Positions 1 to 64,000 of a stretch of 64,000 bases of DNA are shown here, one piece after another. How positions within the stretch are numbered: position 1 is the first letter of the stretch; every line of letters starts with the position of its first letter. The notes beneath the pieces are model-generated. The model saw only the letters and a list, made by a program, of their open reading frames with translations, was not told the origin of the DNA and ran no database searches. A program made the translations under genes and the position numbers. Source of the stretch: a virus; IMG/VR virus record IMGVR_UViG_3300042890_002891, positions 1 to 64,000 of that record, one strand, 5' to 3'.

Positions 1-146
1 GCATGGGGTGTATCTTCTTCACAGAGCCCAAACCATTTGTTGCCTTAAGTTAGCAATTGCCTTTGACGTCCAAGTCCAGACCGGGTATCTCACCGTTCCT
101 CAATGGAGCCGAACCAAACATTCGGCACAGTGTCGTTTGTGTTGCC

Positions 147-575
147 TTAAATTTTGTTTATGATGTGTGAGCCATGTACTCTGACTGAGATATGGCCATT
201 GTAATAATCTGCGGATTCCAATACCTTGCGATTGAACTGTTCTCTAGCTTCAATGTATGAACATTGTGCTTTTGAAGTGCAATAGTAAAGTATTTCTCTG
301 GTGAAGTTTTCGGTGCCTAGGGTGTTTACGTCAACAGTAAGATTTTCGCTTGAACCGTAGTAGTCGCGCCAATCACTGTCAATTTTGGTTCTAATTTTCT
401 TTTTTTTCTTGATGCCGTTTTTTTGCTTGACTGTTTTGTATGTGGTTTTTGAAAATTTAGCTAGTTTTTTGCCTATGTACTTGCGACCAGAAAGATTATT
501 GGTGATCAGGTAAACAAATCCTATGCATTCTTCGGGCAGTGTCTCAACTGGAGTGTTTTGATAGTGCCATGTCAT
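147..575 (-). CDS. GIY-YIG family endonuclease (Seg-like)
   Basis: A 142-residue protein. The N-terminal third carries the GIY-YIG signature in degenerate form: GFVYLI at about residue 19 and KYIGKK at about residue 33. A lysine-rich stretch follows, then a region with conserved-looking Arg and Glu residues (FTREIL, EAREQF). This is the size and layout of the free-standing phage endonucleases related to T4 Seg proteins, which cut DNA and can promote their own spread or act in recombination. It is the last recognisable gene of the minus-strand gp55-gp46 transcription unit, 33 nt downstream of the dehydrogenase gene. Family assignment is from motif recognition. Whether it homes, or is a domesticated nuclease, is unknown. 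Confidence 0.75.
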   Translation of the reverse strand: MTWHYQNTPVETLPEECIGFVYLITNNLSGRKYIGKKLAKFSKTTYKTVKQKNGIKKKKKIRTKIDSDWRDYYGSSENLTVDVNTLGTENFTREILYYCTSKAQCSYIEAREQFNRKVLESADYYNGHISVRVHGSHIINKI

Positions 576-608
576 GCGAAAATTTGTTGTATTACCTTTG
601 CAGTATAG

Positions 609-1193
609 TTATGCCTTGTGGTTGAGATTGCAGTAAAAAGTTGCCTCTTCTAGCACTGTGTTTGAATCCACAGTGATAGCGTATTTTATAAAATTGCTTA
701 TGTCGTTTAGATTGATTCCGTTGCCTGTCCAGGATGCGCGGCTACGAGTCAACTCAGTATCCAGTCTATCCAGTGTTATTAGTGTGGTTTTGAATCCCAC
801 TTGATTTTGTTTAAATGCCTGTGTACCTTGCTTGCTGGCATGCGACAAGGCAGCTTTGGCTACTCTGTAGGTTTCAAATCTGGGCTCAGGTGCAACAACG
901 GTCTTGTTGCCCGAGCTGCCGATGTTGAAAATATGTCCTGTCTTGCCAGCAGTTTTCCACGCATCATACACTGCAAAGTACACCTGTGACTGTGCAAAAT
1001 TTGCCCAGGATTCTTGCGGAGGACCGTCAAATGCATTGTTGATAAACACATCGTAGTCTATGCTGTGGGCAGCAATTTTTTCAACATCTTTGGTGATATC
1101 CCAGCCGTTTGCTCTGCTGATGCTTTGTGCATTCAATGCAGTTGCTAGATACAACCCTAGCCCTTTGTTGCCACCTGTGATCAATGTGTTCAT
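609..1193 (-). CDS. Short-chain dehydrogenase/reductase (SDR)
   Basis: A 194-residue Rossmann-fold oxidoreductase. The N-terminus holds the nucleotide-binding glycine motif TGGNKGLG (residues 6-13), then the FINNA motif (50-54), serine in NIGSSG (90-95) and the catalytic pair Y109 and K113 in YRVAK. This is the classical SDR Ser-Tyr-Lys triad. The protein is about 50 residues shorter than typical SDRs because the C-terminal substrate loop is short. Its start overlaps the stop of the upstream radical SAM gene (ATGA), so the two are probably translationally coupled. A role in modifying a sugar or in redox chemistry of the radical SAM pathway is inference only. Confidence 0.8.
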   Translation of the reverse strand: MNTLITGGNKGLGLYLATALNAQSISRANGWDITKDVEKIAAHSIDYDVFINNAFDGPPQESWANFAQSQVYFAVYDAWKTAGKTGHIFNIGSSGNKTVVAPEPRFETYRVAKAALSHASKQGTQAFKQNQVGFKTTLITLDRLDTELTRSRASWTGNGINLNDISNFIKYAITVDSNTVLEEATFYCNLNHKA

Positions 1194-2293
1194 CTAACGG
1201 ATCCTCCTTGATCCCATACTTTTTGCAATTTTGACCCGCAAGTCATTGCGCATTCAAACAGCCTATTTTTATTGTTCCAACTGCTCACCAGATCATTCCA
1301 GAACGCATTGTTAAAAATAGCATCAAGTGAATGATGTTGTATGCTCAAATTATCTAATCCGTATTTTTCTAAAAATTCACGAACTTGATTCTTGCCATTG
1401 ACCTGGCTCAAGGCGTTTGCACCTGGCAACGAATTATTGCGGAACCTAGCATCGTACAAATTGTGATTGAAAAAATTGCAAGGTAGCACGACACCTTGTG
1501 CTGTAATCACAACTTTTTTACCTAGTAAGGAATCACATTTTATCTCAGTTGTATCAAAATAGTCTTTGATATTTTTGTATTCACTCTTGAGCATGGGCAG
1601 GAACATCATACTACGGTTTCTGTATTCAGAATTTTCTGGAGGCTCTAGCACCTGGCTACTGTTTGATACAGGCCACTCAGACAGTTCTTCCAGAGTGTCA
1701 TGATTTAAAAATCTTCCCGTTTTACGTATCAGTATATTAAAAAATCCCATGTCGTGTGCCAGTTGCTTTGCAGCCTCAACTTGATGTTCGTTGTGTTTGA
1801 ACACAATAAAATTCCACTGCGCTCTACCGCCGGCATTTATATAGGCTTGAGCATTTTCAATGACTTTGTGATATTTTACATTCTTTCTATACAGATGTAA
1901 AGTATCTTCCAGGCCGTCGATGCCAAAATCAATTTGTCCATACCCGTTCATGATTTGTGCTATCTCTGTCCAGTACGCTGGCTCATGCACTCCTCCATTG
2001 GTATGGATATACAACCACAAGGTAGGATTTTTTCTTCTAAAATCTCTAAGTATACCCAGGAAGTCTGGATGCATGATTGGATCACCGTAGCTGCCACAAA
2101 AGAACACTTGTCTCAATCGTTGACACAACTCGTCAGTGAATGCTGTGTCAATTACCATTCTGTCAAGATGATCCAGCGGCATAAACGGATTGAGTCCGTG
2201 CCCAAGTGAGTTTCGTGGACATTGAGGACAAGCAGCATTGCAGTAAGTTGTAATTTCCAACTGATACTCGTCAATGGTATCAAAATTAAACAT
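1190..2293 (-). CDS. Radical SAM protein with C-terminal twitch/SPASM-like cysteines
   Basis: Starting from ATG at 2293, the protein has the radical SAM cluster motif C18-x3-C22-x2-C25 (CNAACPQC), which binds the 4Fe-4S cluster that cleaves S-adenosylmethionine. A C-terminal segment has C-x13-G-x4-C (KCDSLL ... GVVLPC) and ends in CAMTCG, the half-SPASM or 'twitch' pattern for a second Fe-S cluster. The upstream frame is open to 2341, but the 2293 start gives an 8-nt overlap (ATGTTTAA) with the preceding radical SAM gene, as at other junctions here. It resembles its upstream neighbour in layout and C-terminal CGSK motif, so the two are likely a tandem duplication. Substrate unknown. Confidence 0.85.
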   Translation of the reverse strand: MFNFDTIDEYQLEITTYCNAACPQCPRNSLGHGLNPFMPLDHLDRMVIDTAFTDELCQRLRQVFFCGSYGDPIMHPDFLGILRDFRRKNPTLWLYIHTNGGVHEPAYWTEIAQIMNGYGQIDFGIDGLEDTLHLYRKNVKYHKVIENAQAYINAGGRAQWNFIVFKHNEHQVEAAKQLAHDMGFFNILIRKTGRFLNHDTLEELSEWPVSNSSQVLEPPENSEYRNRSMMFLPMLKSEYKNIKDYFDTTEIKCDSLLGKKVVITAQGVVLPCNFFNHNLYDARFRNNSLPGANALSQVNGKNQVREFLEKYGLDNLSIQHHSLDAIFNNAFWNDLVSSWNNKNRLFECAMTCGSKLQKVWDQGGSVR

Positions 2294-3152
2294 GCAGTTC
2301 AGTCTCTCTTTGCCATTGGTTACTAAAACTAGAGCCGCCATCTTTGGATCCGCATGTGTCTACACAAACAATATTGGGCTGCGGACTATTCCAGGAACTT
2401 TGCACACTGTCAAAATCTGTGACAAAATCTCGTTGTCTAGAACCCAACCAACAGCAAGGACTCATATTACCTTGCGCATCAATGTATGCGCTTTGCTCTT
2501 GGAGTGCATGACAATTGATTTGGGCAGAAATCACTTGAGGAAGATGCCATCCTACAGGTGCTTCAAGTCTATCTGTGAATCCACGGCGGCTAATCTTGGC
2601 ACGAAACCATTTGAATCCCATGTTGCGAGCAAGTTGTTCGCACTCATCAACTTGATGTTGATTGTGCTTGTACACTAGCATATCCCAGTGTGCAGAGCCC
2701 CCAGCTTCTATAAACGCTTGTGCGTTTTGCATTAGCTTAGACCACTTGACATTCTTTCGATACACTTCGTTTGTGCTTTCTAAACCGTCAATGCTAAACA
2801 CCGCATAATCCTGGGGCTGGTTAAACATAGTGCCCAGGGCATGCCACCATAGTGTGGTTTGCAGGCCACCGTTGCTGTTTATACCCAATGTAATGTTAGG
2901 GTTTAAATTTCTAAAATAATTGTAAATGTCCAGAGTGTGTTTTCCAGCTGCTGGATCACCATATACACCGCACATGAACATCTTGTCAAGTTGTGCAATT
3001 TGTTCGTCAGTGAAGTGTTCAAGAATCTTTGACACTGTGAGATGATGCTGACGATCCTTGCGGAAGTTGAGATCAGTTTCTCTGGCACACAGGGCACAGG
3101 CGGCCTGACACACGTCCGTGGGTTCCAAATGTAGGACTTGAATACTACGCAA
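2286..3152 (-). CDS. Radical SAM protein with C-terminal twitch/SPASM-like cysteines
   Basis: The radical SAM motif is CQAACALC near the N-terminus (about residues 15-22). The C-terminal half has CHALQ followed by GNMSPCC (C-x13-G-x4-C) and ends with CVDTCGSK, matching the downstream paralogue. No ATG exists at the 5' end. TTG at 3152 is preceded by GAGG at a 6-nt spacing and overlaps the gp46 stop by 8 nt (TTGCGTAG). A second TTG at 3158 is possible. Known family members transfer radicals to peptides or small molecules; the substrate here is not visible. The gene is probably translated by coupling to gp46. Confidence 0.85.
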   Translation of the reverse strand: MRSIQVLHLEPTDVCQAACALCARETDLNFRKDRQHHLTVSKILEHFTDEQIAQLDKMFMCGVYGDPAAGKHTLDIYNYFRNLNPNITLGINSNGGLQTTLWWHALGTMFNQPQDYAVFSIDGLESTNEVYRKNVKWSKLMQNAQAFIEAGGSAHWDMLVYKHNQHQVDECEQLARNMGFKWFRAKISRRGFTDRLEAPVGWHLPQVISAQINCHALQEQSAYIDAQGNMSPCCWLGSRQRDFVTDFDSVQSSWNSPQPNIVCVDTCGSKDGGSSFSNQWQRETELHV

Positions 3153-5226
3153 GTTCAACCTCGGTGTTGTAGTTTGTGAATCCGTTTTCCTTCACAACCT
3201 TGAGGATGTTTTCTACTCGTCCACTCAGTTCATCTCTATGACTCACAAGCCAGATACTCTTGTGGCGTTCACGACTCATGCGTTTGAGCAGGGCCAGCGC
3301 ATTCTCTACACCTGCTGTGTCCAGGCCATTGTCAATCAGTTCATCTACAAACAACAGGTTGATTGGTGAGTACAGGCTTTCCCAAACGTCGCGGAATGCA
3401 AAGTTTAAACTCAAGATCAGTCTGGTGCGTTCACCTCTGCTGAGATTGTCAAAGTCCAGTTCACGACCCAGTTCTTCAATGCTGACACTGAGATCGTTTT
3501 GAAACTTCACAGTGTGCGGCAACCCAATGCGATCCAGATAGTGCGTGAGCCTTGCGTTGAGATAACTTAGATTCTGATCAATAATCTTTTTGCGAACAAA
3601 ACTGTCCTTGCTGGTCAGCAGTTTAAGCAGGAAGTCCTGATGCTCTTGCAGTCGATTGAGATCGTTTAGTGCATCATAACTCACAATCTGCAGAGCCTGA
3701 TCTGTCATGTCGTCGATCTGATCAGTGTAAGGATCAGATTCGGCTGTCTTGGTTGTGATCTGTTGCAACAGATTAGCAACCTGACTCATGTGTGTGACGG
3801 CCTTGGCTTCGGTGTCGTAATGAGTAACTGGTTGAGCACCCAGCACAACCTCAGTGTATTCCAAAATCTGTTCAGCATAAGGATCAAGTTCCAAAAGTTT
3901 GGTATCAATTTGCTTTTGAATATTTTCCAACTCGCTTGAATGTCTAATAGCTTCTGCTTCAGTACGGTAGTGTGTAACAGGCTTTGCACCTAACACGCCT
4001 AGTGCAGACAGTGCTGCGGCGTGTTCGATCAGCTGACTGTTTGTGGCCAAGATCTGTAGTTCAGCTTCTTGCAGGGTCTTGCGTTTGGCTTCCAGTACTG
4101 CTTCGTGACTTCCGTCGTGGAACTCTTGTCCACAAGCATAGCATTTGTGTGCTTCTAGTTCAGCAATCTCTGCAGCTAGTTTGGCAATAGAGGTTTGCTC
4201 TCGAATCTCATCAGACTTGCAACGAGCAATCAGCTTTTCAAGATCTGCTGTGTTCTTGGACTGGTGTGTGTAAGCAGTCAGAGCAGTGTGCGCTGCCAGT
4301 TCGGCCTCAATGTCAATGTGACTTAGTAGATCATAGTTGGCTCGAAATTCAGCCACATCTCGAAATTGTTTTTGTCTCCAGGCTGTAGATCTAGCCACCA
4401 AGGCAGTGTGAGCATCCTGCGCTGTCTTTTGTTGACTGTAGACAGCAAGATCTCGATGTGCCAGCAATTCAGCTTCAATGTTGATCTGTGTTAGGTCAGC
4501 ATACTGTGTGGCAAGATATTCAAGATCGCTGTCTTGCTTTTTTTGCCATAACACTCGTCGACGCCGGAGACTTTCAATCTGTTCTGCAATACGACTGTTG
4601 GCTTCAACTACTGCTCTGATTCTAAATTCTTCTTGAGATACAGCATCCTTGGTGCCTCTGGCCAGTTCCTTGATTGCATCAGCACGTTCACTCAGCAGGG
4701 TAATGCCCAACAACTGTTCAATAATGGTTCGTTGATCATTGGCTTTTAGACCCAGGAACGGTTCAGTGTAGGTATTGAGAGCCACAACATGTTTGAACAT
4801 GTCGTGACTCATGTTCATGATACGTTCCACAGCGTCTTGAGTTTCTCTGGAATCACCTTGTGCTTCGTCTGTGGCCACAGTGGCTTCGTTGTTCACATAG
4901 AATTTCAGTACGTTGGGTTTGCGACCGCGCTCAATTCTATACTCTGCACCGTTGACTGCAAACTCCAGGCTGACCAACATGTTTTTGCCGTTGGTCTTGT
5001 TGACCAGATTATCCTTGCGGATGTTTGACAGAGCATTACCATACAAGGCATAGCTGAGTGCATTGATAATTGTGGTCTTGCCTGTGCCGTTGCGTGATCC
5101 GTCGCCGCCTAGGTCAAGATTTTCGCCCAGCACCAGGGTAATGTCTTTGCGGTCAAAGTTGATGGCCTGTGTGGCAGCCCCCACACTCATGAAGTTTCGA
5201 ACAGTGAGATTTTTTATTGATATCAT
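3145..5226 (-). CDS. 46: Recombination endonuclease subunit, SbcC/Rad50-like (T4 gp46)
   Basis: A 693-residue SMC-type ATPase. Walker A GTGKTT is at residues 47-52, after the GENLDLGG lead-in typical of phage gp46. Two long coiled-coil arms flank the zinc hook C362-Y-A-C365. The C-terminal lobe has the ABC signature region (LSRGERTRL) and Walker B with LLFVDELID. With gp47 it forms the Mre11-Rad50-type complex that resects DNA ends for recombination-dependent replication. The start overlaps the gp47 stop by 4 nt. It is longer than T4 gp46 (about 560 residues). The extra length is largely explained by tandem duplications in both arms: about 50-residue copies starting LGAKPVTHY and LGAQPVTHY, and about 57-residue copies around INIEAEL and IDIEAEL. 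Confidence 0.93.
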   Translation of the reverse strand: MISIKNLTVRNFMSVGAATQAINFDRKDITLVLGENLDLGGDGSRNGTGKTTIINALSYALYGNALSNIRKDNLVNKTNGKNMLVSLEFAVNGAEYRIERGRKPNVLKFYVNNEATVATDEAQGDSRETQDAVERIMNMSHDMFKHVVALNTYTEPFLGLKANDQRTIIEQLLGITLLSERADAIKELARGTKDAVSQEEFRIRAVVEANSRIAEQIESLRRRRVLWQKKQDSDLEYLATQYADLTQINIEAELLAHRDLAVYSQQKTAQDAHTALVARSTAWRQKQFRDVAEFRANYDLLSHIDIEAELAAHTALTAYTHQSKNTADLEKLIARCKSDEIREQTSIAKLAAEIAELEAHKCYACGQEFHDGSHEAVLEAKRKTLQEAELQILATNSQLIEHAAALSALGVLGAKPVTHYRTEAEAIRHSSELENIQKQIDTKLLELDPYAEQILEYTEVVLGAQPVTHYDTEAKAVTHMSQVANLLQQITTKTAESDPYTDQIDDMTDQALQIVSYDALNDLNRLQEHQDFLLKLLTSKDSFVRKKIIDQNLSYLNARLTHYLDRIGLPHTVKFQNDLSVSIEELGRELDFDNLSRGERTRLILSLNFAFRDVWESLYSPINLLFVDELIDNGLDTAGVENALALLKRMSRERHKSIWLVSHRDELSGRVENILKVVKENGFTNYNTEVELA
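3690..3993 (-). repeat. Tandem duplication in the C-terminal coiled-coil arm of gp46
   Basis: Two adjacent units of about 50 residues (150 nt each). They begin LGAKPVTHYRTEAEA and LGAQPVTHYDTEAKA and each ends near DPY(A/T)(E/D)QI. Boundaries are approximate. Confidence 0.8.
4180..4560 (-). repeat. Diverged duplication in the N-terminal coiled-coil arm of gp46
   Basis: Two units of about 57 residues are recognisable by INIEAELLAHRDLAVYSQQ and IDIEAELAAHTALTAYTHQ. They lie on the other side of the zinc hook from the better conserved duplication, so both arms were lengthened. Boundaries are approximate. Confidence 0.6.
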
Positions 5227-6239
5227 AAGTTTTGATAAATCTTCAACAGCAGTTTGTTATCGTAGAATTCGGATTCAATGTTGGTAATCTGGTCTGTGAC
5301 AATTTGATCCACTGATTCAAACTTGATCTCACCAGGCGACATGTCGGTGTCTACCGAACTAGACTTGTTGGGTATCAGAGCCATCTCTCTAAGTCCGTAG
5401 TCTTTGATAAACGTTTCTTTGATAAAGTTGGCTTCTTCGTATGAAATCTCAATGTCTAACTGCACACGCACATGCATGCCTGGCGCCAGGATAGTGGCAG
5501 CATTGTCAATGATGTTGCTGAGACCAAACACACGATATCTGGGCTGATCTGGCCAGGCATGGAACTCGGGCTCCTTGTCCCATTCTAGAATCATCATGCC
5601 GCGATCATCGTCGCCGGCATCTGCATAGTTGTGCGGAAAACAATTGCCAATGTAGGTAATGTTCTTTTTGGTCTGCCGCTTGTGAAAGTGTCCAGTGAAC
5701 ACATGTTCAAAGCCGGTGAAGTGTTCCCGTTGCACTTCGCCATGATCGGGCATTTCAATTTGTGCATTCATCAAGTAACCGGGCAGCTCAAAGTGCCCAA
5801 ACATGTACTTGCCCGTTAGTTTGGGTATGCGTTTATGATCATCTCCACATAGCCAAGGGGCAATAGTGACATTACCGTGGCTAACCCAATCATTGCAGAT
5901 TTCCACATTAGGGAGGTGCTTTGCCCACTCCACGCTTTGAATGTCACGTTTATCGCGATAATATAAATCGTGGTTACCAGGAATAAAATACACACGTTGA
6001 AAATTAGCATTCATGTGCTCCAGTGCTTGTAGGCTGTAGTTGAGTGTGACAATGTTGAGACTGGCACGGTTGTTGTGCCAGTCACCCAGAAACATGCAGG
6101 TTTCGCAACCTTGTTCCATGGCCTTGGCCGTGGCCCACTTCACAAAGTTCAGGCAGTCCTCATTGTGTTGAGTGCTGTTGCTCTTGAGTCCAAAATGTAT
6201 GTCCGTGAAGACCGCAGCTTTGCGAAATAGATTTGTCAT
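5223..6239 (-). CDS. 47: Recombination endonuclease subunit, Mre11/SbcD-like (T4 gp47)
   Basis: A 338-residue calcineurin-like metallophosphoesterase. Metal-binding motifs appear in order: D13-x-H15 (TDIHFG), GDWHNN with D53, GNHD (residues 88-91), GHFE (148-151) and GHFHKRQ (183-189). These are the five signature blocks of Mre11-type nucleases. The protein pairs with gp46, whose gene follows directly with a 4-nt overlap. Length is close to T4 gp47 (about 340 residues). It processes DNA ends during phage recombination and replication. No irregularity is visible. Confidence 0.93.
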   Translation of the reverse strand: MTNLFRKAAVFTDIHFGLKSNSTQHNEDCLNFVKWATAKAMEQGCETCMFLGDWHNNRASLNIVTLNYSLQALEHMNANFQRVYFIPGNHDLYYRDKRDIQSVEWAKHLPNVEICNDWVSHGNVTIAPWLCGDDHKRIPKLTGKYMFGHFELPGYLMNAQIEMPDHGEVQREHFTGFEHVFTGHFHKRQTKKNITYIGNCFPHNYADAGDDDRGMMILEWDKEPEFHAWPDQPRYRVFGLSNIIDNAATILAPGMHVRVQLDIEISYEEANFIKETFIKDYGLREMALIPNKSSSVDTDMSPGEIKFESVDQIVTDQITNIESEFYDNKLLLKIYQNL

Positions 6240-6248
6240 TAATACAGT

Positions 6249-7406
6249 TTACAGGTATTCTTCTACTAAGTCGAGTATATTGGGCCAAAGATCTTGAAAT
6301 TTTTGATGATTGTATTGATCATACTGGATTATTTGATCATTGAACATTTTCAAAGTGACTAATGCTGGTTCCTTGGATTTGGTCAATCGATTGAATGTGG
6401 CATCTATTCCTTGTATAGGATAAAAATCTCTATCTTCGGGATGTAAGTTTTCAAAATGCCATTCACTGGCTGCCTTGAGCTCGTATGCGGCTTTTTTGCG
6501 AATAGACTCTGGCATGTTAAACACATCCATGCTATAGTTGTCGATAATCGGAAACATGTTGATTTTTTTGATTCCAGCCTGATGAAAAGTTTTTATAGTT
6601 TCTACAATGTCAAATGCACTAAACATACTATAGACAAAATTGATAGAGACTGTGTCGGGCCAATGTTGCACCAGATATTGTAAGTTGTCTTCAATTAGAG
6701 ACCACTTGCCCATATTTCGAACATATTCAAATTTTGCACCAGTGTTTTCTAAACTCACATTCCACTTGGTGTTTGATCTAGGTCTGCTCAATAATCGTGG
6801 CGTGCATGGCAGCTCGGACAATTTGTAACTGAGATTGGTTATGATGCTGATTTTGCATTGGTCAGATAAATTATCAATCAATTTGTAGTTTTGTTTCATC
6901 AACATGGGTTCACCACCTACTAACATAATCTCATCTATCTCTGTACTCCGGCTCAATATCCATTGCAGTAGATCGTCTTGGTACGGCTTGATCACCAAAC
7001 TGCGTTTGATGTTGAGCCGATCTTGCCATACGCTGCTGAAAGTGGGATTACAATACACACATCCAAGATTACAGGCGTTGTTCCACCTTATATCCAAACA
7101 TTTTAGATTCAGTTGATCTTCAACAAAATCAGGATAGAATAAATTGTAGTGTTCTTTAAGAGTAGCTAGCCCTGACTGAGTTTCAGACTCAATACAAGTT
7201 TGACAATTTTTTTGGTCAGGTTTACCGGATAACATATTTTGTTGTATCTCTTTGAGCGACTGAGATTTTAATATCTCCTGGATGCCGGTCTCATTAAGAT
7301 TCCCTAGCGAAGTGCCGCCAACACAGCAAGTTCGAACATGACCATCTTCTCGAACAGTCAATCCTGTCCAGGGTGCAGTGCAAAAAACTTTTGCCATGTG
7401 ATTCAT
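6249..7406 (-). CDS. Twitch-domain radical SAM protein
   Basis: A 385-residue protein with the architecture shared by six proteins of this window. An N-terminal cysteine-rich module (C9 in FCTAPW, C27-C28 in VRTCC, C68-x2-C71) precedes the radical SAM motif C112-x3-C116-x2-C119 (CNLGCVYC), followed by NPTFSSVW and a GGEPML block. The N-terminal cysteines probably hold an auxiliary Fe-S cluster. It sits between gp55 and gp47, genes that are close neighbours in T4. The start overlaps the gp55 stop by ATGA. Likely co-transcribed with gp55 and therefore expressed before or with late genes. Substrate unknown. Confidence 0.88.
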   Translation of the reverse strand: MNHMAKVFCTAPWTGLTVREDGHVRTCCVGGTSLGNLNETGIQEILKSQSLKEIQQNMLSGKPDQKNCQTCIESETQSGLATLKEHYNLFYPDFVEDQLNLKCLDIRWNNACNLGCVYCNPTFSSVWQDRLNIKRSLVIKPYQDDLLQWILSRSTEIDEIMLVGGEPMLMKQNYKLIDNLSDQCKISIITNLSYKLSELPCTPRLLSRPRSNTKWNVSLENTGAKFEYVRNMGKWSLIEDNLQYLVQHWPDTVSINFVYSMFSAFDIVETIKTFHQAGIKKINMFPIIDNYSMDVFNMPESIRKKAAYELKAASEWHFENLHPEDRDFYPIQGIDATFNRLTKSKEPALVTLKMFNDQIIQYDQYNHQKFQDLWPNILDLVEEYL

Positions 7407-8311
7407 TCGTCTACACTGTAAGTTGTAATTGTAACCGGACCGCTCAGGGCTGCCATTGAGTGCTTGCCAGAATTCTGTCGCGTCCAGCTAGGGTTGAGTC
7501 CGTTCATCTCTAGAATATCATCACGAATGTTTTGACTTTTCTTTTCAATGTTCAGGATACGAGTAAAGCTATTGGTAATAGCGGCAGTATAATACGCAAA
7601 AGGATTCTGCGATTTTGATTCATCAAATTGCAGTCCGATTTGACTGAGTTGTAACAAGGCTTGTCCACGCATTTCTTCATTGTAGGTGTATCCTCTCCAG
7701 TTTGATCTTGTGGCATAACGTTCACACAGTTTCATGAACATCATGGCCAATTTTCTAGTCATGTCACCGTGATCCTTGGAAAACTCTCCGGTTTCAAGAT
7801 CGCCTTTCCAGTGGCTCTTGCCCACCAGGAACGGCACCTTGGCGTCGTCTATACGATAGTGAAAAAACGGAGGAAAGTTCACTCGAATATGTGTGGGATC
7901 CAACATTGGTGCATCAATCAGATCAGCTAGCGGATCTTCGACCACTTCGTCTATCTCTAATAAATCTTCTAGTTTGCTGCGCTTTTTTGCTTCGGCCTTG
8001 GTGATTTTCTTGGGTGCCATGGGTACGTGTTCCCAGGTCATGATTCGAAACACAATGTCTGTGTTGGGTATTTTTTTTGGATCAAGTATCTCACCAGTTT
8101 CACGTTTGATACGATCAGCACGATTTCTACGGGCTTCCGCTATGGTTTTTTGATTGATCTTGCTCAGACTTGGCAGAATAATATCGCACTGGTGATCTAG
8201 ATCAGGATCTCTATAGGCACAGTAGTTTTTTTTGCTGGAATGAATCTCTTTGAGAATGTCTCTGTTGTTGAGATAATTGGTTTTTGGTGTGGTCCTTGCG
8301 ATGATTGCCAT
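7403..8311 (-). CDS. 55: Late-transcription sigma factor (T4 gp55-like)
   Basis: A 302-residue protein. The part after about residue 195 matches the conserved core of T4-type gp55: helices with MTRKLAMMFMKLCERYA, RGYTYNEEMRGQALLQL, and LQFDESKSQNPFAYYTAAI followed by TNSFTRILNIEKKSQNIRDD. gp55 replaces sigma70 on host RNA polymerase and recognises the short TATAAATA-like late promoter. The protein is clearly longer than T4 gp55 (185 residues), with an extra N-terminal region rich in Lys, Arg and Asp. It is first in the minus-strand operon, preceded by AAGGA and a sigma70-like promoter. The TAAATA motifs before the structural genes fit it as their activator. Confidence 0.88.
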   Translation of the reverse strand: MAIIARTTPKTNYLNNRDILKEIHSSKKNYCAYRDPDLDHQCDIILPSLSKINQKTIAEARRNRADRIKRETGEILDPKKIPNTDIVFRIMTWEHVPMAPKKITKAEAKKRSKLEDLLEIDEVVEDPLADLIDAPMLDPTHIRVNFPPFFHYRIDDAKVPFLVGKSHWKGDLETGEFSKDHGDMTRKLAMMFMKLCERYATRSNWRGYTYNEEMRGQALLQLSQIGLQFDESKSQNPFAYYTAAITNSFTRILNIEKKSQNIRDDILEMNGLNPSWTRQNSGKHSMAALSGPVTITTYSVDE

Positions 8312-8337
8312 TAAGACAGGTCCTTAAAATATTACTT

Positions 8338-8365
8338 AGTATAACATATTTTGCCACTTTGTCAA
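8338..8365 (-). promoter_or_regulatory. Sigma70-type promoter for the gp55-gp47-gp46 operon
   Basis: On the minus strand a perfect -35 TTGACA (8365-8360) and a -10 TATACT (8343-8338) are separated by 16 nt. The ribosome binding site AAGGA and the gp55 start at 8311 follow. It should be recognised by host RNA polymerase early in infection. Confidence 0.8.
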
Positions 8366-8395
8366 CCTTTATAAACTGAGTGGTTTATTTTTTGG

Positions 8396-8402
8396 GTAAA
8401 TA
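8396..8402 (+). promoter_or_regulatory. Candidate late promoter (GTAAATA)
   Basis: GTAAATA lies 16 nt upstream of the first structural gene, in the divergent gap opposite the gp55 promoter. It resembles the T4 late -10 element TATAAATA and its shortened form in marine relatives. The same GGTAAATAA string precedes the gp6 gene and the 48-residue gene. Confidence 0.55.
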
Positions 8403-8418
8403 AGATATAGGAATCACT

Positions 8419-9807
8419 ATGTCTACATTCTCATCCACAGTCACTGCCTCAGATGCCAACACCGCTCAGGATCTGGCCGAAGCTGGTGCACGGGCTCAAG
8501 TGGCCGCATCACTGGGCGGCGATGTTGTAATAATCAGCAGTTTTACCAACACAGTGGTTGATGCCACTGGCAGATACACTTCTACCTTTACCATTGACGC
8601 TGAACCATTTGTTGCACCGCCAGCAGTTGTGATTCCGCCATTTGATGAATTTGCAGGAGTTGATGCAGCAGTAGCAGCACAGGCTGCAACGCCAGTGAAC
8701 ACATTTCTAGATCCGCAACAGCAGGCCGAAGCCCGTGACGCTGCTCTTGCCGAAGCCGCTGCAGAAGCCAATGCAGCCAGTGCTGCCGACCCTGTTGATG
8801 CAGCAAACGATCAAAGCCTTCAAGATCAAGAAGATGCCAGACAACTTGCAGCAGCACAACCCACAACCTCTGCTACTCCTGTAGATATATTTCCAGAGTT
8901 GATCCCACCCAACACCAATGTGGCCTTGCCCAGTCTGGGCACTTTCACCAATGATCAGGCCATAGCAGCGGCTGCCAAACAACAGGCAGGCACTCTGTTG
9001 GCACAGCGTCAAGCCACGCTGGAAGCACAACGCAAGATGACCAACAACGGGGACTGGCGTGTTAGACTCAGCCTGGCTCCCAGTGCCACCTATTTGTACA
9101 ATGCAAGTCCTCCAGGAATACTGGCTCCTTTGGCCAAAACAGGTGGAGTAATATTTCCCTACACACCCAAGATTGAGATCAACTACAAGGCTGAGTATTC
9201 CCCATACGCACTCACTCACTCAAACTACAAGGGCTATTTCTACCAGTCAAGCTATACTGATGCAGTAAATATGTCAGCCACATTCACAGCACAAGATTCT
9301 GCTGAAGCAGATTACATGTTGGCAGTGATACACTTTTTTAGATCAGTGACAAAAATGTTCTATGGGCAAGATGCAGAACGAGGTGCACCACCTCCTTTGG
9401 TGTTCTTGACAGGCTTGGGGCAGTATCAGTTTTCAGCGCATCCTTGTGTGGTCAGCAGTTTTCAATACAGCCTGCCAGCCGATGTTGATTATATACGGGC
9501 CAGAAGTACCAATGTCAACGGAACCAATCTGTTGTCACGCAGAGACCGACAAGACTTGCCCACAAATCCTATCTCCAGTGCAGTCAATCGACTGGCAAAT
9601 CTTTTCTCCAGTCAAGGCATAAGCAAAGGAGCAATGTCCAGTCCAGACGCTCCGGCCACCCTGGGAAAAAATGAACCAACCTATGTGCCCACAAAACTTG
9701 AAATCAGCTTGGTATTGTTGCCAATACAAACTAGATCGCAGGTCAGCCAACAGTTCAGTGTCAAGGGATTTGCCAACGGTGATCTAATCAAAGGAGGGTT
9801 CTGGTAA
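8419..9807 (+). CDS. Baseplate/tail-tube structural protein (candidate gp48 or gp54 equivalent)
   Basis: A 462-residue protein. Residues 1-60 contain a repeat-like SSFTNTVVDATGRYTSTFTI segment. Residues 65-210 are an Ala/Pro/Gln-rich low-complexity linker. The folded C-terminal part holds PSATYLYNASPPGILAPL, GVIFPYTPKIEINY, LTHSNYKGYFYQSSYTDA, an IHFFRSVTKMFYGQD block and a LPADVDYIRARS block. I recognise this C-terminal part as conserved in T4-like marine phages next to gp53, where it is annotated as a gp48/gp54-type baseplate protein. The exact T4 counterpart cannot be fixed here. First gene of the structural operon, overlapping gp53 by 1 nt (TAATG). Contains the TFLDPQQQAEA motif shared with the gene at 10109. 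Confidence 0.6.
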   Translation: MSTFSSTVTASDANTAQDLAEAGARAQVAASLGGDVVIISSFTNTVVDATGRYTSTFTIDAEPFVAPPAVVIPPFDEFAGVDAAVAAQAATPVNTFLDPQQQAEARDAALAEAAAEANAASAADPVDAANDQSLQDQEDARQLAAAQPTTSATPVDIFPELIPPNTNVALPSLGTFTNDQAIAAAAKQQAGTLLAQRQATLEAQRKMTNNGDWRVRLSLAPSATYLYNASPPGILAPLAKTGGVIFPYTPKIEINYKAEYSPYALTHSNYKGYFYQSSYTDAVNMSATFTAQDSAEADYMLAVIHFFRSVTKMFYGQDAERGAPPPLVFLTGLGQYQFSAHPCVVSSFQYSLPADVDYIRARSTNVNGTNLLSRRDRQDLPTNPISSAVNRLANLFSSQGISKGAMSSPDAPATLGKNEPTYVPTKLEISLVLLPIQTRSQVSQQFSVKGFANGDLIKGGFW

Positions 9808-10106
9808 TGGCCACTTATGATTCAACCAGCGCATACTATGCCACTGGCTATAGTCAGTTCTTTCTGGACACCATGACCAATCGTCCCATTCCCAAAGAAA
9901 CTGATGATCGTGTCATGCTGATCAACACCACGTATCAGTATAGACCAGATCTCCTGGCATTTGACTTGTACGACACACCAGAGTTGTGGTGGGTGTTTTA
10001 TCAACGCAATCCCAATACTCTGACTGCACCTCCCCTGGACTTTAAGGCCGGTGTACAAATTTATCTGCCAAAAATTACCACATTACGCAGCGTGTTAGGA
10101 TTCTAA
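9807..10106 (+). CDS. 53: Baseplate wedge protein gp53-like
   Basis: A 99-residue protein with the compact motif YRPDLLAFDLYDTPELWWVF near residues 50-70, then QRNPNTL and ending in a hydrophobic GVQIYLP segment. This LysM-like pattern is typical of gp53 in T4-type phages, which joins baseplate wedges around the hub. It is about half the length of T4 gp53 (196 residues), matching only its conserved half. Position between a gp48/54-like gene and other baseplate genes supports the call. It starts at TAATG overlapping the upstream stop. Confidence 0.75.
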   Translation: MATYDSTSAYYATGYSQFFLDTMTNRPIPKETDDRVMLINTTYQYRPDLLAFDLYDTPELWWVFYQRNPNTLTAPPLDFKAGVQIYLPKITTLRSVLGF

Positions 10107-10108
10107 GC

Positions 10109-11647
10109 ATGGCCACTCAGGATCAGATCTCGCAGTTTCTAGCAGCATTTTATCAATCTTGGAATTCTTCTATCCAAGATCGGCAAGCATATCGCACTGC
10201 AATTTCTATAGCAGAAATACGGACTGGATTGCAAGTTGGCAGAGCCATCAATGCCCCGGCTGGTATCAATTTCAATCTTATTTCACCTGACGATATACCT
10301 TCATTTGAATCTCTTACCGCTGGAATAAATCCACCCAGTAGTTCAGCCGATACCACCAGAGCCGCACAAACTGCACGGGACGACCGTGCCAGTTCAAGCA
10401 ATCCTGTTCCTCCTCAGCAGGTTGAAACGTTTGATGGCAGAATAGTTGAAAAAACCACAGCAGGTCCAACCAATGCTGACCCACCACCGACCACAGAAAC
10501 AGGAGATGTTGACTCGGGCACTGATGCAACCACGGTTACATACAACAATAGTCAATCCACATCTTCTCCTCCGGCAAGCGGCCCGTTACCATCTCCGCCA
10601 TCTTCTACATTCCTGGATCCTGCGCAGCGAGCAGAATTCAATCAATTACAAGGTTCAGGAGCAGTGCCCGGAGCCACTCCTGTAAACAACGCTAAACAAG
10701 GCGGGGTAGGAGCTCGTAGCGATGATGCTGCTGGTGTCAACGGCACCGCAGCGGTTCGTAATAGACTGGATGAATTGTATGGCGGTGCCTCCAATGCCAT
10801 TGTGGCACAAGACAATGTACTAGATCAGTATGCCAGCTATACATATAGTCTAAGTTGGTATTTAATGGATCCTGACACATACACCGCACTAATGAAATCT
10901 CCAAAGAAAACATTAAATGGCTACTATTTGTTGGCACAAAGTGGTGGCGCAGGTGTTACAACACAGACACCTACCGGTGCAACCAGTGTGGGCACTGGTC
11001 GCAGTCCGTTCTTTCCGTTGGATTATTATCTTGACAATTTTGAACTCACCACTGCGTATGGCAGCTCTATAGGCAGCGGCGGTGCAGCAAAACTTACGGA
11101 CTTGAGTTTTACAGTAACTGAGCCCAATGGAATCACACTGTTGAGCAATTTAATAAAAGCTGTTAGAGATTTATATGAAACTAAAAATATAACCAAGCCA
11201 GGAACTCCTGTAAACTACGCAGCGGCACAATATTGTATGGCCATAAGATTTTATGGCTACGACATCAATGGCAATCTTGTACAACCTATTGCACGAAAAA
11301 CTGGCAGCACAGATAATCGTGCAGCAATTGAAAAGTTTGTGCCTTTTATTATCACTGAACTTGAATTTCGAGTGGCAAACAAGTTGGTTGAATACACCAT
11401 CAAAGGAGCAAGCCCTGGCGATATCACTGGCAAAAGTACCAATCGTGGCAGCATACCACAGAATTTTCAGTTCCAAGGCAGCACAGTCAAGGACATATTG
11501 GTTGGTACTGTGATACAACAAACAGCAAGCCAGGCAGCAGGAGACGAAACCAGACTTGGTGTTCCTATAGAATCATCGCCACCGGGCAGTAACACTGTAC
11601 AAGATCCTCAACAACGAGCACAAGCACTTTTAGAGGCCGGACAATAA
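10109..11647 (+). CDS. Putative baseplate protein with Pro/Ala/Ser linker
   Basis: A 512-residue protein not firmly recognised. Residues 1-70 form a predicted helical segment (QISQFLAAFYQSW...). Residues 80-230 are a low-complexity linker with runs of Pro, Ser and Thr. The C-terminal 280 residues look folded, with YTYSLSWYLMDPDTY, NFELTTAYGSS and KFVPFIITELEFRVANKL. It contains TFLDPAQRAEF in the linker and QDPQQRAQALLEAGQ at the very C-terminus, both echoing a motif in the 8419 gene. Lying between gp53 and gp5, it is probably a baseplate hub or tube-proximal component. A gp27 or gp54 equivalent is possible but unproven. Confidence 0.55.
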   Translation: MATQDQISQFLAAFYQSWNSSIQDRQAYRTAISIAEIRTGLQVGRAINAPAGINFNLISPDDIPSFESLTAGINPPSSSADTTRAAQTARDDRASSSNPVPPQQVETFDGRIVEKTTAGPTNADPPPTTETGDVDSGTDATTVTYNNSQSTSSPPASGPLPSPPSSTFLDPAQRAEFNQLQGSGAVPGATPVNNAKQGGVGARSDDAAGVNGTAAVRNRLDELYGGASNAIVAQDNVLDQYASYTYSLSWYLMDPDTYTALMKSPKKTLNGYYLLAQSGGAGVTTQTPTGATSVGTGRSPFFPLDYYLDNFELTTAYGSSIGSGGAAKLTDLSFTVTEPNGITLLSNLIKAVRDLYETKNITKPGTPVNYAAAQYCMAIRFYGYDINGNLVQPIARKTGSTDNRAAIEKFVPFIITELEFRVANKLVEYTIKGASPGDITGKSTNRGSIPQNFQFQGSTVKDILVGTVIQQTASQAAGDETRLGVPIESSPPGSNTVQDPQQRAQALLEAGQ

Positions 11648-11648
11648 T

Positions 11649-13310
11649 ATGGCTACTAACGCAATCCCTCGAATAATATCAGCAACTGACAACGTACCAC
11701 AAACCAAACCAGGCGAAAATGCAGTTGGCGGTGTTGGTGCCCCTCCCAAGGCCGATGCAGCGCCTAAACCTGGTGCTACCACACTTGGCAGCGGTCTATG
11801 TGCGGCACTAAATGCTTACTATGCAGAGCAGGCCAAACGCAGTGGATTTATACCAGACGTTTATGAAATTAAATTTGCTGATCCCATACTAGAAAATGCC
11901 AGCCTTGTTCCTCCAGGCGACTATTTCGACAAAAGCCTAGTAGGCGGTTCAGCTACAGCAACAGCAGCAGATCAACTGCTGAGTGAAAAACAAAGCATTA
12001 ACACTACTGTGCGTCAAAAGTCTGCCACAGCAGGACAACAGATTGTGCAATTTATTGACACAGTGTTACGCAGCAGCAGTTATATTACTGCTCAACAAAA
12101 AGTTACCTGGAATCCAGATACCTACACCTGGAACGATAATGGCCCGCCTCAGAGATTTGCCTGGTTTGATATCAGTTGTGAAGCACAGCAATTGAAATAT
12201 GATTCAAAACAAAACGATTTTGCGTACAAAATGATTTATACCATATCGCCGTTTCAAACGCCAGTGATCAGTGAATATTTTGAAAGTGGAGAATTCAGAG
12301 GAGTGCATAAGGTTTATAACTATTGGTTTACTGGACAAAACACTCAGGTATTGCAATTTGAACAGGCATTCAACCACTTATGGACACAGGCTATCACCAG
12401 TGATGTTTCGATAGCCTCTGCTACGCAATCATCACAAACTGGACAAAATAGCGAATCACTTTCAAAAAAACGACCAATGCCAGCCAGCGGTCAGGCACGT
12501 CAAGGCGGTGATAGCAAGACATTCGAGCCCGGTGCCAATGCAGCCGATTATCTATATTCAGCTGATCAGGCCGACATTAGATTGGTAATCGTAGGAGATC
12601 CTGCCTGGATTCCTTCTCCCAAGGCCATGCAACCAGGAAAGTTTGTCTCAGCACCTTTTGAAGCTGATGGCACTATAAATGTAAGTGCATCGGGCGCATA
12701 CTTTGAATTTGCATGGAATCGGCCCAGGGACTATGATCTCAGCACAGGAATCATGGACACAGGAAAAAATAATAATTTTGCAGATCGCATCCAGGGCAAA
12801 CCAGGACTGGCGCAACAAACTGTCACATACATGGCCACTACCAGCAAAAGTATATTTCGTGGAGGAAAATTTACTCAGGAACTTGAAGGGGCTCGGGTAG
12901 AAAATACTTTTTCTACCAAAGCAGCTGATGCTGGAAGAAACACTACTCCGCCAACAACCACAGCAAAAACCTCAGGGATCGCCGGCATAATAGCGGCAAC
13001 CAATAATGTATCGCCTGTCAACCAAATAATACAATCAACATCAAAAGTGTTGCAAGCAGGTTCTGCTCGGGCGTTGCAGGCTGTTACAGAATACACATCG
13101 CCTGCACCTACGCCAGTTTCTATCACATCAGTTTCAGGAGCACAACCAGTGCCGGCAAAACCTGCCAGTGTAGATGGTGCAGATATTCCAAACACAGAAT
13201 TTCAACCGCCACCTGTTCTTTCTGGAAAACCTGGAGAAAACAGACTTGGCGGATTCGATCTATCGCCGAATCCGTCTCAAGGTGTAGTAAACGACGATCA
13301 AGGAACCTAA
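11649..13310 (+). CDS. Putative baseplate protein, companion of the preceding gene
   Basis: A 553-residue protein, function not recognised. The N-terminal helix (LCAALNAYYAEQAKRSGF) is similar in position and character to that of the previous gene (FLAAFYQSWNSS). The central 130-380 region looks folded, with WNPDTYTWNDNGPPQRFAWF, YFESGEFRGVHKVYNYWFTG and RLVIVGDPAWIP. The C-terminal 150 residues are Pro/Ala/Thr-rich. A KPGEN-(A/R)-(V/L)-GG motif occurs near both ends (about residues 19 and 530). Between gp53 and gp5, it probably belongs to the baseplate hub region. The GDPAWIP segment is of a type seen in phage hub proteins, but I cannot assign a T4 gene number. Confidence 0.5.
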   Translation: MATNAIPRIISATDNVPQTKPGENAVGGVGAPPKADAAPKPGATTLGSGLCAALNAYYAEQAKRSGFIPDVYEIKFADPILENASLVPPGDYFDKSLVGGSATATAADQLLSEKQSINTTVRQKSATAGQQIVQFIDTVLRSSSYITAQQKVTWNPDTYTWNDNGPPQRFAWFDISCEAQQLKYDSKQNDFAYKMIYTISPFQTPVISEYFESGEFRGVHKVYNYWFTGQNTQVLQFEQAFNHLWTQAITSDVSIASATQSSQTGQNSESLSKKRPMPASGQARQGGDSKTFEPGANAADYLYSADQADIRLVIVGDPAWIPSPKAMQPGKFVSAPFEADGTINVSASGAYFEFAWNRPRDYDLSTGIMDTGKNNNFADRIQGKPGLAQQTVTYMATTSKSIFRGGKFTQELEGARVENTFSTKAADAGRNTTPPTTTAKTSGIAGIIAATNNVSPVNQIIQSTSKVLQAGSARALQAVTEYTSPAPTPVSITSVSGAQPVPAKPASVDGADIPNTEFQPPPVLSGKPGENRLGGFDLSPNPSQGVVNDDQGT

Positions 13311-13319
13311 AGGACACTT

Positions 13320-14834
13320 ATGGCACAAAATAATACCCAACAATCGGGCAGCGCACCCAATTATAAATTTGATCGTGGTGGCACACCTGCAGAAATGGGG
13401 CCATTTGTTGGTCGTATTGTAAACACTGTGGACCTTACACGAACTGGTCGCTTGCAGGTTTTCATTGAACAGTTTGCCAGCGGTCGACCCAGCACCAATC
13501 CTGAAACCTGGCGTTGGGTAAGATATTTGTCACCCTTCTATGGAGCCACAGAAAAAACCAGCACCAGTGCAGGTGTAGGCACATACCCTGGAAATCAACA
13601 AAGTTACGGCATGTGGTTTACTCCACCGGATATTGGTACATCTGTTATGTGTTTTTTTGTTGAAGGTGATCCTGACAAAGGTTACTATATTGGGTCAATA
13701 ATTGAAGACAGCTTGAATCATATGCTGCCAGCCATTGGCGCTGCCAAGTCAGGTGAGTATGTCACACAAAACAAGTCACAAGCAGAATATTTTGCCAATG
13801 CACCTCAGTTGCCTGTTACCGAAATCAACTCTGCCAACAAAGAAATTAACAAAAATCCACGATTCTTTGATCAACCCAAGCCTGTGCATAGTTTTCAAGC
13901 AGCTATATTTTTTCAGCAAGGACTGAACAAAGATCCTGAACGTGGTCCTATTATTTCAAATGCACAACGAGAAAGCCCTAGCACAGTGTATGGAATTAGC
14001 ACACCCGGCCAGCCTATCTATCAGAGTGGTGCAGACCCCAATACCATACGAAAACAACTTAATTCTGGATCTCTCAAACCGCAAGATGTTAAAGTGATAG
14101 GCCGCAAAGGTGGGCACACACTGGTCATGGATGATGGCGATCTAGACGGCAACAATGCCTTGCTTAGACTACGAACTGCCAAGGGTCATCAGATCATGAT
14201 GAATGATTCTGAAAACTTTTTTCAGTTCATTCATTCCAATGGACAAACCTGGATTGAACTAGGGTCCGAAGGCACAGTAGATATTTTTTCAACCAACAGT
14301 GTAAACGTAAGAACTCAAGGAACTATCAATTTACATGCTGACAAAGATATCAATATGTTTGCTGGTGGCAATATCAATCTGAAATCAAATGCAGCCACTA
14401 ATATTGGTGCTGTGACTACCATGAACATAGCCAGCCAAGAAGCCATGGTCATTTATGGTCAGTCCACAGTAGGAATAAAAGCTAACGGATCATTGGCTTT
14501 GCAAGGTAAAACAACTGCATCAATATCTGGTGGCACATCGTTGAGATTTAGTGCAGCAAGGATAGATCTCAACGGGTTACCAGCAACGTCAGTGAAAACC
14601 CCTAAACTGTATCCTAAAACAATCTTGGATGATACTACCTTTAATAATTCCACCGGCTGGCAAGTAAAACCCAATGGACTAACAAGTATTGTTACTCGCG
14701 CCCCAACACATGAACCGTATCCGTACCATAATCAGGGTGTAGCTGTCAGCGTGAGTTTAACTGAAGGAACTCCTACTCCACCGCCAGACGCTGAACCAGT
14801 TCCTTCCAGCTGGGGCATAGTTAGAAAATCATGA
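13320..14834 (+). CDS. 5: Baseplate hub/tail spike protein gp5-like, without lysozyme domain
   Basis: A 504-residue protein. Residues 25-125 are the VgrG/gp5 OB-fold: FVGRIVNTVDLTRTGRLQVF, WVRYLSPFYGA, PPDIGTSVMCFF and DPDKGYYIGSI. Residues 260-330 hold GRKGGHTLVMDDGD, LLRLRTAKGHQIMMNDS and SNGQTWIELGSEG. Residues 330-440 are short alternating repeats (INLHADKDINMFAGGNINLK...), the triple-stranded beta-helix that forms the membrane-piercing needle. T4 gp5 has a lysozyme domain between OB-fold and needle. Here that segment (about 130-255) shows no T4-lysozyme-like catalytic motif. The protein should trimerise at the centre of the baseplate. It has a good AAGGA-type ribosome site (AAAGGACAC) before ATG. 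Confidence 0.85.
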   Translation: MAQNNTQQSGSAPNYKFDRGGTPAEMGPFVGRIVNTVDLTRTGRLQVFIEQFASGRPSTNPETWRWVRYLSPFYGATEKTSTSAGVGTYPGNQQSYGMWFTPPDIGTSVMCFFVEGDPDKGYYIGSIIEDSLNHMLPAIGAAKSGEYVTQNKSQAEYFANAPQLPVTEINSANKEINKNPRFFDQPKPVHSFQAAIFFQQGLNKDPERGPIISNAQRESPSTVYGISTPGQPIYQSGADPNTIRKQLNSGSLKPQDVKVIGRKGGHTLVMDDGDLDGNNALLRLRTAKGHQIMMNDSENFFQFIHSNGQTWIELGSEGTVDIFSTNSVNVRTQGTINLHADKDINMFAGGNINLKSNAATNIGAVTTMNIASQEAMVIYGQSTVGIKANGSLALQGKTTASISGGTSLRFSAARIDLNGLPATSVKTPKLYPKTILDDTTFNNSTGWQVKPNGLTSIVTRAPTHEPYPYHNQGVAVSVSLTEGTPTPPPDAEPVPSSWGIVRKS

Positions 14835-16138
14835 GTAAATTTTCATTCACAGGACCAAACGGTGAAGTATATGATGTAGACGGTCCATCGGGTGCCACTG
14901 TGGAGCAGGCTAAAGCAGTATTTGATCAACAAATCAACACCGGCGGATTAGTAGGAATCCCGGTGGGCGGTCTAGTGAATGCAGTTACACAAGCCACAGG
15001 TGGCTTGTCATCGGCTATAGCGCAAATAGGACCAGCATCATTTGCACAGGCCCTACAACTAGGTAATATAATTAATCTTCCAGACCTAAGAGGATTACCC
15101 ATTCCTAATCCAATAGGAGTAAGTGACTTTATCAAAACAACCATAGGTCAACAGAGCATTGGCACAATTGATACTACACAAATACAAGGTCTAATAGCAC
15201 AAACTGGTGTGTCAGTTGGACAAGCAGCGTCAGCAATCACTGATTTCAAAGGGCTTGGTAAGTTTGGCCTTAATGCTGATCAGTTGCAATTGTCAGGCTT
15301 GATCAAACCAGGGCTGGCTGAACAAATCAACCTGGATCCCAGCAAATTTACAAGCATCTTGTCGAGCCCTACCAGTTGGACGGGCAAGTTAGGCGCTACA
15401 GATTTAACTTCTGTACTAGGCAACGAACGTTTGCAAACCACAGTACAACAAGGACTAATGAATGTGAACTTTGACCAACTCAAACAAATAGGAGTAATCA
15501 GCGGCACAGAAGCAGCATCGCAACTGGGTCCGTTGTTGAACATCTCTACAAAATTTGGCCTAGGCAATGCAACAGAATGGCTCAAAACCGCACCGTCAAT
15601 AGGATCGTTGGGATCATTGGGGTCACTAGTAAGTGACGGTGGAATAGGTAGCGGAATAAGCAGTTTAGTTAGTGGTGGTGGCATTGGTGGTGGCATTGGT
15701 GGACTACTAAGTGGTGGTGGCATTGGTGGACTACTAAGTGGTGGTGGCATTAGTGGAATAGTCGGCGATATGACCAATTTTGCCAAATCAGCAGAATTTG
15801 CACAGTCATTTAGTGGACTACTAAGTGGTGGTGGCATTGGTGGACTACTAAGTGGTGGTGGCATTGGTGGACTACTAAGTGGTGGTGGTGGTATTGGTGA
15901 ATTACTAAGTGGTGGTGGCATTGGTGGATTACTAAGTGGTGGATTTGGTGGATTTGGTGGATTTGGTGGATTTGGCGGTTTTGGAGATTCCGGCGGCAAC
16001 CCATTAGAATCAGGGGTACAAGTGGCCAAAGGATTTACCAACACTGTGAATCGATCTAATTTGAATGAAGCAGTGAAAAAAGTCATTGGCAACAGCAAGA
16101 TATCTGTGCCAGATTTTGCACCTCCAGGCACCAGCTAA
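14831..16138 (+). CDS. Glycine-repeat structural protein downstream of gp5
   Basis: A 435-residue protein. The first 35 residues (FTGPNGEVYDVDGPSGATVE, then a helix) form a small module I know from other phage proteins. Residues 40-250 look helical. Residues 265-385 consist of degenerate LLSGGGIGG units and a run of four FGG triplets. The C-terminus is ordinary again. It overlaps gp5 by ATGA and precedes gp25, so it is very likely baseplate-associated, perhaps at the hub or spike. Function unknown. The repeat tract is also repetitive at DNA level, so its length may vary between isolates. Confidence 0.6.
   Translation: MSKFSFTGPNGEVYDVDGPSGATVEQAKAVFDQQINTGGLVGIPVGGLVNAVTQATGGLSSAIAQIGPASFAQALQLGNIINLPDLRGLPIPNPIGVSDFIKTTIGQQSIGTIDTTQIQGLIAQTGVSVGQAASAITDFKGLGKFGLNADQLQLSGLIKPGLAEQINLDPSKFTSILSSPTSWTGKLGATDLTSVLGNERLQTTVQQGLMNVNFDQLKQIGVISGTEAASQLGPLLNISTKFGLGNATEWLKTAPSIGSLGSLGSLVSDGGIGSGISSLVSGGGIGGGIGGLLSGGGIGGLLSGGGISGIVGDMTNFAKSAEFAQSFSGLLSGGGIGGLLSGGGIGGLLSGGGGIGELLSGGGIGGLLSGGFGGFGGFGGFGGFGDSGGNPLESGVQVAKGFTNTVNRSNLNEAVKKVIGNSKISVPDFAPPGTS
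15640..15985 (+). repeat. 27-nt and 9-nt tandem DNA repeats inside the Gly-rich gene
   Basis: Multiple near-identical copies of a 27-nt unit (agtggtggtggcattggt plus ggactacta) lie at about 15660-15930, with an interruption at about 15755-15815. Five copies of ggatttggt or close variants follow at about 15940-15980. Prone to slippage; copy number in an assembly may be unreliable. Confidence 0.85.
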
Positions 16139-16141
16139 ATA
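16135..16141 (+). promoter_or_regulatory. Possible late promoter element (CTAAATA) before gp25
   Basis: CTAAATA overlaps the stop of the preceding gene and lies only 5 nt before the gp25 ATG. The string TAAATATCT followed by two bases and ATGG recurs before the 69-residue gene at 63447. A transcript from it would be nearly leaderless, so it may instead be a shared start-site context. Confidence 0.3.
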
Positions 16142-16146
16142 TCTGT

Positions 16147-16521
16147 ATGGCCACATTCATTGGATTTAACACACAGAATCAATTTAAAAAATTCACGCTG
16201 GTAGACGGCGAATTAATCAAGCGCGACCTACTGAACGCATTCAATGTCTGGCAAGGGCAATTGCCTGGCCGCCCGTCATACGGAACCACACTCTGGAGTT
16301 TTTTGTTTGAAAGCCAGGATCAAACTACCATGGCCAATATTCTGCGTGAAGTACAAAGAGTAGCCGGCGGCGATCCTAGAATTTATCTAAATGATGTACA
16401 AGTGTACCCACAGGAAAACGGTGTGTTGATTGAACTGGAGATACAACTAGTGGCTGGTGCAGATGCACAGTTGCTGAGTGTATTCTTTGATCAACAACAG
16501 CGCAGAGCTTCGTTTGTATAA
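16147..16521 (+). CDS. 25: Baseplate wedge protein gp25-like
   Basis: A 124-residue protein of the gp25/GpW family, close in length to T4 gp25 (132 residues). The core motif GQLPGRPSYGTTLWSFLFES (residues 37-56) matches the P-x-x-x-x-x-G-T-x-L pattern of the family. It is followed by a helix (ILREVQRVAGGDPRI) and two beta strands (VQVYPQENGVLIELEIQL). gp25 links sheath and wedge and nucleates sheath assembly; homologues exist in all contractile injection systems. It precedes gp6 as in other T4-like phages. Confidence 0.92.
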   Translation: MATFIGFNTQNQFKKFTLVDGELIKRDLLNAFNVWQGQLPGRPSYGTTLWSFLFESQDQTTMANILREVQRVAGGDPRIYLNDVQVYPQENGVLIELEIQLVAGADAQLLSVFFDQQQRRASFV

Positions 16522-16542
16522 AAGTAGCCGTTTACTTTATCG

Positions 16543-16549
16543 GTAAATA
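16543..16549 (+). promoter_or_regulatory. Candidate late promoter (GTAAATA) before gp6
   Basis: CGGTAAATAA lies 18 nt before the gp6 start, in one of the few intergenic gaps of the structural region. It is the same element and nearly the same spacing as before the 8419 gene. Confidence 0.55.
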
Positions 16550-16567
16550 ACATATTAACGGAATATC

Positions 16568-19500
16568 ATGGCACGCACCACTAGACAAACAGTTGTATTT
16601 GGCGTTGAAGACTGGAAACGCATCTATCAGACCTTTAGAGAAGCTGACTTTCAAAGCTACGACTTTGAAACTTTGCGAAAAAGTTTTGTAGATTATCTTC
16701 GACAGTACTATCCTGAAACATTCAATGACTACATTGAAAGTTCAGAATTTATTGCATTACTAGACGTTGTTGCATTCATGGGTCAGGCAATGGCCTTCCG
16801 TAACGATCTGAACACCCGTGAAAATTACATAGACACGGCTGAGCGTAGAGACTCAGTGGTGCGCCTGGCCAACCTAGTGAGTTACACTGCCAAAAGAAAT
16901 ACGGCTGCTCAAGGTTACCTCAAAGTATTTTCAGTGCAGACCACTGAAAATGTCACAGACTTCAACGGGATTGACCTAGCCAACGTTACTATCAACTGGA
17001 ACGATCCTACCAATTTCAACTGGGCAGAACAATTCACAGCCATTTTAAACGCTGCTCTAGTGGACACTCAACGTGTGGGTCGTCCAGGCAATCGTCAAGA
17101 CATTGTGGGTGTAAACACATCTGAATATGCTATCAACCTGGTTCCAGGATTCTTGCCTGTGTTGCCATACAATGTTACTGTGGACGGCGTCAACATGCCG
17201 TTTGAAGCAGTAAATTCTACATCCGTGGGCCAAGACTACATCTACGAGCCTGCCCCTGTGGCCAACGGCATTTTTAATATCCTGTTCCGCAGCGACTCGC
17301 TGGGATTTGCAGCAGCCAATACTGGCTATTTCTTTTATTTCAAACAAGGTGTGTTGCAAAGTCAAGATTTTAATCTGGCAGAACGAATCAGTAATCGCAC
17401 AGTCAACATCAACATTGAAGGGGTTAACAATGAAGACCGCTGGGTGTTCCAGTTGGACAATGTGGGTACTGTTGTAAGCCAGTGGCAATATGTAGAATCA
17501 GTTTTTGCTGCGGCAGCAGAACAGTTAACACCTGATCAACGCAAATTGTTTTCCACAACATCAAGAACCAACGATCAGATCACTTTGACATTCGGTGATG
17601 GTGTGTTTTCTGCTATTCCAGTGGGACTGTTCCGTGCTTATGTTCGTGCATCCAACGGCCTGCAATACATTATCAATCCTGAAGAAATGCAGAGTGTAGT
17701 CTTGCCAATCAGCTACATCAGCAGAACTGGTCAGTTGCAAACAATCACATTCACCTGTGGCATCACCACTCCTGTCAGCAATGCGCAGGCCAGAGAAACT
17801 CTAGACGAAATCAAGCAACGTGCCCCTGCTAGATACTACACACAAAATCGCATGGTCAACGGTGAAGACTACAACAACTTTCCGTTTACCTTGTACAACT
17901 CAATTATCAAAAGCAAGGCCCTGAATCGTGCCAGCATTGGTACCAGTCGATATCTTGACCTGGTGGACAACACAGGCAAATACAGTTCAACCAATATTTT
18001 TGGATCCGACGGTGCCTTGTGGGAACAAAATCAACTGCCCACGTTTGTATTCTCGTGGTTGAATCGCAATGACATTGCTAGCGTAATCACCAACCAGATA
18101 CAACCACTGTTAATTACCAACGGTTTTACGCAATTCTATTATGCAAATTTTCCAAGACCAAACCTGGCGGTACTCAACATCACTTGGAATCAAAGTACCA
18201 CAATGGCCAATGAAACCACTGGCTATTTTGTAAATGCCACTGGTGGTCCTGTTCCGATTGGCACCTTTTCTAGCAACAACACAAAATATATTCAAGTAGG
18301 TAGCCTGGTAAAGTTTGCTGCACCTGCTGGCTACTATTTTGATGCCAACAATAGACTCAAACTAGGAACTCCGGTTCGTGCAGACGAAACACTGACCATC
18401 TGGGCCAGTCCAAGCATTATTGTTTTGAATGGTACCAATCAGGGTCAGGGCAACTTTGACAACGGAACCGGCCCAGTTACACTCAATAATTTTGTGCCCA
18501 CAGGAGCAATACCTGTGTCCGTAATTCCGTTACTGGTCACAGATATTCCGGCCAGCCTTGAATCGTCAATTGCTGATCAGATTTTGTTGTTTAGAAACTT
18601 TGGACTTGGCTATGATAATACCACACAGACCTGGTATCTGATTACATCCAATAATCTTGCCGTCAATGCGGACTTTAGTCTGGCCGACGCACAAGATACA
18701 TCGGGCACAGGCCAAGATGCAAGCTGGGTTATTCAATGCCTGACAGATGGCCTCAGCTATACGGTGACCAGCCGTTCACTAATATACAACTTTGGATCTG
18801 TGCTGCAAACAAGATTTTTCTTTGAATCGGGACAACGCATTTATGACACTCGCACAGGTACAACAATCAGCGACTTTGTTAAAGTGTTGAGAACCAACAG
18901 CTTGCCTGATTCCAATCAACCCCTGCCGGGCGACATCAGTCTTTCTATCATTGGTCAGCCAGTTGAGTCAGACGGATATGTCGACGACTATCAAGTGATT
19001 GTCAGTTATCAAGATGTTGATAGTGATGGGGTAGCAGATGATCCTGATTTCTTTGATGAAATTGTAGCACCATTGGTTGTTCCTAATTCAAAATTGGTAT
19101 TCTTTGAAAAGACTGTGGACTTTGACAATTTACAACGTTATATTTTGGTTGAGCCAGGCCGCGTGGTCAGTGAATTTGCTACCAAGAATGATATTGAAGC
19201 AGTCAAGGGAGAATATGTAGCAGGACAAATTTTCTATGCCTACAATCAAGAAATTTATGTTGGACCCCTGGCCGGCCAGGTGGGTGCTTTTTATGAACTA
19301 GCGGTTAGTACAACATTTGTAAGATCACTTGTAGATGTATCGTCAGATTGGATTGCACGAATAGGCCGTCAAAGTTTGTATTTTCAATACAGACACAATG
19401 CTCCGTTGACTTCTCGTATTGACCCAGGGACTACCAACATCATTGACTTGTATGTGGTCACACAAAGCTATTATAATGCTTATCAAAACTGGATTAGAGA

Positions 19501-20008
19501 CACCACCGATACGGTGCCTAAACCTAGTGTGCCCACAATCAATGAGTTGTCAACCGCTTATCAAAATCTCAACAACTACAAGATGATTTCAGACAATGTG
19601 GTTGTAAATTCAGTGGTATTCAAGCCACTGTTTGGCGCCAAAGCAGCACAAGAACTCAGAGCCACAATCAAAGTTATTCGTGCAGCCAATTCAACAGCTA
19701 GCGAAAGTGAAATTAAAAATCTAGTAGTTGCCAACTTGAATGATTATTTTTCAATTGATATATGGGACTTTGGAGATACATTTTATTTCTCAGAACTTGC
19801 AGCCTACATCCACAGAAATATGGGCGGCATTGTGAGTTCTGTGGTACTAGTACCTCTGGACCCATTAAAGAGTTTTGGTGACCTGTATGAAATACGGTCA
19901 GCCCCAGATGAAATTTTTGTCAATGCTGCTGGCGTCAGTTCAGTAGAAGTGATCACAGCATTGACATCAACCAATCTTAGAACCGCACCAGGCAGTGGAG
20001 TAATTTAA
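16568..20008 (+). CDS. 6: Baseplate wedge protein gp6-like
   Basis: A 1146-residue protein. Its N-terminal 130 residues are the most recognisable: [40 protein letters not shown] and [20 protein letters not shown], the conserved start of gp6 in T4-type phages. A central gpJ-like region has [20 protein letters not shown] followed by [10 protein letters not shown], the hallmark of the P2 gpJ/gp6 fold. The C-terminal part includes [20 protein letters not shown]. gp6 forms the inner ring of the baseplate that reorganises on contraction. It is nearly twice the length of T4 gp6 (660 residues). It overlaps the next gene at TAATG. Confidence 0.9.
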
Positions 20009-23000
20009 TGGATAGAACAAGAACCGTAGATTTTCTACCACCAATATTTCAAACTGCTACCAACAAACAGTTTTTGGCAGCTACTCTGGATCAATTGGTT
20101 CAGGAGCCACAGTTTAAAAAGACACAAGGTTTTGTTGGTCGCAGAGTTGGCCCAGGTGTAAATCCCAATGACTATTATGTGATTGAGCCCAATGCCACCC
20201 GAGCAAATTATCAACTTGAACCAGGTGTAATCAGCCTAACTCCAGACACAACAGATATTTCTGATGCAATAACTTATCCTGGCATCACTGACGCACTGGC
20301 TCGCCAAGGTGCCAAGACAAACAACTCAGACAGATTGTATACCAGTGATTACTATACCTGGGATCCGTTTATTAGTTTTGACAAATTTGCAAACTACAGT
20401 CAATACTACTGGTTGCCGGCTGGTCCGTTGTCAGTGGACGTTGGTGCCACAGTAATTCCACTAACAGATAGTTTTAACATTACCCGCGGTCTAGATGTGT
20501 ATGAATTCTCAGGCGTTGCCGGTGAGAATCCCATCATCACTCTGGTTCGCGGTGGCAACTATGATTTTGTGGTGAATCAAGCTCCCAATGGATTTTTTAT
20601 ACAAACTGATCCTGGTGTCAACGGTCGCTTGCCTTATGCTCCTAATATCAGTTCAAGAGACGTACTTGGAGTGATCAACAACGGCGAAGACGCCGGCACA
20701 GTAACTTTTAATGTTCCGCTGAAAAACGCTCAGCAATTCTATTATGATCTAACACTGGTACCAACTACCCCAACAGCAGGACAAGTGGACTTGATAACTG
20801 ATTTGAAATTCAATCAGATCAACAACATATACCTGACAGAATTTTTAGCACAATATCCGTCGGGTATTGATGGCATCACAAATCTCAACGGACGCACAGT
20901 GGTGTTCACCAATCAGATTGCTGACCCAACCGACGGCGGCTGGTTGATCACTAGTCAATTTGACCCATTGGCTCAGATTCCCACCAACAATGGATTGCTA
21001 GGTAGTTTTGACACACAAGTATACGATCAAACAACGCCAATTCTTAATGTTGACACACGATATAGTGTTTGGGCAATACAATACCAGTATGACAATGATG
21101 GAAATGCCATCCTGCAATTGTCATCAATAACACAGTGCCCACTGCTGAATAAATTTATCGTGATGTTTGGGACCCAATGGGCAGGAACTCAGTGGTATCG
21201 TGATGCAGAAGGATACTTTGAAGAAATACCATTGCTCACAGCAATCAAAGATCTGCTGTGGTATCAAGATGGAACCAACCCAGAAATTTTTGGTCAGATT
21301 CGACTGATTGATCAGAGTCAGGTCGAAACACTGAACATAGTAACTGACATCCTTGGCAAGAAAAATTATGTTGCACCCAACGGCGTGGTGTTTACCAACA
21401 ATCTCAAAGTTATCTTTAGAGGCAGTGTTGTTCCTGCCGGTTATCAGAATCAAACCTATTATGTGGCCGGAGTAGGCACAGCCATACAACTGTTGCCAAT
21501 CACTGATTATGTTACTCCAGAGACCTACACCAAAAGCGCCACGGTGCCGTTTGATTCGTTGCCGTTTGACATAGGCAACTTTGATGCCAGCCTAAATCAA
21601 CCTCTGGTGCCTGATTATCTTACCATTGCACTGGATAGTCCTGATCGTAATGCCTGGACCAGATCTAATCGTTGGTTTCATATTGACGTCATCAATGCAT
21701 CTGCAGAATACAACAACACAGTTCCACTAATAGACAATGCGTTTCGTGCCAAGCGACCTATCTTGGAATTCCGTGGTGGCACAAGATTGTTTGGCATGGG
21801 AACTCAGGCCAAGACACCAGTCAACATCATAGATTTTCAAACAACCGACGCTTTGTCAACTATCAACGGCACCATTGGATACGCAGTTGACGGATATTCG
21901 TTTATTTCTGGAAGTCGAGTGATCTTTGCAGCAGACAACGACCCGCAGGTTCGCAACAAAATTTATCTAGTGGAGTTTATCACTCCCAGCACAGATGGCA
22001 GCACGTTGATACTCCAACCAGTTATTAATCTAGTGCCTGCATCTGACGCAGATGTCTTGATTGATCAATGCACGGTTTGCTCAAGCGGCAACACTTTGCA
22101 AGGAACAAGTTTTTTCTACGATGGTGTTCAATGGATCACAGCACAAGAAAAAACATCAGTTAACCAGGCACCTCTATTTGATGTTTATGATCAAGATGAC
22201 TTTAGTCTTGGTAATCGGGCAGTCTATCCTAGTTCGACGTTTGTAGGCAGCAAATTGTTCAGTTATGCTGTGGGATCAGGAGTTGAAGATACTGTATTGG
22301 GATTTGCTCTAAGATACCTCAGCATCAACAATGTGGGTGACATTGTGTTTGACAATAACTTTTACACAGACACATTTATTCATGTAGACAACAATGTCAG
22401 CACTGAAAATCCCGTCAGCATTGGATTTGTTCGTCAATACGCTGATAGAACAGTGTATGAAAAAGAAATTGGTTGGCAACGTGCTGCAACCAAAAGTTTA
22501 ATTTATCAACAATTTAGTTTTACATCAGTTGTTGACACACCCTTGGTACTTGATGTGGCTGTGGTTCCAACAGGAATCGTGCCCAGTGTTAAAATTTATG
22601 TAGGTAGTGTTTTCCAGGACCCCACAGCGTATACCTTTACCACAACTGCCAATACTACCACAATTACATTTAACAGCAACATTGTTATAGTACCTGGCGA
22701 TGTTGTTGAAGTGCTGGCCCTAAGTGATCAAATTAGTTCTGTGGGCTTTTATCAAGTTCCTGTCAATCTTGAAAACAACCCATTGAACGGCAACTCAGCA
22801 AACTTTACACTGGGCACAGTAAGAACACACTACGAAAGCATTGCACAGAATCTAGTGGCATTGACTGGCAAAGTCAACGGTGCCAACAACACACGCGATC
22901 TTGGTAATATTATTCCTTATGGTCTGAATATTCTGCAGCAAAGTTCGCCAATGACTCTGGCCGGTTATTTCTTACGTAAACCTGAATACGAAATTTTTGC

Positions 23001-26000
23001 TGCTCTTTCATACAACTCAAGAGAATACGAAAAATTCAAAGCACAATTGTTGAACACAGCAGTGACCAATGATTATGTCAATCTCACTGTGCCAGAAATA
23101 CTCACAGCAGTAATTTCTGACATCACACTTGGCCGTACCAGCAGCAATCCATTTTATTGGAGTGACATGTTGCCTACCGGCAGTGTGTACACACAACTAC
23201 AAACCACAGTAACGCCAATTTCTACAGCGGTATTTGACACCACACAGGTGTACAATTATACTTCAGCCAACTATCTTGGACTGCTGGTCTATGTAAATGA
23301 TATTTTATTGACTCGAGATATTGGTTATGTGGTTGCCACAGATGGCCCTAGAATTACTATCACAGTGCCACTGGCAGTGGGAGATGTAGTTGTCATACAA
23401 GAATATTCCGCAACCTACGGCAGCTATGTGCCAAACACTCCTACCAAATTAGGCCTGTATCCAGCATATATTCCAGAAATTTTTCTTGATGAAACTTACG
23501 TAAATCCAGTTTTTGTTATTCGCGGACACGACGGATCTATTACCAGAGCATTTGGTGATTTCCGTGATGCATTGCTGCTGGAGTTTGAGACCAGAATCTA
23601 TAACAACCTTAAACTAGACGGTAATCCTGTGCCCTTGATTACAGCTGAAGTTGTGCCTGGACAATTCCGTACTACTGATTATACACTTGGTGAGATAACA
23701 GACATTCTTAGCGAAGATTTTCTGACCTGGGTTGGCTGGAACAAACTAGACTACAAAACACAAGATTATCAACAGAACAATCAATTCACCTGGAATTATT
23801 CCACAGCGTCAAACAAGTTGACTGTTAACCAGCCGCTGGTGGTAGGTGCCTGGCGCGGACTTTACAATTATTTCTACGATACAATTTATCCAAACACTAG
23901 ACCCTGGGAGATGTTGGGTTTTAGTGTTATACCTGTATGGTGGGAAGACGAATATGGACCAGCCCCTTACACTTCGGGCAACTTGGTGCTCTGGGAAGAC
24001 CTAGCAGCAGGCCTGGTTAGAGATCCTGTGGCTCCGTATGTGCTGCCAGAATACGTTCGTCCCGGGCTGACAGATGTGATTCCGTCTGGCAGCGAAGGTG
24101 CCTTGTTGAGTCCCATGCAAGTGATGGTAGGCAATTTCAACAGCAATGACTTCCGCAAGAGCTGGGTGGTAGGGGATGATGGTCCGGTAGAAAACGCCTG
24201 GCGTACCTCCAGTGCATATCCATTTGCTGCCATGCGACTGTTGGCCCTGACTCGCCCAGCAGAATTTTTCTCATTGTTTGCCGACAGAGATCTTTATCGA
24301 TTTGACACGTCTATCAACCAGTATCTCTACAATGGACGTTATAGACTAGACGCCAATGGTATTGAAGTGTATGGCAACGGCGTCAGCAAGGCCAGTTATA
24401 TTGATTGGATTGTGGACTTTAACCGTGTGAGCGGAATTAATTCTACCACTGCTCTCACAGCTGATCTTAAAAATCTTGACGTGAGACTGTGCTACAGAAT
24501 GGCATCGTTTACTGGTAAAAATCTCCTGGAAATTTACACTGAAAAATCCAGTCCCAACAGTCTGAACTCAACTCTGTTGCTGCCGGACGAAAGCTACAAT
24601 CTCTTGTTCTACAAGAATGTGCCATTTGCTCAACTCACATACTCAAGTGTGATTGTTCAAAGCACAACCACAGGCTGGGCAGTGTATGGCTACAACATGA
24701 CTCAGCCATACTTCAGTATATTGCAAAGTCTAATCAATGGCAATTTAGCAACTATTTCAGCCGGCGGTAGTACGGTGCGTGTTCCTGTGGAATACAGCAA
24801 CAATGTGGTTCAAATACCATATGGCTATGTGTTTACCAATCGCACTCTTGTGGCAGACTTTTTACTAAGCTATGGCGCATTATTGCGGAGTCAAGGCCTA
24901 TCATTTAATATATTGGAAAACGGATACGTGCTAGACTGGAACCAGATGGTCAGCGAGTTCCTGTACTGGAGCAATCAGGGCTGGACCGACGGTGCTATCG
25001 TCAATCTCAACCCCGGTGCATCCCAACTAGTAGTAGAACGTGCCGGAGCAGTGGTTGATAGCATTGCTGTTCAAACTGCTGAAAACATGATACTCAATGC
25101 AGATCGTAAACCGTTCAATGCTAGAGATCTTGTGATTGAACGTAGTGACAACCGTTTTGCTGTGCGTAGTGTGACCAACGAAACCATCAACTTCTTGAAC
25201 ATCAAGTTTACCAGTTACGAAAATATGGTTGTGCTGGACAATGTGAGTATTTTTGCAGACTTGATATATCAGCCAATTACCGGTGCAAGACAAGACCGTG
25301 TGAAATTGGTTGGAACAACCACAACTGAGTGGAACGGCCAGCTGAATGCACAAGGATTTGTTCTCAACCAGGACAACATCAAGCCCTGGAGTCAGAACGT
25401 CAAGTATGCTCGCGGCGAGATTGTAGAGTACAAAAACTTTTATTACAGTGCAATTGACATTGTTCAGCCCAGCTCCAAGTTTGATTTCAACGAATGGACC
25501 ATTTCGGACTATACCAAAATACAACAAGGTCTACTGCCCAATTTGGCCAACAAGAGCAATCAACTGGCCAACAGCTACAACACATACACCGCCAATCTTG
25601 AACAGAATCAAGACTTGTTTTCATATGGCTTGATTGGATTCAAACCTAGACAATACATGGTTTCCTTGAATCTTGACAGCACTAGCCAGGTCAATCTGTA
25701 TCAACAGTTCCTGGGCACCAAAGGCACTGTTAGAGCAGCTGAACTATTTTCGTTTGCTGATCTGGGCCGCGGCCCTGCACAGTATGATATCTATGAAAAC
25801 TGGGCAGTGCTGAGAGCCACATATGGTGCCAATGCCAATCGTAGTTTCTACGAATTGCAATTGAACGAAGCCTTGCTTGGAGCAAACCCCAGCTTGATAC
25901 AAGTGGTACAGCCAGGAGAAACCAGCGAAGCCGATCAAACAGTATTGTTGAGCAACTTGTGGAAACAAAGCTACAAGATACCTAGCACTGATATTCTTAC

Positions 26001-29000
26001 AACCACAACAGTCAACCCAACTGATGTGGCCCTGCCAGGTGCCGGCTATGTTAATCTTGATGACATTGACATTACTATATTTGATATCACCAACACAGCA
26101 AGTCTGGATGCAAATCTTGATCAAATTGGTGTAGGAACAGTTATCTGGGTGGCCAAGATTAACGACTACGACTGGAACATCTATCGAACAAGCCAGGTTC
26201 CTGGTTATATTTCTTCAGTAAGCAGCAATCTTGATGGAACCGCGGTGTTGACATTTACTGTACCACATGGCATCACAGTTGGCCGTCAGGTTGTGGTAAG
26301 ATTTTTCTCCATAGAAGTTGATGGAGTGTACCGAGTAATCAATGTACCCAACATTACTCAAATTGTTGTTGATTTTTCTTTTGCGAATGGTGGCCAGCTT
26401 GTGGCCACAGGAACTGGCATTGGATTTGTGCTGCAAACTCAGCGTGTGGCACAAGCCAGCGACATAATAACCTTGCCATATGCCAATGACTTATTGCCAG
26501 GCAACAAGGTATGGGTCGACAACAACGGTGCCGGCCTATGGGAAGTATTAGAAAAACAAATAGTATTTTCTTCTGCAACAGAAATAACAGCAACGAATCC
26601 TGTGACCAACAGCAAGTTTGGGCAAAGCGTAGCTCAAGCCAAGAGCAACTTGTATGCTATTGTTGGTAGTCCTGCATATAGCCAAGGCTACGGCGATGGT
26701 GCATTATATACCTATGTTCGCACATCATCTGCTCCGTTTACTGAAAATTCAACACTAGAACTTGATGGCGCTGTAGATACTGTGGGCTTTGGATCCAGTG
26801 TCAGCATTGGCAATCAAACATGGCAAGCAGTGGGCGCACCAGCAAGTTACAACAACAGAGGATACGCATCAGCTGTATATCGCCAACCAGATTCAGCAAG
26901 TTTTATCAATGCCAATCTGCTAACAGTGCCAGACATTAGAGATCTAGCATTGCCAGCAGAATTTGGATATAGTGTTGCTGTCAGTCCTGACGAACACTGG
27001 ATGTATATTGGTGCGCCGGGTATCAACAAAGTATTTGCGTACGGGTTGGTTGAAGTTGAAAATCAATCAGTTGCGTATGTGGCTGATGGTCAACAATTTA
27101 CATTTAACTTCAGCGATCATATAATAATTGATACCGGCTATGACCAACAACTTATTGTGGTGTTGAACAATACACTGTTGACATACGGAGTAGACTATTC
27201 TCAAACAGCAACAAACATTGTGTTTGCTGCCGCTCCTGCAAAAGATCTGGTCTTGAAGATTGTTCGTAGAACTCAGTATTCTTACACCGGCAACGGATCA
27301 ACCACACTGTTCTCACTAAACGAATACCTGTATTCTGCTACCAATATCTACAGTTTCAAAGTTACGGTCAACAGTGTGTTGCAACGTCCAGGCATTGATT
27401 ATGATTTTGATTACGACGATAGTACTGTTGTTGACAGAGACTTGATATTCTTTACTGCACCCAGCAACGGAGCAACAATCACGGTTGCAACACAGAGTTA
27501 TTTTGTTTTTGTTGACACTATTGAATTCACACAACAAGTAACGGCATCAATATCAGGAACCACACTAACAGTGTCTAGTGTACAACCAGGAGCATCAGCA
27601 CTTACTGTGGGCATGAACCTAAGCGGTGCAGGCCTGGCTCAAGGAACAAAAATCACAGCGTTGTTGACAGGCACCGGGGCCGCAGGAACATATCAGGTAA
27701 ACGTCAATCAAACTGTAGCTTCCACTACGATTACTGCTAGACTAGGTGACTCTGCCAGATTTGGCGAAAGTTTGAGTTGTACCACTGATGGCCGTCAGGT
27801 CATGGTTGGCACACCAAATGACTATTACAATGCAACTACTGATGCTGGTGCAGTATATGTATTTGATCGTGCGGTGCAGAATTTTGTTGTAACCAATGCG
27901 GCAACGCTGATCTATAAGGTCGACGGAACTCTAATTGAGCCAACATCTGTAATTCTAAACAATTCATTCTTGACCAATACCGAAGGAAATGTCACAGGAA
28001 CTTTCACCGTGAGTCGAGATATCAACACCGGTGTTAGAAATACTGTCACAATTGATACACCACTGGCAGTGGGCGACATAATTGAAATTGAAGTAAACAA
28101 ATTTAATCTGCTGCAGATTGTTGGCGCCATTGCTCCGTTCCAGAGTGCTAATTTTGGCGCTGCTATTGACCTGTGCAAAAGCAATTGCAGCTTGTACGTG
28201 GGTGCACCACAAGATGGATCAGTACTGCCTGCTGCAGGCTTGGTCCAGCGCAATGTAAATCAAAGTCGAGTGTACGGTATAACAGCCAGTACCAATCCTG
28301 GCCCTCGGTTGATTCCTGGTGAAACAATTAGAATCAATGACCAGGAGGTTGCATTATCTCAGCCAGTGGCCTGGAACAGCGCATCGACATACACAGTGGA
28401 TACCATTGTTGATTATGGACTGAGTCTCTACATTTCAATCAGATCAGTACCAACAGGAACAGCACTATCTAACACCACATACTGGCAACCCAGCAGCTGG
28501 ACAGCAGTGCTAGCACAAGACATCAACAGTGCAGGCATAGACAACGTTGTGGCCACTGCTGGCGTAGCAGGCACAGCCAACTATGGCCTGATAACAATTG
28601 CTGTTAAAAATATTTTGGCAGCTGATGCTGGCAACCGACTCACAGTGTTGCCCGGACTGGTTGGAACCACATTCCAACGCCTGGTATTTGAAACATTTGC
28701 ATACACTCAAACTGTTGAAAGCCCAGCACCTGCAGCATATGCCGGATTTGGATCAGCAGTAAACATTGATTCGTTTGCTACCACTCTCACAGTGGGTGCT
28801 CCTCGTGGCAATCTGTATCGTCCAAATACGTTTGATGCTGGAACCACGTACTTTGATAGTCGAACCACAACAATAAGTGGTCCATTGACACAAAGTGGCG
28901 TGGTATACACTTATGATTATTTGCCCAGTGCCAGCGATTCAATCGGCAATCCGGGTAAATTTGCATTTGGTCAACAAATATATGATCAACGAGTACAAGA

Positions 29001-32000
29001 ACTAGATCTGTTTGGAACATCCATTGATTATACCAACGGCGTATTGTTGATTGGTAGTCCAGGCAGTGACATTGACGACAGTACTCAGAGCGAGCTGGAT
29101 TATGGTCGGGTTGCTGTGTTTAGAAATCTCACACTGACTCCGGCCTGGACAACAATACACCAACAGTTGCCTGTGGTGGATGTCAAGTTGGTCAATTCAG
29201 TATTCACATATGATCGTGTCACTGGTGCAAAAACCAATTTCTTTGATTTCTTTGATCCTTTGCAGGGCAAAATCCTCGGTGCTGCACGAGAAAATATCAA
29301 CTATATTGGTGCAGTAGATCCTGCGGCCTACAATGTGGGACCAGTCAACAACTATGGCAGAATCTGGGGACAAGTACATGTGGGAGAAATTTGGTGGGAC
29401 ACCAACAATGTTCGTTTTATTGATCCAAATCAAGACAGCATTGTGTATGCGGCACGCCGCTGGGGCCAAGTGTTTCCAGGATCCACAGTAGATGTATATC
29501 AATGGGTGGCCAGCAGCCAACCGCCTGCAACTTACGCCGGCGAAGGTACTCCTAGAAGTCTGGTCAGTTACGATTTGTCAACTGGACTAAATCTTGATGG
29601 GCTTTTCACCACAACATATTATTTCTGGGTCCGCGGCATTACATCAATTGACACTAATGCAGGAAAAACGCTCAGCACCACTGGCGTTGCCAGATACATT
29701 GAAGAACCTCGTAGTTCGGGTATTCCGTATGTGGCGTTTGTTAGTCCCAGTGCCACTGCTATCTATAATGCAGTCAATGATATTTCTGCACAAGATACTA
29801 TTTTGAGCATTGAGTTTGATAGAGAATACACCGACGACAACGTTCACGTGGAATACAGCCTGATTCCAGAAAATCGTGCCGATGGATTCTTGCCAGATAA
29901 TTTGTATCTCAAATTCCAGGATTCTTTGTGCGGTGTTAATACTGTTGGTGCCAAGGTACCGGACCCAAATCTAAGTCCGGCCAACAGCTACGGTGTTCAG
30001 TTCAGACCACGTCAGTCAATGTTTGCTAACAGATTCCTGGCACTAGAAAATTATTTTGTAAGAGTCAACAGTGTGCTTGTACAATTTCCTATCTCAGAAA
30101 CTCGCAGTTTTACCTTGTTGAATTCCAGCGAACCAGAGCCAACTGCGGGCACAGGAGCCTGGGACAAACGTGTGGCCAATCTTGAAGAACTCAGCTATCA
30201 AGATTTTGCCATAGTACCTGTGGGTTACAAGTATCTGGTTGCAGCTGATTCTGCGCAAAATGGTTTATGGACCATATACAGCGTTACCACAACAAAAACG
30301 TTTGCATCGTTGATGCTGGTGCGAGTACAAAATTACGACACCCGCAAATACTGGAGTTACATTGACTGGTATCTGATTGGTTACAATCAGAGCAGTCAGA
30401 TAGTAGCCGAAGTACTGGTCTATAGTAGTCTTGACACACTTAGTATATACACCGTTCCTGTTGGTGCCAGTGTAAGAGTCACGGCCAATGCCCAAGGTAA
30501 ATGGGAAATTTATCTACGAACTGACACTGGTTGGGATCGAGTAGGCCTGCAGGATGGCACCATTGCTATTGCTGCCGAACTGTGGGATTATCAACTGGGA
30601 CGCTTTGGGTTTGACTCTGAAGTGTTTGATGCGCAATATTTTGATCAAGAACCAGTGATAGAAACTCGCAAAATTATTCAAGCCATCAATCAAGAATTGC
30701 TGATCGGCGAATTGTTGATTGAACGAAACAAAGCTCTAATACTGATGTTTAACTTTGTGCTCAGTGAATTTGAAGCCCCTGACTGGTTGAGCAAAACCAG
30801 CTTGGTTGATGTTGATCACAAGATCCGTCAACTGTTGCCATTCCAGACTTATCAACGTGACAATCAAGACTTTGTGGTGGACTATATCAAAGAAGTCAAA
30901 CCATATCATGTGCATATCCGCGAGACCAATCTAATATACGATGGTTCTGACGTTTATCAAGGCACTATGACTGACTTTGACGTTCCGAGTTTTTACAACA
31001 CTATACAAATTCCAAATCAGTTCATGAGTCCAGTGTTAACACCATACACTCAAAGCACTGCGGTGGGCACCGGCACATCAAACACCTACAGTGATACAGC
31101 ACCCAACAGTCTGGTATGGCAAACAGAGCCTTGGAAATTCTGGTATAACAACTATACTCTAAGCATTCAAGACATTGTGGTTGTAGACGGCGGCGTTGGA
31201 TATACCGATCCTCCTATTGCCACAGTTACTGGAGATTGTTTGATACAGGCTACCATGACTGTGGACGTTAACAGCGCAGGAAAAATTACTGGAGTAATTA
31301 TAACTGAGCCCGGAGCCGGTTACCTGACCACAGCACTGATAGAATTGTCAGGCGGCAATGGTGTGGGTGGCAGAATTGTTGCAGTAATGGGCAATGGACT
31401 GGTACGCAGCATCAACACCACAATCAAGTTTGACAGATATCAATATGTGAGTACCATCCTAGATTGGGAACCAACAGTTCAGTACGACAACGGAACTTTG
31501 GTTCGATATGACAACAGAGTATGGGAAGCCAGCAATGCCGACTCAAGTGCAGTGCAATCTGTAACGTTTGATCCTGAACAATGGACCCTGGTCAGTGCAT
31601 CTACCCTGTCCGGCGTGGATAGAACCATGGGTCTGTATGTGCCTACTGCCAATGAACCTGGGCTAGATTTACCCTTGTTGATTGATGGTATTGATTATCC
31701 AGGTGTGCAAGTTACAGCACCCACATTTGATCAGAACTCAGGATTTGATGTTGGAAATTTTGACATCAATCCGTTTGATAATATTGCATATGGCCCCGAG
31801 GGTCTTCCTACATATGATCCTGCAATTCTAGATGCCATCTACGAAAGTCGTTTTGTTGATATCTATCTTGGCACAAGACCCTATGATGTAAATGTGGTTG
31901 GCGGCGAATTTGTTGGTCCTTATGAAAGCCATGCTCCGGAAGAACTGATACCTGGCTCAGAATACGACACACTAGATTTCCGTGTGTACACTCGCCCCGG

Positions 32001-34017
32001 CTCAGATTGGGAATTAAATGGACACGGATTTGCCTGGGAAATTGTCAAGTGGTACTATAATTCTGTCAGCGCAGCCAGTCAAAGTTTTGACGGTATTATA
32101 CCAAATCCGGTGCAGGTGCGAGTAACCAATCAAACACAAGGCCGTGAACTAAATCTTGGAACAGATTACATTGTAAATTGGGTCTCCAACACTGTGACTA
32201 TTTTGACCAGTGTCAGTGCTCCTCCAGCAGCCAACGGTGATGTATTAGTTGTCAGCATATACGGCATGGGTGGTGGTAATCAACTGTACAAAACCAGTGT
32301 CGATGGCGCCACTGTGGGGAATACCTTTAATATTCCTGTGGCTGTTAACGAAATTGAAGACATGGTAATTTTTGTCAACGGCGTATTGATAATCAATTAC
32401 ACATTTGTTGCTGGAACAAACAATACCACAAACATCTTGTTTGCAAATTCCTATAGCGTGGCCGACGAACTTAACATCACTGCCATAGGATCCACAGATG
32501 GATCCTTGCCCAACAGTTGGTCAACTCCACAAACGCAATACTTTGTGAGCGTTGGACAACTGGATTACAATCTTGACAACTCCTTGCAAGGAACCAATCC
32601 TGCCAACCTAATTGTTGAACGAAATGGTATCCGAGCAAGACCACCCGAGGGTGCATACTACATTGCTGACGGCAGCTCAGCTTATCCACTACCCACTCGT
32701 GGTGGATACAGCCTGGCTCTTGTGGCAGACAACGATGTTCGTGTGTGGGTCAACAATCAAGAACTTACCTTGTACAGCGAATTTACTGTAGAACCTTATG
32801 TGCTCGACGACGACACCAGAGACGTGGAATTTGCAACACCACCATCGTCAGGATCAGAAGTCCTGATCAGTGTAAGCACCAAAGCAGACTATGTGTTACA
32901 AAGTGATGGCAGCAGCTTGTATAGTAATGTGTTGGCGTGGCGCACTACCAATGGCTTTTATCCTATTGCAGGAGACATAATTTCTGTGACATCATGGAAT
33001 GACACAAGCCAACAAGAAATAGTAACTTTGGTATATCAAGGACCTGTGACAACAGGTGTAGTGGTTCCTGAGCCATATGATTCAACTGACTTTGACGTGG
33101 GCCTAGTAACTGGATCACCAGGCAGCTATGACTACTCAGCAGGACAACTGGTGACCACAAATGATTTTCAGTTGGGCAGAATTGTGCCTGATCCAACCAG
33201 AATGGTAGTGACCAAAAATGGCAATCGTATATTCTACGGTGATGATTACTTGATAGTTGGTGAGCAGTTGGTCATACACGGCCCTGTGATCAGCGTTATA
33301 GATGTTGTTGTTGCCCAGTTGTTTACAGACAGTGTTGTTCCTGAACAAATGGAATTCCGTATTTTCCAAGACATGCGTGGAGTACAAGCCACCTACAGAA
33401 TGACACCGTCAACCACAACTGCCCTGGCACAGGACTTGTACCTGGATCAGGACATAATTTATGTTGACAATGCAGCAGCGTTGACACAGCCAAACTTGGC
33501 AATCAATGTCTGGGGAGTGCTAACAATCAACGGTGAACGAATTATGTATCGTTACCTTGACATTGTGAACAACCTAGTAAGTGGACTACGCAGAGGAACA
33601 GCAGGAACAGCACCAGATGTGCATACAGCAGGCGCAATAGTATATAATCTGGGTCGTGGTAATTTGGCTCCTGAAGAGTACCAGGATCATGTGGTGTATA
33701 CCAACACTCTGGGCAACGGAACAGCAGTTACATTCAGTGCGCCAAACATTGATTTGAGTCAGTTGACCCTGTCGTTTGCCGAACAAGCAATTCTGGTGTT
33801 TGTGGGTGGCATCCGTGTCACTGTCGGATATACTGTGGATTCTGTGGCGCCTGCCACAGTAACCTTCGACACAGCACCCAACGACGGATACGAGGTTTCT
33901 ATACTGGTACGCCAAGGATTTGGCTGGTATCAACCAGCCAACGGCAATCCATCAGACGGACAAGCACTGCAAGTGACCAATACCGATGCAGCAAGGTTTT
34001 TCCGAGGACAAATCTAA
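20008..34017 (+). CDS. Giant virion structural protein with FG-GAP propeller
   Basis: A 4669-residue open frame of 14 kb without interruption. The first 300 residues ([60 protein letters not shown]) match a very large structural protein I know from marine T4-like phages, encoded after gp6 where T4 has gp7. The middle contains seven FG-GAP-like blades (first Phe at residues 2204, 2261, 2319, 2585, 2716, 2914 and 3002). At least ten copies of a beta-sandwich repeat (V-x-V-N-x-x-x-L-x-x-G-x-D-Y) occur along its length. After residue 3600 comes [20 protein letters not shown]. Probably a peripheral wedge or fibre-anchoring protein that replaces several T4 wedge proteins. No signal peptide or enzyme motif seen. 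Confidence 0.8.
26617..29135 (+). repeat. Seven FG-GAP-like repeats (predicted beta-propeller) in the giant protein
   Basis: Blades begin FGQSVAQ, FGSSVSI, FGYSVAV, FGESLSC, FGAAIDL, FGSAVNI and FGTSIDY. Each is followed 10-15 residues later by VGSP, VGAP, IGAP, VGTP, VGAP, VGAP or IGSP. Seven is the number of blades in integrin-alpha propellers. Beta-sandwich insertions separate the later blades. The classical DxDxDG calcium loop of integrins is not evident. Confidence 0.75.
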
Positions 34018-34018
34018 G

Positions 34019-34025
34019 GTAAATA
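34019..34025 (+). promoter_or_regulatory. Candidate late promoter element (GTAAATA)
   Basis: GGTAAATAA lies directly after the stop of the giant gene and 4 nt before the ATG of the 48-residue gene. It is identical in core to the elements before 8419 and gp6 but much closer to the start, so it may serve the genes further downstream. Confidence 0.4.
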
Positions 34026-34029
34026 AATC

Positions 34030-34176
34030 ATGCAGCAAAATCAACAAACTCCCTCACAGCCGCCCAAACCGCAGCCTGTTGCTCGTCCAAACGAAAAAGG
34101 GTCAATTGCAGTTTCGGGGTTTGTAAAGATTTCAGATCCCAACACCAAACAAGTATTTGTGGAGACGCGAGCGTGA
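34030..34176 (+). CDS. 48-residue mini-protein related to the next protein's N-terminus
   Basis: A short frame from ATG at 34030 to TGA at 34174-34176. Residues 1-24 are Gln/Pro-rich (QQNQQTPSQPPKPQPV). Residues 24-48 read GSIAVSGFVKISDPNTKQVF then VETRA. The second half aligns with residues 15-40 of the following protein: GFVKISDPNTKQVFV against GHIKITDPVTGEVLV. It fills the gap between two structural genes, uses the same codon style and ends 6 nt before the next start. I think it is a real structural accessory peptide, because small proteins of this type occur at this place in related phages. Function unknown. Confidence 0.65.
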   Translation: MQQNQQTPSQPPKPQPVARPNEKGSIAVSGFVKISDPNTKQVFVETRA

Positions 34177-34182
34177 TTAAAT

Positions 34183-34818
34183 ATGAGCAAAGAAAAAGCG
34201 AACAACACCATGCTTATTAACACCTACGGTCCTATTATTAAAGGACACATTAAAATTACTGATCCAGTCACTGGAGAAGTACTAGTTGATAAAGACAATG
34301 CTATTCATTATGAAAACATGAGTATTAGCCTGGCTGAAACTTTGGCTCATAGAAATCAGGGCTGGATTTATGAAATGGCATTTGGCAACGGAGGAAGCTC
34401 AGTGGACCCCACTGGTGTTATCACCTACTTGCCTCCTAATACCACTGGTCAAAACGCTGATCTTTACAATGAAACCTATGCTAAAGTTGTTGATGATGAA
34501 TCAGCAGCCGATACTGATCCAATCAACAACAACATGACGGTGTTACACACCTCGGGCCAAGTGTATACAGATATCCTGGTCAGCTGTTTGTTGGACTACG
34601 GCGAGCCACCGGGGCAGCAAGCGTTTGATAATTCAACCAATTACAACGGGGAATATGTGTTTGACGAACTAGGACTCAAGGCCTGGACCGGAGAAGGTAA
34701 CGCATTGCGTTTGTTAACGCATGTGATTTTCCATCCAGTTCAGAAGAGTTTGAATCGTCAAATTCAAATTGATTATACTGTGCGTATACAGACCTTAACT
34801 AACCTGAGCGCAGCATAA
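34183..34818 (+). CDS. Phage structural protein, baseplate/fibre connector-like
   Basis: A 211-residue protein. The N-terminus has the GHIKITDPVTGEVLVDKDNA module (residues 20-39) followed by IHYENMSISLAETL and MAFGNGGSSVDPTGVI. The C-terminal part (FDELGLKAWTGEGN, LLTHVIFHPVQKSLNRQIQI, DYTVRIQTL) is beta-rich. This type is conserved in T4-like marine phages between the giant wedge protein and the fibre genes. Its role is not established; a connector between baseplate and fibres is inference. It starts 6 nt after the mini-protein gene. Confidence 0.6.
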   Translation: MSKEKANNTMLINTYGPIIKGHIKITDPVTGEVLVDKDNAIHYENMSISLAETLAHRNQGWIYEMAFGNGGSSVDPTGVITYLPPNTTGQNADLYNETYAKVVDDESAADTDPINNNMTVLHTSGQVYTDILVSCLLDYGEPPGQQAFDNSTNYNGEYVFDELGLKAWTGEGNALRLLTHVIFHPVQKSLNRQIQIDYTVRIQTLTNLSAA

Positions 34819-34846
34819 ATATTAGTAGATTAACAGGTAATAAATA
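34814..34846 (+). promoter_or_regulatory. Two candidate late promoter elements (CATAAATA, AATAAATA)
   Basis: CATAAATA at 34814-34821 and AATAAATA at 34839-34846 lie in the 52-nt gap before the fibre-like gene at 34871. Each matches seven of eight positions of the T4 late element TATAAATA. The second is 24 nt from the start codon, a normal late-promoter distance. Confidence 0.55.
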
Positions 34847-34870
34847 CCTATAAGATTCGGAGCAAGCAAT

Positions 34871-36265
34871 ATGTCATACACAATCAATCTTACCGACGGT
34901 ACAATTTTTGCAGTAATAGCAGATGGTACCATCAATACCAGTTCAAGCATGATCCTGGTGGGTAAAAATTACGCCGGTTACGGCGAATTTCTGGACGAGA
35001 ATTATATCCACTTGTTGGAAAATGGTTCAAACACCACTGCGCCCGGCGCACCCTTGACAGGGCAATTGTGGTGGGATCAGACCACAGATACCATGAAAGT
35101 CTACAATGGAACTACATTCAAAGTAATTTCTGGTGCCACTGCAAGTGCGTCAGCGCCTACATCAAATGTGGCTGGTGATTTATGGTACGATTCAGTCAAT
35201 GCCCAACTTAAAGTTTATACCGGTACTGCCTTTTTGCTGGTAGGTCCTGCATTTACAGCAGGTACAGGAACCACAGGCGCAATTGTAAACACAATCACAG
35301 ACAGCAATGCTGTGAGTCACGTTGTGGTTGAAATGTATGTGGAAGACAGTGTTGTGAGTATCTTTAGCAAGGACCTGGCATTTACTCCTCAAGTTGCTAT
35401 CCCGGGATTTACCACAGTCAACCCTGGGGTCACAATGGCCAGTTCAATTTCGGGTGTGCCACAATTGTTCCAGGGCACAGCAACCAATGCACAGTTGCTG
35501 GATGGACTGGATTCAACAGACTTTTTGAGTTCTACCAGCAATGACTCTACAACGGGTACCCTGGGCATTGTTAATAATTCCGGACTGTCAGTGGGAACTA
35601 ACTCTGACTTCCGTGCAACAGTTACAGGCTCTGATGTGTATCTGCGTAACCAAACCAGCGACGGTAATGTGTACTTGCAAATCAACGATGGCGGCGTAAC
35701 AACCACCATGGTCACCTTGTTTGGTGCAAACAACATGACAGCTATTCGCGGATCAACTACAGTAAACACTGCTGGTGTGGCCACTGCCATTGTGAATGGC
35801 GCAGGCAATGCAATAGGCAACATTGGGTCAAGCTCAAGCTATTTCAATACTATATTTGCTCAAGCAACCACAGCACTGTATGCTGACGTTGCAGAACGTT
35901 TTGCTGCTGACGAAATATACCTGCCAGGCACAGTGGTCGAACTTGGCGGCACAAATGAAATTACTCGTGTCAAAGATGATGCTAGTGATCGAGTGTTTGG
36001 TGTGATTTCTACTAGACCAGCATTCACAATGAATGGTGGTGCTGGCGACAATGAAACTCATCCTCCAGTTGCCATGACAGGACGTGTGCCTGTGTTGGTA
36101 TTGGGCGTTGTGGCCAAAGGCGACAGATTAATTTCTGCAGGAGACGGCATTGCTCGTGCTGCTGCACCAGGCGAAGCCACAGCATTCAATGTTATTGGCC
36201 GTGCTCTAGTTGGAAAAACAACTGCTGAACTGGGCACAGTTGAAGCCATTGTTACAATAAATTAA
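34871..36265 (+). CDS. Tail-fibre-like protein
   Basis: A 464-residue protein. Residues 1-60 hold MILVGKNYAGYGEFLDENYI. Two copies of a short module follow: GQLWWDQTTDTMKVYNGTTF (about 64-83) and GDLWYDSVNAQLKVYTGTAF. These are typical of phage fibre proteins that use such modules as spacers. The middle is Thr/Gly/Asn-rich. The last 130 residues are a compact domain starting YADVAERFAADEIYLPGTVV, with ITRVKDDASDRVFGVISTRP, a C-terminal fibre domain seen in many phages. It probably trimerises and acts in host recognition or as a fibre tip. Preceded by two late-promoter-like elements. Confidence 0.75.
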   Translation: MSYTINLTDGTIFAVIADGTINTSSSMILVGKNYAGYGEFLDENYIHLLENGSNTTAPGAPLTGQLWWDQTTDTMKVYNGTTFKVISGATASASAPTSNVAGDLWYDSVNAQLKVYTGTAFLLVGPAFTAGTGTTGAIVNTITDSNAVSHVVVEMYVEDSVVSIFSKDLAFTPQVAIPGFTTVNPGVTMASSISGVPQLFQGTATNAQLLDGLDSTDFLSSTSNDSTTGTLGIVNNSGLSVGTNSDFRATVTGSDVYLRNQTSDGNVYLQINDGGVTTTMVTLFGANNMTAIRGSTTVNTAGVATAIVNGAGNAIGNIGSSSSYFNTIFAQATTALYADVAERFAADEIYLPGTVVELGGTNEITRVKDDASDRVFGVISTRPAFTMNGGAGDNETHPPVAMTGRVPVLVLGVVAKGDRLISAGDGIARAAAPGEATAFNVIGRALVGKTTAELGTVEAIVTIN

Positions 36266-36276
36266 CAGGAAAAAAA

Positions 36277-37254
36277 ATGACATACACATCTGGCAGCCTT
36301 ATACAAGCAGCAGACTACAACGGTTTTGCGGGCAATATCAATGCATTCTGGGGAACCACTGTCAGTGGATCTCAAGGATGGGGCCAGGCAAACGTTGCCT
36401 TTGTGAGTGGTGCCGGTGACGGCGTAGTAACAGCCACCAATTGGGCAACTCTGGTCAACAACCTGGCCGCCGCCAGCAATCAAACCGGCCAAGCCATCAC
36501 AACTAGAACAGCTCCTGTGACAGGAAATATTGTTTCTATTTTGGCCAATGTGGCCACTGATATCACAAACTTGACAACCAGCAGTGCCAATGCTGTTGCA
36601 TCAGGTACACAATACACTGCTTGGACAGGTACTGCAAGCAAAACCACTGCAACTGGATCTGGCTCTACTCCTTGGACCATCACATTTACAAATACAGTTA
36701 CCTGGGCCAGTGCCGACGCTGCTCGTTACTTCTGGAACGCAGGCGGGCTTGTCAAATGGGAAACATCCAAAACCGCAGACACAACCGCAGCCGACACAGA
36801 GTGGAATGACTTGGCCAACACACTGGTCGGTGACATCTATATCAGCAACGGAGCAGGCACACAAACAATTGCAGCAGTACCCTACACAGGAACAACTAAA
36901 GTTGGCGGAACAGGAACTCCCACCACGCTGTTGACCACAATTGGCTGGTATGACCTGACCACAACAGATACCACTATCTACAAACAATTTGCAGACACCA
37001 GTCCATACACCGGGCAGTACATACAGATCAATGCCAAAACAGCAGGCGCCGGAACACAATTGGTATTGACCACAACCTGGGTAGATCCCGGAGGTTCAGT
37101 AACAGGATCAAGTGATAACATTTCGGGTGGTACAGCAACCACTGGTATCACTTTTGGTACAGCACCTGCCACAGTGGTAACATATTTCCCACCAAGCTCA
37201 ACCTATTTGAGTGCTGCATGGGGAACACCTACTGTTGCTGCTACTGTTGCCTAA
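36277..37254 (+). CDS. Tail-fibre or structural protein, Thr/Ala/Gly-rich
   Basis: A 325-residue protein beginning YTSGSLIQAADYNGFAGNIN, followed by AFWGTTVSGSQGWGQ, a start I know from structural proteins of marine phages. Residues 60-110 are predicted helical. The rest is beta-rich with long Thr/Gly/Ala tracts and a FTNTVTWASADAARYFWNAG segment. Very low in charged residues, as expected for a fibre shaft or adhesin. It has a good ribosome site (AGGAAAAA) and ends just before a strong terminator, so it is the last gene of the structural operon. Confidence 0.65.
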   Translation: MTYTSGSLIQAADYNGFAGNINAFWGTTVSGSQGWGQANVAFVSGAGDGVVTATNWATLVNNLAAASNQTGQAITTRTAPVTGNIVSILANVATDITNLTTSSANAVASGTQYTAWTGTASKTTATGSGSTPWTITFTNTVTWASADAARYFWNAGGLVKWETSKTADTTAADTEWNDLANTLVGDIYISNGAGTQTIAAVPYTGTTKVGGTGTPTTLLTTIGWYDLTTTDTTIYKQFADTSPYTGQYIQINAKTAGAGTQLVLTTTWVDPGGSVTGSSDNISGGTATTGITFGTAPATVVTYFPPSSTYLSAAWGTPTVAATVA

Positions 37255-37271
37255 TTGGTAATATTCCAGCG

Positions 37272-37300
37272 GTAAAGGGCCTTAGGCCCTTTACTTTTAT
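37272..37300 (+). terminator. Intrinsic terminator closing the structural operon
   Basis: A perfect 10-bp stem, GTAAAGGGCC (37272-37281) paired with GGCCCTTTAC (37285-37294), with a TTA loop, followed by TTTTAT. It lies 18 nt after the last structural gene. This is the clearest terminator in the window. Confidence 0.92.
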
Positions 37301-37318
37301 CTAGATTTGTTGTATAAT
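37290..37318 (+). promoter_or_regulatory. Sigma70-type promoter for the accessory island
   Basis: The -35 TTTACT (37290-37295, four of six consensus) overlaps the right arm of the terminator. After 17 nt comes a perfect -10 TATAAT (37313-37318). The predicted transcription start would be at or next to the ATG at 37324, giving a leaderless first message. Confidence 0.6.
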
Positions 37319-37323
37319 ACAGC

Positions 37324-37629
37324 ATGGATACTGATGCTTTAATTGCCCACGCACGAGTACGTTTTGATCATGTGGCTGCTCGCCGCGTACTAAAAGAAAA
37401 ATACCAAGCCCGTATGTTGTTTGCCTACCGCGGCGGAATGTGGCGTGCTGATCCTGAACTGCTGGTACTGTTGGCCACTGTGCCTCCAGGCGATGCAGTG
37501 GTGTTGGACCTGTATGAAACTCCGGTACAGGTCAATCCTGAACAACTACGAGGCCTGGCCATGCAGTTATGGCAAGAGCAAATGAATGCATGGCTAGTGG
37601 AACTTGATCAACAACGTCAACTACGATGA
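37324..37629 (+). CDS. Conserved phage hypothetical protein
   Basis: A 101-residue protein, not assigned a function. It contains FDHVAARRVLKEKYQARMLF, then AYRGGMWRADPELL, a compact alpha/beta pattern I associate with small conserved proteins of T4-like aquatic phages. The C-terminus is helical with VDLYETPVQVN-like segments (actual text LDLYETPVQVN). It is the first gene after the terminator and overlaps the next gene by ATGA. The start at 37324 lies 5 nt from a TATAAT box, so either the message is leaderless or transcription comes from elsewhere. No clear ribosome site precedes it. Confidence 0.65.
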   Translation: MDTDALIAHARVRFDHVAARRVLKEKYQARMLFAYRGGMWRADPELLVLLATVPPGDAVVLDLYETPVQVNPEQLRGLAMQLWQEQMNAWLVELDQQRQLR

Positions 37630-38438
37630 CCTGCGGTGCGTTAATATTTGCCTTCAACAACGAAGCCACCGACTATGTGAGCATGGCTGCCTGGAGTGCA
37701 GGTCGTATTCGCCACCATCTGGGCATACCAGTTGCTGTTGTGACCAACAGCCAAGATCCTGCACTAAACAAAATGTTTGATCAAGTTATCTACGCAGAGC
37801 CTGAATCAGGTGGCACAAGATTTTTTGAAGACTACAACTCAACCGTGACCTGGCACAATGCCGGTAGAGCAGATGCATACTCTCTCACTCCTTGGGAACA
37901 GACGCTAGTACTGGATGCAGACTATGTGGTGGCCAGTTCGCAGTTGAGTCTGGTGCTGGACAGTAATCGTGATTTCATGTGTCACGATCGTGCTTACGAT
38001 ATTGCAAAATCTCGATTGCTGGATGAACTAAACACATTTGGCGAACATCGCCTGCCCATGAGCTGGGCCACTGTGATGATGTTTCGCAAGAGCAACACTG
38101 CTGCCTACATATTTGACTGTATGCACATGGTGCGACACAACTGGGACCATTACAGAGCCTTGTACAAGATTCAGAAAAGTACCTATCGCAATGACTTTGC
38201 ACTGAGCATTGCTCTAGGAATCATCAGCGGCGGCACCTGGAGAGTCGACAGTATTCCCTGGAGTTTGGCCAGTATCCTGCCCGAGTATGACCTGGAACAA
38301 ATTGCCACTACTGACGAAACATTCAAAATTACGCATCGTGCGTCTGATGGAGGAAATTTGTACTGTGCCCTAAATGGCGTGGACTTTCATGCCATGGGCA
38401 AAAAACATCTAGGAGACATCATTGAAGCCCATAGCTGA
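37626..38438 (+). CDS. Glycosyltransferase-like protein (GT-A type, DxD)
   Basis: A 270-residue protein with an N-terminal GALIFAFNNEATDYVSMAAW strand-helix pattern, VAVVTNS, and a LVLDADYVV block containing D97-A-D99, the divalent-metal motif of GT-A glycosyltransferases. Later motifs are LPMSWATVMMFRKSNTA and YRNDFALSIAL. It probably transfers a sugar from a nucleotide-sugar donor. The acceptor is unknown. It overlaps the genes on both sides and is related in layout to the next protein. Function is inferred from the motif and fold pattern, not from close family recognition. Confidence 0.65.
   Translation: MTCGALIFAFNNEATDYVSMAAWSAGRIRHHLGIPVAVVTNSQDPALNKMFDQVIYAEPESGGTRFFEDYNSTVTWHNAGRADAYSLTPWEQTLVLDADYVVASSQLSLVLDSNRDFMCHDRAYDIAKSRLLDELNTFGEHRLPMSWATVMMFRKSNTAAYIFDCMHMVRHNWDHYRALYKIQKSTYRNDFALSIALGIISGGTWRVDSIPWSLASILPEYDLEQIATTDETFKITHRASDGGNLYCALNGVDFHAMGKKHLGDIIEAHS
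38411..38415 (+). promoter_or_regulatory. Strong ribosome binding site deciding a TTG start
   Basis: AGGAG at 38411-38415 lies 6 nt before TTG at 38422. There is no in-frame ATG near the expected N-terminus, so this site supports TTG initiation. Confidence 0.7.
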
Positions 38439-39204
38439 ACAAGGCTACTTGATTGTGGCCTGTAATTCCACCACAGTTGACTATGTTGACTGTGCCAGAT
38501 CTCTGGTCCGAACATTAAAAATGCACAATCCTGCTGCTGAAGTTTGCCTGGTCACAGATTCGGAATGCACCGATCCTGTGTTTGATTATGTGCGCTATAT
38601 TACCAATGCGAATCCTGCTAATCCATACGAGAATGACTGGCAGGCGTTTTATCAAACTCCGTTTCGTGAAACCATCAAGCTGGAAGCAGACATGTGGATT
38701 GTGAGCAACATTGACCACTGGTGGGATATGTTTAGACACAGAGATCTTGTGATATCAACTGGCTGCAGAACCTGGAGAGATCAAGTCAGCCACAATAGAC
38801 ATTATCGAAAAATATTTGATGACAACAACTTGCCCGATGTATACAACGCTATCACCTACTGGCGTCTTAGTCAAACAGCACAGGAGTTTTTTGTACTGGT
38901 ACGCAACATATTTGCTCATTGGGCAGAGTATCGTAAACTGTTGAAGTTTCCTGAAGATGTTCCATCCACTGATGTGGTGTATGCTATGGCAGCACAAATT
39001 ATAGGTGCTGAATCAGTCACTTTGCCATTTGCAACATATCCCAAAATGGTGCATATGAAACAGCATCATGCAGGAACACGAACCGAAGACTGGACACAGG
39101 AGTTGGTATGGGAATACCGCAACAAGCAACTGCGGATACAAACACACGCACAATGGGGAGCTTTTCATTATCATGTCAAACAAGCAGCCACTCAGTGTAG
39201 ATGA
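38422..39204 (+). CDS. Glycosyltransferase-like protein (GT-A type), TTG start
   Basis: A 260-residue protein of the same general type as the preceding one: N-terminal GYLIVACNSTTVDYVDCARS, VCLVTDSE, and KLEADMWIV with E88-A-D90 in place of D-x-D. Further blocks are YNAITYWRLSQTAQEFFVLV and HAGTRTEDWTQELVW. It starts at TTG with a strong AGGAG site and overlaps the previous gene by 17 nt. Probably a sugar transferase; substitution of the first Asp by Glu is tolerated in some GT-A enzymes. Acceptor unknown. Confidence 0.6.
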   Translation: MKPIAEQGYLIVACNSTTVDYVDCARSLVRTLKMHNPAAEVCLVTDSECTDPVFDYVRYITNANPANPYENDWQAFYQTPFRETIKLEADMWIVSNIDHWWDMFRHRDLVISTGCRTWRDQVSHNRHYRKIFDDNNLPDVYNAITYWRLSQTAQEFFVLVRNIFAHWAEYRKLLKFPEDVPSTDVVYAMAAQIIGAESVTLPFATYPKMVHMKQHHAGTRTEDWTQELVWEYRNKQLRIQTHAQWGAFHYHVKQAATQCR

Positions 39205-39526
39205 TTTCTGGGCAGCACTCAGTGCCATGCCTGCACCTGAGCCGGTGTTCTACAGACTATACTACAACAGCGATGGTTATCCTGTGGCGTATTCAATGGA
39301 GGATATTCCGGGACTGTATGTTGAAATAGATCAGACTACCTATAATGCAAACAACAAGCACATTAGAGTTGTTGACGGAAAGATTGTGACCCAACGGTTT
39401 AATAGAATAACTAAACTTGTGCCTGCTGACTCTGGATCCCCTTGTCATCCTGACAATGTCGCTGTAATCGTCAGTGAGCACAAGCCCCACCAAAAATGGA
39501 CCAAGAAAACTTATGAACCAAATTGA
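39173..39526 (+). CDS. Small protein of unknown function
   Basis: A 117-residue protein from ATG at 39173, preceded by GGGAG about 11 nt upstream. The frame is open further upstream (to 39068), but that part would lie wholly inside the glycosyltransferase gene. It starts with a helix (VDDFWAALSAMPAPEPVFYR), then RLYYNSDGYPVAYSMEDIPG, a beta-rich middle (YVEIDQTTYNANNKHIRVVD) and a polar C-terminus. A helix followed by a short hydrophobic sheet resembles small conserved phage proteins. No function recognised. It overlaps the genes before and after. Confidence 0.55.
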   Translation: MSNKQPLSVDDFWAALSAMPAPEPVFYRLYYNSDGYPVAYSMEDIPGLYVEIDQTTYNANNKHIRVVDGKIVTQRFNRITKLVPADSGSPCHPDNVAVIVSEHKPHQKWTKKTYEPN

Positions 39527-40439
39527 CATTGCAGATCTTGATTGTGTATACTTGACCTATGATGAACCCAAGAAAGAAGAAAACTGGGTCAAGATCAGAA
39601 ACATGATACCATGGGCTCGTCGTGTAGACGGAGTTCGAGGGTCTGACGCAGCACACAAGGCCGCAGCAGACGCCAGTACTACTGAGCGTTTTGTTCTGAT
39701 TGACGGAGATAACATTCCTGATGCTAAATTTTTCAATCAAACATTGATATTTCCCACTGCTGATTATGAATCTGCTGTGTTTCGTTGGAAAGCAAGAAAC
39801 GCCATCAATGGACTCATGTACGGCAATGGTGGACTGAGCTCATGGACGCGGCAATATGTGCAAAACATGAACACACATGAAAACACAGACGGTCGTACAG
39901 AAACACAAGTAGAGTTTTGTTTTGATCCGTTATACTGGCCCATGCACGACTGTTACTCAACCACCTATCCCAATGGATCAGCATTTCATGCCTGGCGTGC
40001 AGGATTCCGTGAAGGTGTAAAGATGTGCCTGAATCGTGGAGCAAGACCCACACTAGCAGAGTTCAAGGATCAAGTGCATCAACGAAATCTAGATCATCTC
40101 ACAATATGGCACAACATAGGTGCAGATGTAGAATACGGTTACTGGGCCATGGCCGGCGCTAGACAAGGCACCTACATGACCATGCTCACAAACTGGGATT
40201 ACCTGCAGGTGCAGAACTTTGATGCACTAGCCGAACTATGGAACACTGTGGAATCAGAACAGCCTGAGATTCTGGCCAATAGAATTGCTGACGAATTGCA
40301 CACACAGTTGGATCTGCCCATGCACATGCTCACTGTAGAAGCCAGTGAATTCTTTAAACGACACTATAGATCAAACTGGCACAATCAAGGCGTAATGGTT
40401 CGTGAGATTGATGTAATACGACAACAAGAAGGATGGTAA
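39513..40439 (+). CDS. Glycosyltransferase-like protein related to the 57157 gene
   Basis: A 308-residue protein from ATG at 39513; an upstream in-frame ATG at 39474 is less likely. Motifs: IPWARRVDGVRGSDAAHKAA, FVLIDGDNIPD (a D-x-D-like metal site), RWKARNAINGLMYGNGGLSS and AFHAWRAGFREGVKM. The same block order occurs in the C-terminal part of the 603-residue protein at 57157: VDRVNGRAAAYHAAAQASTT, HARNPVNGLIYGHQAM and WSTWRTAFREVLKL. The two therefore share a domain of about 200 residues. I infer a GT-A-like transferase; the acceptor is unknown. Confidence 0.6.
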   Translation: MNQIDIADLDCVYLTYDEPKKEENWVKIRNMIPWARRVDGVRGSDAAHKAAADASTTERFVLIDGDNIPDAKFFNQTLIFPTADYESAVFRWKARNAINGLMYGNGGLSSWTRQYVQNMNTHENTDGRTETQVEFCFDPLYWPMHDCYSTTYPNGSAFHAWRAGFREGVKMCLNRGARPTLAEFKDQVHQRNLDHLTIWHNIGADVEYGYWAMAGARQGTYMTMLTNWDYLQVQNFDALAELWNTVESEQPEILANRIADELHTQLDLPMHMLTVEASEFFKRHYRSNWHNQGVMVREIDVIRQQEGW

Positions 40440-40440
40440 T

Positions 40441-40965
40441 ATGCTCAAACCAATTTATTTAAATTATGATTTTTCAAAGATTTTATCTGCTGACTATTCG
40501 CAACATGAGGGTAGTTGCATCAGTCATTTGGCCACAGAGTTAGCAGATGATTATGCGCCATACGGCGGTCTTCCAGGATCATACTGTTATGAAAACACAA
40601 AGATACATCAGTTATGGTGGACCAATGATGACATTGACTTTGATGAGATTGGGCATAAATTAAACATGCAAGTGATTACTGTTAGTAGTATATGCCAGCC
40701 TCCGGGATGTATAGTTCCTTTGCATCGAGACACTTTTTATCAAATCAATCAACGTTGTCCAGAACGAACAGAACTCAAAGTCCGAGCCAACATCTATCTT
40801 GAAGATTGGAAACTAGGGCAGTTTATACAATATGACAATGACATCAGTGCTAAATGGAAAGTAGGTGAAGGATTTATGTGGGATTCTACTCATTTACATC
40901 TTTCAGCCAATGCAGGCATGCAAAACAAATATACCTTACAAGTATCAGGATTTTTAAAACAATAA
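40441..40965 (+). CDS. Putative 2-oxoglutarate/Fe(II) oxygenase or cupin-fold protein
   Basis: A 174-residue protein. CIVPLHRDTFYQI contains H95-x-D97. About 55 residues later GEGFMWDSTHLHLSANAG supplies a candidate third iron ligand (H151 or H153), and KYTLQVSGFL gives a closing strand. This H-x-D...H spacing and the preceding RANIYLEDW strand fit aspartyl-hydroxylase-like or other double-stranded beta-helix oxygenases. It would hydroxylate a peptide, sugar or lipid acceptor. It lies within the glycosyltransferase/radical SAM island, which suggests a tailoring step. Family-level call from motif order only. Confidence 0.55.
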   Translation: MLKPIYLNYDFSKILSADYSQHEGSCISHLATELADDYAPYGGLPGSYCYENTKIHQLWWTNDDIDFDEIGHKLNMQVITVSSICQPPGCIVPLHRDTFYQINQRCPERTELKVRANIYLEDWKLGQFIQYDNDISAKWKVGEGFMWDSTHLHLSANAGMQNKYTLQVSGFLKQ

Positions 40966-40966
40966 G

Positions 40967-41896
40967 ATGTTCACTATAATTTGCAACAATGACAAAATTT
41001 GGAATCAACTCGAGTTGATCGACTATCTTGTCAAGAACCAAGACAAAACAGTTGAGTTAGATATAAATCCTGAAGCAACATGCCTGACAAATCTTGGTGT
41101 ATATCAATTATTAGATCTTTTTAGTTTTAAACAGGTGAACATTTACACTTGGAATCCTTTAGAATACCACCCTAAATATCAAATCAAATTGGTAGATACA
41201 AATTATGTATTAAAAAAAACAATACAAATACCCACTCAACTGCAAACATGGGATCAAACAAAAATTTTCTTTTGTTTTTATGGTCGCCCTACTGCTGGTA
41301 GATTGGGGTTAGCAGGACATTTGTTCAAGAAGTACAACCAACAAAGTTTAATTCATTTTTCAACAGACACCGACGACTATTATAAATTTGAATTTGATAA
41401 GCTATTGTCGTATGATACAGCTAGTGTACCCGACGCCAGTGCTCTGCTACAACATCTTCCAATTCTACAATCAAGCAACAATCAATATTCACCGCTTGAA
41501 TATGATTTCCGTGACAAACTTACAGAGCTTTATCAAAGTATTTTAATAGATGTAGTAGGAGAAACTTTTGTTCAAGGAACAACATTTTTTCCTTCAGAAA
41601 AAACTACCCGGCCCATGCTACTGAAAAAACCTTTTGTAACATTTGCATCACAAGATCATATGGCGTATCTTCGGCAGATGGGATTCCAAACATTCCACGG
41701 ATTTTGGGACGAAGATTATGATGGATTTGAAGGGAGAGACCGGTTGATTCGGCTATATCAAGTTATTGGTGATGTAGCAAACCGGCCAATGAATGAATTA
41801 GTTGACATGTATAAAGAAATGCAACCAATCCTGGACCATAATTACAATTTACTAATGTCTCAAAGTTACAACAAAACTATAACAAAAATAATATGA
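40967..41896 (+). CDS. Glycosyltransferase-like protein, EKT/DESYD family (copy 1)
   Basis: A 309-residue protein, one of five paralogues in the window. The C-terminal block reads VVGETFVQGTTFFPSEKTTR, then KKPFVTFASQDHMAYLRQMG and FQTFHGFWDEDYDG. The family consensus is ET...EKT.(K/R)P...PFV......LR..GF.TF...DE(S/D)YD. An earlier block FFCFYGRPTAGRLGLAGHLF matches the NGR-type block of the others. The EK element and the glycine-rich region before it resemble the nucleotide-sugar half of GT-B enzymes such as fucosyltransferases. This copy is the most diverged: AT-rich and with E-D-Y-D instead of E-S-Y-D. It overlaps the next radical SAM gene by ATGA. Confidence 0.6.
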   Translation: MFTIICNNDKIWNQLELIDYLVKNQDKTVELDINPEATCLTNLGVYQLLDLFSFKQVNIYTWNPLEYHPKYQIKLVDTNYVLKKTIQIPTQLQTWDQTKIFFCFYGRPTAGRLGLAGHLFKKYNQQSLIHFSTDTDDYYKFEFDKLLSYDTASVPDASALLQHLPILQSSNNQYSPLEYDFRDKLTELYQSILIDVVGETFVQGTTFFPSEKTTRPMLLKKPFVTFASQDHMAYLRQMGFQTFHGFWDEDYDGFEGRDRLIRLYQVIGDVANRPMNELVDMYKEMQPILDHNYNLLMSQSYNKTITKII

Positions 41897-43266
41897 GCAA
41901 AAGCGATTTTTTATCTTCAGCCGAAAAAATGCATGCCGAGCTTGGTCCTGCCTTGTGCTTGGCCAAATGGAAACAGGTCAGTTTTCATCTACCCACAGGG
42001 CTCAATAACTCATGCTATCATCCGCCCTTGCACCGAATACCCATCGAAGACATTGGACGTAATCCTTCCGCATTGCATAACACTCCGCACAAGAAAGAAC
42101 AGCGCAAACTCATGCTGGCAGGTGTCAAACCTGCGGAGTGTAGCTATTGCTGGAACATGGAAGCACAAAACAAGCTGAGTGATAGACACTACAGATCAGG
42201 CGAGCCCTGGGCCGCAGTAGATTTTGACAAAATAAAAAGCTCAACAGGAGATGAAGATGTTATTCCCAGTTATGTGGAAGTTAATTTTAACAATGTTTGC
42301 AACCTTGCATGCAGCTATTGCAGCCCGCAGTTCTCAAGCACTTGGCAGCAAGAAACTGATCGGCACGGTGCATATCCTACTCTGGTGCCTCATAACGCTC
42401 CTGAGCATTTTTCTGGTGACCGTAAGCCCATTCCAGCCCGTGATCACAATCCTTATGTAGAAGCATTTTGGGAGTGGTGGCCCACCTTGTATCCTGAGCT
42501 GGAACACTTTAGAATGACCGGCGGCGAGCCCTTGTTGGATCGCAATACCTATAGAGTATTCGACTATGTGCTGGAGAACCCTAGTCCCAAATTACACCTG
42601 AATGTTACGTCAAACTTTAGTGTAGATGAAAAGTCATGGCAAAAATATCTAGCCTATGTGAAACAACTATGTGATGGGCGCATAGAACACTTCATGCAGT
42701 ATGTGAGTCTAGATGCCTGGGGAGCTCAAGCAGAGTACATACGTCACGGTCTGGACTTTGATCTGTTGTGGGATCGAGTTGACCAGTTTCTTACTCAAGT
42801 GCCTAGCTACAACAGCCTGACATTTATTGTCACAATGAACAATCTCAGTGTGTCAAGCCTGGACCGATTGTTGGCAGGCATACTGGAACTACGTAAAAAA
42901 CACAGTACAACATATCAGCGTGTGTGGTTTGATACTCCTGTGCTGCGTGAACCTGCATGGCAGAGCCTGCAAACACTGGGAGAATCTTATGCTGCACGGC
43001 TTGACACAGTCAAAGACTACATGGCTGCACACTTGGAAACATCTGCAAATCCATTCAAAGGTTTCAAAGACTACGAAGTGGCCAGGCTAGACAGAGACAT
43101 TGCCTGGATGCGATCAGGGCAAGCTGCGGATCAAAGTTGTAGTCAAGCAGACTTTTATCGTTTTTTCAGCGAAGCAGATCGCCGTCACGGAACAAATTTT
43201 TTACAAGTGTTTCCTGAAATGCGAGCCTGGTGGGCCGAATGTGAGTACCATGCTAGACAAAACTAA
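41893..43266 (+). CDS. Twitch-domain radical SAM protein
   Basis: A 457-residue protein. The N-terminal module has C22, C41 and C83-x2-C86; the radical SAM motif is C136-x3-C140-x2-C143 (CNLACSYC), followed by SPQFSSTW and MTGGEPLLD. Middle blocks are LNVTSNFSVD and YVSLDAWGAQAEYIRHGLDF. It is most similar in this window to the protein at 44392, which has the same N-terminal HPP and KK...M.AG..P..C.YCW features, so the pair is a duplication with a glycosyltransferase-like gene between. Target unknown. It overlaps its neighbours by 4 and 17 nt. Confidence 0.88.
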   Translation: MSKSDFLSSAEKMHAELGPALCLAKWKQVSFHLPTGLNNSCYHPPLHRIPIEDIGRNPSALHNTPHKKEQRKLMLAGVKPAECSYCWNMEAQNKLSDRHYRSGEPWAAVDFDKIKSSTGDEDVIPSYVEVNFNNVCNLACSYCSPQFSSTWQQETDRHGAYPTLVPHNAPEHFSGDRKPIPARDHNPYVEAFWEWWPTLYPELEHFRMTGGEPLLDRNTYRVFDYVLENPSPKLHLNVTSNFSVDEKSWQKYLAYVKQLCDGRIEHFMQYVSLDAWGAQAEYIRHGLDFDLLWDRVDQFLTQVPSYNSLTFIVTMNNLSVSSLDRLLAGILELRKKHSTTYQRVWFDTPVLREPAWQSLQTLGESYAARLDTVKDYMAAHLETSANPFKGFKDYEVARLDRDIAWMRSGQAADQSCSQADFYRFFSEADRRHGTNFLQVFPEMRAWWAECEYHARQN

Positions 43267-44395
43267 TCTAGTAGTAGATACATTCAGTGTTGTATACGAT
43301 TTACTAAAACCCTTTGCTAGTCAGGAGTTCTGGGAGTTTGCTGATCATGTGCCAGTCACGGGTGCAACCTATGTTATAGGACGCAAACAACTGGTAGAAA
43401 ATAGACCCAGAATCAGAGCCATGTGCGAGTCTAACCAATACTGCATGGTGTTTGACGGTGCTGCTGAAGGATCCTGGACACTGATAGAACAAATACGCAT
43501 GTTGGGCATAGAAGATCTTGTGTTGAGCAAGCAACTGCTGATACTCAGTGGCGGTGTCATGCCCGCTAAGTATCCTGCACTAACACATGATCATTTCTTT
43601 AATGTGATACTGGGCTATGACGAAAATCTACAGCAGATGGAACGCATGCCCGAAATTTACAATACCACATCCAAGCCTTATGATTTTTTATTCCTAAATG
43701 GGCGAGCAAGGCCACACAGAAAATACCTGTGGGAACGATTGAATCAACTGGGCCTGCTGGATCGGGCAATATGGTCCATGCTCGATGGAAGGCCCACGCT
43801 CAAAGGCACAGAGCTAACGCTCATGTCCGGCAGTGTCGATTTAATGACCACAGTGACACCTATACGTCAACTGGATTCCCAATACGAAGTTGCACGATAC
43901 CAAAACAATTCAGTGGAGATAACCGAACCCAAACGGCAATTTATCAAGCAAGACATGTTTCACAACACCTGGGGTGAAATTTATCTACAAACCGAACCCT
44001 ATGCTGATACCTACTTTAGTCTGGTCACAGAAACCATATGCGAACACGGCAACAGTTTTCGAACTGAAAAGATTGCCAAACCGCTGGCACAAGGACATCC
44101 GTGGATCGTGGCAAGCAATGCTGGATTTTATCGTGATCTTCGCAACTTGGGATTTCAAACATTCGGGCATGTGATAGACGAGTCGTTTGATTTGATTGAC
44201 AACACCCAAGATAGACTCAATCGAATTGTCGAAATTGTACAGGATCTTTGCAGTCAAGACCTTGCAAAATTTCTCAATGAGTGTTACACTGTATGTAAAT
44301 ACAATCAACAACATCTCGGTGAGTATCGAGAGCAACTACGCCGCGACTTTCCCCAGCGGTTGTTTGATTTTTTACAAGAGCATACCCTTCAGTGA
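43250..44395 (+). CDS. Glycosyltransferase-like protein, EKT/DESYD family (copy 2)
   Basis: A 381-residue protein using ATG at 43250; the frame is open upstream inside the radical SAM gene. Family blocks: YDFLFLNGRARPHRKYLWER (about residues 142-161), FSLVTETICEHGNSFRTEKI, GHPWIVASNAGFYRDLRNLG, and FQTFGHVIDESFDLIDNTQD. GT-B-like nucleotide-sugar-binding half inferred as for the other copies. The C-terminus is helical. Alternates with radical SAM genes on both sides, overlapping the following one by GTGA. Acceptor unknown. Confidence 0.6.
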   Translation: MLDKTNLVVDTFSVVYDLLKPFASQEFWEFADHVPVTGATYVIGRKQLVENRPRIRAMCESNQYCMVFDGAAEGSWTLIEQIRMLGIEDLVLSKQLLILSGGVMPAKYPALTHDHFFNVILGYDENLQQMERMPEIYNTTSKPYDFLFLNGRARPHRKYLWERLNQLGLLDRAIWSMLDGRPTLKGTELTLMSGSVDLMTTVTPIRQLDSQYEVARYQNNSVEITEPKRQFIKQDMFHNTWGEIYLQTEPYADTYFSLVTETICEHGNSFRTEKIAKPLAQGHPWIVASNAGFYRDLRNLGFQTFGHVIDESFDLIDNTQDRLNRIVEIVQDLCSQDLAKFLNECYTVCKYNQQHLGEYREQLRRDFPQRLFDFLQEHTLQ

Positions 44396-45729
44396 ATGAT
44401 TTAGAATTTAAACGCACAGTGCTAGACCCACTGAGTGAGAGTTTTTGTGCAGCGAAATGGTACAATGCTACCATTTGGTTAGGAAGTGGACAGACCACAA
44501 GTTGTCATCACCCGCCAGCCCATTTGGTCGACAAAGATAAAGTCAGTATCAACCCTAGGCTGCTGCACAATACTGATCAGAAGAAAGACGACCGTCGCCG
44601 GATGATTGCAGGCGAGCGTCCTGCAGGTTGCGAATACTGCTGGAAGATCGAAGACATGGGTCGAGATGCTGTGAGCGACCGCGTATACAAAAGCAAGATT
44701 TATCCTATTACCACACTGAAAGAAGCATATGAAACTCCACCAGATCAAGACGTTAATTTACGCACTCTTGAAATCGCCTTTGACCGCACTTGTCAGTTTG
44801 CTTGTAGTTATTGTAACCCTGCTTTCAGTAGCACCTGGGTACGAGATATTAAAAATAATGGCCCGTACATAGGATTGGTTAGTGATGGTCGTAATCACTT
44901 TACGCATGGGCATGATAGCTCACAACTGTATAGCTTTAATGAAACTAATCCCTATGTCGAAGCGTTCTTTAAGTGGTGGGAAACGGATCTACATAAAACA
45001 CTCCAGGAGCTGAGAATAACAGGTGGTGAACCGCTAATGTCGGGTTATACCTGGAAGCTGATTGACTGGTTCAAACAGAACCAAGGTCGCAGCACAACCC
45101 GGTTGGCTATCAATTCAAACCTAGGCTTTGATTCACACAAACTACAGGAGTTTGTCACAGCAATTGAATCATTGCCGCATGTGGAACTTTACACATCCAT
45201 GGAAGCGGTGGGTACTCAAGCTGAATACATTCGTGACGGTCTGGACTATGCTCAGTGGTTGGCCAATGTACACACTCTGTTACAGAGTCGTGCAGTAAAA
45301 ACTCTGCATGTGATGTGTACTATAAATGCCTTGTGCCTGAACAGCTTGCCCGAGTTGCTGAATCAACTCATGGATCTAAAACGATTGTATGGTCGCGATC
45401 AAGTGAGCTTTACCTTGAATATTCTACGCTTTCCCAGCTTTCAGTCAGCCCTGGTGTTGCCCGAAGATATTCGCACCGGCTATAGAGTTGTGCTGGAAGA
45501 ATGGCTGTACAAGAATCGTGCCAACCCGTGGCTGCATGAGCATGAAGTAAATCACACACAGCGTCTGATTGATTACCTAGATGTGGTCAAGACACCGCAC
45601 TCGGACGCTTTTGAACAGCCCAAACTGCTGAATGACTTCCGTGAATTCTATTCTCAATACAACGGCCGCAGAGACAAGAACTTTGGCGCCGCATTTCCTA
45701 AATTAGCCGCATGGTATGACACATTATGA
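44392..45729 (+). CDS. Twitch-domain radical SAM protein (GTG start)
   Basis: A 445-residue protein starting at GTG overlapping the previous stop. Cysteines C19, C38 and C80-x2-C83 form the N-terminal module. The radical SAM motif is C134-x3-C138-x2-C141 (CQFACSYC), followed by NPAFSSTW and ITGGEPLMSG. It is the close paralogue of the protein at 41893, shown by DQKKDDRRRMIAGERPAGCE and AVGTQAEYIRDGLDYAQW. The enzyme would generate a 5'-deoxyadenosyl radical. The second cysteine set may bind an auxiliary cluster or the substrate. Ends with ATGA coupling to the next radical SAM gene. Confidence 0.88.
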   Translation: MNDLEFKRTVLDPLSESFCAAKWYNATIWLGSGQTTSCHHPPAHLVDKDKVSINPRLLHNTDQKKDDRRRMIAGERPAGCEYCWKIEDMGRDAVSDRVYKSKIYPITTLKEAYETPPDQDVNLRTLEIAFDRTCQFACSYCNPAFSSTWVRDIKNNGPYIGLVSDGRNHFTHGHDSSQLYSFNETNPYVEAFFKWWETDLHKTLQELRITGGEPLMSGYTWKLIDWFKQNQGRSTTRLAINSNLGFDSHKLQEFVTAIESLPHVELYTSMEAVGTQAEYIRDGLDYAQWLANVHTLLQSRAVKTLHVMCTINALCLNSLPELLNQLMDLKRLYGRDQVSFTLNILRFPSFQSALVLPEDIRTGYRVVLEEWLYKNRANPWLHEHEVNHTQRLIDYLDVVKTPHSDAFEQPKLLNDFREFYSQYNGRRDKNFGAAFPKLAAWYDTL

Positions 45730-47441
45730 CCTTGAATGAAAAAATAACAGAATTACAATCTCAGTACGATGTATTGGCCGTGATTGATCTTGACCCTTGG
45801 CATGATTTAAATATCTATAATAAAAAGCCCTGGATGATAAAAACAGTTCAATCGGTACATAGAGATTATTATGATACCACTCAACGAATATTATTTACAA
45901 TGTCGCGTGGTGACATATATGAAGATGTTGAACAATCGGCAGGGCAATTGCTAACACAACTACAGCACAGACTCAATGACATTGACATATCTAATTTTTT
46001 TGTCATCTTGCTGACCAATGATGTTACTGTGCGCAATGCTTATACGGCTAACTACCAGTCTCTTTCTAAAGATTCAGTCCCTTTTACAATTGAAGTTTAT
46101 ACGGTTGAACACACGGATCGTCGGCCACAAGATAAAATGACCAAAAATATAAAACCAGGCAGTTATCAATACAATTATCTAGGTCCAATGAGAGTTGATA
46201 TAGAAGATCTCACCGAACAAGAACAATTCTTACTGACCAAAAGTTCTACGTTTTGCATGTATCCCTGGATGCATTTTCATGCCTATCCCACTGGAGCAGC
46301 ATATCCATGTTGCCAGGCAGATATGGAATTTTCTATTGGAGACATGAGAAAGAATACTATCAAGGAAATATGGAACCAAGAACCGATAAAAAAAATACGT
46401 AATCAGATGCTGAATGAACAATCTGTTTCGGCGTGTAACAGGTGCTACGAGCAAGAGTCGGCGGGATTTGTCAGTGGAAGAATGAGTGCCAACAAACATC
46501 ACGGACATCTTATCAATCGAGTACATGAAACTGAACCTGATGGAACTCTAGACAGATTTGAGTTGACCTACTGGGACATAAGATTTTCAAATCTCTGTAA
46601 TCTAAGTTGCCGCAGTTGTGGCCATATTTTTTCAAGTTCTTGGTACAAGGATCAAGCCAAACTAGCCGGCCCTGACTGGAAAAAAACACACAAGGTGTTG
46701 AACTATGCTGGTAGATTTGAAACTGATGCATGGGATCAATTAGTGGATCATATTGAGCATGTTGAACAGATCTACTTTGCCGGCGGCGAACCATTGCTCA
46801 TGGAAGAACACTATAAGATTCTAGACGAACTGGTGCGACAAAAAAAGTTCAATGTACGATTAATATACAACACTAATTTCACGCATACCAATCTCAAAGA
46901 TAAGAGTGTATTTGAATATTGGAAATTGTTTGATTCAGTTAGTGTAGGTGCCAGTCTAGACGCTAGCGGTGCTCGCGGTGAATACATACGCAAGGGTACC
47001 AGCTGGACAGTGGTAGAACAAAACCGTCGAAAAATGATTGAAATCTGCCCTGCTGTAGACTTTTATATCAGTCCCACACTCAGCATAATGAATGCTCTAC
47101 ACTTGCCAGACTTTCACAAAGATTGGGTTGCAAAAGGCCTGATTCGAGCACAGGATCTCAATGTAAACATTCTGCAAGATCCTGCACATTACAGAATAGA
47201 CATAGCACCTGCTGAATACAAAGGTATATTGCTAGCCCGATATCGCGAACACATTGAATGGCTTCGCGGGCAAGATCCATTACAGCGAGCCACAGTGGGA
47301 TTCGAATCGGCTATCACCTACATGACAGCCACAGACAACACACACCTACTGGATACATTCTGGCGCAAAACACATGAACTGGATGGTATTCGTAACGAAC
47401 GTATGCTGGACATTATTCCTGAATTGTCGGCACTCAGATGA
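45726..47441 (+). CDS. Twitch-domain radical SAM protein with extra N-terminal domain
   Basis: A 571-residue protein, the longest radical SAM protein here. Residues 1-170 are an additional domain with alternating hydrophobic strands (YDVLAVIDLDPWHD, FFVILLTND). Then comes the twitch module (C177 in FCMYPW, YPCC, and ACNRC) and the radical SAM motif C291-x3-C295-x2-C298 (CNLSCRSC), FAGGEPLL, and a DASGARGEYIRKG block. The extra domain has no recognised motif and is not shared by the other copies. Possibly it binds the substrate or a partner. ATGA overlap with both neighbours. Confidence 0.85.
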   Translation: MTLNEKITELQSQYDVLAVIDLDPWHDLNIYNKKPWMIKTVQSVHRDYYDTTQRILFTMSRGDIYEDVEQSAGQLLTQLQHRLNDIDISNFFVILLTNDVTVRNAYTANYQSLSKDSVPFTIEVYTVEHTDRRPQDKMTKNIKPGSYQYNYLGPMRVDIEDLTEQEQFLLTKSSTFCMYPWMHFHAYPTGAAYPCCQADMEFSIGDMRKNTIKEIWNQEPIKKIRNQMLNEQSVSACNRCYEQESAGFVSGRMSANKHHGHLINRVHETEPDGTLDRFELTYWDIRFSNLCNLSCRSCGHIFSSSWYKDQAKLAGPDWKKTHKVLNYAGRFETDAWDQLVDHIEHVEQIYFAGGEPLLMEEHYKILDELVRQKKFNVRLIYNTNFTHTNLKDKSVFEYWKLFDSVSVGASLDASGARGEYIRKGTSWTVVEQNRRKMIEICPAVDFYISPTLSIMNALHLPDFHKDWVAKGLIRAQDLNVNILQDPAHYRIDIAPAEYKGILLARYREHIEWLRGQDPLQRATVGFESAITYMTATDNTHLLDTFWRKTHELDGIRNERMLDIIPELSALR

Positions 47442-48208
47442 ATATGTTTGGGTCATCTTATAAAAACTTGCTGGTGTCAGGGTGTAGTTTTACGCATAAC
47501 AATTATCATACTCCGGTTTCATGGGCAAACAATCTAGCACACTGGGCCGGATTAAACATTCACAATTTGGCAATACCAGGGGCTGGCAACACACATATCA
47601 AAAACAGCATTATATTATGGCTTGAACAACACAAACCCAATCCCAAGGACCTATTGATTATGGTCATGTGGAGCGGAATCGAGCGTGTGGATTGGATAAC
47701 TGATCCAACACTTAGCAACTTTAAAAAGGCATACCAATTTACCTATGATTATTCAGACTGCACTGAATTAGTAGTAGGTGGCAATTGGTGGGCAAATCGT
47801 CAAGTATCACTGGTAGAACAAGCTCTTAAAGAATATACAAAATTTCAAAACAATCAAAGTTTGGCATTGACTTCCTGGCTAGCCATGACACAGTTAACTG
47901 ATTATCTCAGACAAAGAGATTATACGTTTTACTACACTGCCTACCAGAATTTATGGTGTGAGGGTGATAAAACCAATCAATGGATCAACTATGGCATAGA
48001 ACTTGAAAAACTTAATCTGATATTAGATAATGCTCCTTGGTTGTTTTTTGATCACAAGCATTTTCTAGGAACATGGGTAAAAACACATAATCATCTGTGG
48101 GAAGATAATCTACATCCTTCACATATAGGACACGAACTATGGTGTCAAGAAGTGTTGATACCGTTGCTGATAGAAAAAAAAGCGTTATATGAACTTACCA
48201 CACAATAA
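47438..48208 (+). CDS. SGNH/GDSL hydrolase-like protein
   Basis: A 256-residue protein. The GCSFT block (nucleophile S17) near the N-terminus and DNLHPSHIGHELW near residue 225 give the Ser and Asp-x-x-His of SGNH hydrolases. GAGNTHIKNSI supplies the glycine/asparagine block, and IMVMWSGIERVDW follows. Such enzymes remove or transfer acyl groups on sugars and lipids. No signal peptide is seen, so it probably acts in the cytoplasm of the infected cell on an intermediate. It sits between two radical SAM genes and overlaps both. Confidence 0.75.
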   Translation: MNMFGSSYKNLLVSGCSFTHNNYHTPVSWANNLAHWAGLNIHNLAIPGAGNTHIKNSIILWLEQHKPNPKDLLIMVMWSGIERVDWITDPTLSNFKKAYQFTYDYSDCTELVVGGNWWANRQVSLVEQALKEYTKFQNNQSLALTSWLAMTQLTDYLRQRDYTFYYTAYQNLWCEGDKTNQWINYGIELEKLNLILDNAPWLFFDHKHFLGTWVKTHNHLWEDNLHPSHIGHELWCQEVLIPLLIEKKALYELTTQ

Positions 48209-49403
48209 ATTTTGTATATTACCTTGGATCAGCTTAGAAGCTAGTCCAATTGGCACTGTGCGACCTTGCTGCCTAGCCGATGACGAAATTTTGGACAACA
48301 ACGGAAACAAGTTTGAATTATCTACTGCCAATTTTGTTGACATACAAACCAGTGATCACATGCGTGATTTACGCATTAAATTCTTAGCAGGGAGCCGGCC
48401 CGAAACATGTAGAAAATGTTGGAATGAAGAAGATGCAGGACGCAAATCAAAACGAATGCATACCCTAGATCGCCTTAAACACTCTTTAAGAGATGAGCCC
48501 TGGACTACAGATGCCAGGCCATTGATGTTCCTGGATCTCAAACTGGGCAACATCTGCAATTTAAAATGTCGCATATGCGGTCCCTGGAGTTCAAGTCAGT
48601 TTGCCACAGAAGAATTGAACTTCATGCCGCGGGCAGAACAAAAAAGTTCTCATGCATATCAAATGCTGCGAGCCGGTGCCTGGCCCCGAGAAAATGAACA
48701 ATTCTGGAGCCAGATTGACAGTGTGCTAACAGACATACGCTATATAGAATTCACCGGTGGCGAGCCCTTTATGATCGCTGAACACTTTGCAATGCTGCAA
48801 GGTATTGTGGATCGCGGAATTGCACATCAAGTTGAAATTCATTACAACACAAATGGTACTCAATATCCAGAAAAGGCGCATGAAATATGGCGTCATTTCA
48901 AAACAGTAGAAATTGCATTCTCAATTGATGACCTGAATCAACGCTTTGAATATCAGCGCACCAATGCTGTGTGGACTGAAGTGTGTGACAATCTACAACG
49001 CTTTAGACAACTGCGCACACAATATCCCAACATTCAACTACAGTGTTGCTCAACTGTGAATGTGTTCAATGTGCGTTACATAGATCAGCTGGCCTGGTGG
49101 ATCCAGGATCAGAAATTTAATTATGTGTACTGGAATATCATGCACGATGCCTGGTACTTTAGTATCTCTACTCTGCCAGATTCAGCTAAAACTGCTATCA
49201 CACACTATTTGAAATTTAATGCTGGACCGGCCCGCTACCAACAAGATATCAATGGTGTGATTGATTTCATGAATCATGGAGCCAGCACAGATGGGGTTAT
49301 GCTGAGATCAAATATAGCAGATCTGGACCGCAAAAGAAATCAAGACTTTGCTGTGATCTGTCCCGAAATGGCTCAGTTGATTGAGTACAAGTTCAATGGC
49401 TAA
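48189..49403 (+). CDS. Twitch-domain radical SAM protein
   Basis: A 404-residue protein with C9 (FCILPW), C27-C28 (VRPCC), a TCRKC pair and the radical SAM motif C123-x3-C127-x2-C130 (CNLKCRIC), then GPWSSSQF and FTGGEPFMI. The C-terminal half has IHYNTNGTQYPE and FSIDDLNQRFEYQRTNAVW. It overlaps the SGNH gene by 20 nt and the next glycosyltransferase-like gene by 8 nt (ATGGCTAA). The N-terminal FC..PW...G.VRPCC block is nearly identical in layout to that of the 6249 protein. Confidence 0.88.
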   Translation: MNLPHNKFCILPWISLEASPIGTVRPCCLADDEILDNNGNKFELSTANFVDIQTSDHMRDLRIKFLAGSRPETCRKCWNEEDAGRKSKRMHTLDRLKHSLRDEPWTTDARPLMFLDLKLGNICNLKCRICGPWSSSQFATEELNFMPRAEQKSSHAYQMLRAGAWPRENEQFWSQIDSVLTDIRYIEFTGGEPFMIAEHFAMLQGIVDRGIAHQVEIHYNTNGTQYPEKAHEIWRHFKTVEIAFSIDDLNQRFEYQRTNAVWTEVCDNLQRFRQLRTQYPNIQLQCCSTVNVFNVRYIDQLAWWIQDQKFNYVYWNIMHDAWYFSISTLPDSAKTAITHYLKFNAGPARYQQDINGVIDFMNHGASTDGVMLRSNIADLDRKRNQDFAVICPEMAQLIEYKFNG

Positions 49404-50295
49404 ACTGGTATTGCAACCGGAACAATTTACCAGTTTTACAAGCTGGTATCTGGAACCGTTGTGGCAAGAATATTTCAATATTGAGACTTACGATGAATCT
49501 AAGACCTACAGTAAAAATTCATTGTTTGTGTTCTGGTGGATGAATGCTCGAGACCCATTGGCAAATCAACTGTTGAATCGAGGTTATAAAGTTATTGTTG
49601 ATAATTTATGGGAAGAGCCTAATACTTCATTTGCCCGGTTTTATCAACTGTCAAACGCAAACTGGTTCAGATGGAACGAAGCATTATGGTGGCAAGCTCT
49701 AGGATATCATCAATACAGCGCAGAAAAAACCTATAAAAAAATTGCATTGATGCCCATACACAGAGTTAGTCCACGTCGTGACCGAATTGTTGAAGAATTA
49801 CATCCCTGGCTAGAACACATGTTGTGGAGTTACAAAAATAACAGACTGCCCAATGATGAATATACCATTGACAATTTAGACGTTAATCAACGTTTTATGA
49901 ATCCGCAATGGTATAATGATACCTGTATAAATTTAGTAGTGGAAACTGCCCAGCATGGTCAACTTTTTCGTCTGACAGATAAAACCTACAAGTCATGTGC
50001 TTTTTATCAGCCCATGTTGATAATAGGGCAATCAGATTCGTTGACATTTCTAAGAGACCAAGGGTTTGAAACATTTGATAATATATTTGACGAAAGCTAT
50101 GATCAGGAATCTAATTTTGAAAAAAGATTAAAACTAGTGATAGAAAATCTAAGTCTAGTCACACAGGAGCCATATTCTCCAATTACCTGGCAAAAACTAC
50201 AGCACAATCACAATCATTTTTTCAATGAACAATTATGTAAACAAGGTATAATAACACAAATCATTGAACCTCTAATAGAATATGCAGAATCTTGA
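49396..50295 (+). CDS. Glycosyltransferase-like protein, EKT/DESYD family (copy 3)
   Basis: A 299-residue protein from ATG at 49396, 8-nt overlap with the radical SAM stop; an in-frame TTG at 49381 is less likely. Family blocks: KIALMPIHRVSPRRDRIVEE, LVVETAQHGQLFRLTDKTYK, YQPMLIIGQSDSLTFLRDQG and FETFDNIFDESYDQ. The EKT element reads DKT here. N-terminal FVFWWMNARDPLANQLLNRG is predicted alpha/beta. Probably a GT-B-like sugar transferase, acceptor unknown. Sandwiched between radical SAM and SGNH genes. Region is relatively AT-rich. Confidence 0.6.
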   Translation: MAKLVLQPEQFTSFTSWYLEPLWQEYFNIETYDESKTYSKNSLFVFWWMNARDPLANQLLNRGYKVIVDNLWEEPNTSFARFYQLSNANWFRWNEALWWQALGYHQYSAEKTYKKIALMPIHRVSPRRDRIVEELHPWLEHMLWSYKNNRLPNDEYTIDNLDVNQRFMNPQWYNDTCINLVVETAQHGQLFRLTDKTYKSCAFYQPMLIIGQSDSLTFLRDQGFETFDNIFDESYDQESNFEKRLKLVIENLSLVTQEPYSPITWQKLQHNHNHFFNEQLCKQGIITQIIEPLIEYAES

Positions 50296-50314
50296 ATCAA
50301 GGAAACTAATTTAA

Positions 50315-50971
50315 ATGAAATACAATCGAGTTTTTGCGTTTGGAGACAGTTTTACCTATGGGCATGAATTAAGTGATTGTCCTACTAATAACTGGCCGAC
50401 TCCGAGCAATCTTTCATACGGGGGATTAGTAGCTAATAAGTTATCTGCAGAATATCATTGCCATGCCATAGGAAGCTATGCCAACAACGCAATTTCTAGA
50501 AGAATAATACAAGCACTTCCAATATTAACACAGCATGACATGGTATTAGTTATGTGGACTGCCACTGTGAGACACGAGTTACTTTTACAGGATGAAGGGT
50601 GGATAAGTCTTTTGCCAACTAGCACCATGCCAATGTCAATAGAATATTTTAAACACATTGATACAACCCCACAGTATCATATTGACAAGACTTTAAAAGA
50701 AATATACATTTCTCAACAACTTTTAACCTCAGCAGATATACCACATATCTTTATGAGTTCAATGACCGATTTGTCTCAAGGAATACAAAATCAAGAAAAT
50801 TTACTGTCAACAAAACTTGATCTTGACAAATGGATATTTCTTGACAACGGCCTTGGGTTTGTCGAATGGTCAAAAAATATATTAAATCTTCAATTTAGTG
50901 GGCATCCTCGAGATGCCGCCCATGAAGCATTAGCAAAAAAAATACTAGCCAAAATACATGACCAAACCTGA
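50315..50971 (+). CDS. SGNH/GDSL hydrolase-like protein
   Basis: A 218-residue protein with the classical FAFGDSFTYGHEL block I (nucleophile S12), GSYANNAISRRII as block III and GHPRDAAHEALAKKI as block V (Asp-x-x-His). VLVMWTATVRHEL resembles the same part of the SGNH protein at 47438, so the two are distant paralogues. Preceded by a clear AAGGA ribosome site. Likely an esterase or acyltransferase acting on a sugar or lipid-linked intermediate; no export signal. AT-rich like its neighbour. Confidence 0.78.
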   Translation: MKYNRVFAFGDSFTYGHELSDCPTNNWPTPSNLSYGGLVANKLSAEYHCHAIGSYANNAISRRIIQALPILTQHDMVLVMWTATVRHELLLQDEGWISLLPTSTMPMSIEYFKHIDTTPQYHIDKTLKEIYISQQLLTSADIPHIFMSSMTDLSQGIQNQENLLSTKLDLDKWIFLDNGLGFVEWSKNILNLQFSGHPRDAAHEALAKKILAKIHDQT

Positions 50972-52247
50972 TTCACTATGCTTGGCCCCCTGGGTCCACA
51001 CCTATCTTTCGCCGCAGACCGAACGCAGAATGTGCTGTGCTTCGCGAGAGCCTGCACAGAATTTTGCGCAGTACATAGACACAGCCGCAGGCACAGGACG
51101 GTATATTCCCATCACACTAGAGCAACACTGGAATGGTGAACACATGCGAAGTGTGCGCAGACGCATGCTAGCTGGAGAAACCTTGCCCGAGTGCGAAGTG
51201 TGCAATGACCAACTGCTGAACACTGATGTGTACCGCACCTATTTTGAACACCTGTTCCGCCACAAACTGCCCGAAGTAATCAGCAGTACTGCCCCAGACG
51301 GCAGCACCACTATGCAGCCCGTGAGCTGGGATTATCGTTTTAGCAATCTGTGCAACTTCAAGTGTAGAATGTGCGGTGATATGTTGAGCAGCGCCTGGGA
51401 AAGCGAACAGCGTCAGCATAAAATGATTGACTGGACCAATCCCAAGAACGCCTGGATGCAGCCTGAGATTCGCCAAGAGATTGCTGTGTTTCAGGATACT
51501 CAGATTGAAAAAGAATTTTCAGATGCTGTAGAGCAACATCGTGTGGAAGAAGTGTACTGGGTAGGCGGCGAGCCCTTGATGTATGAACAGCACTGGCGCT
51601 ACATGGCTCGTATTGTGGAACTCGATGATGGCCACAGAGTATATGCCAGGTACAATACCAATCTCAGCAGAGTTGACTACGGTGGGCGTAATTTATTTCG
51701 TGATATACTGGCTCACATGCGCGATTGGCAAATATGCGCAAGTCTGGACGGAGTTGAAGCCACAGGAGAATACATTAGAACAGGACTTGACTACGATCAC
51801 TGGCTTGCGAACTTCCGTCAAGGATTAGAGTACAGTTCGCATCCAAGACAAATGCGCATAGACTTTACACTAACTCTACCGGGTATGACACAGGTCCTAG
51901 CGGTACAGCAACTAGCCCAAGAATTGGGTGTGCAACTGCTGGCCAAAGTGGTGTTTAGTTTCAGTCCAGATATCATAATGAGCCCACTGGCATTACCAAG
52001 AGAAATACTGCATCCTTGGCTGGACGAGCTGATTGATGTTACTTCAGGTGCCATGCGTGACGTGCTGGTGCAGTTGAAATCACGTCCCACATTTGACGAA
52101 CAATGGCCAGACACCTATGCTTCGGGTCTTGCAAAAGGCCGGGCATATATGTTACAATTAGAAAGCATACGCAAATCATCAACTTCGATGGCTGATATCC
52201 TGTCAGCAAGACCTGCGGTGCTAGAATGGTGGAACCAACATGCTTGA
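50958..52247 (+). CDS. Twitch-domain radical SAM protein
   Basis: A 429-residue protein: C8 (LCLAPW), C26-C27 (RMCC), CEVC, and radical SAM motif C132-x3-C136-x2-C139 (CNFKCRMC) followed by GDMLSSAW and VGGEPLM. The later SLDGVEATGEYIRTGLDYDH block, also found in the other copies, is a family landmark. It overlaps the SGNH gene by 14 nt and the next gene by 8 nt (ATGCTTGA). Last radical SAM gene of the plus-strand island. Substrate unknown. Confidence 0.88.
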   Translation: MTKPDSLCLAPWVHTYLSPQTERRMCCASREPAQNFAQYIDTAAGTGRYIPITLEQHWNGEHMRSVRRRMLAGETLPECEVCNDQLLNTDVYRTYFEHLFRHKLPEVISSTAPDGSTTMQPVSWDYRFSNLCNFKCRMCGDMLSSAWESEQRQHKMIDWTNPKNAWMQPEIRQEIAVFQDTQIEKEFSDAVEQHRVEEVYWVGGEPLMYEQHWRYMARIVELDDGHRVYARYNTNLSRVDYGGRNLFRDILAHMRDWQICASLDGVEATGEYIRTGLDYDHWLANFRQGLEYSSHPRQMRIDFTLTLPGMTQVLAVQQLAQELGVQLLAKVVFSFSPDIIMSPLALPREILHPWLDELIDVTSGAMRDVLVQLKSRPTFDEQWPDTYASGLAKGRAYMLQLESIRKSSTSMADILSARPAVLEWWNQHA

Positions 52248-53277
52248 TACTATACGGATGGACCTGAGAAGCACTGACGATCAAGTGATGTCAGTGTACA
52301 TTGATGTAGAGGATAACAGTCTCTCACGCAAATGGTTGGCAGCATTGAATCAGTTGATTCAGAATCAGAATCATCTAGAAAAGAATTACTGTTGGATAGG
52401 ATGGGCAAACAGCAAACGTGATCCAGAATACATCTGTACACAAATTAATCGCAGCATACATGCTGTTAATTCAGCAGGTCTAGGATATGTTATAAAAGAC
52501 TTTTTCACTCCTGCCAACACAATTGATATCAATCTTGGTATTAATCATGCCCACATGAATCAATTACACAGATATTTTGAAGACCTTCAAGGGGTATCGG
52601 GCGCAATGAGTCCGTATTACACAGCCGCAGATGATACAACTCGTTGGCACATACGTCAGTTGAATTTGCTGTGTCATGAACTAGAAAGTCTGGTATTAAG
52701 CATTCGCAAGTTAAAAACTGCTCCTGTATGGCAGCGACCATCGCAACTGATGTGTTGGCTGCAAGCACCACGTTTTGAATTAGATGCTGAAGATTATGAA
52801 TTGTTCGGAATAGAAACAATAAATCGATCTTTGGGCGGTGTGTATGCGGGAGTAAACAAAGCTGTGGGTAAACATCATTGGGAAGTGTTCACAGACGAAG
52901 GCCGAGACAGTCGTGTGAATGAACTGGTAACCAGTACACTTAGATCACAAACTCAAGCAGCCGGCGATTTTGATATAGAATGGGCCAATGATCCGGGTGC
53001 ATTTCCGTGGCAGATTTTGGCACTCAAAGAATTTCGCGAATGGTTAGTGGCCAACGGCTTTGATCCTGAAGATAAAAGTTTGACAATTGGCCATCCTAAG
53101 GTAGCACAAGTGGATCTTGTGCGCAGCTTTGGCACAACAGATTATGAAAAAATATGGTCGCAGTTATACAAGCACCAGGATGTGCATAGAATAAGTACTA
53201 GCACCGCTACTGCAACATACGAATATCACTGGAATGATCCAGACTATGATCTACAACAAATAAGGAAATTGAAATGA
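52240..53277 (+). CDS. Conserved phage protein of unknown function
   Basis: A 345-residue protein I do not recognise to function. Motifs include GYVIKDFFTPANTIDINLGI, HMNQLHRYFEDLQGVSG, HIRQLNLLCHELESLVLSIR and AGVNKAVGKHHWEVFTDEGR, with a C-terminal QVDLVRSFGTTDYEKIWSQ. It looks soluble and mainly alpha/beta. I associate the HRYFEDLQG region with proteins of other T4-like aquatic phages near radical SAM genes, but without certainty. It overlaps the radical SAM gene by 8 nt and the 33-residue gene by ATGA, so it is expressed with the island. Confidence 0.6.
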   Translation: MLDTIRMDLRSTDDQVMSVYIDVEDNSLSRKWLAALNQLIQNQNHLEKNYCWIGWANSKRDPEYICTQINRSIHAVNSAGLGYVIKDFFTPANTIDINLGINHAHMNQLHRYFEDLQGVSGAMSPYYTAADDTTRWHIRQLNLLCHELESLVLSIRKLKTAPVWQRPSQLMCWLQAPRFELDAEDYELFGIETINRSLGGVYAGVNKAVGKHHWEVFTDEGRDSRVNELVTSTLRSQTQAAGDFDIEWANDPGAFPWQILALKEFREWLVANGFDPEDKSLTIGHPKVAQVDLVRSFGTTDYEKIWSQLYKHQDVHRISTSTATATYEYHWNDPDYDLQQIRKLK

Positions 53278-53375
53278 CCTGGCTAAAGAACTTATGGGCA
53301 AGAATTACCCTGGAATATCGTTACCGAAAGAAATTAAAAGAATTGAGAAAGCGTGATCCTTTTATCTATAAATGA
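53274..53375 (+). CDS. 33-residue basic peptide
   Basis: An ATG at 53274 overlaps the previous stop (ATGA), and TGA at 53373-53375 overlaps the ATG of the carbamoyltransferase gene (ATGA). The peptide begins TWLKNLWARITLEYRYRKKL and ends KELRKRDPFIYK. It is an amphipathic basic helix with a charged end. The double ATGA coupling and the lack of any other gene in this gap argue that it is translated. Peptides ending in RDPFIY-like sequences occur in related phages as far as I recall. Possible roles: a small regulator, a membrane-surface peptide, or a substrate of the radical SAM enzymes; none is shown. Confidence 0.65.
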   Translation: MTWLKNLWARITLEYRYRKKLKELRKRDPFIYK

Positions 53376-54853
53376 ATATACTAGGAGTCTCGGCAGGGTT
53401 TCATGACGCTGCTGCCACAGTGCTGAGTTCACAAGGTGACGTGTTGTTTGCTGGACACAGCGAACGCTACAGCAAACGCAAGAATGATGCCGACTTCTGT
53501 CCAGGGCTCTTGGATGATATCTTGCCGTATGCACCTGCGCATGTGGCCTATTATGAACGTCCCTGGGCCAAGCAACTGCGTCAACTTTATGCTGGACAAG
53601 GCATTGACTGGAACAAACTCACAGTAGGGCAAATACTCAAGTCTCAGCTGGGCGACAGTATTGAACCAGAGCGAGTATCTAGTCACAGTCATCACCTGAG
53701 CCATGCGGCTTCAGGATTTCAAACCAGCCCGTTTGATCGTGCCACAGTCGTGGTAATAGATGCAGTGGGCGAATGGGAAACAGTTACTATATGGGGCGCA
53801 GAATATGATTCAACGGGTCGTGCAATTTATAAAAAACTGTGGCAACAAAATTACCCACATTCCATCGGACTCTTTTATAGTGCAGTCACTGGCCGCGTTG
53901 GCCTACACCCACTAGACGAAGAATACATACTAATGGGCATGGCTGCTTATGGCAATCCGGGCATCAGCGAACTCATGAGAATGAATCTGGTGCAGGATGA
54001 ATGGGAAATTAGATTCAAAGAAAATCTACACACAGGACTAGATCCCAAGTATCTGGAACATTTTAGTGACGCAGATCTGGCAGCAGGGGCACAGGATCTA
54101 GCGGAAGACTTGATTCTAAACGTCATGATGCGAGCTCGAAACTTCAAGTTCAGCAGCAATCTAGTTTATCAAGGCGGGGTTGCACTCAATTGCAGTGCCA
54201 ACAGACGAATAGGAAATTATTTTGAAAACATTTGGATTATGCCTTGCCCTGGTGATGCTGGCTCTAGCCTGGGAGCCGCTGCGTTGGCTTATGGTCAGCG
54301 GGTTAATTGGACTAGTGCTTTTCTTGGCCATGATATCCCCGGTGCTTATCCTGTTAATCTTCTACTTGATAATCTTGTTACCACTGGCATTGTTGGCGTG
54401 GCCTCAGGTCGTGCAGAGTTTGGACCTAGAGCCCTTGGACATAGAAGCCTGCTTGCAGACCCCAGAGGACCAGACATAAAAGATCGTGTGAATGAAATCA
54501 AACGACGTCAACAGTTCCGACCATTTGCTCCTGTGATACTGGAAGAACTGGCTGATCAGTACTTTATCATGCCTCGTGGTTGGGAACACAGTCCTTACAT
54601 GCAGTCAGTGAGTCATTGTCGCAGTCCTGAACTGTATCCTGCTATTGTGCATCATGATGGCACCAGCAGAGTACAAACTGTATCAAAAGATTCGCCATCG
54701 GGCATTAGAGAACTCTTGGAAAAATGGTATGTCATGACCGGCTGTCCCATGCTGCTGAACACCAGCCTGAACATACGCGGTGAACCCATGGTCAACGATC
54801 GCGCGGACGCAGATCGATTCGAAGCCTTGTACGGTGTTACTGTGTGTAGCTAA
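53372..54853 (+). CDS. Carbamoyltransferase, NodU/TobZ family
   Basis: A 493-residue protein. The N-terminal domain starts NILGVSAGFHDAAATVL with H-D of the ASKHA fold. HHLSHAAS at 107-114 and VVVIDAVGEWETVTIW follow, then EYILMGMAAYGNP and YQGGVALNCSANRRIG, and the C-terminal domain has GRAEFGPRALGHRSLLADPR and RQQFRPFAPVILEE. These are the signatures of O-carbamoyltransferases that transfer carbamoyl from carbamoyl phosphate via an adenylate to sugar hydroxyls. Somewhat shorter than bacterial NodU (about 560 residues). Last plus-strand gene of the island, its 3' end overlapping a convergent gene by 17 nt. Confidence 0.88.
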   Translation: MNILGVSAGFHDAAATVLSSQGDVLFAGHSERYSKRKNDADFCPGLLDDILPYAPAHVAYYERPWAKQLRQLYAGQGIDWNKLTVGQILKSQLGDSIEPERVSSHSHHLSHAASGFQTSPFDRATVVVIDAVGEWETVTIWGAEYDSTGRAIYKKLWQQNYPHSIGLFYSAVTGRVGLHPLDEEYILMGMAAYGNPGISELMRMNLVQDEWEIRFKENLHTGLDPKYLEHFSDADLAAGAQDLAEDLILNVMMRARNFKFSSNLVYQGGVALNCSANRRIGNYFENIWIMPCPGDAGSSLGAAALAYGQRVNWTSAFLGHDIPGAYPVNLLLDNLVTTGIVGVASGRAEFGPRALGHRSLLADPRGPDIKDRVNEIKRRQQFRPFAPVILEELADQYFIMPRGWEHSPYMQSVSHCRSPELYPAIVHHDGTSRVQTVSKDSPSGIRELLEKWYVMTGCPMLLNTSLNIRGEPMVNDRADADRFEALYGVTVCS

Positions 54854-56009
54854 GACGGTCAATCAAGCGAGCTAGACTGGGCCTGGAACGCTGTATAAAC
54901 AATTGTTGGTTGTGTATCAAATCGGGCATGCATTTCAAATACCATTGATGCAGGTCCTGCTGTTTGATCTGCTGCAAAGTTTGTTTTACAGCAAACCAAC
55001 GTTGAGTATTATCTACTATGCTATCGTAACTGTTGTCAATCACTGAATCAAATGTACGATATCCTGCAGAACGCAAGGCCGCCAAACTGCCCACGGGTCC
55101 TGCTATCACAAATGGTTGTCCAAACTTCATGCACTTGTAGGTTTTTTCAGTGATAAAAGCACCACCGCTTTGATCCACATCAAACAAGGTTTCGATTGAG
55201 ATGTGGCAATAGCTGTTAAGATAAAGATCAGTATTGATCATTCTGTGATCGTTGTGTGCATCTGAATCAGGACCGTCACAGTAGTATGGACCATTTGCCA
55301 GGAACAACTGTAGTTTTTTGACCCAGTCCGAGTCAGACTTTATGCTAATAGGGTTGTTGTCCTCCAGATCATCTATAGTGCAATCAGTATTGTAACTCCA
55401 CAGGCTGTTGTTTAGAATACCATCGGCATGCAGATCACTCATGATGCTGCCGCGCCACCATTTGTGTATGCGATTCAGTGCAGTAAAGTCATACTGTCTA
55501 GGAAGATCAGTTACAGGAGTGTAACCTTGACGACGATTAACATAACTCAAAAAGTATTCGTGATCTGGAAAGTAATGGCATCTAGCCACAGAATTGGCCA
55601 CAGTATTGGCACTCACAAACAAATAACAATCCACAGGCAGCTGATGTTGCACACACAAACTATCCAGACGTTCTCGTATGCGATCAGGATTGTCCCCTTC
55701 GTGATAGTAGAACAATACTTTTATTTCTTTCAGCTGCAATTTAGCAATAGTGTTGAGTTTCATTAGTCCAAAATAATCACAATCAAAATCGTGCCAGCCC
55801 AGCGCAACCGGATACCAACTACCTGCGGGTGCTTGATCCACTGTGCTGCTGGTCCAAACGGCCCCTGCATGTTTGAGATATACTAGCAGTCTGAATGCAA
55901 TTGTTCTGGGCCAGGTGTTGTCAAAGTCGTCTGGCCCTAGACCTAGATCAGCAAGATTAGGATATCCTAATTCAGGATCACTCATGGTGTCGTAGCAAAA
56001 ATTTATCAT
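54837..56009 (-). CDS. Glycosyltransferase-like protein, EKT/DESYD family (copy 4)
   Basis: A 390-residue protein. Family blocks: YDFTALNRIHKWWRGSIMSD, ISIETLFDVDQSGGAFITEK, TYKCMKFGQPFVIAGPVGSL, and YRTFDSVIDNSYDSIVDNTQ. The N-terminal FCYDTMSDPELGYPNLADLG region is not shared with all copies. It lies on the minus strand, downstream of copy 5 with ATGA coupling, and overlaps the carbamoyltransferase 3' end convergently by 17 nt. Possible donor: a nucleotide sugar; acceptor unknown. Confidence 0.62.
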   Translation of the reverse strand: MINFCYDTMSDPELGYPNLADLGLGPDDFDNTWPRTIAFRLLVYLKHAGAVWTSSTVDQAPAGSWYPVALGWHDFDCDYFGLMKLNTIAKLQLKEIKVLFYYHEGDNPDRIRERLDSLCVQHQLPVDCYLFVSANTVANSVARCHYFPDHEYFLSYVNRRQGYTPVTDLPRQYDFTALNRIHKWWRGSIMSDLHADGILNNSLWSYNTDCTIDDLEDNNPISIKSDSDWVKKLQLFLANGPYYCDGPDSDAHNDHRMINTDLYLNSYCHISIETLFDVDQSGGAFITEKTYKCMKFGQPFVIAGPVGSLAALRSAGYRTFDSVIDNSYDSIVDNTQRWFAVKQTLQQIKQQDLHQWYLKCMPDLIHNQQLFIQRSRPSLARLIDRLSYTQ

Positions 56010-57154
56010 GTATCTATCTGTGCCAGCATGTTGTTTAGTTCAGTCCACAATACTGCTTCAAAACCACCCTTGTAGAAATGATTCCAGTTGTGTTCTATTA
56101 CTTCTTGAGCTGCATCAAACAACTGTTGCTTGGCTTTGGTAGACAGCACGTCTAGACTCTTTAGCAGTTCAGCAATGCGAGTAATACGCAAATCGTCCTC
56201 GGCCAAATCATAACTCTCGTCCCAGATGTTGCCAAAGGTTCGGAAACCGTAACTGCGCAGGTATTCGAGACTACCACGTGTGCCCACAACAACAAATGGC
56301 ATACCTAGAGCAATGGGCTTGAATGTCTTTTCAGTCAAATGATGTCTACGTCCTGTAGCCACAGTTTCAGTCACAAGATATAGTAGGCTTTCGGCTGCCT
56401 CATCAAACAAGCTGAGCCAACAGCTATGCATGGGATGGTCGGTTTCATTCACAAAGTTGATGGGCAAGGTCTGTGCCGCAAATACAGATTCAATGTCAGG
56501 ATATTTTGCTGCCAAGGGCTTGATGGCATGGTGTATGCTGATGTTTTCTGCAGGGCATGTGTCGGGACAACTGATATGATTGTGCGTCATATCATGCTTG
56601 AATATGTGATACAGTATTTCTAATCTATGTTGCCGTTCGCCAGCCACAATACGATTAGGGGCAATAAATGTTCGGGTTATAGTGCGTTCTTGTATTGGCT
56701 GTATCAAAAAGGTCTTGTCATATCCGCGATACCAGTCCAGTGCTGCCCAGCCATGAAAGAAATAGTAAGCAGGTTTCCACTTGAAATGAGCACACACATA
56801 TTCAACATTTTCGCTATCATGTTCACTGGTCAACAGGTATCCAGGAATTTCACCATTTGCACGTGGTATCTTGCTCCAGGCGCCAGTGACTCTATTAAGA
56901 TATATGTTGGAGTGTATATCTGCATTGAGAGTTATAACTTTCTCAAAAGTCTCCATGTGTATGCTCAAATGAATAGGCTCTTGGTCATAAATGAATATAT
57001 AATTGTGTTCGTGAGCAGTATCACTACCGTAACTAACTACACTGTCTGGATCACTGCGCCCAAACGGATCGCAATGAAACACTCTGTAACCTGGACGATT
57101 CCGTTGAAACCAAGGCCAAAAAGTGTTGTTGTAAATTTCATCTATTCTGATCAT
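56006..57154 (-). CDS. Glycosyltransferase-like protein, EKT/DESYD family (copy 5)
   Basis: A 382-residue protein from ATG at 57154; the open frame extends further but into the divergent gene. Best example of the family: TRTFIAPNRIVAGERQHRLE, YLVTETVATGRRHHLTEKTF, KPIALGMPFVVVGTRGSLEY and LRSYGFRTFGNIWDESYDLA. The start codon is 2 nt from that of the plus-strand gene at 57157. An AATATAAAATA string on the minus strand (57176-57166) could act as a promoter -10. Fits a GT-B-like transferase acting with the neighbouring sugar genes. Confidence 0.65.
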   Translation of the reverse strand: MIRIDEIYNNTFWPWFQRNRPGYRVFHCDPFGRSDPDSVVSYGSDTAHEHNYIFIYDQEPIHLSIHMETFEKVITLNADIHSNIYLNRVTGAWSKIPRANGEIPGYLLTSEHDSENVEYVCAHFKWKPAYYFFHGWAALDWYRGYDKTFLIQPIQERTITRTFIAPNRIVAGERQHRLEILYHIFKHDMTHNHISCPDTCPAENISIHHAIKPLAAKYPDIESVFAAQTLPINFVNETDHPMHSCWLSLFDEAAESLLYLVTETVATGRRHHLTEKTFKPIALGMPFVVVGTRGSLEYLRSYGFRTFGNIWDESYDLAEDDLRITRIAELLKSLDVLSTKAKQQLFDAAQEVIEHNWNHFYKGGFEAVLWTELNNMLAQIDT

Positions 57155-57156
57155 TA

Positions 57157-58968
57157 ATGTTCGACGTATTTTATATTGGAAATAAACCCAACCTGTTTGT
57201 GCATGAGTGTGAGGTTGAATCAATTGAACAAGCACAGCAACAGAGTCGCACTGGATATTTCTGGATGGTATCATACTTAGTGGATTACACAGGGTTCAAT
57301 TTCCTTTGGAAACCAGCACCTTGGCAAGGTCATCAGTGTCATGCTTGGCCCAGCCAATGGCAAAAAGATTCAGGTACATATCTAGCGCCCAAGTCAGGCT
57401 ATTTTGAAATCAACTACAGAAAAGACCAAGTGCTGACGCGGTTACAGGACCGGAGCAACTGGGTCATTCCTGACAATTTTGATGCAGATAGTTTTGACTT
57501 CTCCTGGCATCCTGACACAACAGAACCTGATTATGTATATCAATTTGGCACACAGCATCAACGCACAGGCGGTCCAAAATATTGTGTGGCAGGTGCCATA
57601 GATCTGAAGTTTTGCGATCAAGTCAGAGGAAGTGTCAAGTCTGGCACAACACCCATAATTGAAATAAATCACCTGGACGGCAATGCTGGACAAGTTCCAG
57701 GAGTTGTATCCACTGTTCGTTACTTTGACAACTACAAAGATACACTTGCTAGAATTGCCAACACTTGTGAACACGAGTATGTGTGGATTGTCAGTAGTAT
57801 CTGCGACTACAGTAATTTTGACTTCTCCTGGCATCCTGAGCTATGGCAAAACACCATGCTGCATGTGTTTGCTAGCGACGAGCAAAAGTTTGGCGACACA
57901 TTCTATATGCATGTGCCCAGCTTCCAAAAGCGTATAGATCAATTTGCATTGCTTGATTGGTATGATCTAAACTTTGTTAGTACTGGCGTTCCACGTAGAC
58001 CCATGCCCATAGTACAGCACGATCAAGACAGTCATGCAGATGTGATTCGGACTCGAAACTTTGCCGGTCCACTAGCAGTATTCACACAGTCTGCCTACAT
58101 GAGCGCAAACTTGGTCACTGTGTCATTGTGGAGAGAACAAACCAAGACTATAGTTCCGTTGAATCCCGGTGCATCTAGTGTGATTGTGCCTCGAACAGCC
58201 GTGCCTTATATCAAGACACAGCTATACGATTACCCTTATGTGGACAAGACGCATCGTGTGCTACTGGATCCGCGCCAGGACATTGTGTTCATCTCCAACG
58301 GTGAAACCAACGCTGAAGATAATTGGACAATTCTAGAAAGCAGAATCATAGGACTAGAGACAAATAAACTACACAGAGTCGATCGTGTGAATGGTCGTGC
58401 AGCAGCATATCATGCAGCAGCCCAGGCCAGTACTACGCCGTGGTTCTTTGCTGTGTTTGGTAAGTTAGCAATTGATCTTGACTTTGACTGGGCATGGCAA
58501 CCTGATCGCATGCAACAAGCCAAACACTATATCTTTCATGCTCGGAATCCGGTCAATGGCCTAATATACGGACATCAGGCCATGATCGCATACAACAAAC
58601 AATTGGTACTAGACAATCCAGGAGTGGGACTAGACTTCACGCTGGACTCACCACATGAAGTAGTGCCCATCTTGAGTGGAGTGGCATACTACGATACTAG
58701 TGCCTGGAGTACATGGCGCACAGCATTCAGAGAAGTTCTAAAACTTCAAGCCAGCTTGCCAGATGTGGAAAATGAATACCGTCTAAACAAATGGCTTGAT
58801 ATCAACAGTGACGAAACAGATCCGCAGTGGAGCCGACTTGGTGCAGAAGATGCTGTAGAATATTACAATCAAGTCAACGGTGACTTTGCAGCTCTTAAGA
58901 AAAGCTACGAGTGGGAGTGGCTTGCAAGTTATGCGTTTGTCAAACGCAGCCTATTACCGAGTCAATGA
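57157..58968 (+). CDS. Glycosyltransferase-like protein with four WxP repeats
   Basis: A 603-residue protein. Four copies of an F-(N/D)-(F/W)-x-W-x-P motif occur: FNFLWKP (47-53), FDFSWHP (113-119), FDFSWHP (221-227) and FDWAWQP (about 443-449). Each repeat is followed by H-x-F or a similar aromatic block. The last 220 residues match the protein at 39513 (VDRVNGRAAAYHAAAQASTT, HARNPVNGLIYGHQAM). Thus repeat units precede a GT-A-like domain. A transferase with a repetitive acceptor-binding part is my inference. The start is 2 nt from the divergent gene, without a visible Shine-Dalgarno site. The 3' end overlaps the aminotransferase gene by 29 nt. Confidence 0.6.
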   Translation: MFDVFYIGNKPNLFVHECEVESIEQAQQQSRTGYFWMVSYLVDYTGFNFLWKPAPWQGHQCHAWPSQWQKDSGTYLAPKSGYFEINYRKDQVLTRLQDRSNWVIPDNFDADSFDFSWHPDTTEPDYVYQFGTQHQRTGGPKYCVAGAIDLKFCDQVRGSVKSGTTPIIEINHLDGNAGQVPGVVSTVRYFDNYKDTLARIANTCEHEYVWIVSSICDYSNFDFSWHPELWQNTMLHVFASDEQKFGDTFYMHVPSFQKRIDQFALLDWYDLNFVSTGVPRRPMPIVQHDQDSHADVIRTRNFAGPLAVFTQSAYMSANLVTVSLWREQTKTIVPLNPGASSVIVPRTAVPYIKTQLYDYPYVDKTHRVLLDPRQDIVFISNGETNAEDNWTILESRIIGLETNKLHRVDRVNGRAAAYHAAAQASTTPWFFAVFGKLAIDLDFDWAWQPDRMQQAKHYIFHARNPVNGLIYGHQAMIAYNKQLVLDNPGVGLDFTLDSPHEVVPILSGVAYYDTSAWSTWRTAFREVLKLQASLPDVENEYRLNKWLDINSDETDPQWSRLGAEDAVEYYNQVNGDFAALKKSYEWEWLASYAFVKRSLLPSQ

Positions 58969-60010
58969 TGTATTCTGCTTCTGAGTCAGTGAGCTCAGGA
59001 TAGATTGGCAGACTCAAACAGCGTCGGCTTAGAGAATAGCAGGCACCCAATATATCAGGAGCAGCACAATCTTGATATGGATTCAAGGCCTGGATAGGAT
59101 CTAGATAATGTACTTTGGTTTCAATGCCAAGATCAGTTAGCGCCTGATGTAGCTGATCTCTATGATCAACATCAATTACAAATTTGTGATAGCAATGCTC
59201 TCGATAGTTTGTGGCGTCAATCAGTGAACGAATTCCGGCTTGACTCAGTTGCTCCATCCAGTGTCGCGCAATCTCTCCCCTGCGGGTTTGCCATGCATCT
59301 ATGTAACGAGTCTTGACCATCATCTGCGCACAGTCAACTTCACTCATTCGCGAGTTTGTGCCAGTCTGCGCACTGCCACTAATGCGATATGATCGATTTC
59401 TAATCCAGTTTCTAGCAAAGAGATCCAACAGGATGCTATCAGTAATTACTGCTCCGCCGTTGCCGTAGTTGTTGAAGTTCTTGGTAGGATCAAAACTGAT
59501 AGCAGCCGCAAACCCCCTGCGTTCACAGTTGCGACTCAACCAATGTTGTGCAGCATCTTCAACCCAGGTTCTAGAGTATCCTTCAGACGCATAACTGGAA
59601 TCCAGGGCGTGGCCATACAAGCCAACAGGGCAAATCACAGTGGCGTCTTTGTGAACAGTTGCCAAATCCATTAGTCCATATGCATTGGTATCTGCCACGG
59701 TCACAGTCCAACCTGCTCGTCGCCACGCATTGGCAGTGGCCACATAGGTCATTGCAGGAACTGATACTATCGCATCATCTAGATCATGGAGATAACTAGC
59801 AATGATTTCCAGGGCCTGTGTGCCTGAATGACATGTGATTGCATACAGGCTGTGATTCTTTTTGGCCAGCCAGGATTCAAATTGTTCGGTATATTCACCG
59901 CTCATGAGAGATCCTGAACGCAACACAGTGTCTGTTGCATCCAGAATTTCTGTGCGTAGATTGTTATACTGTTTTGGTATTCCAGTAAACGGAATTTTTA
60001 AGCCATTCAT
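58940..60010 (-). CDS. DegT/DnrJ/EryC1/StrS-family sugar aminotransferase
   Basis: A 356-residue PLP enzyme from ATG at 60010; an in-frame TTG at 60022 is less likely. Family motifs: LRSGSLMSGEYTEQFE, CHSGTQALEI, VSVPAMTYVATANA, CPVGLYGHALD, EDAAQHW (151-157) and SFDPTKN with the PLP lysine at K177, then NNYGNGGAVIT. The EDAAQ motif is characteristic. These enzymes transaminate 3- or 4-keto nucleotide sugars to amino sugars. Coupled to the epimerase gene just upstream (46-nt overlap), which would supply the keto sugar or a related intermediate. Strong evidence for phage-encoded amino-sugar synthesis. Confidence 0.9.
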   Translation of the reverse strand: MNGLKIPFTGIPKQYNNLRTEILDATDTVLRSGSLMSGEYTEQFESWLAKKNHSLYAITCHSGTQALEIIASYLHDLDDAIVSVPAMTYVATANAWRRAGWTVTVADTNAYGLMDLATVHKDATVICPVGLYGHALDSSYASEGYSRTWVEDAAQHWLSRNCERRGFAAAISFDPTKNFNNYGNGGAVITDSILLDLFARNWIRNRSYRISGSAQTGTNSRMSEVDCAQMMVKTRYIDAWQTRRGEIARHWMEQLSQAGIRSLIDATNYREHCYHKFVIDVDHRDQLHQALTDLGIETKVHYLDPIQALNPYQDCAAPDILGACYSLSRRCLSLPIYPELTDSEAEYIIDSVIGCV

Positions 60011-60932
60011 AATACTTTTCAAAGCCCTCTTCTACATCTACTTGGGGATCAAATCCAAAGTCTCTACGTGCAGCATCAATGTTCAGCGCACCGCGACTGG
60101 GAAAGTCTGTGTCCTTGTCTCGGACCACAATAGAGCCCGAGCCTGCAAGTTTGACTGCCAAGTTAGCAGCGTCCCATAATGTTCTACTGTGACTCTTGGT
60201 GATGTTATAGGTTTTGTTATCAGTGTTGTGGCTCAATGCAGCAGCCACAATACCATCAGCAGCATCTTCCACATAGGTAAAGTCCAGGGTTTCGTTTTTG
60301 CCATTCACATTCAATACACCGCCGCGCATGGCAGCCAGCATGAATTTTGCAATGACTCTATCTTCCACATCCAAGGGCCCGTACACAGCACTGGGACGAA
60401 TGATAGTGTGTGCAATATTGTCTCTGCGTGTGTAGTCTCGTACCAGCCATTCACCTGCCAGTTTCATAATGCCATACTGCCCTTGCGGAGCACATACTGC
60501 ATCTTCTGTTACATCATCCACAAAGTCTCCGTACACCATGGAACTGCTGATATACACAAATTTGCGTGTATCGTAGTTCCGGCTGGCTTCCAACAAGTTT
60601 AGCAAGCCTTCGCTCATCACACGACTGCCCTTTGCAGGGTTGGCATTGACCACTTTCTGTCGCGGAAAGCTGGCCATGTGAATCACAATCTCCGGCTGTT
60701 CAATCTTGAACACCTTGTTCACAGCATAGCTGTCACAAATGTCATACTTGTAGTATCTACTCAAGTTGATTTTCTTGATACGTTCTTCAACCAGATAATC
60801 TATTTCAGGCTGAGGAATAATTCCGTAGTTGGTTTGTGTGTCCATGATAGACACCACATGCCCTTGATCTTGCAGTCGTTGAACCACATTGTGCCCAATA
60901 AGACCAAGTCCGCCTGTTACTAGTATATTCAT
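59964..60932 (-). CDS. NAD-dependent epimerase/dehydratase (extended SDR)
   Basis: A 322-residue protein from ATG at 60932 (ATGA overlap with the upstream gene). TGGLGLIG (6-13) is the NAD-binding glycine motif; IHMASFPRQKVVNANP, YISSSMVYGDF with S129-S131, and Y153-x3-K157 (YGIMK) complete the catalytic set. RPSAVYGPLDVEDRVIAKF and LDFTYVEDAADGIVAAAL are typical of nucleotide-sugar epimerases and dehydratases. It probably acts on an NDP-sugar before the DegT aminotransferase encoded downstream. Substrate not predictable. Confidence 0.9.
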   Translation of the reverse strand: MNILVTGGLGLIGHNVVQRLQDQGHVVSIMDTQTNYGIIPQPEIDYLVEERIKKINLSRYYKYDICDSYAVNKVFKIEQPEIVIHMASFPRQKVVNANPAKGSRVMSEGLLNLLEASRNYDTRKFVYISSSMVYGDFVDDVTEDAVCAPQGQYGIMKLAGEWLVRDYTRRDNIAHTIIRPSAVYGPLDVEDRVIAKFMLAAMRGGVLNVNGKNETLDFTYVEDAADGIVAAALSHNTDNKTYNITKSHSRTLWDAANLAVKLAGSGSIVVRDKDTDFPSRGALNIDAARRDFGFDPQVDVEEGFEKYYEWLKNSVYWNTKTV

Positions 60933-61201
60933 TTTCCTGTCCATTTCAATTGAAACATCATGTAAACTTTTTCGTCCATCAACCCATGCATACTGCTGGC
61001 ATAATCCCAATATCGACCAGGTTGTACTATACCCGGTGCTCCATATGTTTTTTGTAACCAACTCTCTTGATCTCGAGAGAGTTTTTCAAAAGTTCGATAC
61101 ACCATTATTGGTACAAATTTAGTGCCATCCCACATCTGCTTTCGAACAGGTGGACGAGATGTGGCCACAACATCTAGATATTCGATGTATTCACTGTTCA
61201 T
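60929..61201 (-). CDS. Small protein of unknown function
   Basis: A 90-residue protein from ATG at 61201 (ATGA overlap with the gene before it). YLDVVATSRPPVRKQMWDGT, then KFVPIMVYRTFEKLSRDQES, WLQKTYGAPGIVQPGRYWDY and DEKVYMMFQLKW. Several aromatic residues and a closing beta strand are visible. No family recognised. It could fit the small partner of its neighbours in the sugar operon or be a phage housekeeping gene. The frame is open upstream but that region belongs to the preceding gene. Confidence 0.55.
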   Translation of the reverse strand: MNSEYIEYLDVVATSRPPVRKQMWDGTKFVPIMVYRTFEKLSRDQESWLQKTYGAPGIVQPGRYWDYASSMHGLMDEKVYMMFQLKWTGK

Positions 61202-61518
61202 GTGTACTTGAGTTTGAAAAACGTTTGATCGGGCTCGCTGAGTCTGGCTATGATACTGAATCGATATGAATAGTTGCTGATATCCAAGTGTTGAGTCCAC
61301 CAAGGAGTTTCTACAGCATGAGCTATTACCCAGGCACCTGCTTCGCTGTGTTCCCAGTCTGTCAAAGGACCAGCTGCGTGTATCGCAGGATCTTCAATTT
61401 CAGACACACAAAAAGAATGCACAACCAGGTCCGAAAACGCCACAGATTGATCATTGATAAGTCTAAACTCTCGAGGCTTCCAGTGTGATCGGTCAGTTGG
61501 TGCAGCAGTTATGGCCAT
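61198..61518 (-). CDS. Small conserved phage protein of unknown function
   Basis: A 106-residue protein beginning AITAAPTDRSHWKPREFRLI. Further motifs: SDLVVHSFCVSEIEDPAIHA, WEHSEAGAWVIAHAVETPWW and SYRFSIIARLSEPDQTFFKL. The pattern W...EAG.WV...A resembles small conserved proteins of T4-like phages, function unknown. Its start codon lies in the 3' arm of a 9-bp hairpin and lacks a ribosome site. It follows thyX. Confidence 0.55.
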   Translation of the reverse strand: MAITAAPTDRSHWKPREFRLINDQSVAFSDLVVHSFCVSEIEDPAIHAAGPLTDWEHSEAGAWVIAHAVETPWWTQHLDISNYSYRFSIIARLSEPDQTFFKLKYT

Positions 61519-61536
61519 GTGTTAGTGTAACACATG
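61516..61536 (-). promoter_or_regulatory. Hairpin enclosing the start codon of the 106-residue gene
   Basis: A 9-bp perfect stem on the minus strand, CATGTGTTA and TAACACATG with a CAC loop. It fills most of the gap between thyX and the next gene; the terminal ATG of the right arm is the start codon. No U-tract follows, so a terminator is unlikely. Confidence 0.6.
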
Positions 61537-61541
61537 ATTGG

Positions 61542-62210
61542 TCACTTTGCAACTAGATCGGCAGCCATTGGAAAGATTGCTGCAATGGCTTGAGCACAGG
61601 CTAACGCAACAATTTGATGCTCTTTCTGGGTACCATTGGCACTCCTGAGTTCAATAAAATGAATCCAGGATCGCAAGGTACCATTCATGTACAGTCTACT
61701 CACAGTGTTGCCTTCAGGCAAGATGGCTCGGGCCTGTTCCTTGGCAATACCAAGTTCAATAGCTCGAGCATAATGCTTGCGAACCAGATCAATAACTTCT
61801 TGCTGTGCGCTGTCCCACCATAGTGCAAGATCAGCGTTGTCAGTTTCTATACTGTTTTGTCTATTCTTGGTGTCCTGGAGTCGGGCTTCTCTAAGTACAA
61901 AGTCAAGATCCTTTGTTGGGTCAGCGTAGCGTTGGCTGAACTCCTGGAACGCAAAGCTACGGTGTCTAAGGATTTGCCTTGCAATATCTCTTGTTGTTGT
62001 AATTTCCACGCAAGCTGAAACCATTTCAAGTGGACTCCAGTGAGCATGCTTAACCAGGTATCGGATGAGTTTTTCTGATGTGTCAGTGTTGAGCTGATTG
62101 GCAGGATTGGACACACGGGCGCAATACGCAATGAGTTCTTGTGCATTGTCGATTCCTGACTCTGCAAACTCCTTCGTGGGCTGACTGTAGCTGAGTAGTC
62201 GAACATTCAT
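61542..62210 (-). CDS. thyX: Flavin-dependent thymidylate synthase
   Basis: A 222-residue protein. The ThyX signature RHR-x7-S is present as R82-H83-R84...S92, continuing QRY. ITTTRDIARQILRHRSFAFQ precedes it. EQARAILPEGNTVSRLYMNG and a C-terminal HQIVALACAQAIAAIFP helix complete the fold. It makes dTMP from dUMP using FAD and methylenetetrahydrofolate, supplying thymidine for phage DNA. Length is typical for ThyX (200-250 residues). It starts with ATGA overlap after the 100-residue gene. Confidence 0.93.
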   Translation of the reverse strand: MNVRLLSYSQPTKEFAESGIDNAQELIAYCARVSNPANQLNTDTSEKLIRYLVKHAHWSPLEMVSACVEITTTRDIARQILRHRSFAFQEFSQRYADPTKDLDFVLREARLQDTKNRQNSIETDNADLALWWDSAQQEVIDLVRKHYARAIELGIAKEQARAILPEGNTVSRLYMNGTLRSWIHFIELRSANGTQKEHQIVALACAQAIAAIFPMAADLVAK

Positions 62211-62509
62211 AGACTTTTTAATAATTTATCCGTGGCTGGTTGAACAATATTGGCAACAGCATTTACATCAACCACAAAGTCAATGGTACGCACAGTGTCG
62301 CCAAGCGAGTTGAGATTGCGGTTAAGCAGTTCTTCAATTTCATCGTTGTCAAGCCCGTCCCGTCTTAGTCTAGCTAGATTGATGGTCTTCTGACGATTGC
62401 CATCTATGCGAACGATCATTTTATTGATGCATTCTAACGGAACTTCGGTCTTTTCTACTTCTGAAATTATATGATCCCACTTGGACAGGAATTCTTCACT
62501 CAGCGGCAT
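62207..62509 (-). CDS. Conserved phage hypothetical protein
   Basis: A 100-residue, mostly helical protein: PLSEEFLSKWDHIISEVEKT, ECINKMIVRIDGNRQKTINL, LRRDGLDNDEIEELLNRNLN. The acidic/basic alternation and VPLECINKMIV block remind me of small proteins of T4-like phages near nucleotide metabolism genes. No known domain assigned. It overlaps the upstream gene by 14 nt and thyX by ATGA, so it belongs to the same operon. Confidence 0.6.
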   Translation of the reverse strand: MPLSEEFLSKWDHIISEVEKTEVPLECINKMIVRIDGNRQKTINLARLRRDGLDNDEIEELLNRNLNSLGDTVRTIDFVVDVNAVANIVQPATDKLLKSL

Positions 62510-63236
62510 GGGCAGCGACTTTGGCTTTGGCAGGTCGGCCCTTTTTCACTGCTGGCTTCTCAGCTTCCATCACTGGCATGGGTGCCATCTTGGGCAAGTC
62601 CATCATTCGTACACCAGGAAACATTTTTTCTGCTTCCTTCTTCATTCTGGCTGCTTCGTTGATCATGCCAGTTGCTTCGTTGTGCATGCGCACCGCCTGG
62701 GTAAGCATGTCAGCAGCAATGGATTTATCATCTAACGCACCGTCGACTGGGGCAGCAGAATAACCAGTGGTTGGTTTATTTTGTTGTGCCTTGTAGGCAG
62801 CTTCTGCTTGACGCTTGACTTTGGGATCTACCAATCCTGCATTGTTGTCCAGGTCAGCCATCTTCTTGATTGCATCAGATCCCAGTTTCATTTCGTTCAG
62901 GATCTTGTTGAGTTCGCTCAGTCGAACATTTGCATTGGGACTGGGTGTTACCAAAACATGTTCAGTATTCACACGCTTCATCAATCTTTCAGCATGCAGA
63001 GCCTGTAGCATGTTGCGACCATCCGGGAACAGATTGCGATTCAGTGCATCTGCCAATTCTTCGGCTGCTTGTCCGACAGGACTTTCCAGTACCTTCATCA
63101 GGGGATCATGAATGTGCATGGGCAGGAGGTCAGGATAGATAACCAAGCACATGTGCTCGTCGCCGGGGATCTGTCTAAAGACTACTGCAATCTTGCGATC
63201 GCTGTGTTTACCAATGTGTTTTAAAAATCTTGCCAT
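62496..63236 (-). CDS. Conserved phage protein with C-terminal AT-hook-like tail
   Basis: A 246-residue protein from ATG at 63236; the open frame upstream overlaps the preceding gene and is not needed. The N-terminal 80 residues (ARFLKHIGKHSDRKIAVVFR, MCLVIYPDLLPMHIHDPLMK, VLESPVGQAAEELADALNR) are the conserved part and recall proteins of T4-like marine phages of unknown role. The middle is helical. The C-terminal tail is basic, with VKKGRPAKAK, similar to an AT-hook core (GRP), suggesting DNA contact. Starts 1 nt after the upstream stop, with a GGAGAAT ribosome site. Confidence 0.65.
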   Translation of the reverse strand: MARFLKHIGKHSDRKIAVVFRQIPGDEHMCLVIYPDLLPMHIHDPLMKVLESPVGQAAEELADALNRNLFPDGRNMLQALHAERLMKRVNTEHVLVTPSPNANVRLSELNKILNEMKLGSDAIKKMADLDNNAGLVDPKVKRQAEAAYKAQQNKPTTGYSAAPVDGALDDKSIAADMLTQAVRMHNEATGMINEAARMKKEAEKMFPGVRMMDLPKMAPMPVMEAEKPAVKKGRPAKAKVAAHAAE

Positions 63237-63237
63237 G

Positions 63238-63447
63238 TTATTCTCCTTGGGGTTGTGTTTCAACTGGTGCCTGTGCTTCTTGAGCCTGGGCAATAGCGGT
63301 GGTGACAAATTGATCTAGCTTTTCATACAAGATTCCAATTTCTCGGGCTTCGCTGGCACCAAAGGCACCGCGTTTGAATGCAGCATCGATCACATTACGG
63401 CATGCCGCAATATCGTTGATTGTGAGTTGAAGTGTAGTGTCATCCAT
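63238..63447 (-). CDS. Small conserved phage protein
   Basis: A 69-residue protein: LQLTINDIAACRNVIDAAFK then RGAFGASEAREIGILYEKLD. Helix-rich, with a conserved-looking KRGAF turn typical of small proteins of T4-like aquatic phages (exact function unknown). Ends in a Gln/Pro-rich tail. Its start is 5 nt downstream of a GTAAATA element. Confidence 0.65.
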   Translation of the reverse strand: MDDTTLQLTINDIAACRNVIDAAFKRGAFGASEAREIGILYEKLDQFVTTAIAQAQEAQAPVETQPQGE

Positions 63448-63452
63448 GTAGA

Positions 63453-63459
63453 TATTTAC
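63453..63459 (-). promoter_or_regulatory. Possible late promoter element (GTAAATA), minus strand
   Basis: GTAAATATCT precedes the ATGG start by 5 nt, nearly the same string as before gp25 (CTAAATATCT). Either a leaderless late promoter or a start-site context. It lies just after a terminator hairpin. Confidence 0.35.
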
Positions 63460-63465
63460 AATAGA

Positions 63466-63497
63466 AAATCCCCAGACATAAATTTATCTGGGGATTT
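63466..63497 (-). terminator. Intrinsic terminator-like hairpin
   Basis: An 11-bp perfect stem, AAATCCCCAGA and TCTGGGGATTT on the minus strand, with a 10-nt loop, followed by TTCT. It lies directly after the VWA-like gene. The T-tract is short, so termination may be partial; the stem is symmetrical and could work in both directions. Confidence 0.75.
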
Positions 63498-63516
63498 CGG
63501 TAAAACTGATTTCAGT

Positions 63517-64000
63517 TTATTTTTCGTCGTAGTAGGCAAATTGTCCCCAGGGTGGCACAATTGTTGTGGTACCATGCAGGATAAACACTGTATCGGTGTA
63601 GTTTTCATCACCCCATGAACCAAACGGATAGCCGTCTGTGAACATGACCAGCCGCTTGGGCTCAATCTCATGTTCCTTCAGGTAGTTGTACACACAATCA
63701 AAGTCTGTGCCGCCACCACCCTTGACCTCGTAGTCGCAGATGTCATCCAGGTTGTCACTGTCATACTGCACAGGATTGTAGGCCTCAGTATCAAAAGTCA
63801 CCACATGAATACGGTATGCCGGGAACGATTCCATGATGCCTTGAATCTCACTTAGAAAGTCCTTCAGCATCTTTTCGCTGATACTGCCTGAAGCGTCCAG
63901 AGCCACAGCAATATCAATCATGGGATCCAGTTTCATGCCGGGCATGACTGCATCCATGTGCCAACCTTTGCGGCTGGCTCGCATCCAGGTAAAGTCACTC
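63517..64000 (-). CDS. VWA-like/peptidase-like domain protein (5' end outside window)
   Basis: The frame stays open to the right edge (DFTWMRASRKGWH at the edge), so only the C-terminal 160 or so residues are visible. They form a von Willebrand A-like domain: DIAVALDASGSISEKML with the D-x-S-x-S metal site, VVTFDTEAYNP, a GGGGTDFDCVYNYLKEHE turn with the conserved Thr-Asp, and LVMFTDGYPFGSWGD. This matches the C-terminal domain of putative metallopeptidase/VWA proteins (DUF2201 type) found in T4-like cyanophages. The N-terminal peptidase-like part lies beyond position 64000. Followed by a terminator hairpin. Confidence 0.8.
   Translation of the reverse strand, partial: SDFTWMRASRKGWHMDAVMPGMKLDPMIDIAVALDASGSISEKMLKDFLSEIQGIMESFPAYRIHVVTFDTEAYNPVQYDSDNLDDICDYEVKGGGGTDFDCVYNYLKEHEIEPKRLVMFTDGYPFGSWGDENYTDTVFILHGTTTIVPPWGQFAYYDEK

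What the first reader, a model, noticed from the sequence alone, without database searches (positions are those of the whole stretch)
37324..60932. Candidate undescribed glycan-building and decoration island
Within 23 kb lie about nine glycosyltransferase-like genes, an NAD-dependent epimerase, a DegT aminotransferase, a NodU-type carbamoyltransferase, two SGNH hydrolase-like genes, an oxygenase-like gene and five radical SAM genes, mostly coupled by 4-20 nt overlaps. Together these are the parts for making an amino sugar, linking sugars, carbamoylating or acylating them, and adding radical-based changes. The product might coat the virion fibres, alter the host surface, or modify DNA precursors. 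The target is unknown.
Basis: inference. Interest (0 to 1): 0.9.

Follow-up and report, generated by a model that had tools for sequence, protein, structure and literature searches.

The report
Jumbo-phage sugar-coat and radical-enzyme island
A giant water-borne bacterial virus carries a fixed block of about 16 genes, shared with well over a hundred uncultured relatives, that probably builds unusual sugars and attaches them to a threonine-rich tail-fibre protein encoded right next to it; five enzymes using radical chemistry are always part of the block and their job is unknown.

Summary
37.3-61.1 kb carries nine glycosyltransferase (GT)-like genes, five twitch radical SAM genes, a NodU/TobZ-family carbamoyltransferase, DegT and SDR sugar genes, and optional SGNH and oxygenase genes. 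It is no chance cluster: in 59 related viral loci spanning the first half, all five radical SAM genes, the carbamoyltransferase and unknown ORF 52240 are present in 59/59, in the same order in 54/59. The block starts just behind the tail-fibre genes; a reverse search with fibre ORF 36277 alone finds the GTs downstream in 48-49 of ~50 contigs. 36277 is the most Ser/Thr-rich protein (>200 aa) of the record (29%; relatives 27-34%). No island protein has a membrane segment. Most relatives add an amidinotransferase that this window lacks. Best reading: a soluble pathway builds and tailors a carbamoylated amino-sugar glycan on a virion fibre. Host-surface modification remains possible; DNA modification is disfavoured (no ThyA- or TET-family gene). 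A 'host recognition cluster' of fibres, GTs and radical SAM cassettes is published for pelagimyophages, so the kind is known. New are the fixed architecture, the lineage, and five co-inherited radical SAM subfamilies that also sit together on Bdellovibrionota chromosomes near sugar genes. Target and chemistry are inferred, not shown.

The parts
34871..36265 (+). tail-fibre-like virion protein, upstream neighbour of the island
   Evidence: PHROG 'virion structural protein' and 'tail fiber protein' hits; upstream in relatives
36277..37254 (+). Thr/Ser-rich fibre-like protein (28.9% S+T, 21.5% T), candidate glycan acceptor
   Evidence: highest S+T of all >200 aa proteins of the record; homologues median 30.5%; GT genes downstream in 48-49 of ~50 contigs found with it alone; acceptor role inferred
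37324..37629 (+). small conserved protein between fibre and GT genes
   Evidence: 45 of 51 loci of the reverse search; no family hit
37626..38438 (+). GT-A/GT8-like glycosyltransferase
   Evidence: LDADY motif; same family as 38422; very weak glycogenin/NleB PDB hits of the joint profile
38422..39204 (+). GT-A/GT8-like glycosyltransferase, paralogue of 37626
   Evidence: phrog_1903 unknown function
39068..39526 (+). small conserved protein (likely start about 39173)
   Evidence: 55 of 59 loci
39474..40439 (+). DxD-motif GT-like protein, related to 57157
   Evidence: hhalign 99%; 59/59 loci
40441..40965 (+). beta-hydroxylase/2OG-oxygenase-like, optional
   Evidence: PF05118 E 0.02; only 4/59 loci
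40967..41896 (+). GT-B-like 'TEK' glycosyltransferase, optional
   Evidence: 17/59 loci
41893..43266 (+). radical SAM 1, twitch type
   Evidence: NF033640 E 7e-92; 59/59 loci; fused to a P-loop sulfotransferase-like domain in six loci
43250..44395 (+). GT-B-like 'TEK' glycosyltransferase (ORF opens at 43100)
   Evidence: 57/59 loci
44392..45729 (+). radical SAM 2
   Evidence: same subgroup as 41893; CX3CX2C; 59/59 loci
45726..47441 (+). radical SAM 3 with SPASM-like domain before the radical SAM core and an extra 150-aa N-terminus
   Evidence: NF033640 E 5e-118; PF13186 E 2e-12; extra domain unrelated to the GTs
47438..48208 (+). SGNH-like hydrolase/acyltransferase, optional
   Evidence: motif; DUF6071 E 1e-4; 6/59 loci
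48189..49403 (+). radical SAM 4
   Evidence: NF033640 E 1e-99; 59/59 loci
49381..50295 (+). GT-B-like 'TEK' glycosyltransferase, optional
   Evidence: 21/59 loci
50315..50971 (+). SGNH-like hydrolase/acyltransferase, optional
   Evidence: motif GDSFTYG...DAAH; hhalign 95% to 47438; 2/59 loci
50958..52247 (+). radical SAM 5
   Evidence: PF04055 above cut-off; 59/59 loci; orthologues on Bdellovibrionota chromosomes
52240..53277 (+). core protein of unknown function
   Evidence: 59/59 loci, at least 375 viral contigs; no Pfam, PHROG, PDB or fold match
53372..54853 (+). O-carbamoyltransferase, NovN/GdmN/TobZ family
   Evidence: PF16861/PF02543; PDB profile E 2e-64
54837..56009 (-). GT-B-like 'TEK' glycosyltransferase
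56006..57154 (-). GT-B-like 'TEKT' glycosyltransferase (ORF opens at 57274)
   Evidence: predicted fold pLDDT 79, best PDB matches almost all GT-B enzymes but E >= 1.5e-3
57157..58968 (+). multi-repeat GT-like protein related to 39474; repeat number varies (relatives up to 1456 aa)
58940..60022 (-). DegT/DnrJ sugar aminotransferase
   Evidence: PF01041 E 1e-49
59964..61061 (-). NAD-dependent sugar epimerase/dehydratase (SDR)
   Evidence: NCBIfam TIGR01181 E 2e-35 below cut-off; phrog_540 nucleotide-sugar epimerase

Best explanation
The island is a soluble, cytoplasmic glycosylation module that decorates the phage's own tail fibre. Proposed steps: (1) SDR and DegT convert a nucleotide sugar into an amino sugar (family-level inference). 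(2) GT8-like enzymes 37626/38422 (perhaps with 39474/57157) put the first sugar on Thr/Ser of fibre protein 36277 (inferred). (3) Three to five GT-B-like enzymes extend the glycan (inferred). (4) The carbamoyltransferase adds O-carbamoyl; in most relatives an amidinotransferase adds a guanidino group; optional SGNH, methyltransferase and sulfotransferase-like genes swap in and out as final decorations (enzyme families shown, substrate inferred). (5) Five radical SAM enzymes make further changes (oxidation, epimerisation or C-C/C-S bonds) on the sugars or on the acceptor protein (activity inferred from family; substrate unknown). A constant core with interchangeable decorations suggests selection for changing the look of the fibre, for receptor binding or protection.
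For: Fixed gene set and order across loci (all five radical SAM genes, 52240 and carbamoyltransferase in 59/59, order in 54/59). Near-obligate linkage to fibre genes: searching with 36277 alone, 49/50 contigs carry 37626, 48/49 38422, 48/49 39474, 30/32 radical SAM 44392 downstream. 36277 is the most S/T-rich protein of the record, a property kept in freshwater and marine relatives. No membrane segment in any island protein (highest 19-residue hydropathy 1.46 among GT, radical SAM and sugar genes), so no flippase, polymerase or membrane GT. Distant Vibrio phage K566 pairs 4-5 such radical SAM genes with GT8 genes (PF01501 above cut-off), GT4-like genes and an S/T-rich protein ranked 2nd of 129. 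Carbamoyltransferase and amidinotransferase belong to families acting on sugars, aminocyclitols and other natural products. Bacterial arrays of the same radical SAM subfamilies lie near sugar-nucleotidyltransferase-like, APH-type kinase, GT2 and (L351) GDSL genes.
Against: No acceptor, glycan or enzyme activity is shown. S/T-richness is common in fibres without glycans, and Thr columns of 36277 are no better conserved than Gly or Trp columns. The GT assignment of the nine ORFs is weak at sequence level (no Pfam). LPS-modifying GTs can also be soluble. Nine GTs and five radical SAM enzymes is a lot for one fibre glycan. Twitch/SPASM enzymes elsewhere often act on peptides rather than sugars (established knowledge).
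Confidence: 0.5

Rival explanations
1. The module remodels the host surface (LPS/O-chain) during infection, for example to block superinfection, as proposed for the GT-rich host recognition cluster of pelagimyophages.
For: PMC7029224 describes tail fibres, GTs and radical SAM cassettes in one variable cluster and argues for O-chain change. HTVC008M and S-SCSM2R carry carbamoyltransferase or amidinotransferase genes in sugar-gene clusters, the latter with KdsA/KdsB. FkbM-type methyltransferase, sulfotransferase-like and SGNH genes are usual polysaccharide decorators.
Against: No membrane protein, flippase, polymerase or lipid-carrier GT in the island; fixed position behind the fibre gene.
Confidence: 0.25
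2. The radical SAM enzymes act on a peptide: they change residues of the fibre or of a small island protein (39068, 37324), and the GTs then glycosylate it, giving a RiPP-like modified virion protein.
For: SPASM/twitch radical SAM enzymes are often peptide modifiers (established knowledge); small conserved proteins lie inside the block; K566 repeats the radical SAM/GT/S-T-rich-protein trio.
Against: No RiPP-recognition domain hit or obvious leader-like peptide seen (not searched exhaustively); the bacterial arrays lie near sugar genes.
Confidence: 0.12
3. The island makes a diffusible or conjugated small molecule (aminocyclitol- or polyketide-like) rather than a glycan on a macromolecule.
For: Carbamoyltransferase plus amidinotransferase plus radical SAM recur in a chromosomal polyketide-synthase region of a Bacteriovoracales genome (L211); solved relatives include NovN, GdmN, TobZ, SxtG and inosamine-phosphate amidinotransferase.
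Against: No PKS, NRPS or carrier protein recognised in the phage island; tight linkage to fibre genes; window copy lacks the amidinotransferase.
Confidence: 0.06
4. The island modifies phage DNA or its precursors (carbamoyl- or glycosyl-cytosine).
For: A phage carbamoyltransferase of this family makes 5-carbamoyloxymethylcytosine (PMC8670742); T4 beta-glucosyltransferase is among the weak fold matches of 56006.
Against: No ThyA-family (PF00303) or TET/JBP (PF12851) gene in the record; DNA-acting carbamoyltransferases co-occur with thymidylate synthase and the others with GTs (PMC8670742); QueE and GTP cyclohydrolase genes lie far from the island.
Confidence: 0.03

Closest known systems
Host recognition cluster (HRC) of pelagimyophages (PMC7029224)
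   Same: tail fibres, several GTs including GT8 and radical SAM cassettes in one region
   Different: there hypervariable between genomes, and radical SAM absent from its freshwater members; here a fixed gene order with five radical SAM subfamilies, 52240 and carbamoyltransferase, in another jumbo lineage
Radical SAM-rich T4-like environmental genome TARA_ERS488813_N000010 (PMC5332604)
   Same: 12 radical SAM genes in one T4-like phage
   Different: discussed there as Fe-S metabolism; no glycan link made in the passage read
Virion glycosylation in mycobacteriophages (Freeman 2023, cited in PMC12619734)
   Same: phage GTs modify virion proteins
   Different: no radical SAM, carbamoyl or amidino chemistry mentioned in what was read
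Phage 5hmC carbamoyltransferase (PMC8670742)
   Same: same enzyme superfamily (PF02543/PF16861)
   Different: acts on DNA together with a ThyA homologue, absent here
Vibrio phage K566 radical SAM/GT cluster (OZ196521)
   Same: twitch-type radical SAM genes alternating with GT8/GT4-like genes beside an S/T-rich protein
   Different: radical SAM genes only distantly related, other GT families; no carbamoyltransferase, DegT or 52240 found there

Membership tests
Twitch-domain radical SAM (NF033640) | profile match above curated cut-off | tested here: met
   41893, 45726, 48189 scanned: 308-395 bits against 170; 44392 and 50958 not scanned with this model
Twitch-domain radical SAM (NF033640) | CX3CX2C cluster motif | tested here: met
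   all five genes; 596/596 relatives
NodU/TobZ O-carbamoyltransferase | Carbam_trans N and C domains | tested here: met
NodU/TobZ O-carbamoyltransferase | carbamoyl transfer to a hydroxyl | not testable with these tools
   needs enzyme assay
DNA cytosine carbamoylation system | ThyA-family hydroxymethylase in same genome | tested here: not met
   no PF00303 match in the record; record may be incomplete
Virion glycosylation system | GT genes linked to virion protein gene | tested here: met
Virion glycosylation system | glycan found on virion protein | not testable with these tools
   needs MS
Serotype-conversion / surface polysaccharide cluster | membrane GT, flippase or polymerase | tested here: not met
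   no hydrophobic segment in island proteins
Pelagimyophage host recognition cluster | tail fibres plus GTs plus radical SAM cassettes in one region | tested here: met
   against PMC7029224
Pelagimyophage host recognition cluster | homologous genes to that cluster | tested here: inconclusive
   marine contigs L186-L188 (binned as SAR11 and others) hold the same block, but the published genomes were not compared directly
GT-B glycosyltransferase (56006 family) | GT-B fold | tested here: inconclusive
   best fold matches nearly all GT-B, none at E <= 0.001, TM <= 0.35

The most novel reading that the evidence does not exclude
A conserved set of five radical SAM enzymes works in sequence with glycosyltransferases, a carbamoyltransferase and, in most relatives, an amidinotransferase to build a chemically new, guanidino/carbamoyl amino-sugar (or sugar-peptide) modification on a phage fibre: a kind of virion post-translational chemistry with no known precedent. 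The same five-enzyme set, exchanged with Bdellovibrionota, would do related chemistry on a cell-surface glycan there.
Probability: 0.25. Interest if true: 0.85.

Novelty: new variant of a known kind. Interest (0 to 1): 0.63.

Why it matters
Radical SAM genes in phages have been noted in passing but not tied to a defined module. Here five subfamilies are co-inherited in a fixed block beside a likely acceptor protein, in at least a hundred uncultured aquatic phage contigs, with an isolated distant parallel (Vibrio phage K566). That turns 'why do phages carry so many radical SAM enzymes' into a testable question, and points to new enzymes (52240, the GT-B-like family, the radical SAM set) for glycan chemistry.

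Tried and rejected
Idea that the extra N-terminus of radical SAM 45726 is a GT domain: profile comparison gives 1% probability, rejected. DNA modification through hydroxymethyl-cytosine or TET: no PF00303 or PF12851. PDB sequence profiles for 52240 and 39474: nothing; for the GT-B-like family only meaningless hits. Fold search for 52240: nothing. Pfam on the extra N-terminal domain fused to radical SAM 41893: nothing, so 'sulfotransferase-like' rests on the P-loop motif only. Terminase search with phrog_2: no hit. Thr conservation in 36277 as evidence of glycosites: not decisive. Papers naming this lineage: none found in the library searched.
Full report
What is there. The window is the first 64 kb of a 261,673-base virus record. 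Replication genes resemble T4-type phages at about 25-40% identity (gp43, gp41, gp44, gp46/47, UvsW, ligase, NrdAB), and a baseplate and fibre module (8.4-37.3 kb) lies directly before the island. The island runs from 37324 to 61061. The GT-like ORFs are almost invisible to Pfam and PHROGs; three profile families cover all nine. The largest (40967, 43100, 49381, 54837, 56006) shares E303-T304, T314-E-K316 and D352/D356 (numbering of 56006), and the predicted structure of 56006 resembles GT-B enzymes, with low scores.

More than chance. Two independent scans of IMG/VR, with radical SAM 45726 and with GT 56006, each returned more than 100 encoding stretches; 52240 is encoded in at least 375. Many are contigs of 100-350 kb; some loci of the two scans are the same contig, and three (L025 and L106, L026) are near-identical to the window. 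Of 59 loci spanning 38422 to the carbamoyltransferase, all hold the five radical SAM genes, 39474, 52240 and the carbamoyltransferase; 54 keep the order; SGNH (6 and 2), oxygenase (4) and extra GTs (17 and 21) are optional. Relatives carry other optional genes in the same slots: FkbM-type and other methyltransferases, many SGNH variants, sulfotransferase-like P-loop proteins, further radical SAM genes.

A missing part. Between carbamoyltransferase and 54837, 36 of 54 and 62 of 68 spanning loci hold a gene of the arginine:glycine amidinotransferase family (PDB profile E 3e-24, with SxtG and inosamine-phosphate amidinotransferase also matched). The window lacks it. So the usual product may carry a guanidino as well as a carbamoyl group. 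This is a statement on enzyme families only; nothing suggests that the phage makes any of those natural products.

Link to the fibre. The block starts behind fibre genes in freshwater relatives and in marine contigs that had been binned into unrelated MAGs (L186, L187, L188, L191). The reverse test, a scan with 36277 alone, gave 51 loci; GTs 37626, 38422 and 39474 follow in 49/50, 48/49 and 48/49 with enough sequence, radical SAM 44392 in 30/32. 36277 is the most Ser/Thr-rich protein above 200 aa in the record and stays at 27-34% in relatives against a median of 11% over all proteins of the related loci. None of the island proteins has a hydrophobic segment. In Vibrio phage K566, which shares little else, twitch-type radical SAM genes alternate with GT8 and GT4-like genes next to an S/T-rich protein.

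The five radical SAM enzymes. A maximum-likelihood tree (67 rows) gives each of the five genes its own well-supported clade holding freshwater phages, marine phages and proteins from one tandem array of eight on a chromosome contig of Bacteriovoracaceae bacterium UBA6144 (contig with obgE- and rpmA-like genes). Some joins rest on long branches. Relatives of 50958 occur in 14 of 369 genomes of that phylum; arrays in G001 and in the 2.66-Mb contig of G177 lie near NTP-transferase and GT2 genes (both genomes) and APH-type kinase and GDSL genes (G177), and one gene lies between glmU- and glmS-like genes (L208; own reading of the sequence). In L211 radical SAM, carbamoyltransferase and amidinotransferase genes share a region with a polyketide synthase and an ABC transporter. 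So the set looks like a unit that is not peculiar to this phage lineage, and its cellular surroundings point to sugars or surface molecules. Direction of transfer is not settled.

How it most likely works: see best explanation. Shown: gene families, synteny, fibre linkage, lack of membrane segments, shared ancestry of the radical SAM set. Inferred: that the ORFs are active GTs, the order of steps, the acceptor, the substrate of the radical SAM enzymes.

Against known systems. Pelagimyophages have a host recognition cluster of tail fibres, GTs and radical SAM cassettes, interpreted as host O-chain modification (PMC7029224), and a T4-like ocean genome carries 12 radical SAM genes (PMC5332604). 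The present island therefore belongs to a known kind. It differs in its fixed content and order, in the 52240, GT-B-like and 39474 families that have no match in 50,697 annotated phage records, and in the carbamoyl/amidino/radical SAM combination. DNA carbamoylation (PMC8670742) was tested and is disfavoured.

Limits. The record may be incomplete, hosts are unknown, fold scores are weak, and the S/T argument is compositional. Ordinary biochemistry (steps listed) would settle the target.

Noticed in passing
window 1190-3158 and 6249-7406: Three more radical SAM genes flank the gp46/gp47-like recombination genes (3145-6239); the record holds 13-14 radical SAM genes in all.
   Followed up: partly
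record 102680-103537 and 109626-110324 (L010, L011): QueE-like radical SAM and GTP cyclohydrolase genes suggest 7-deazaguanine DNA modification, separate from the island.
   Followed up: no
record 110391-111939 (L011): A second, short DegT-like gene next to a GalE-like SDR gene.
   Followed up: no
record 123321, 202221-203982, 218966-220258: Four more members of the GT-B-like 'TEK' family outside the island.
   Followed up: no
window 57150-57160: The GT genes 56006 (minus) and 57157 (plus) start back to back with almost no spacer, also in relatives, so any promoter must lie inside the genes.
   Followed up: no
window 20008-34017: A single 4669-aa ORF between the baseplate wedge gene and the fibre genes.
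   Followed up: no
L168, L124, L113 and others (57157 homologues): The repeat-containing GT-like protein varies from about 540 to 1456 aa by gain and loss of internal repeats.
   Followed up: partly
L048, L080, L057, L036/L037, L097: Radical SAM 41893 fused to an N-terminal P-loop, sulfotransferase-like domain.
   Followed up: partly
L185-L189, L191: Small contigs in MAGs of Pacearchaeota, Betaproteobacteria, Pelagibacter, Rickettsiales, Flavobacterium and Verrucomicrobia hold this island or parts of it: probable mis-binned phage.
   Followed up: partly
L211 (G082, Bacteriovoracales): Chromosomal region with polyketide synthase, carbamoyltransferase, amidinotransferase, several radical SAM genes and an ABC transporter ATPase.
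   Followed up: partly
window 63517-63984 and record 65844-66929: VWA-like and MoxR-type ATPase-like genes close together behind the island (own reading; relatives).
   Followed up: no
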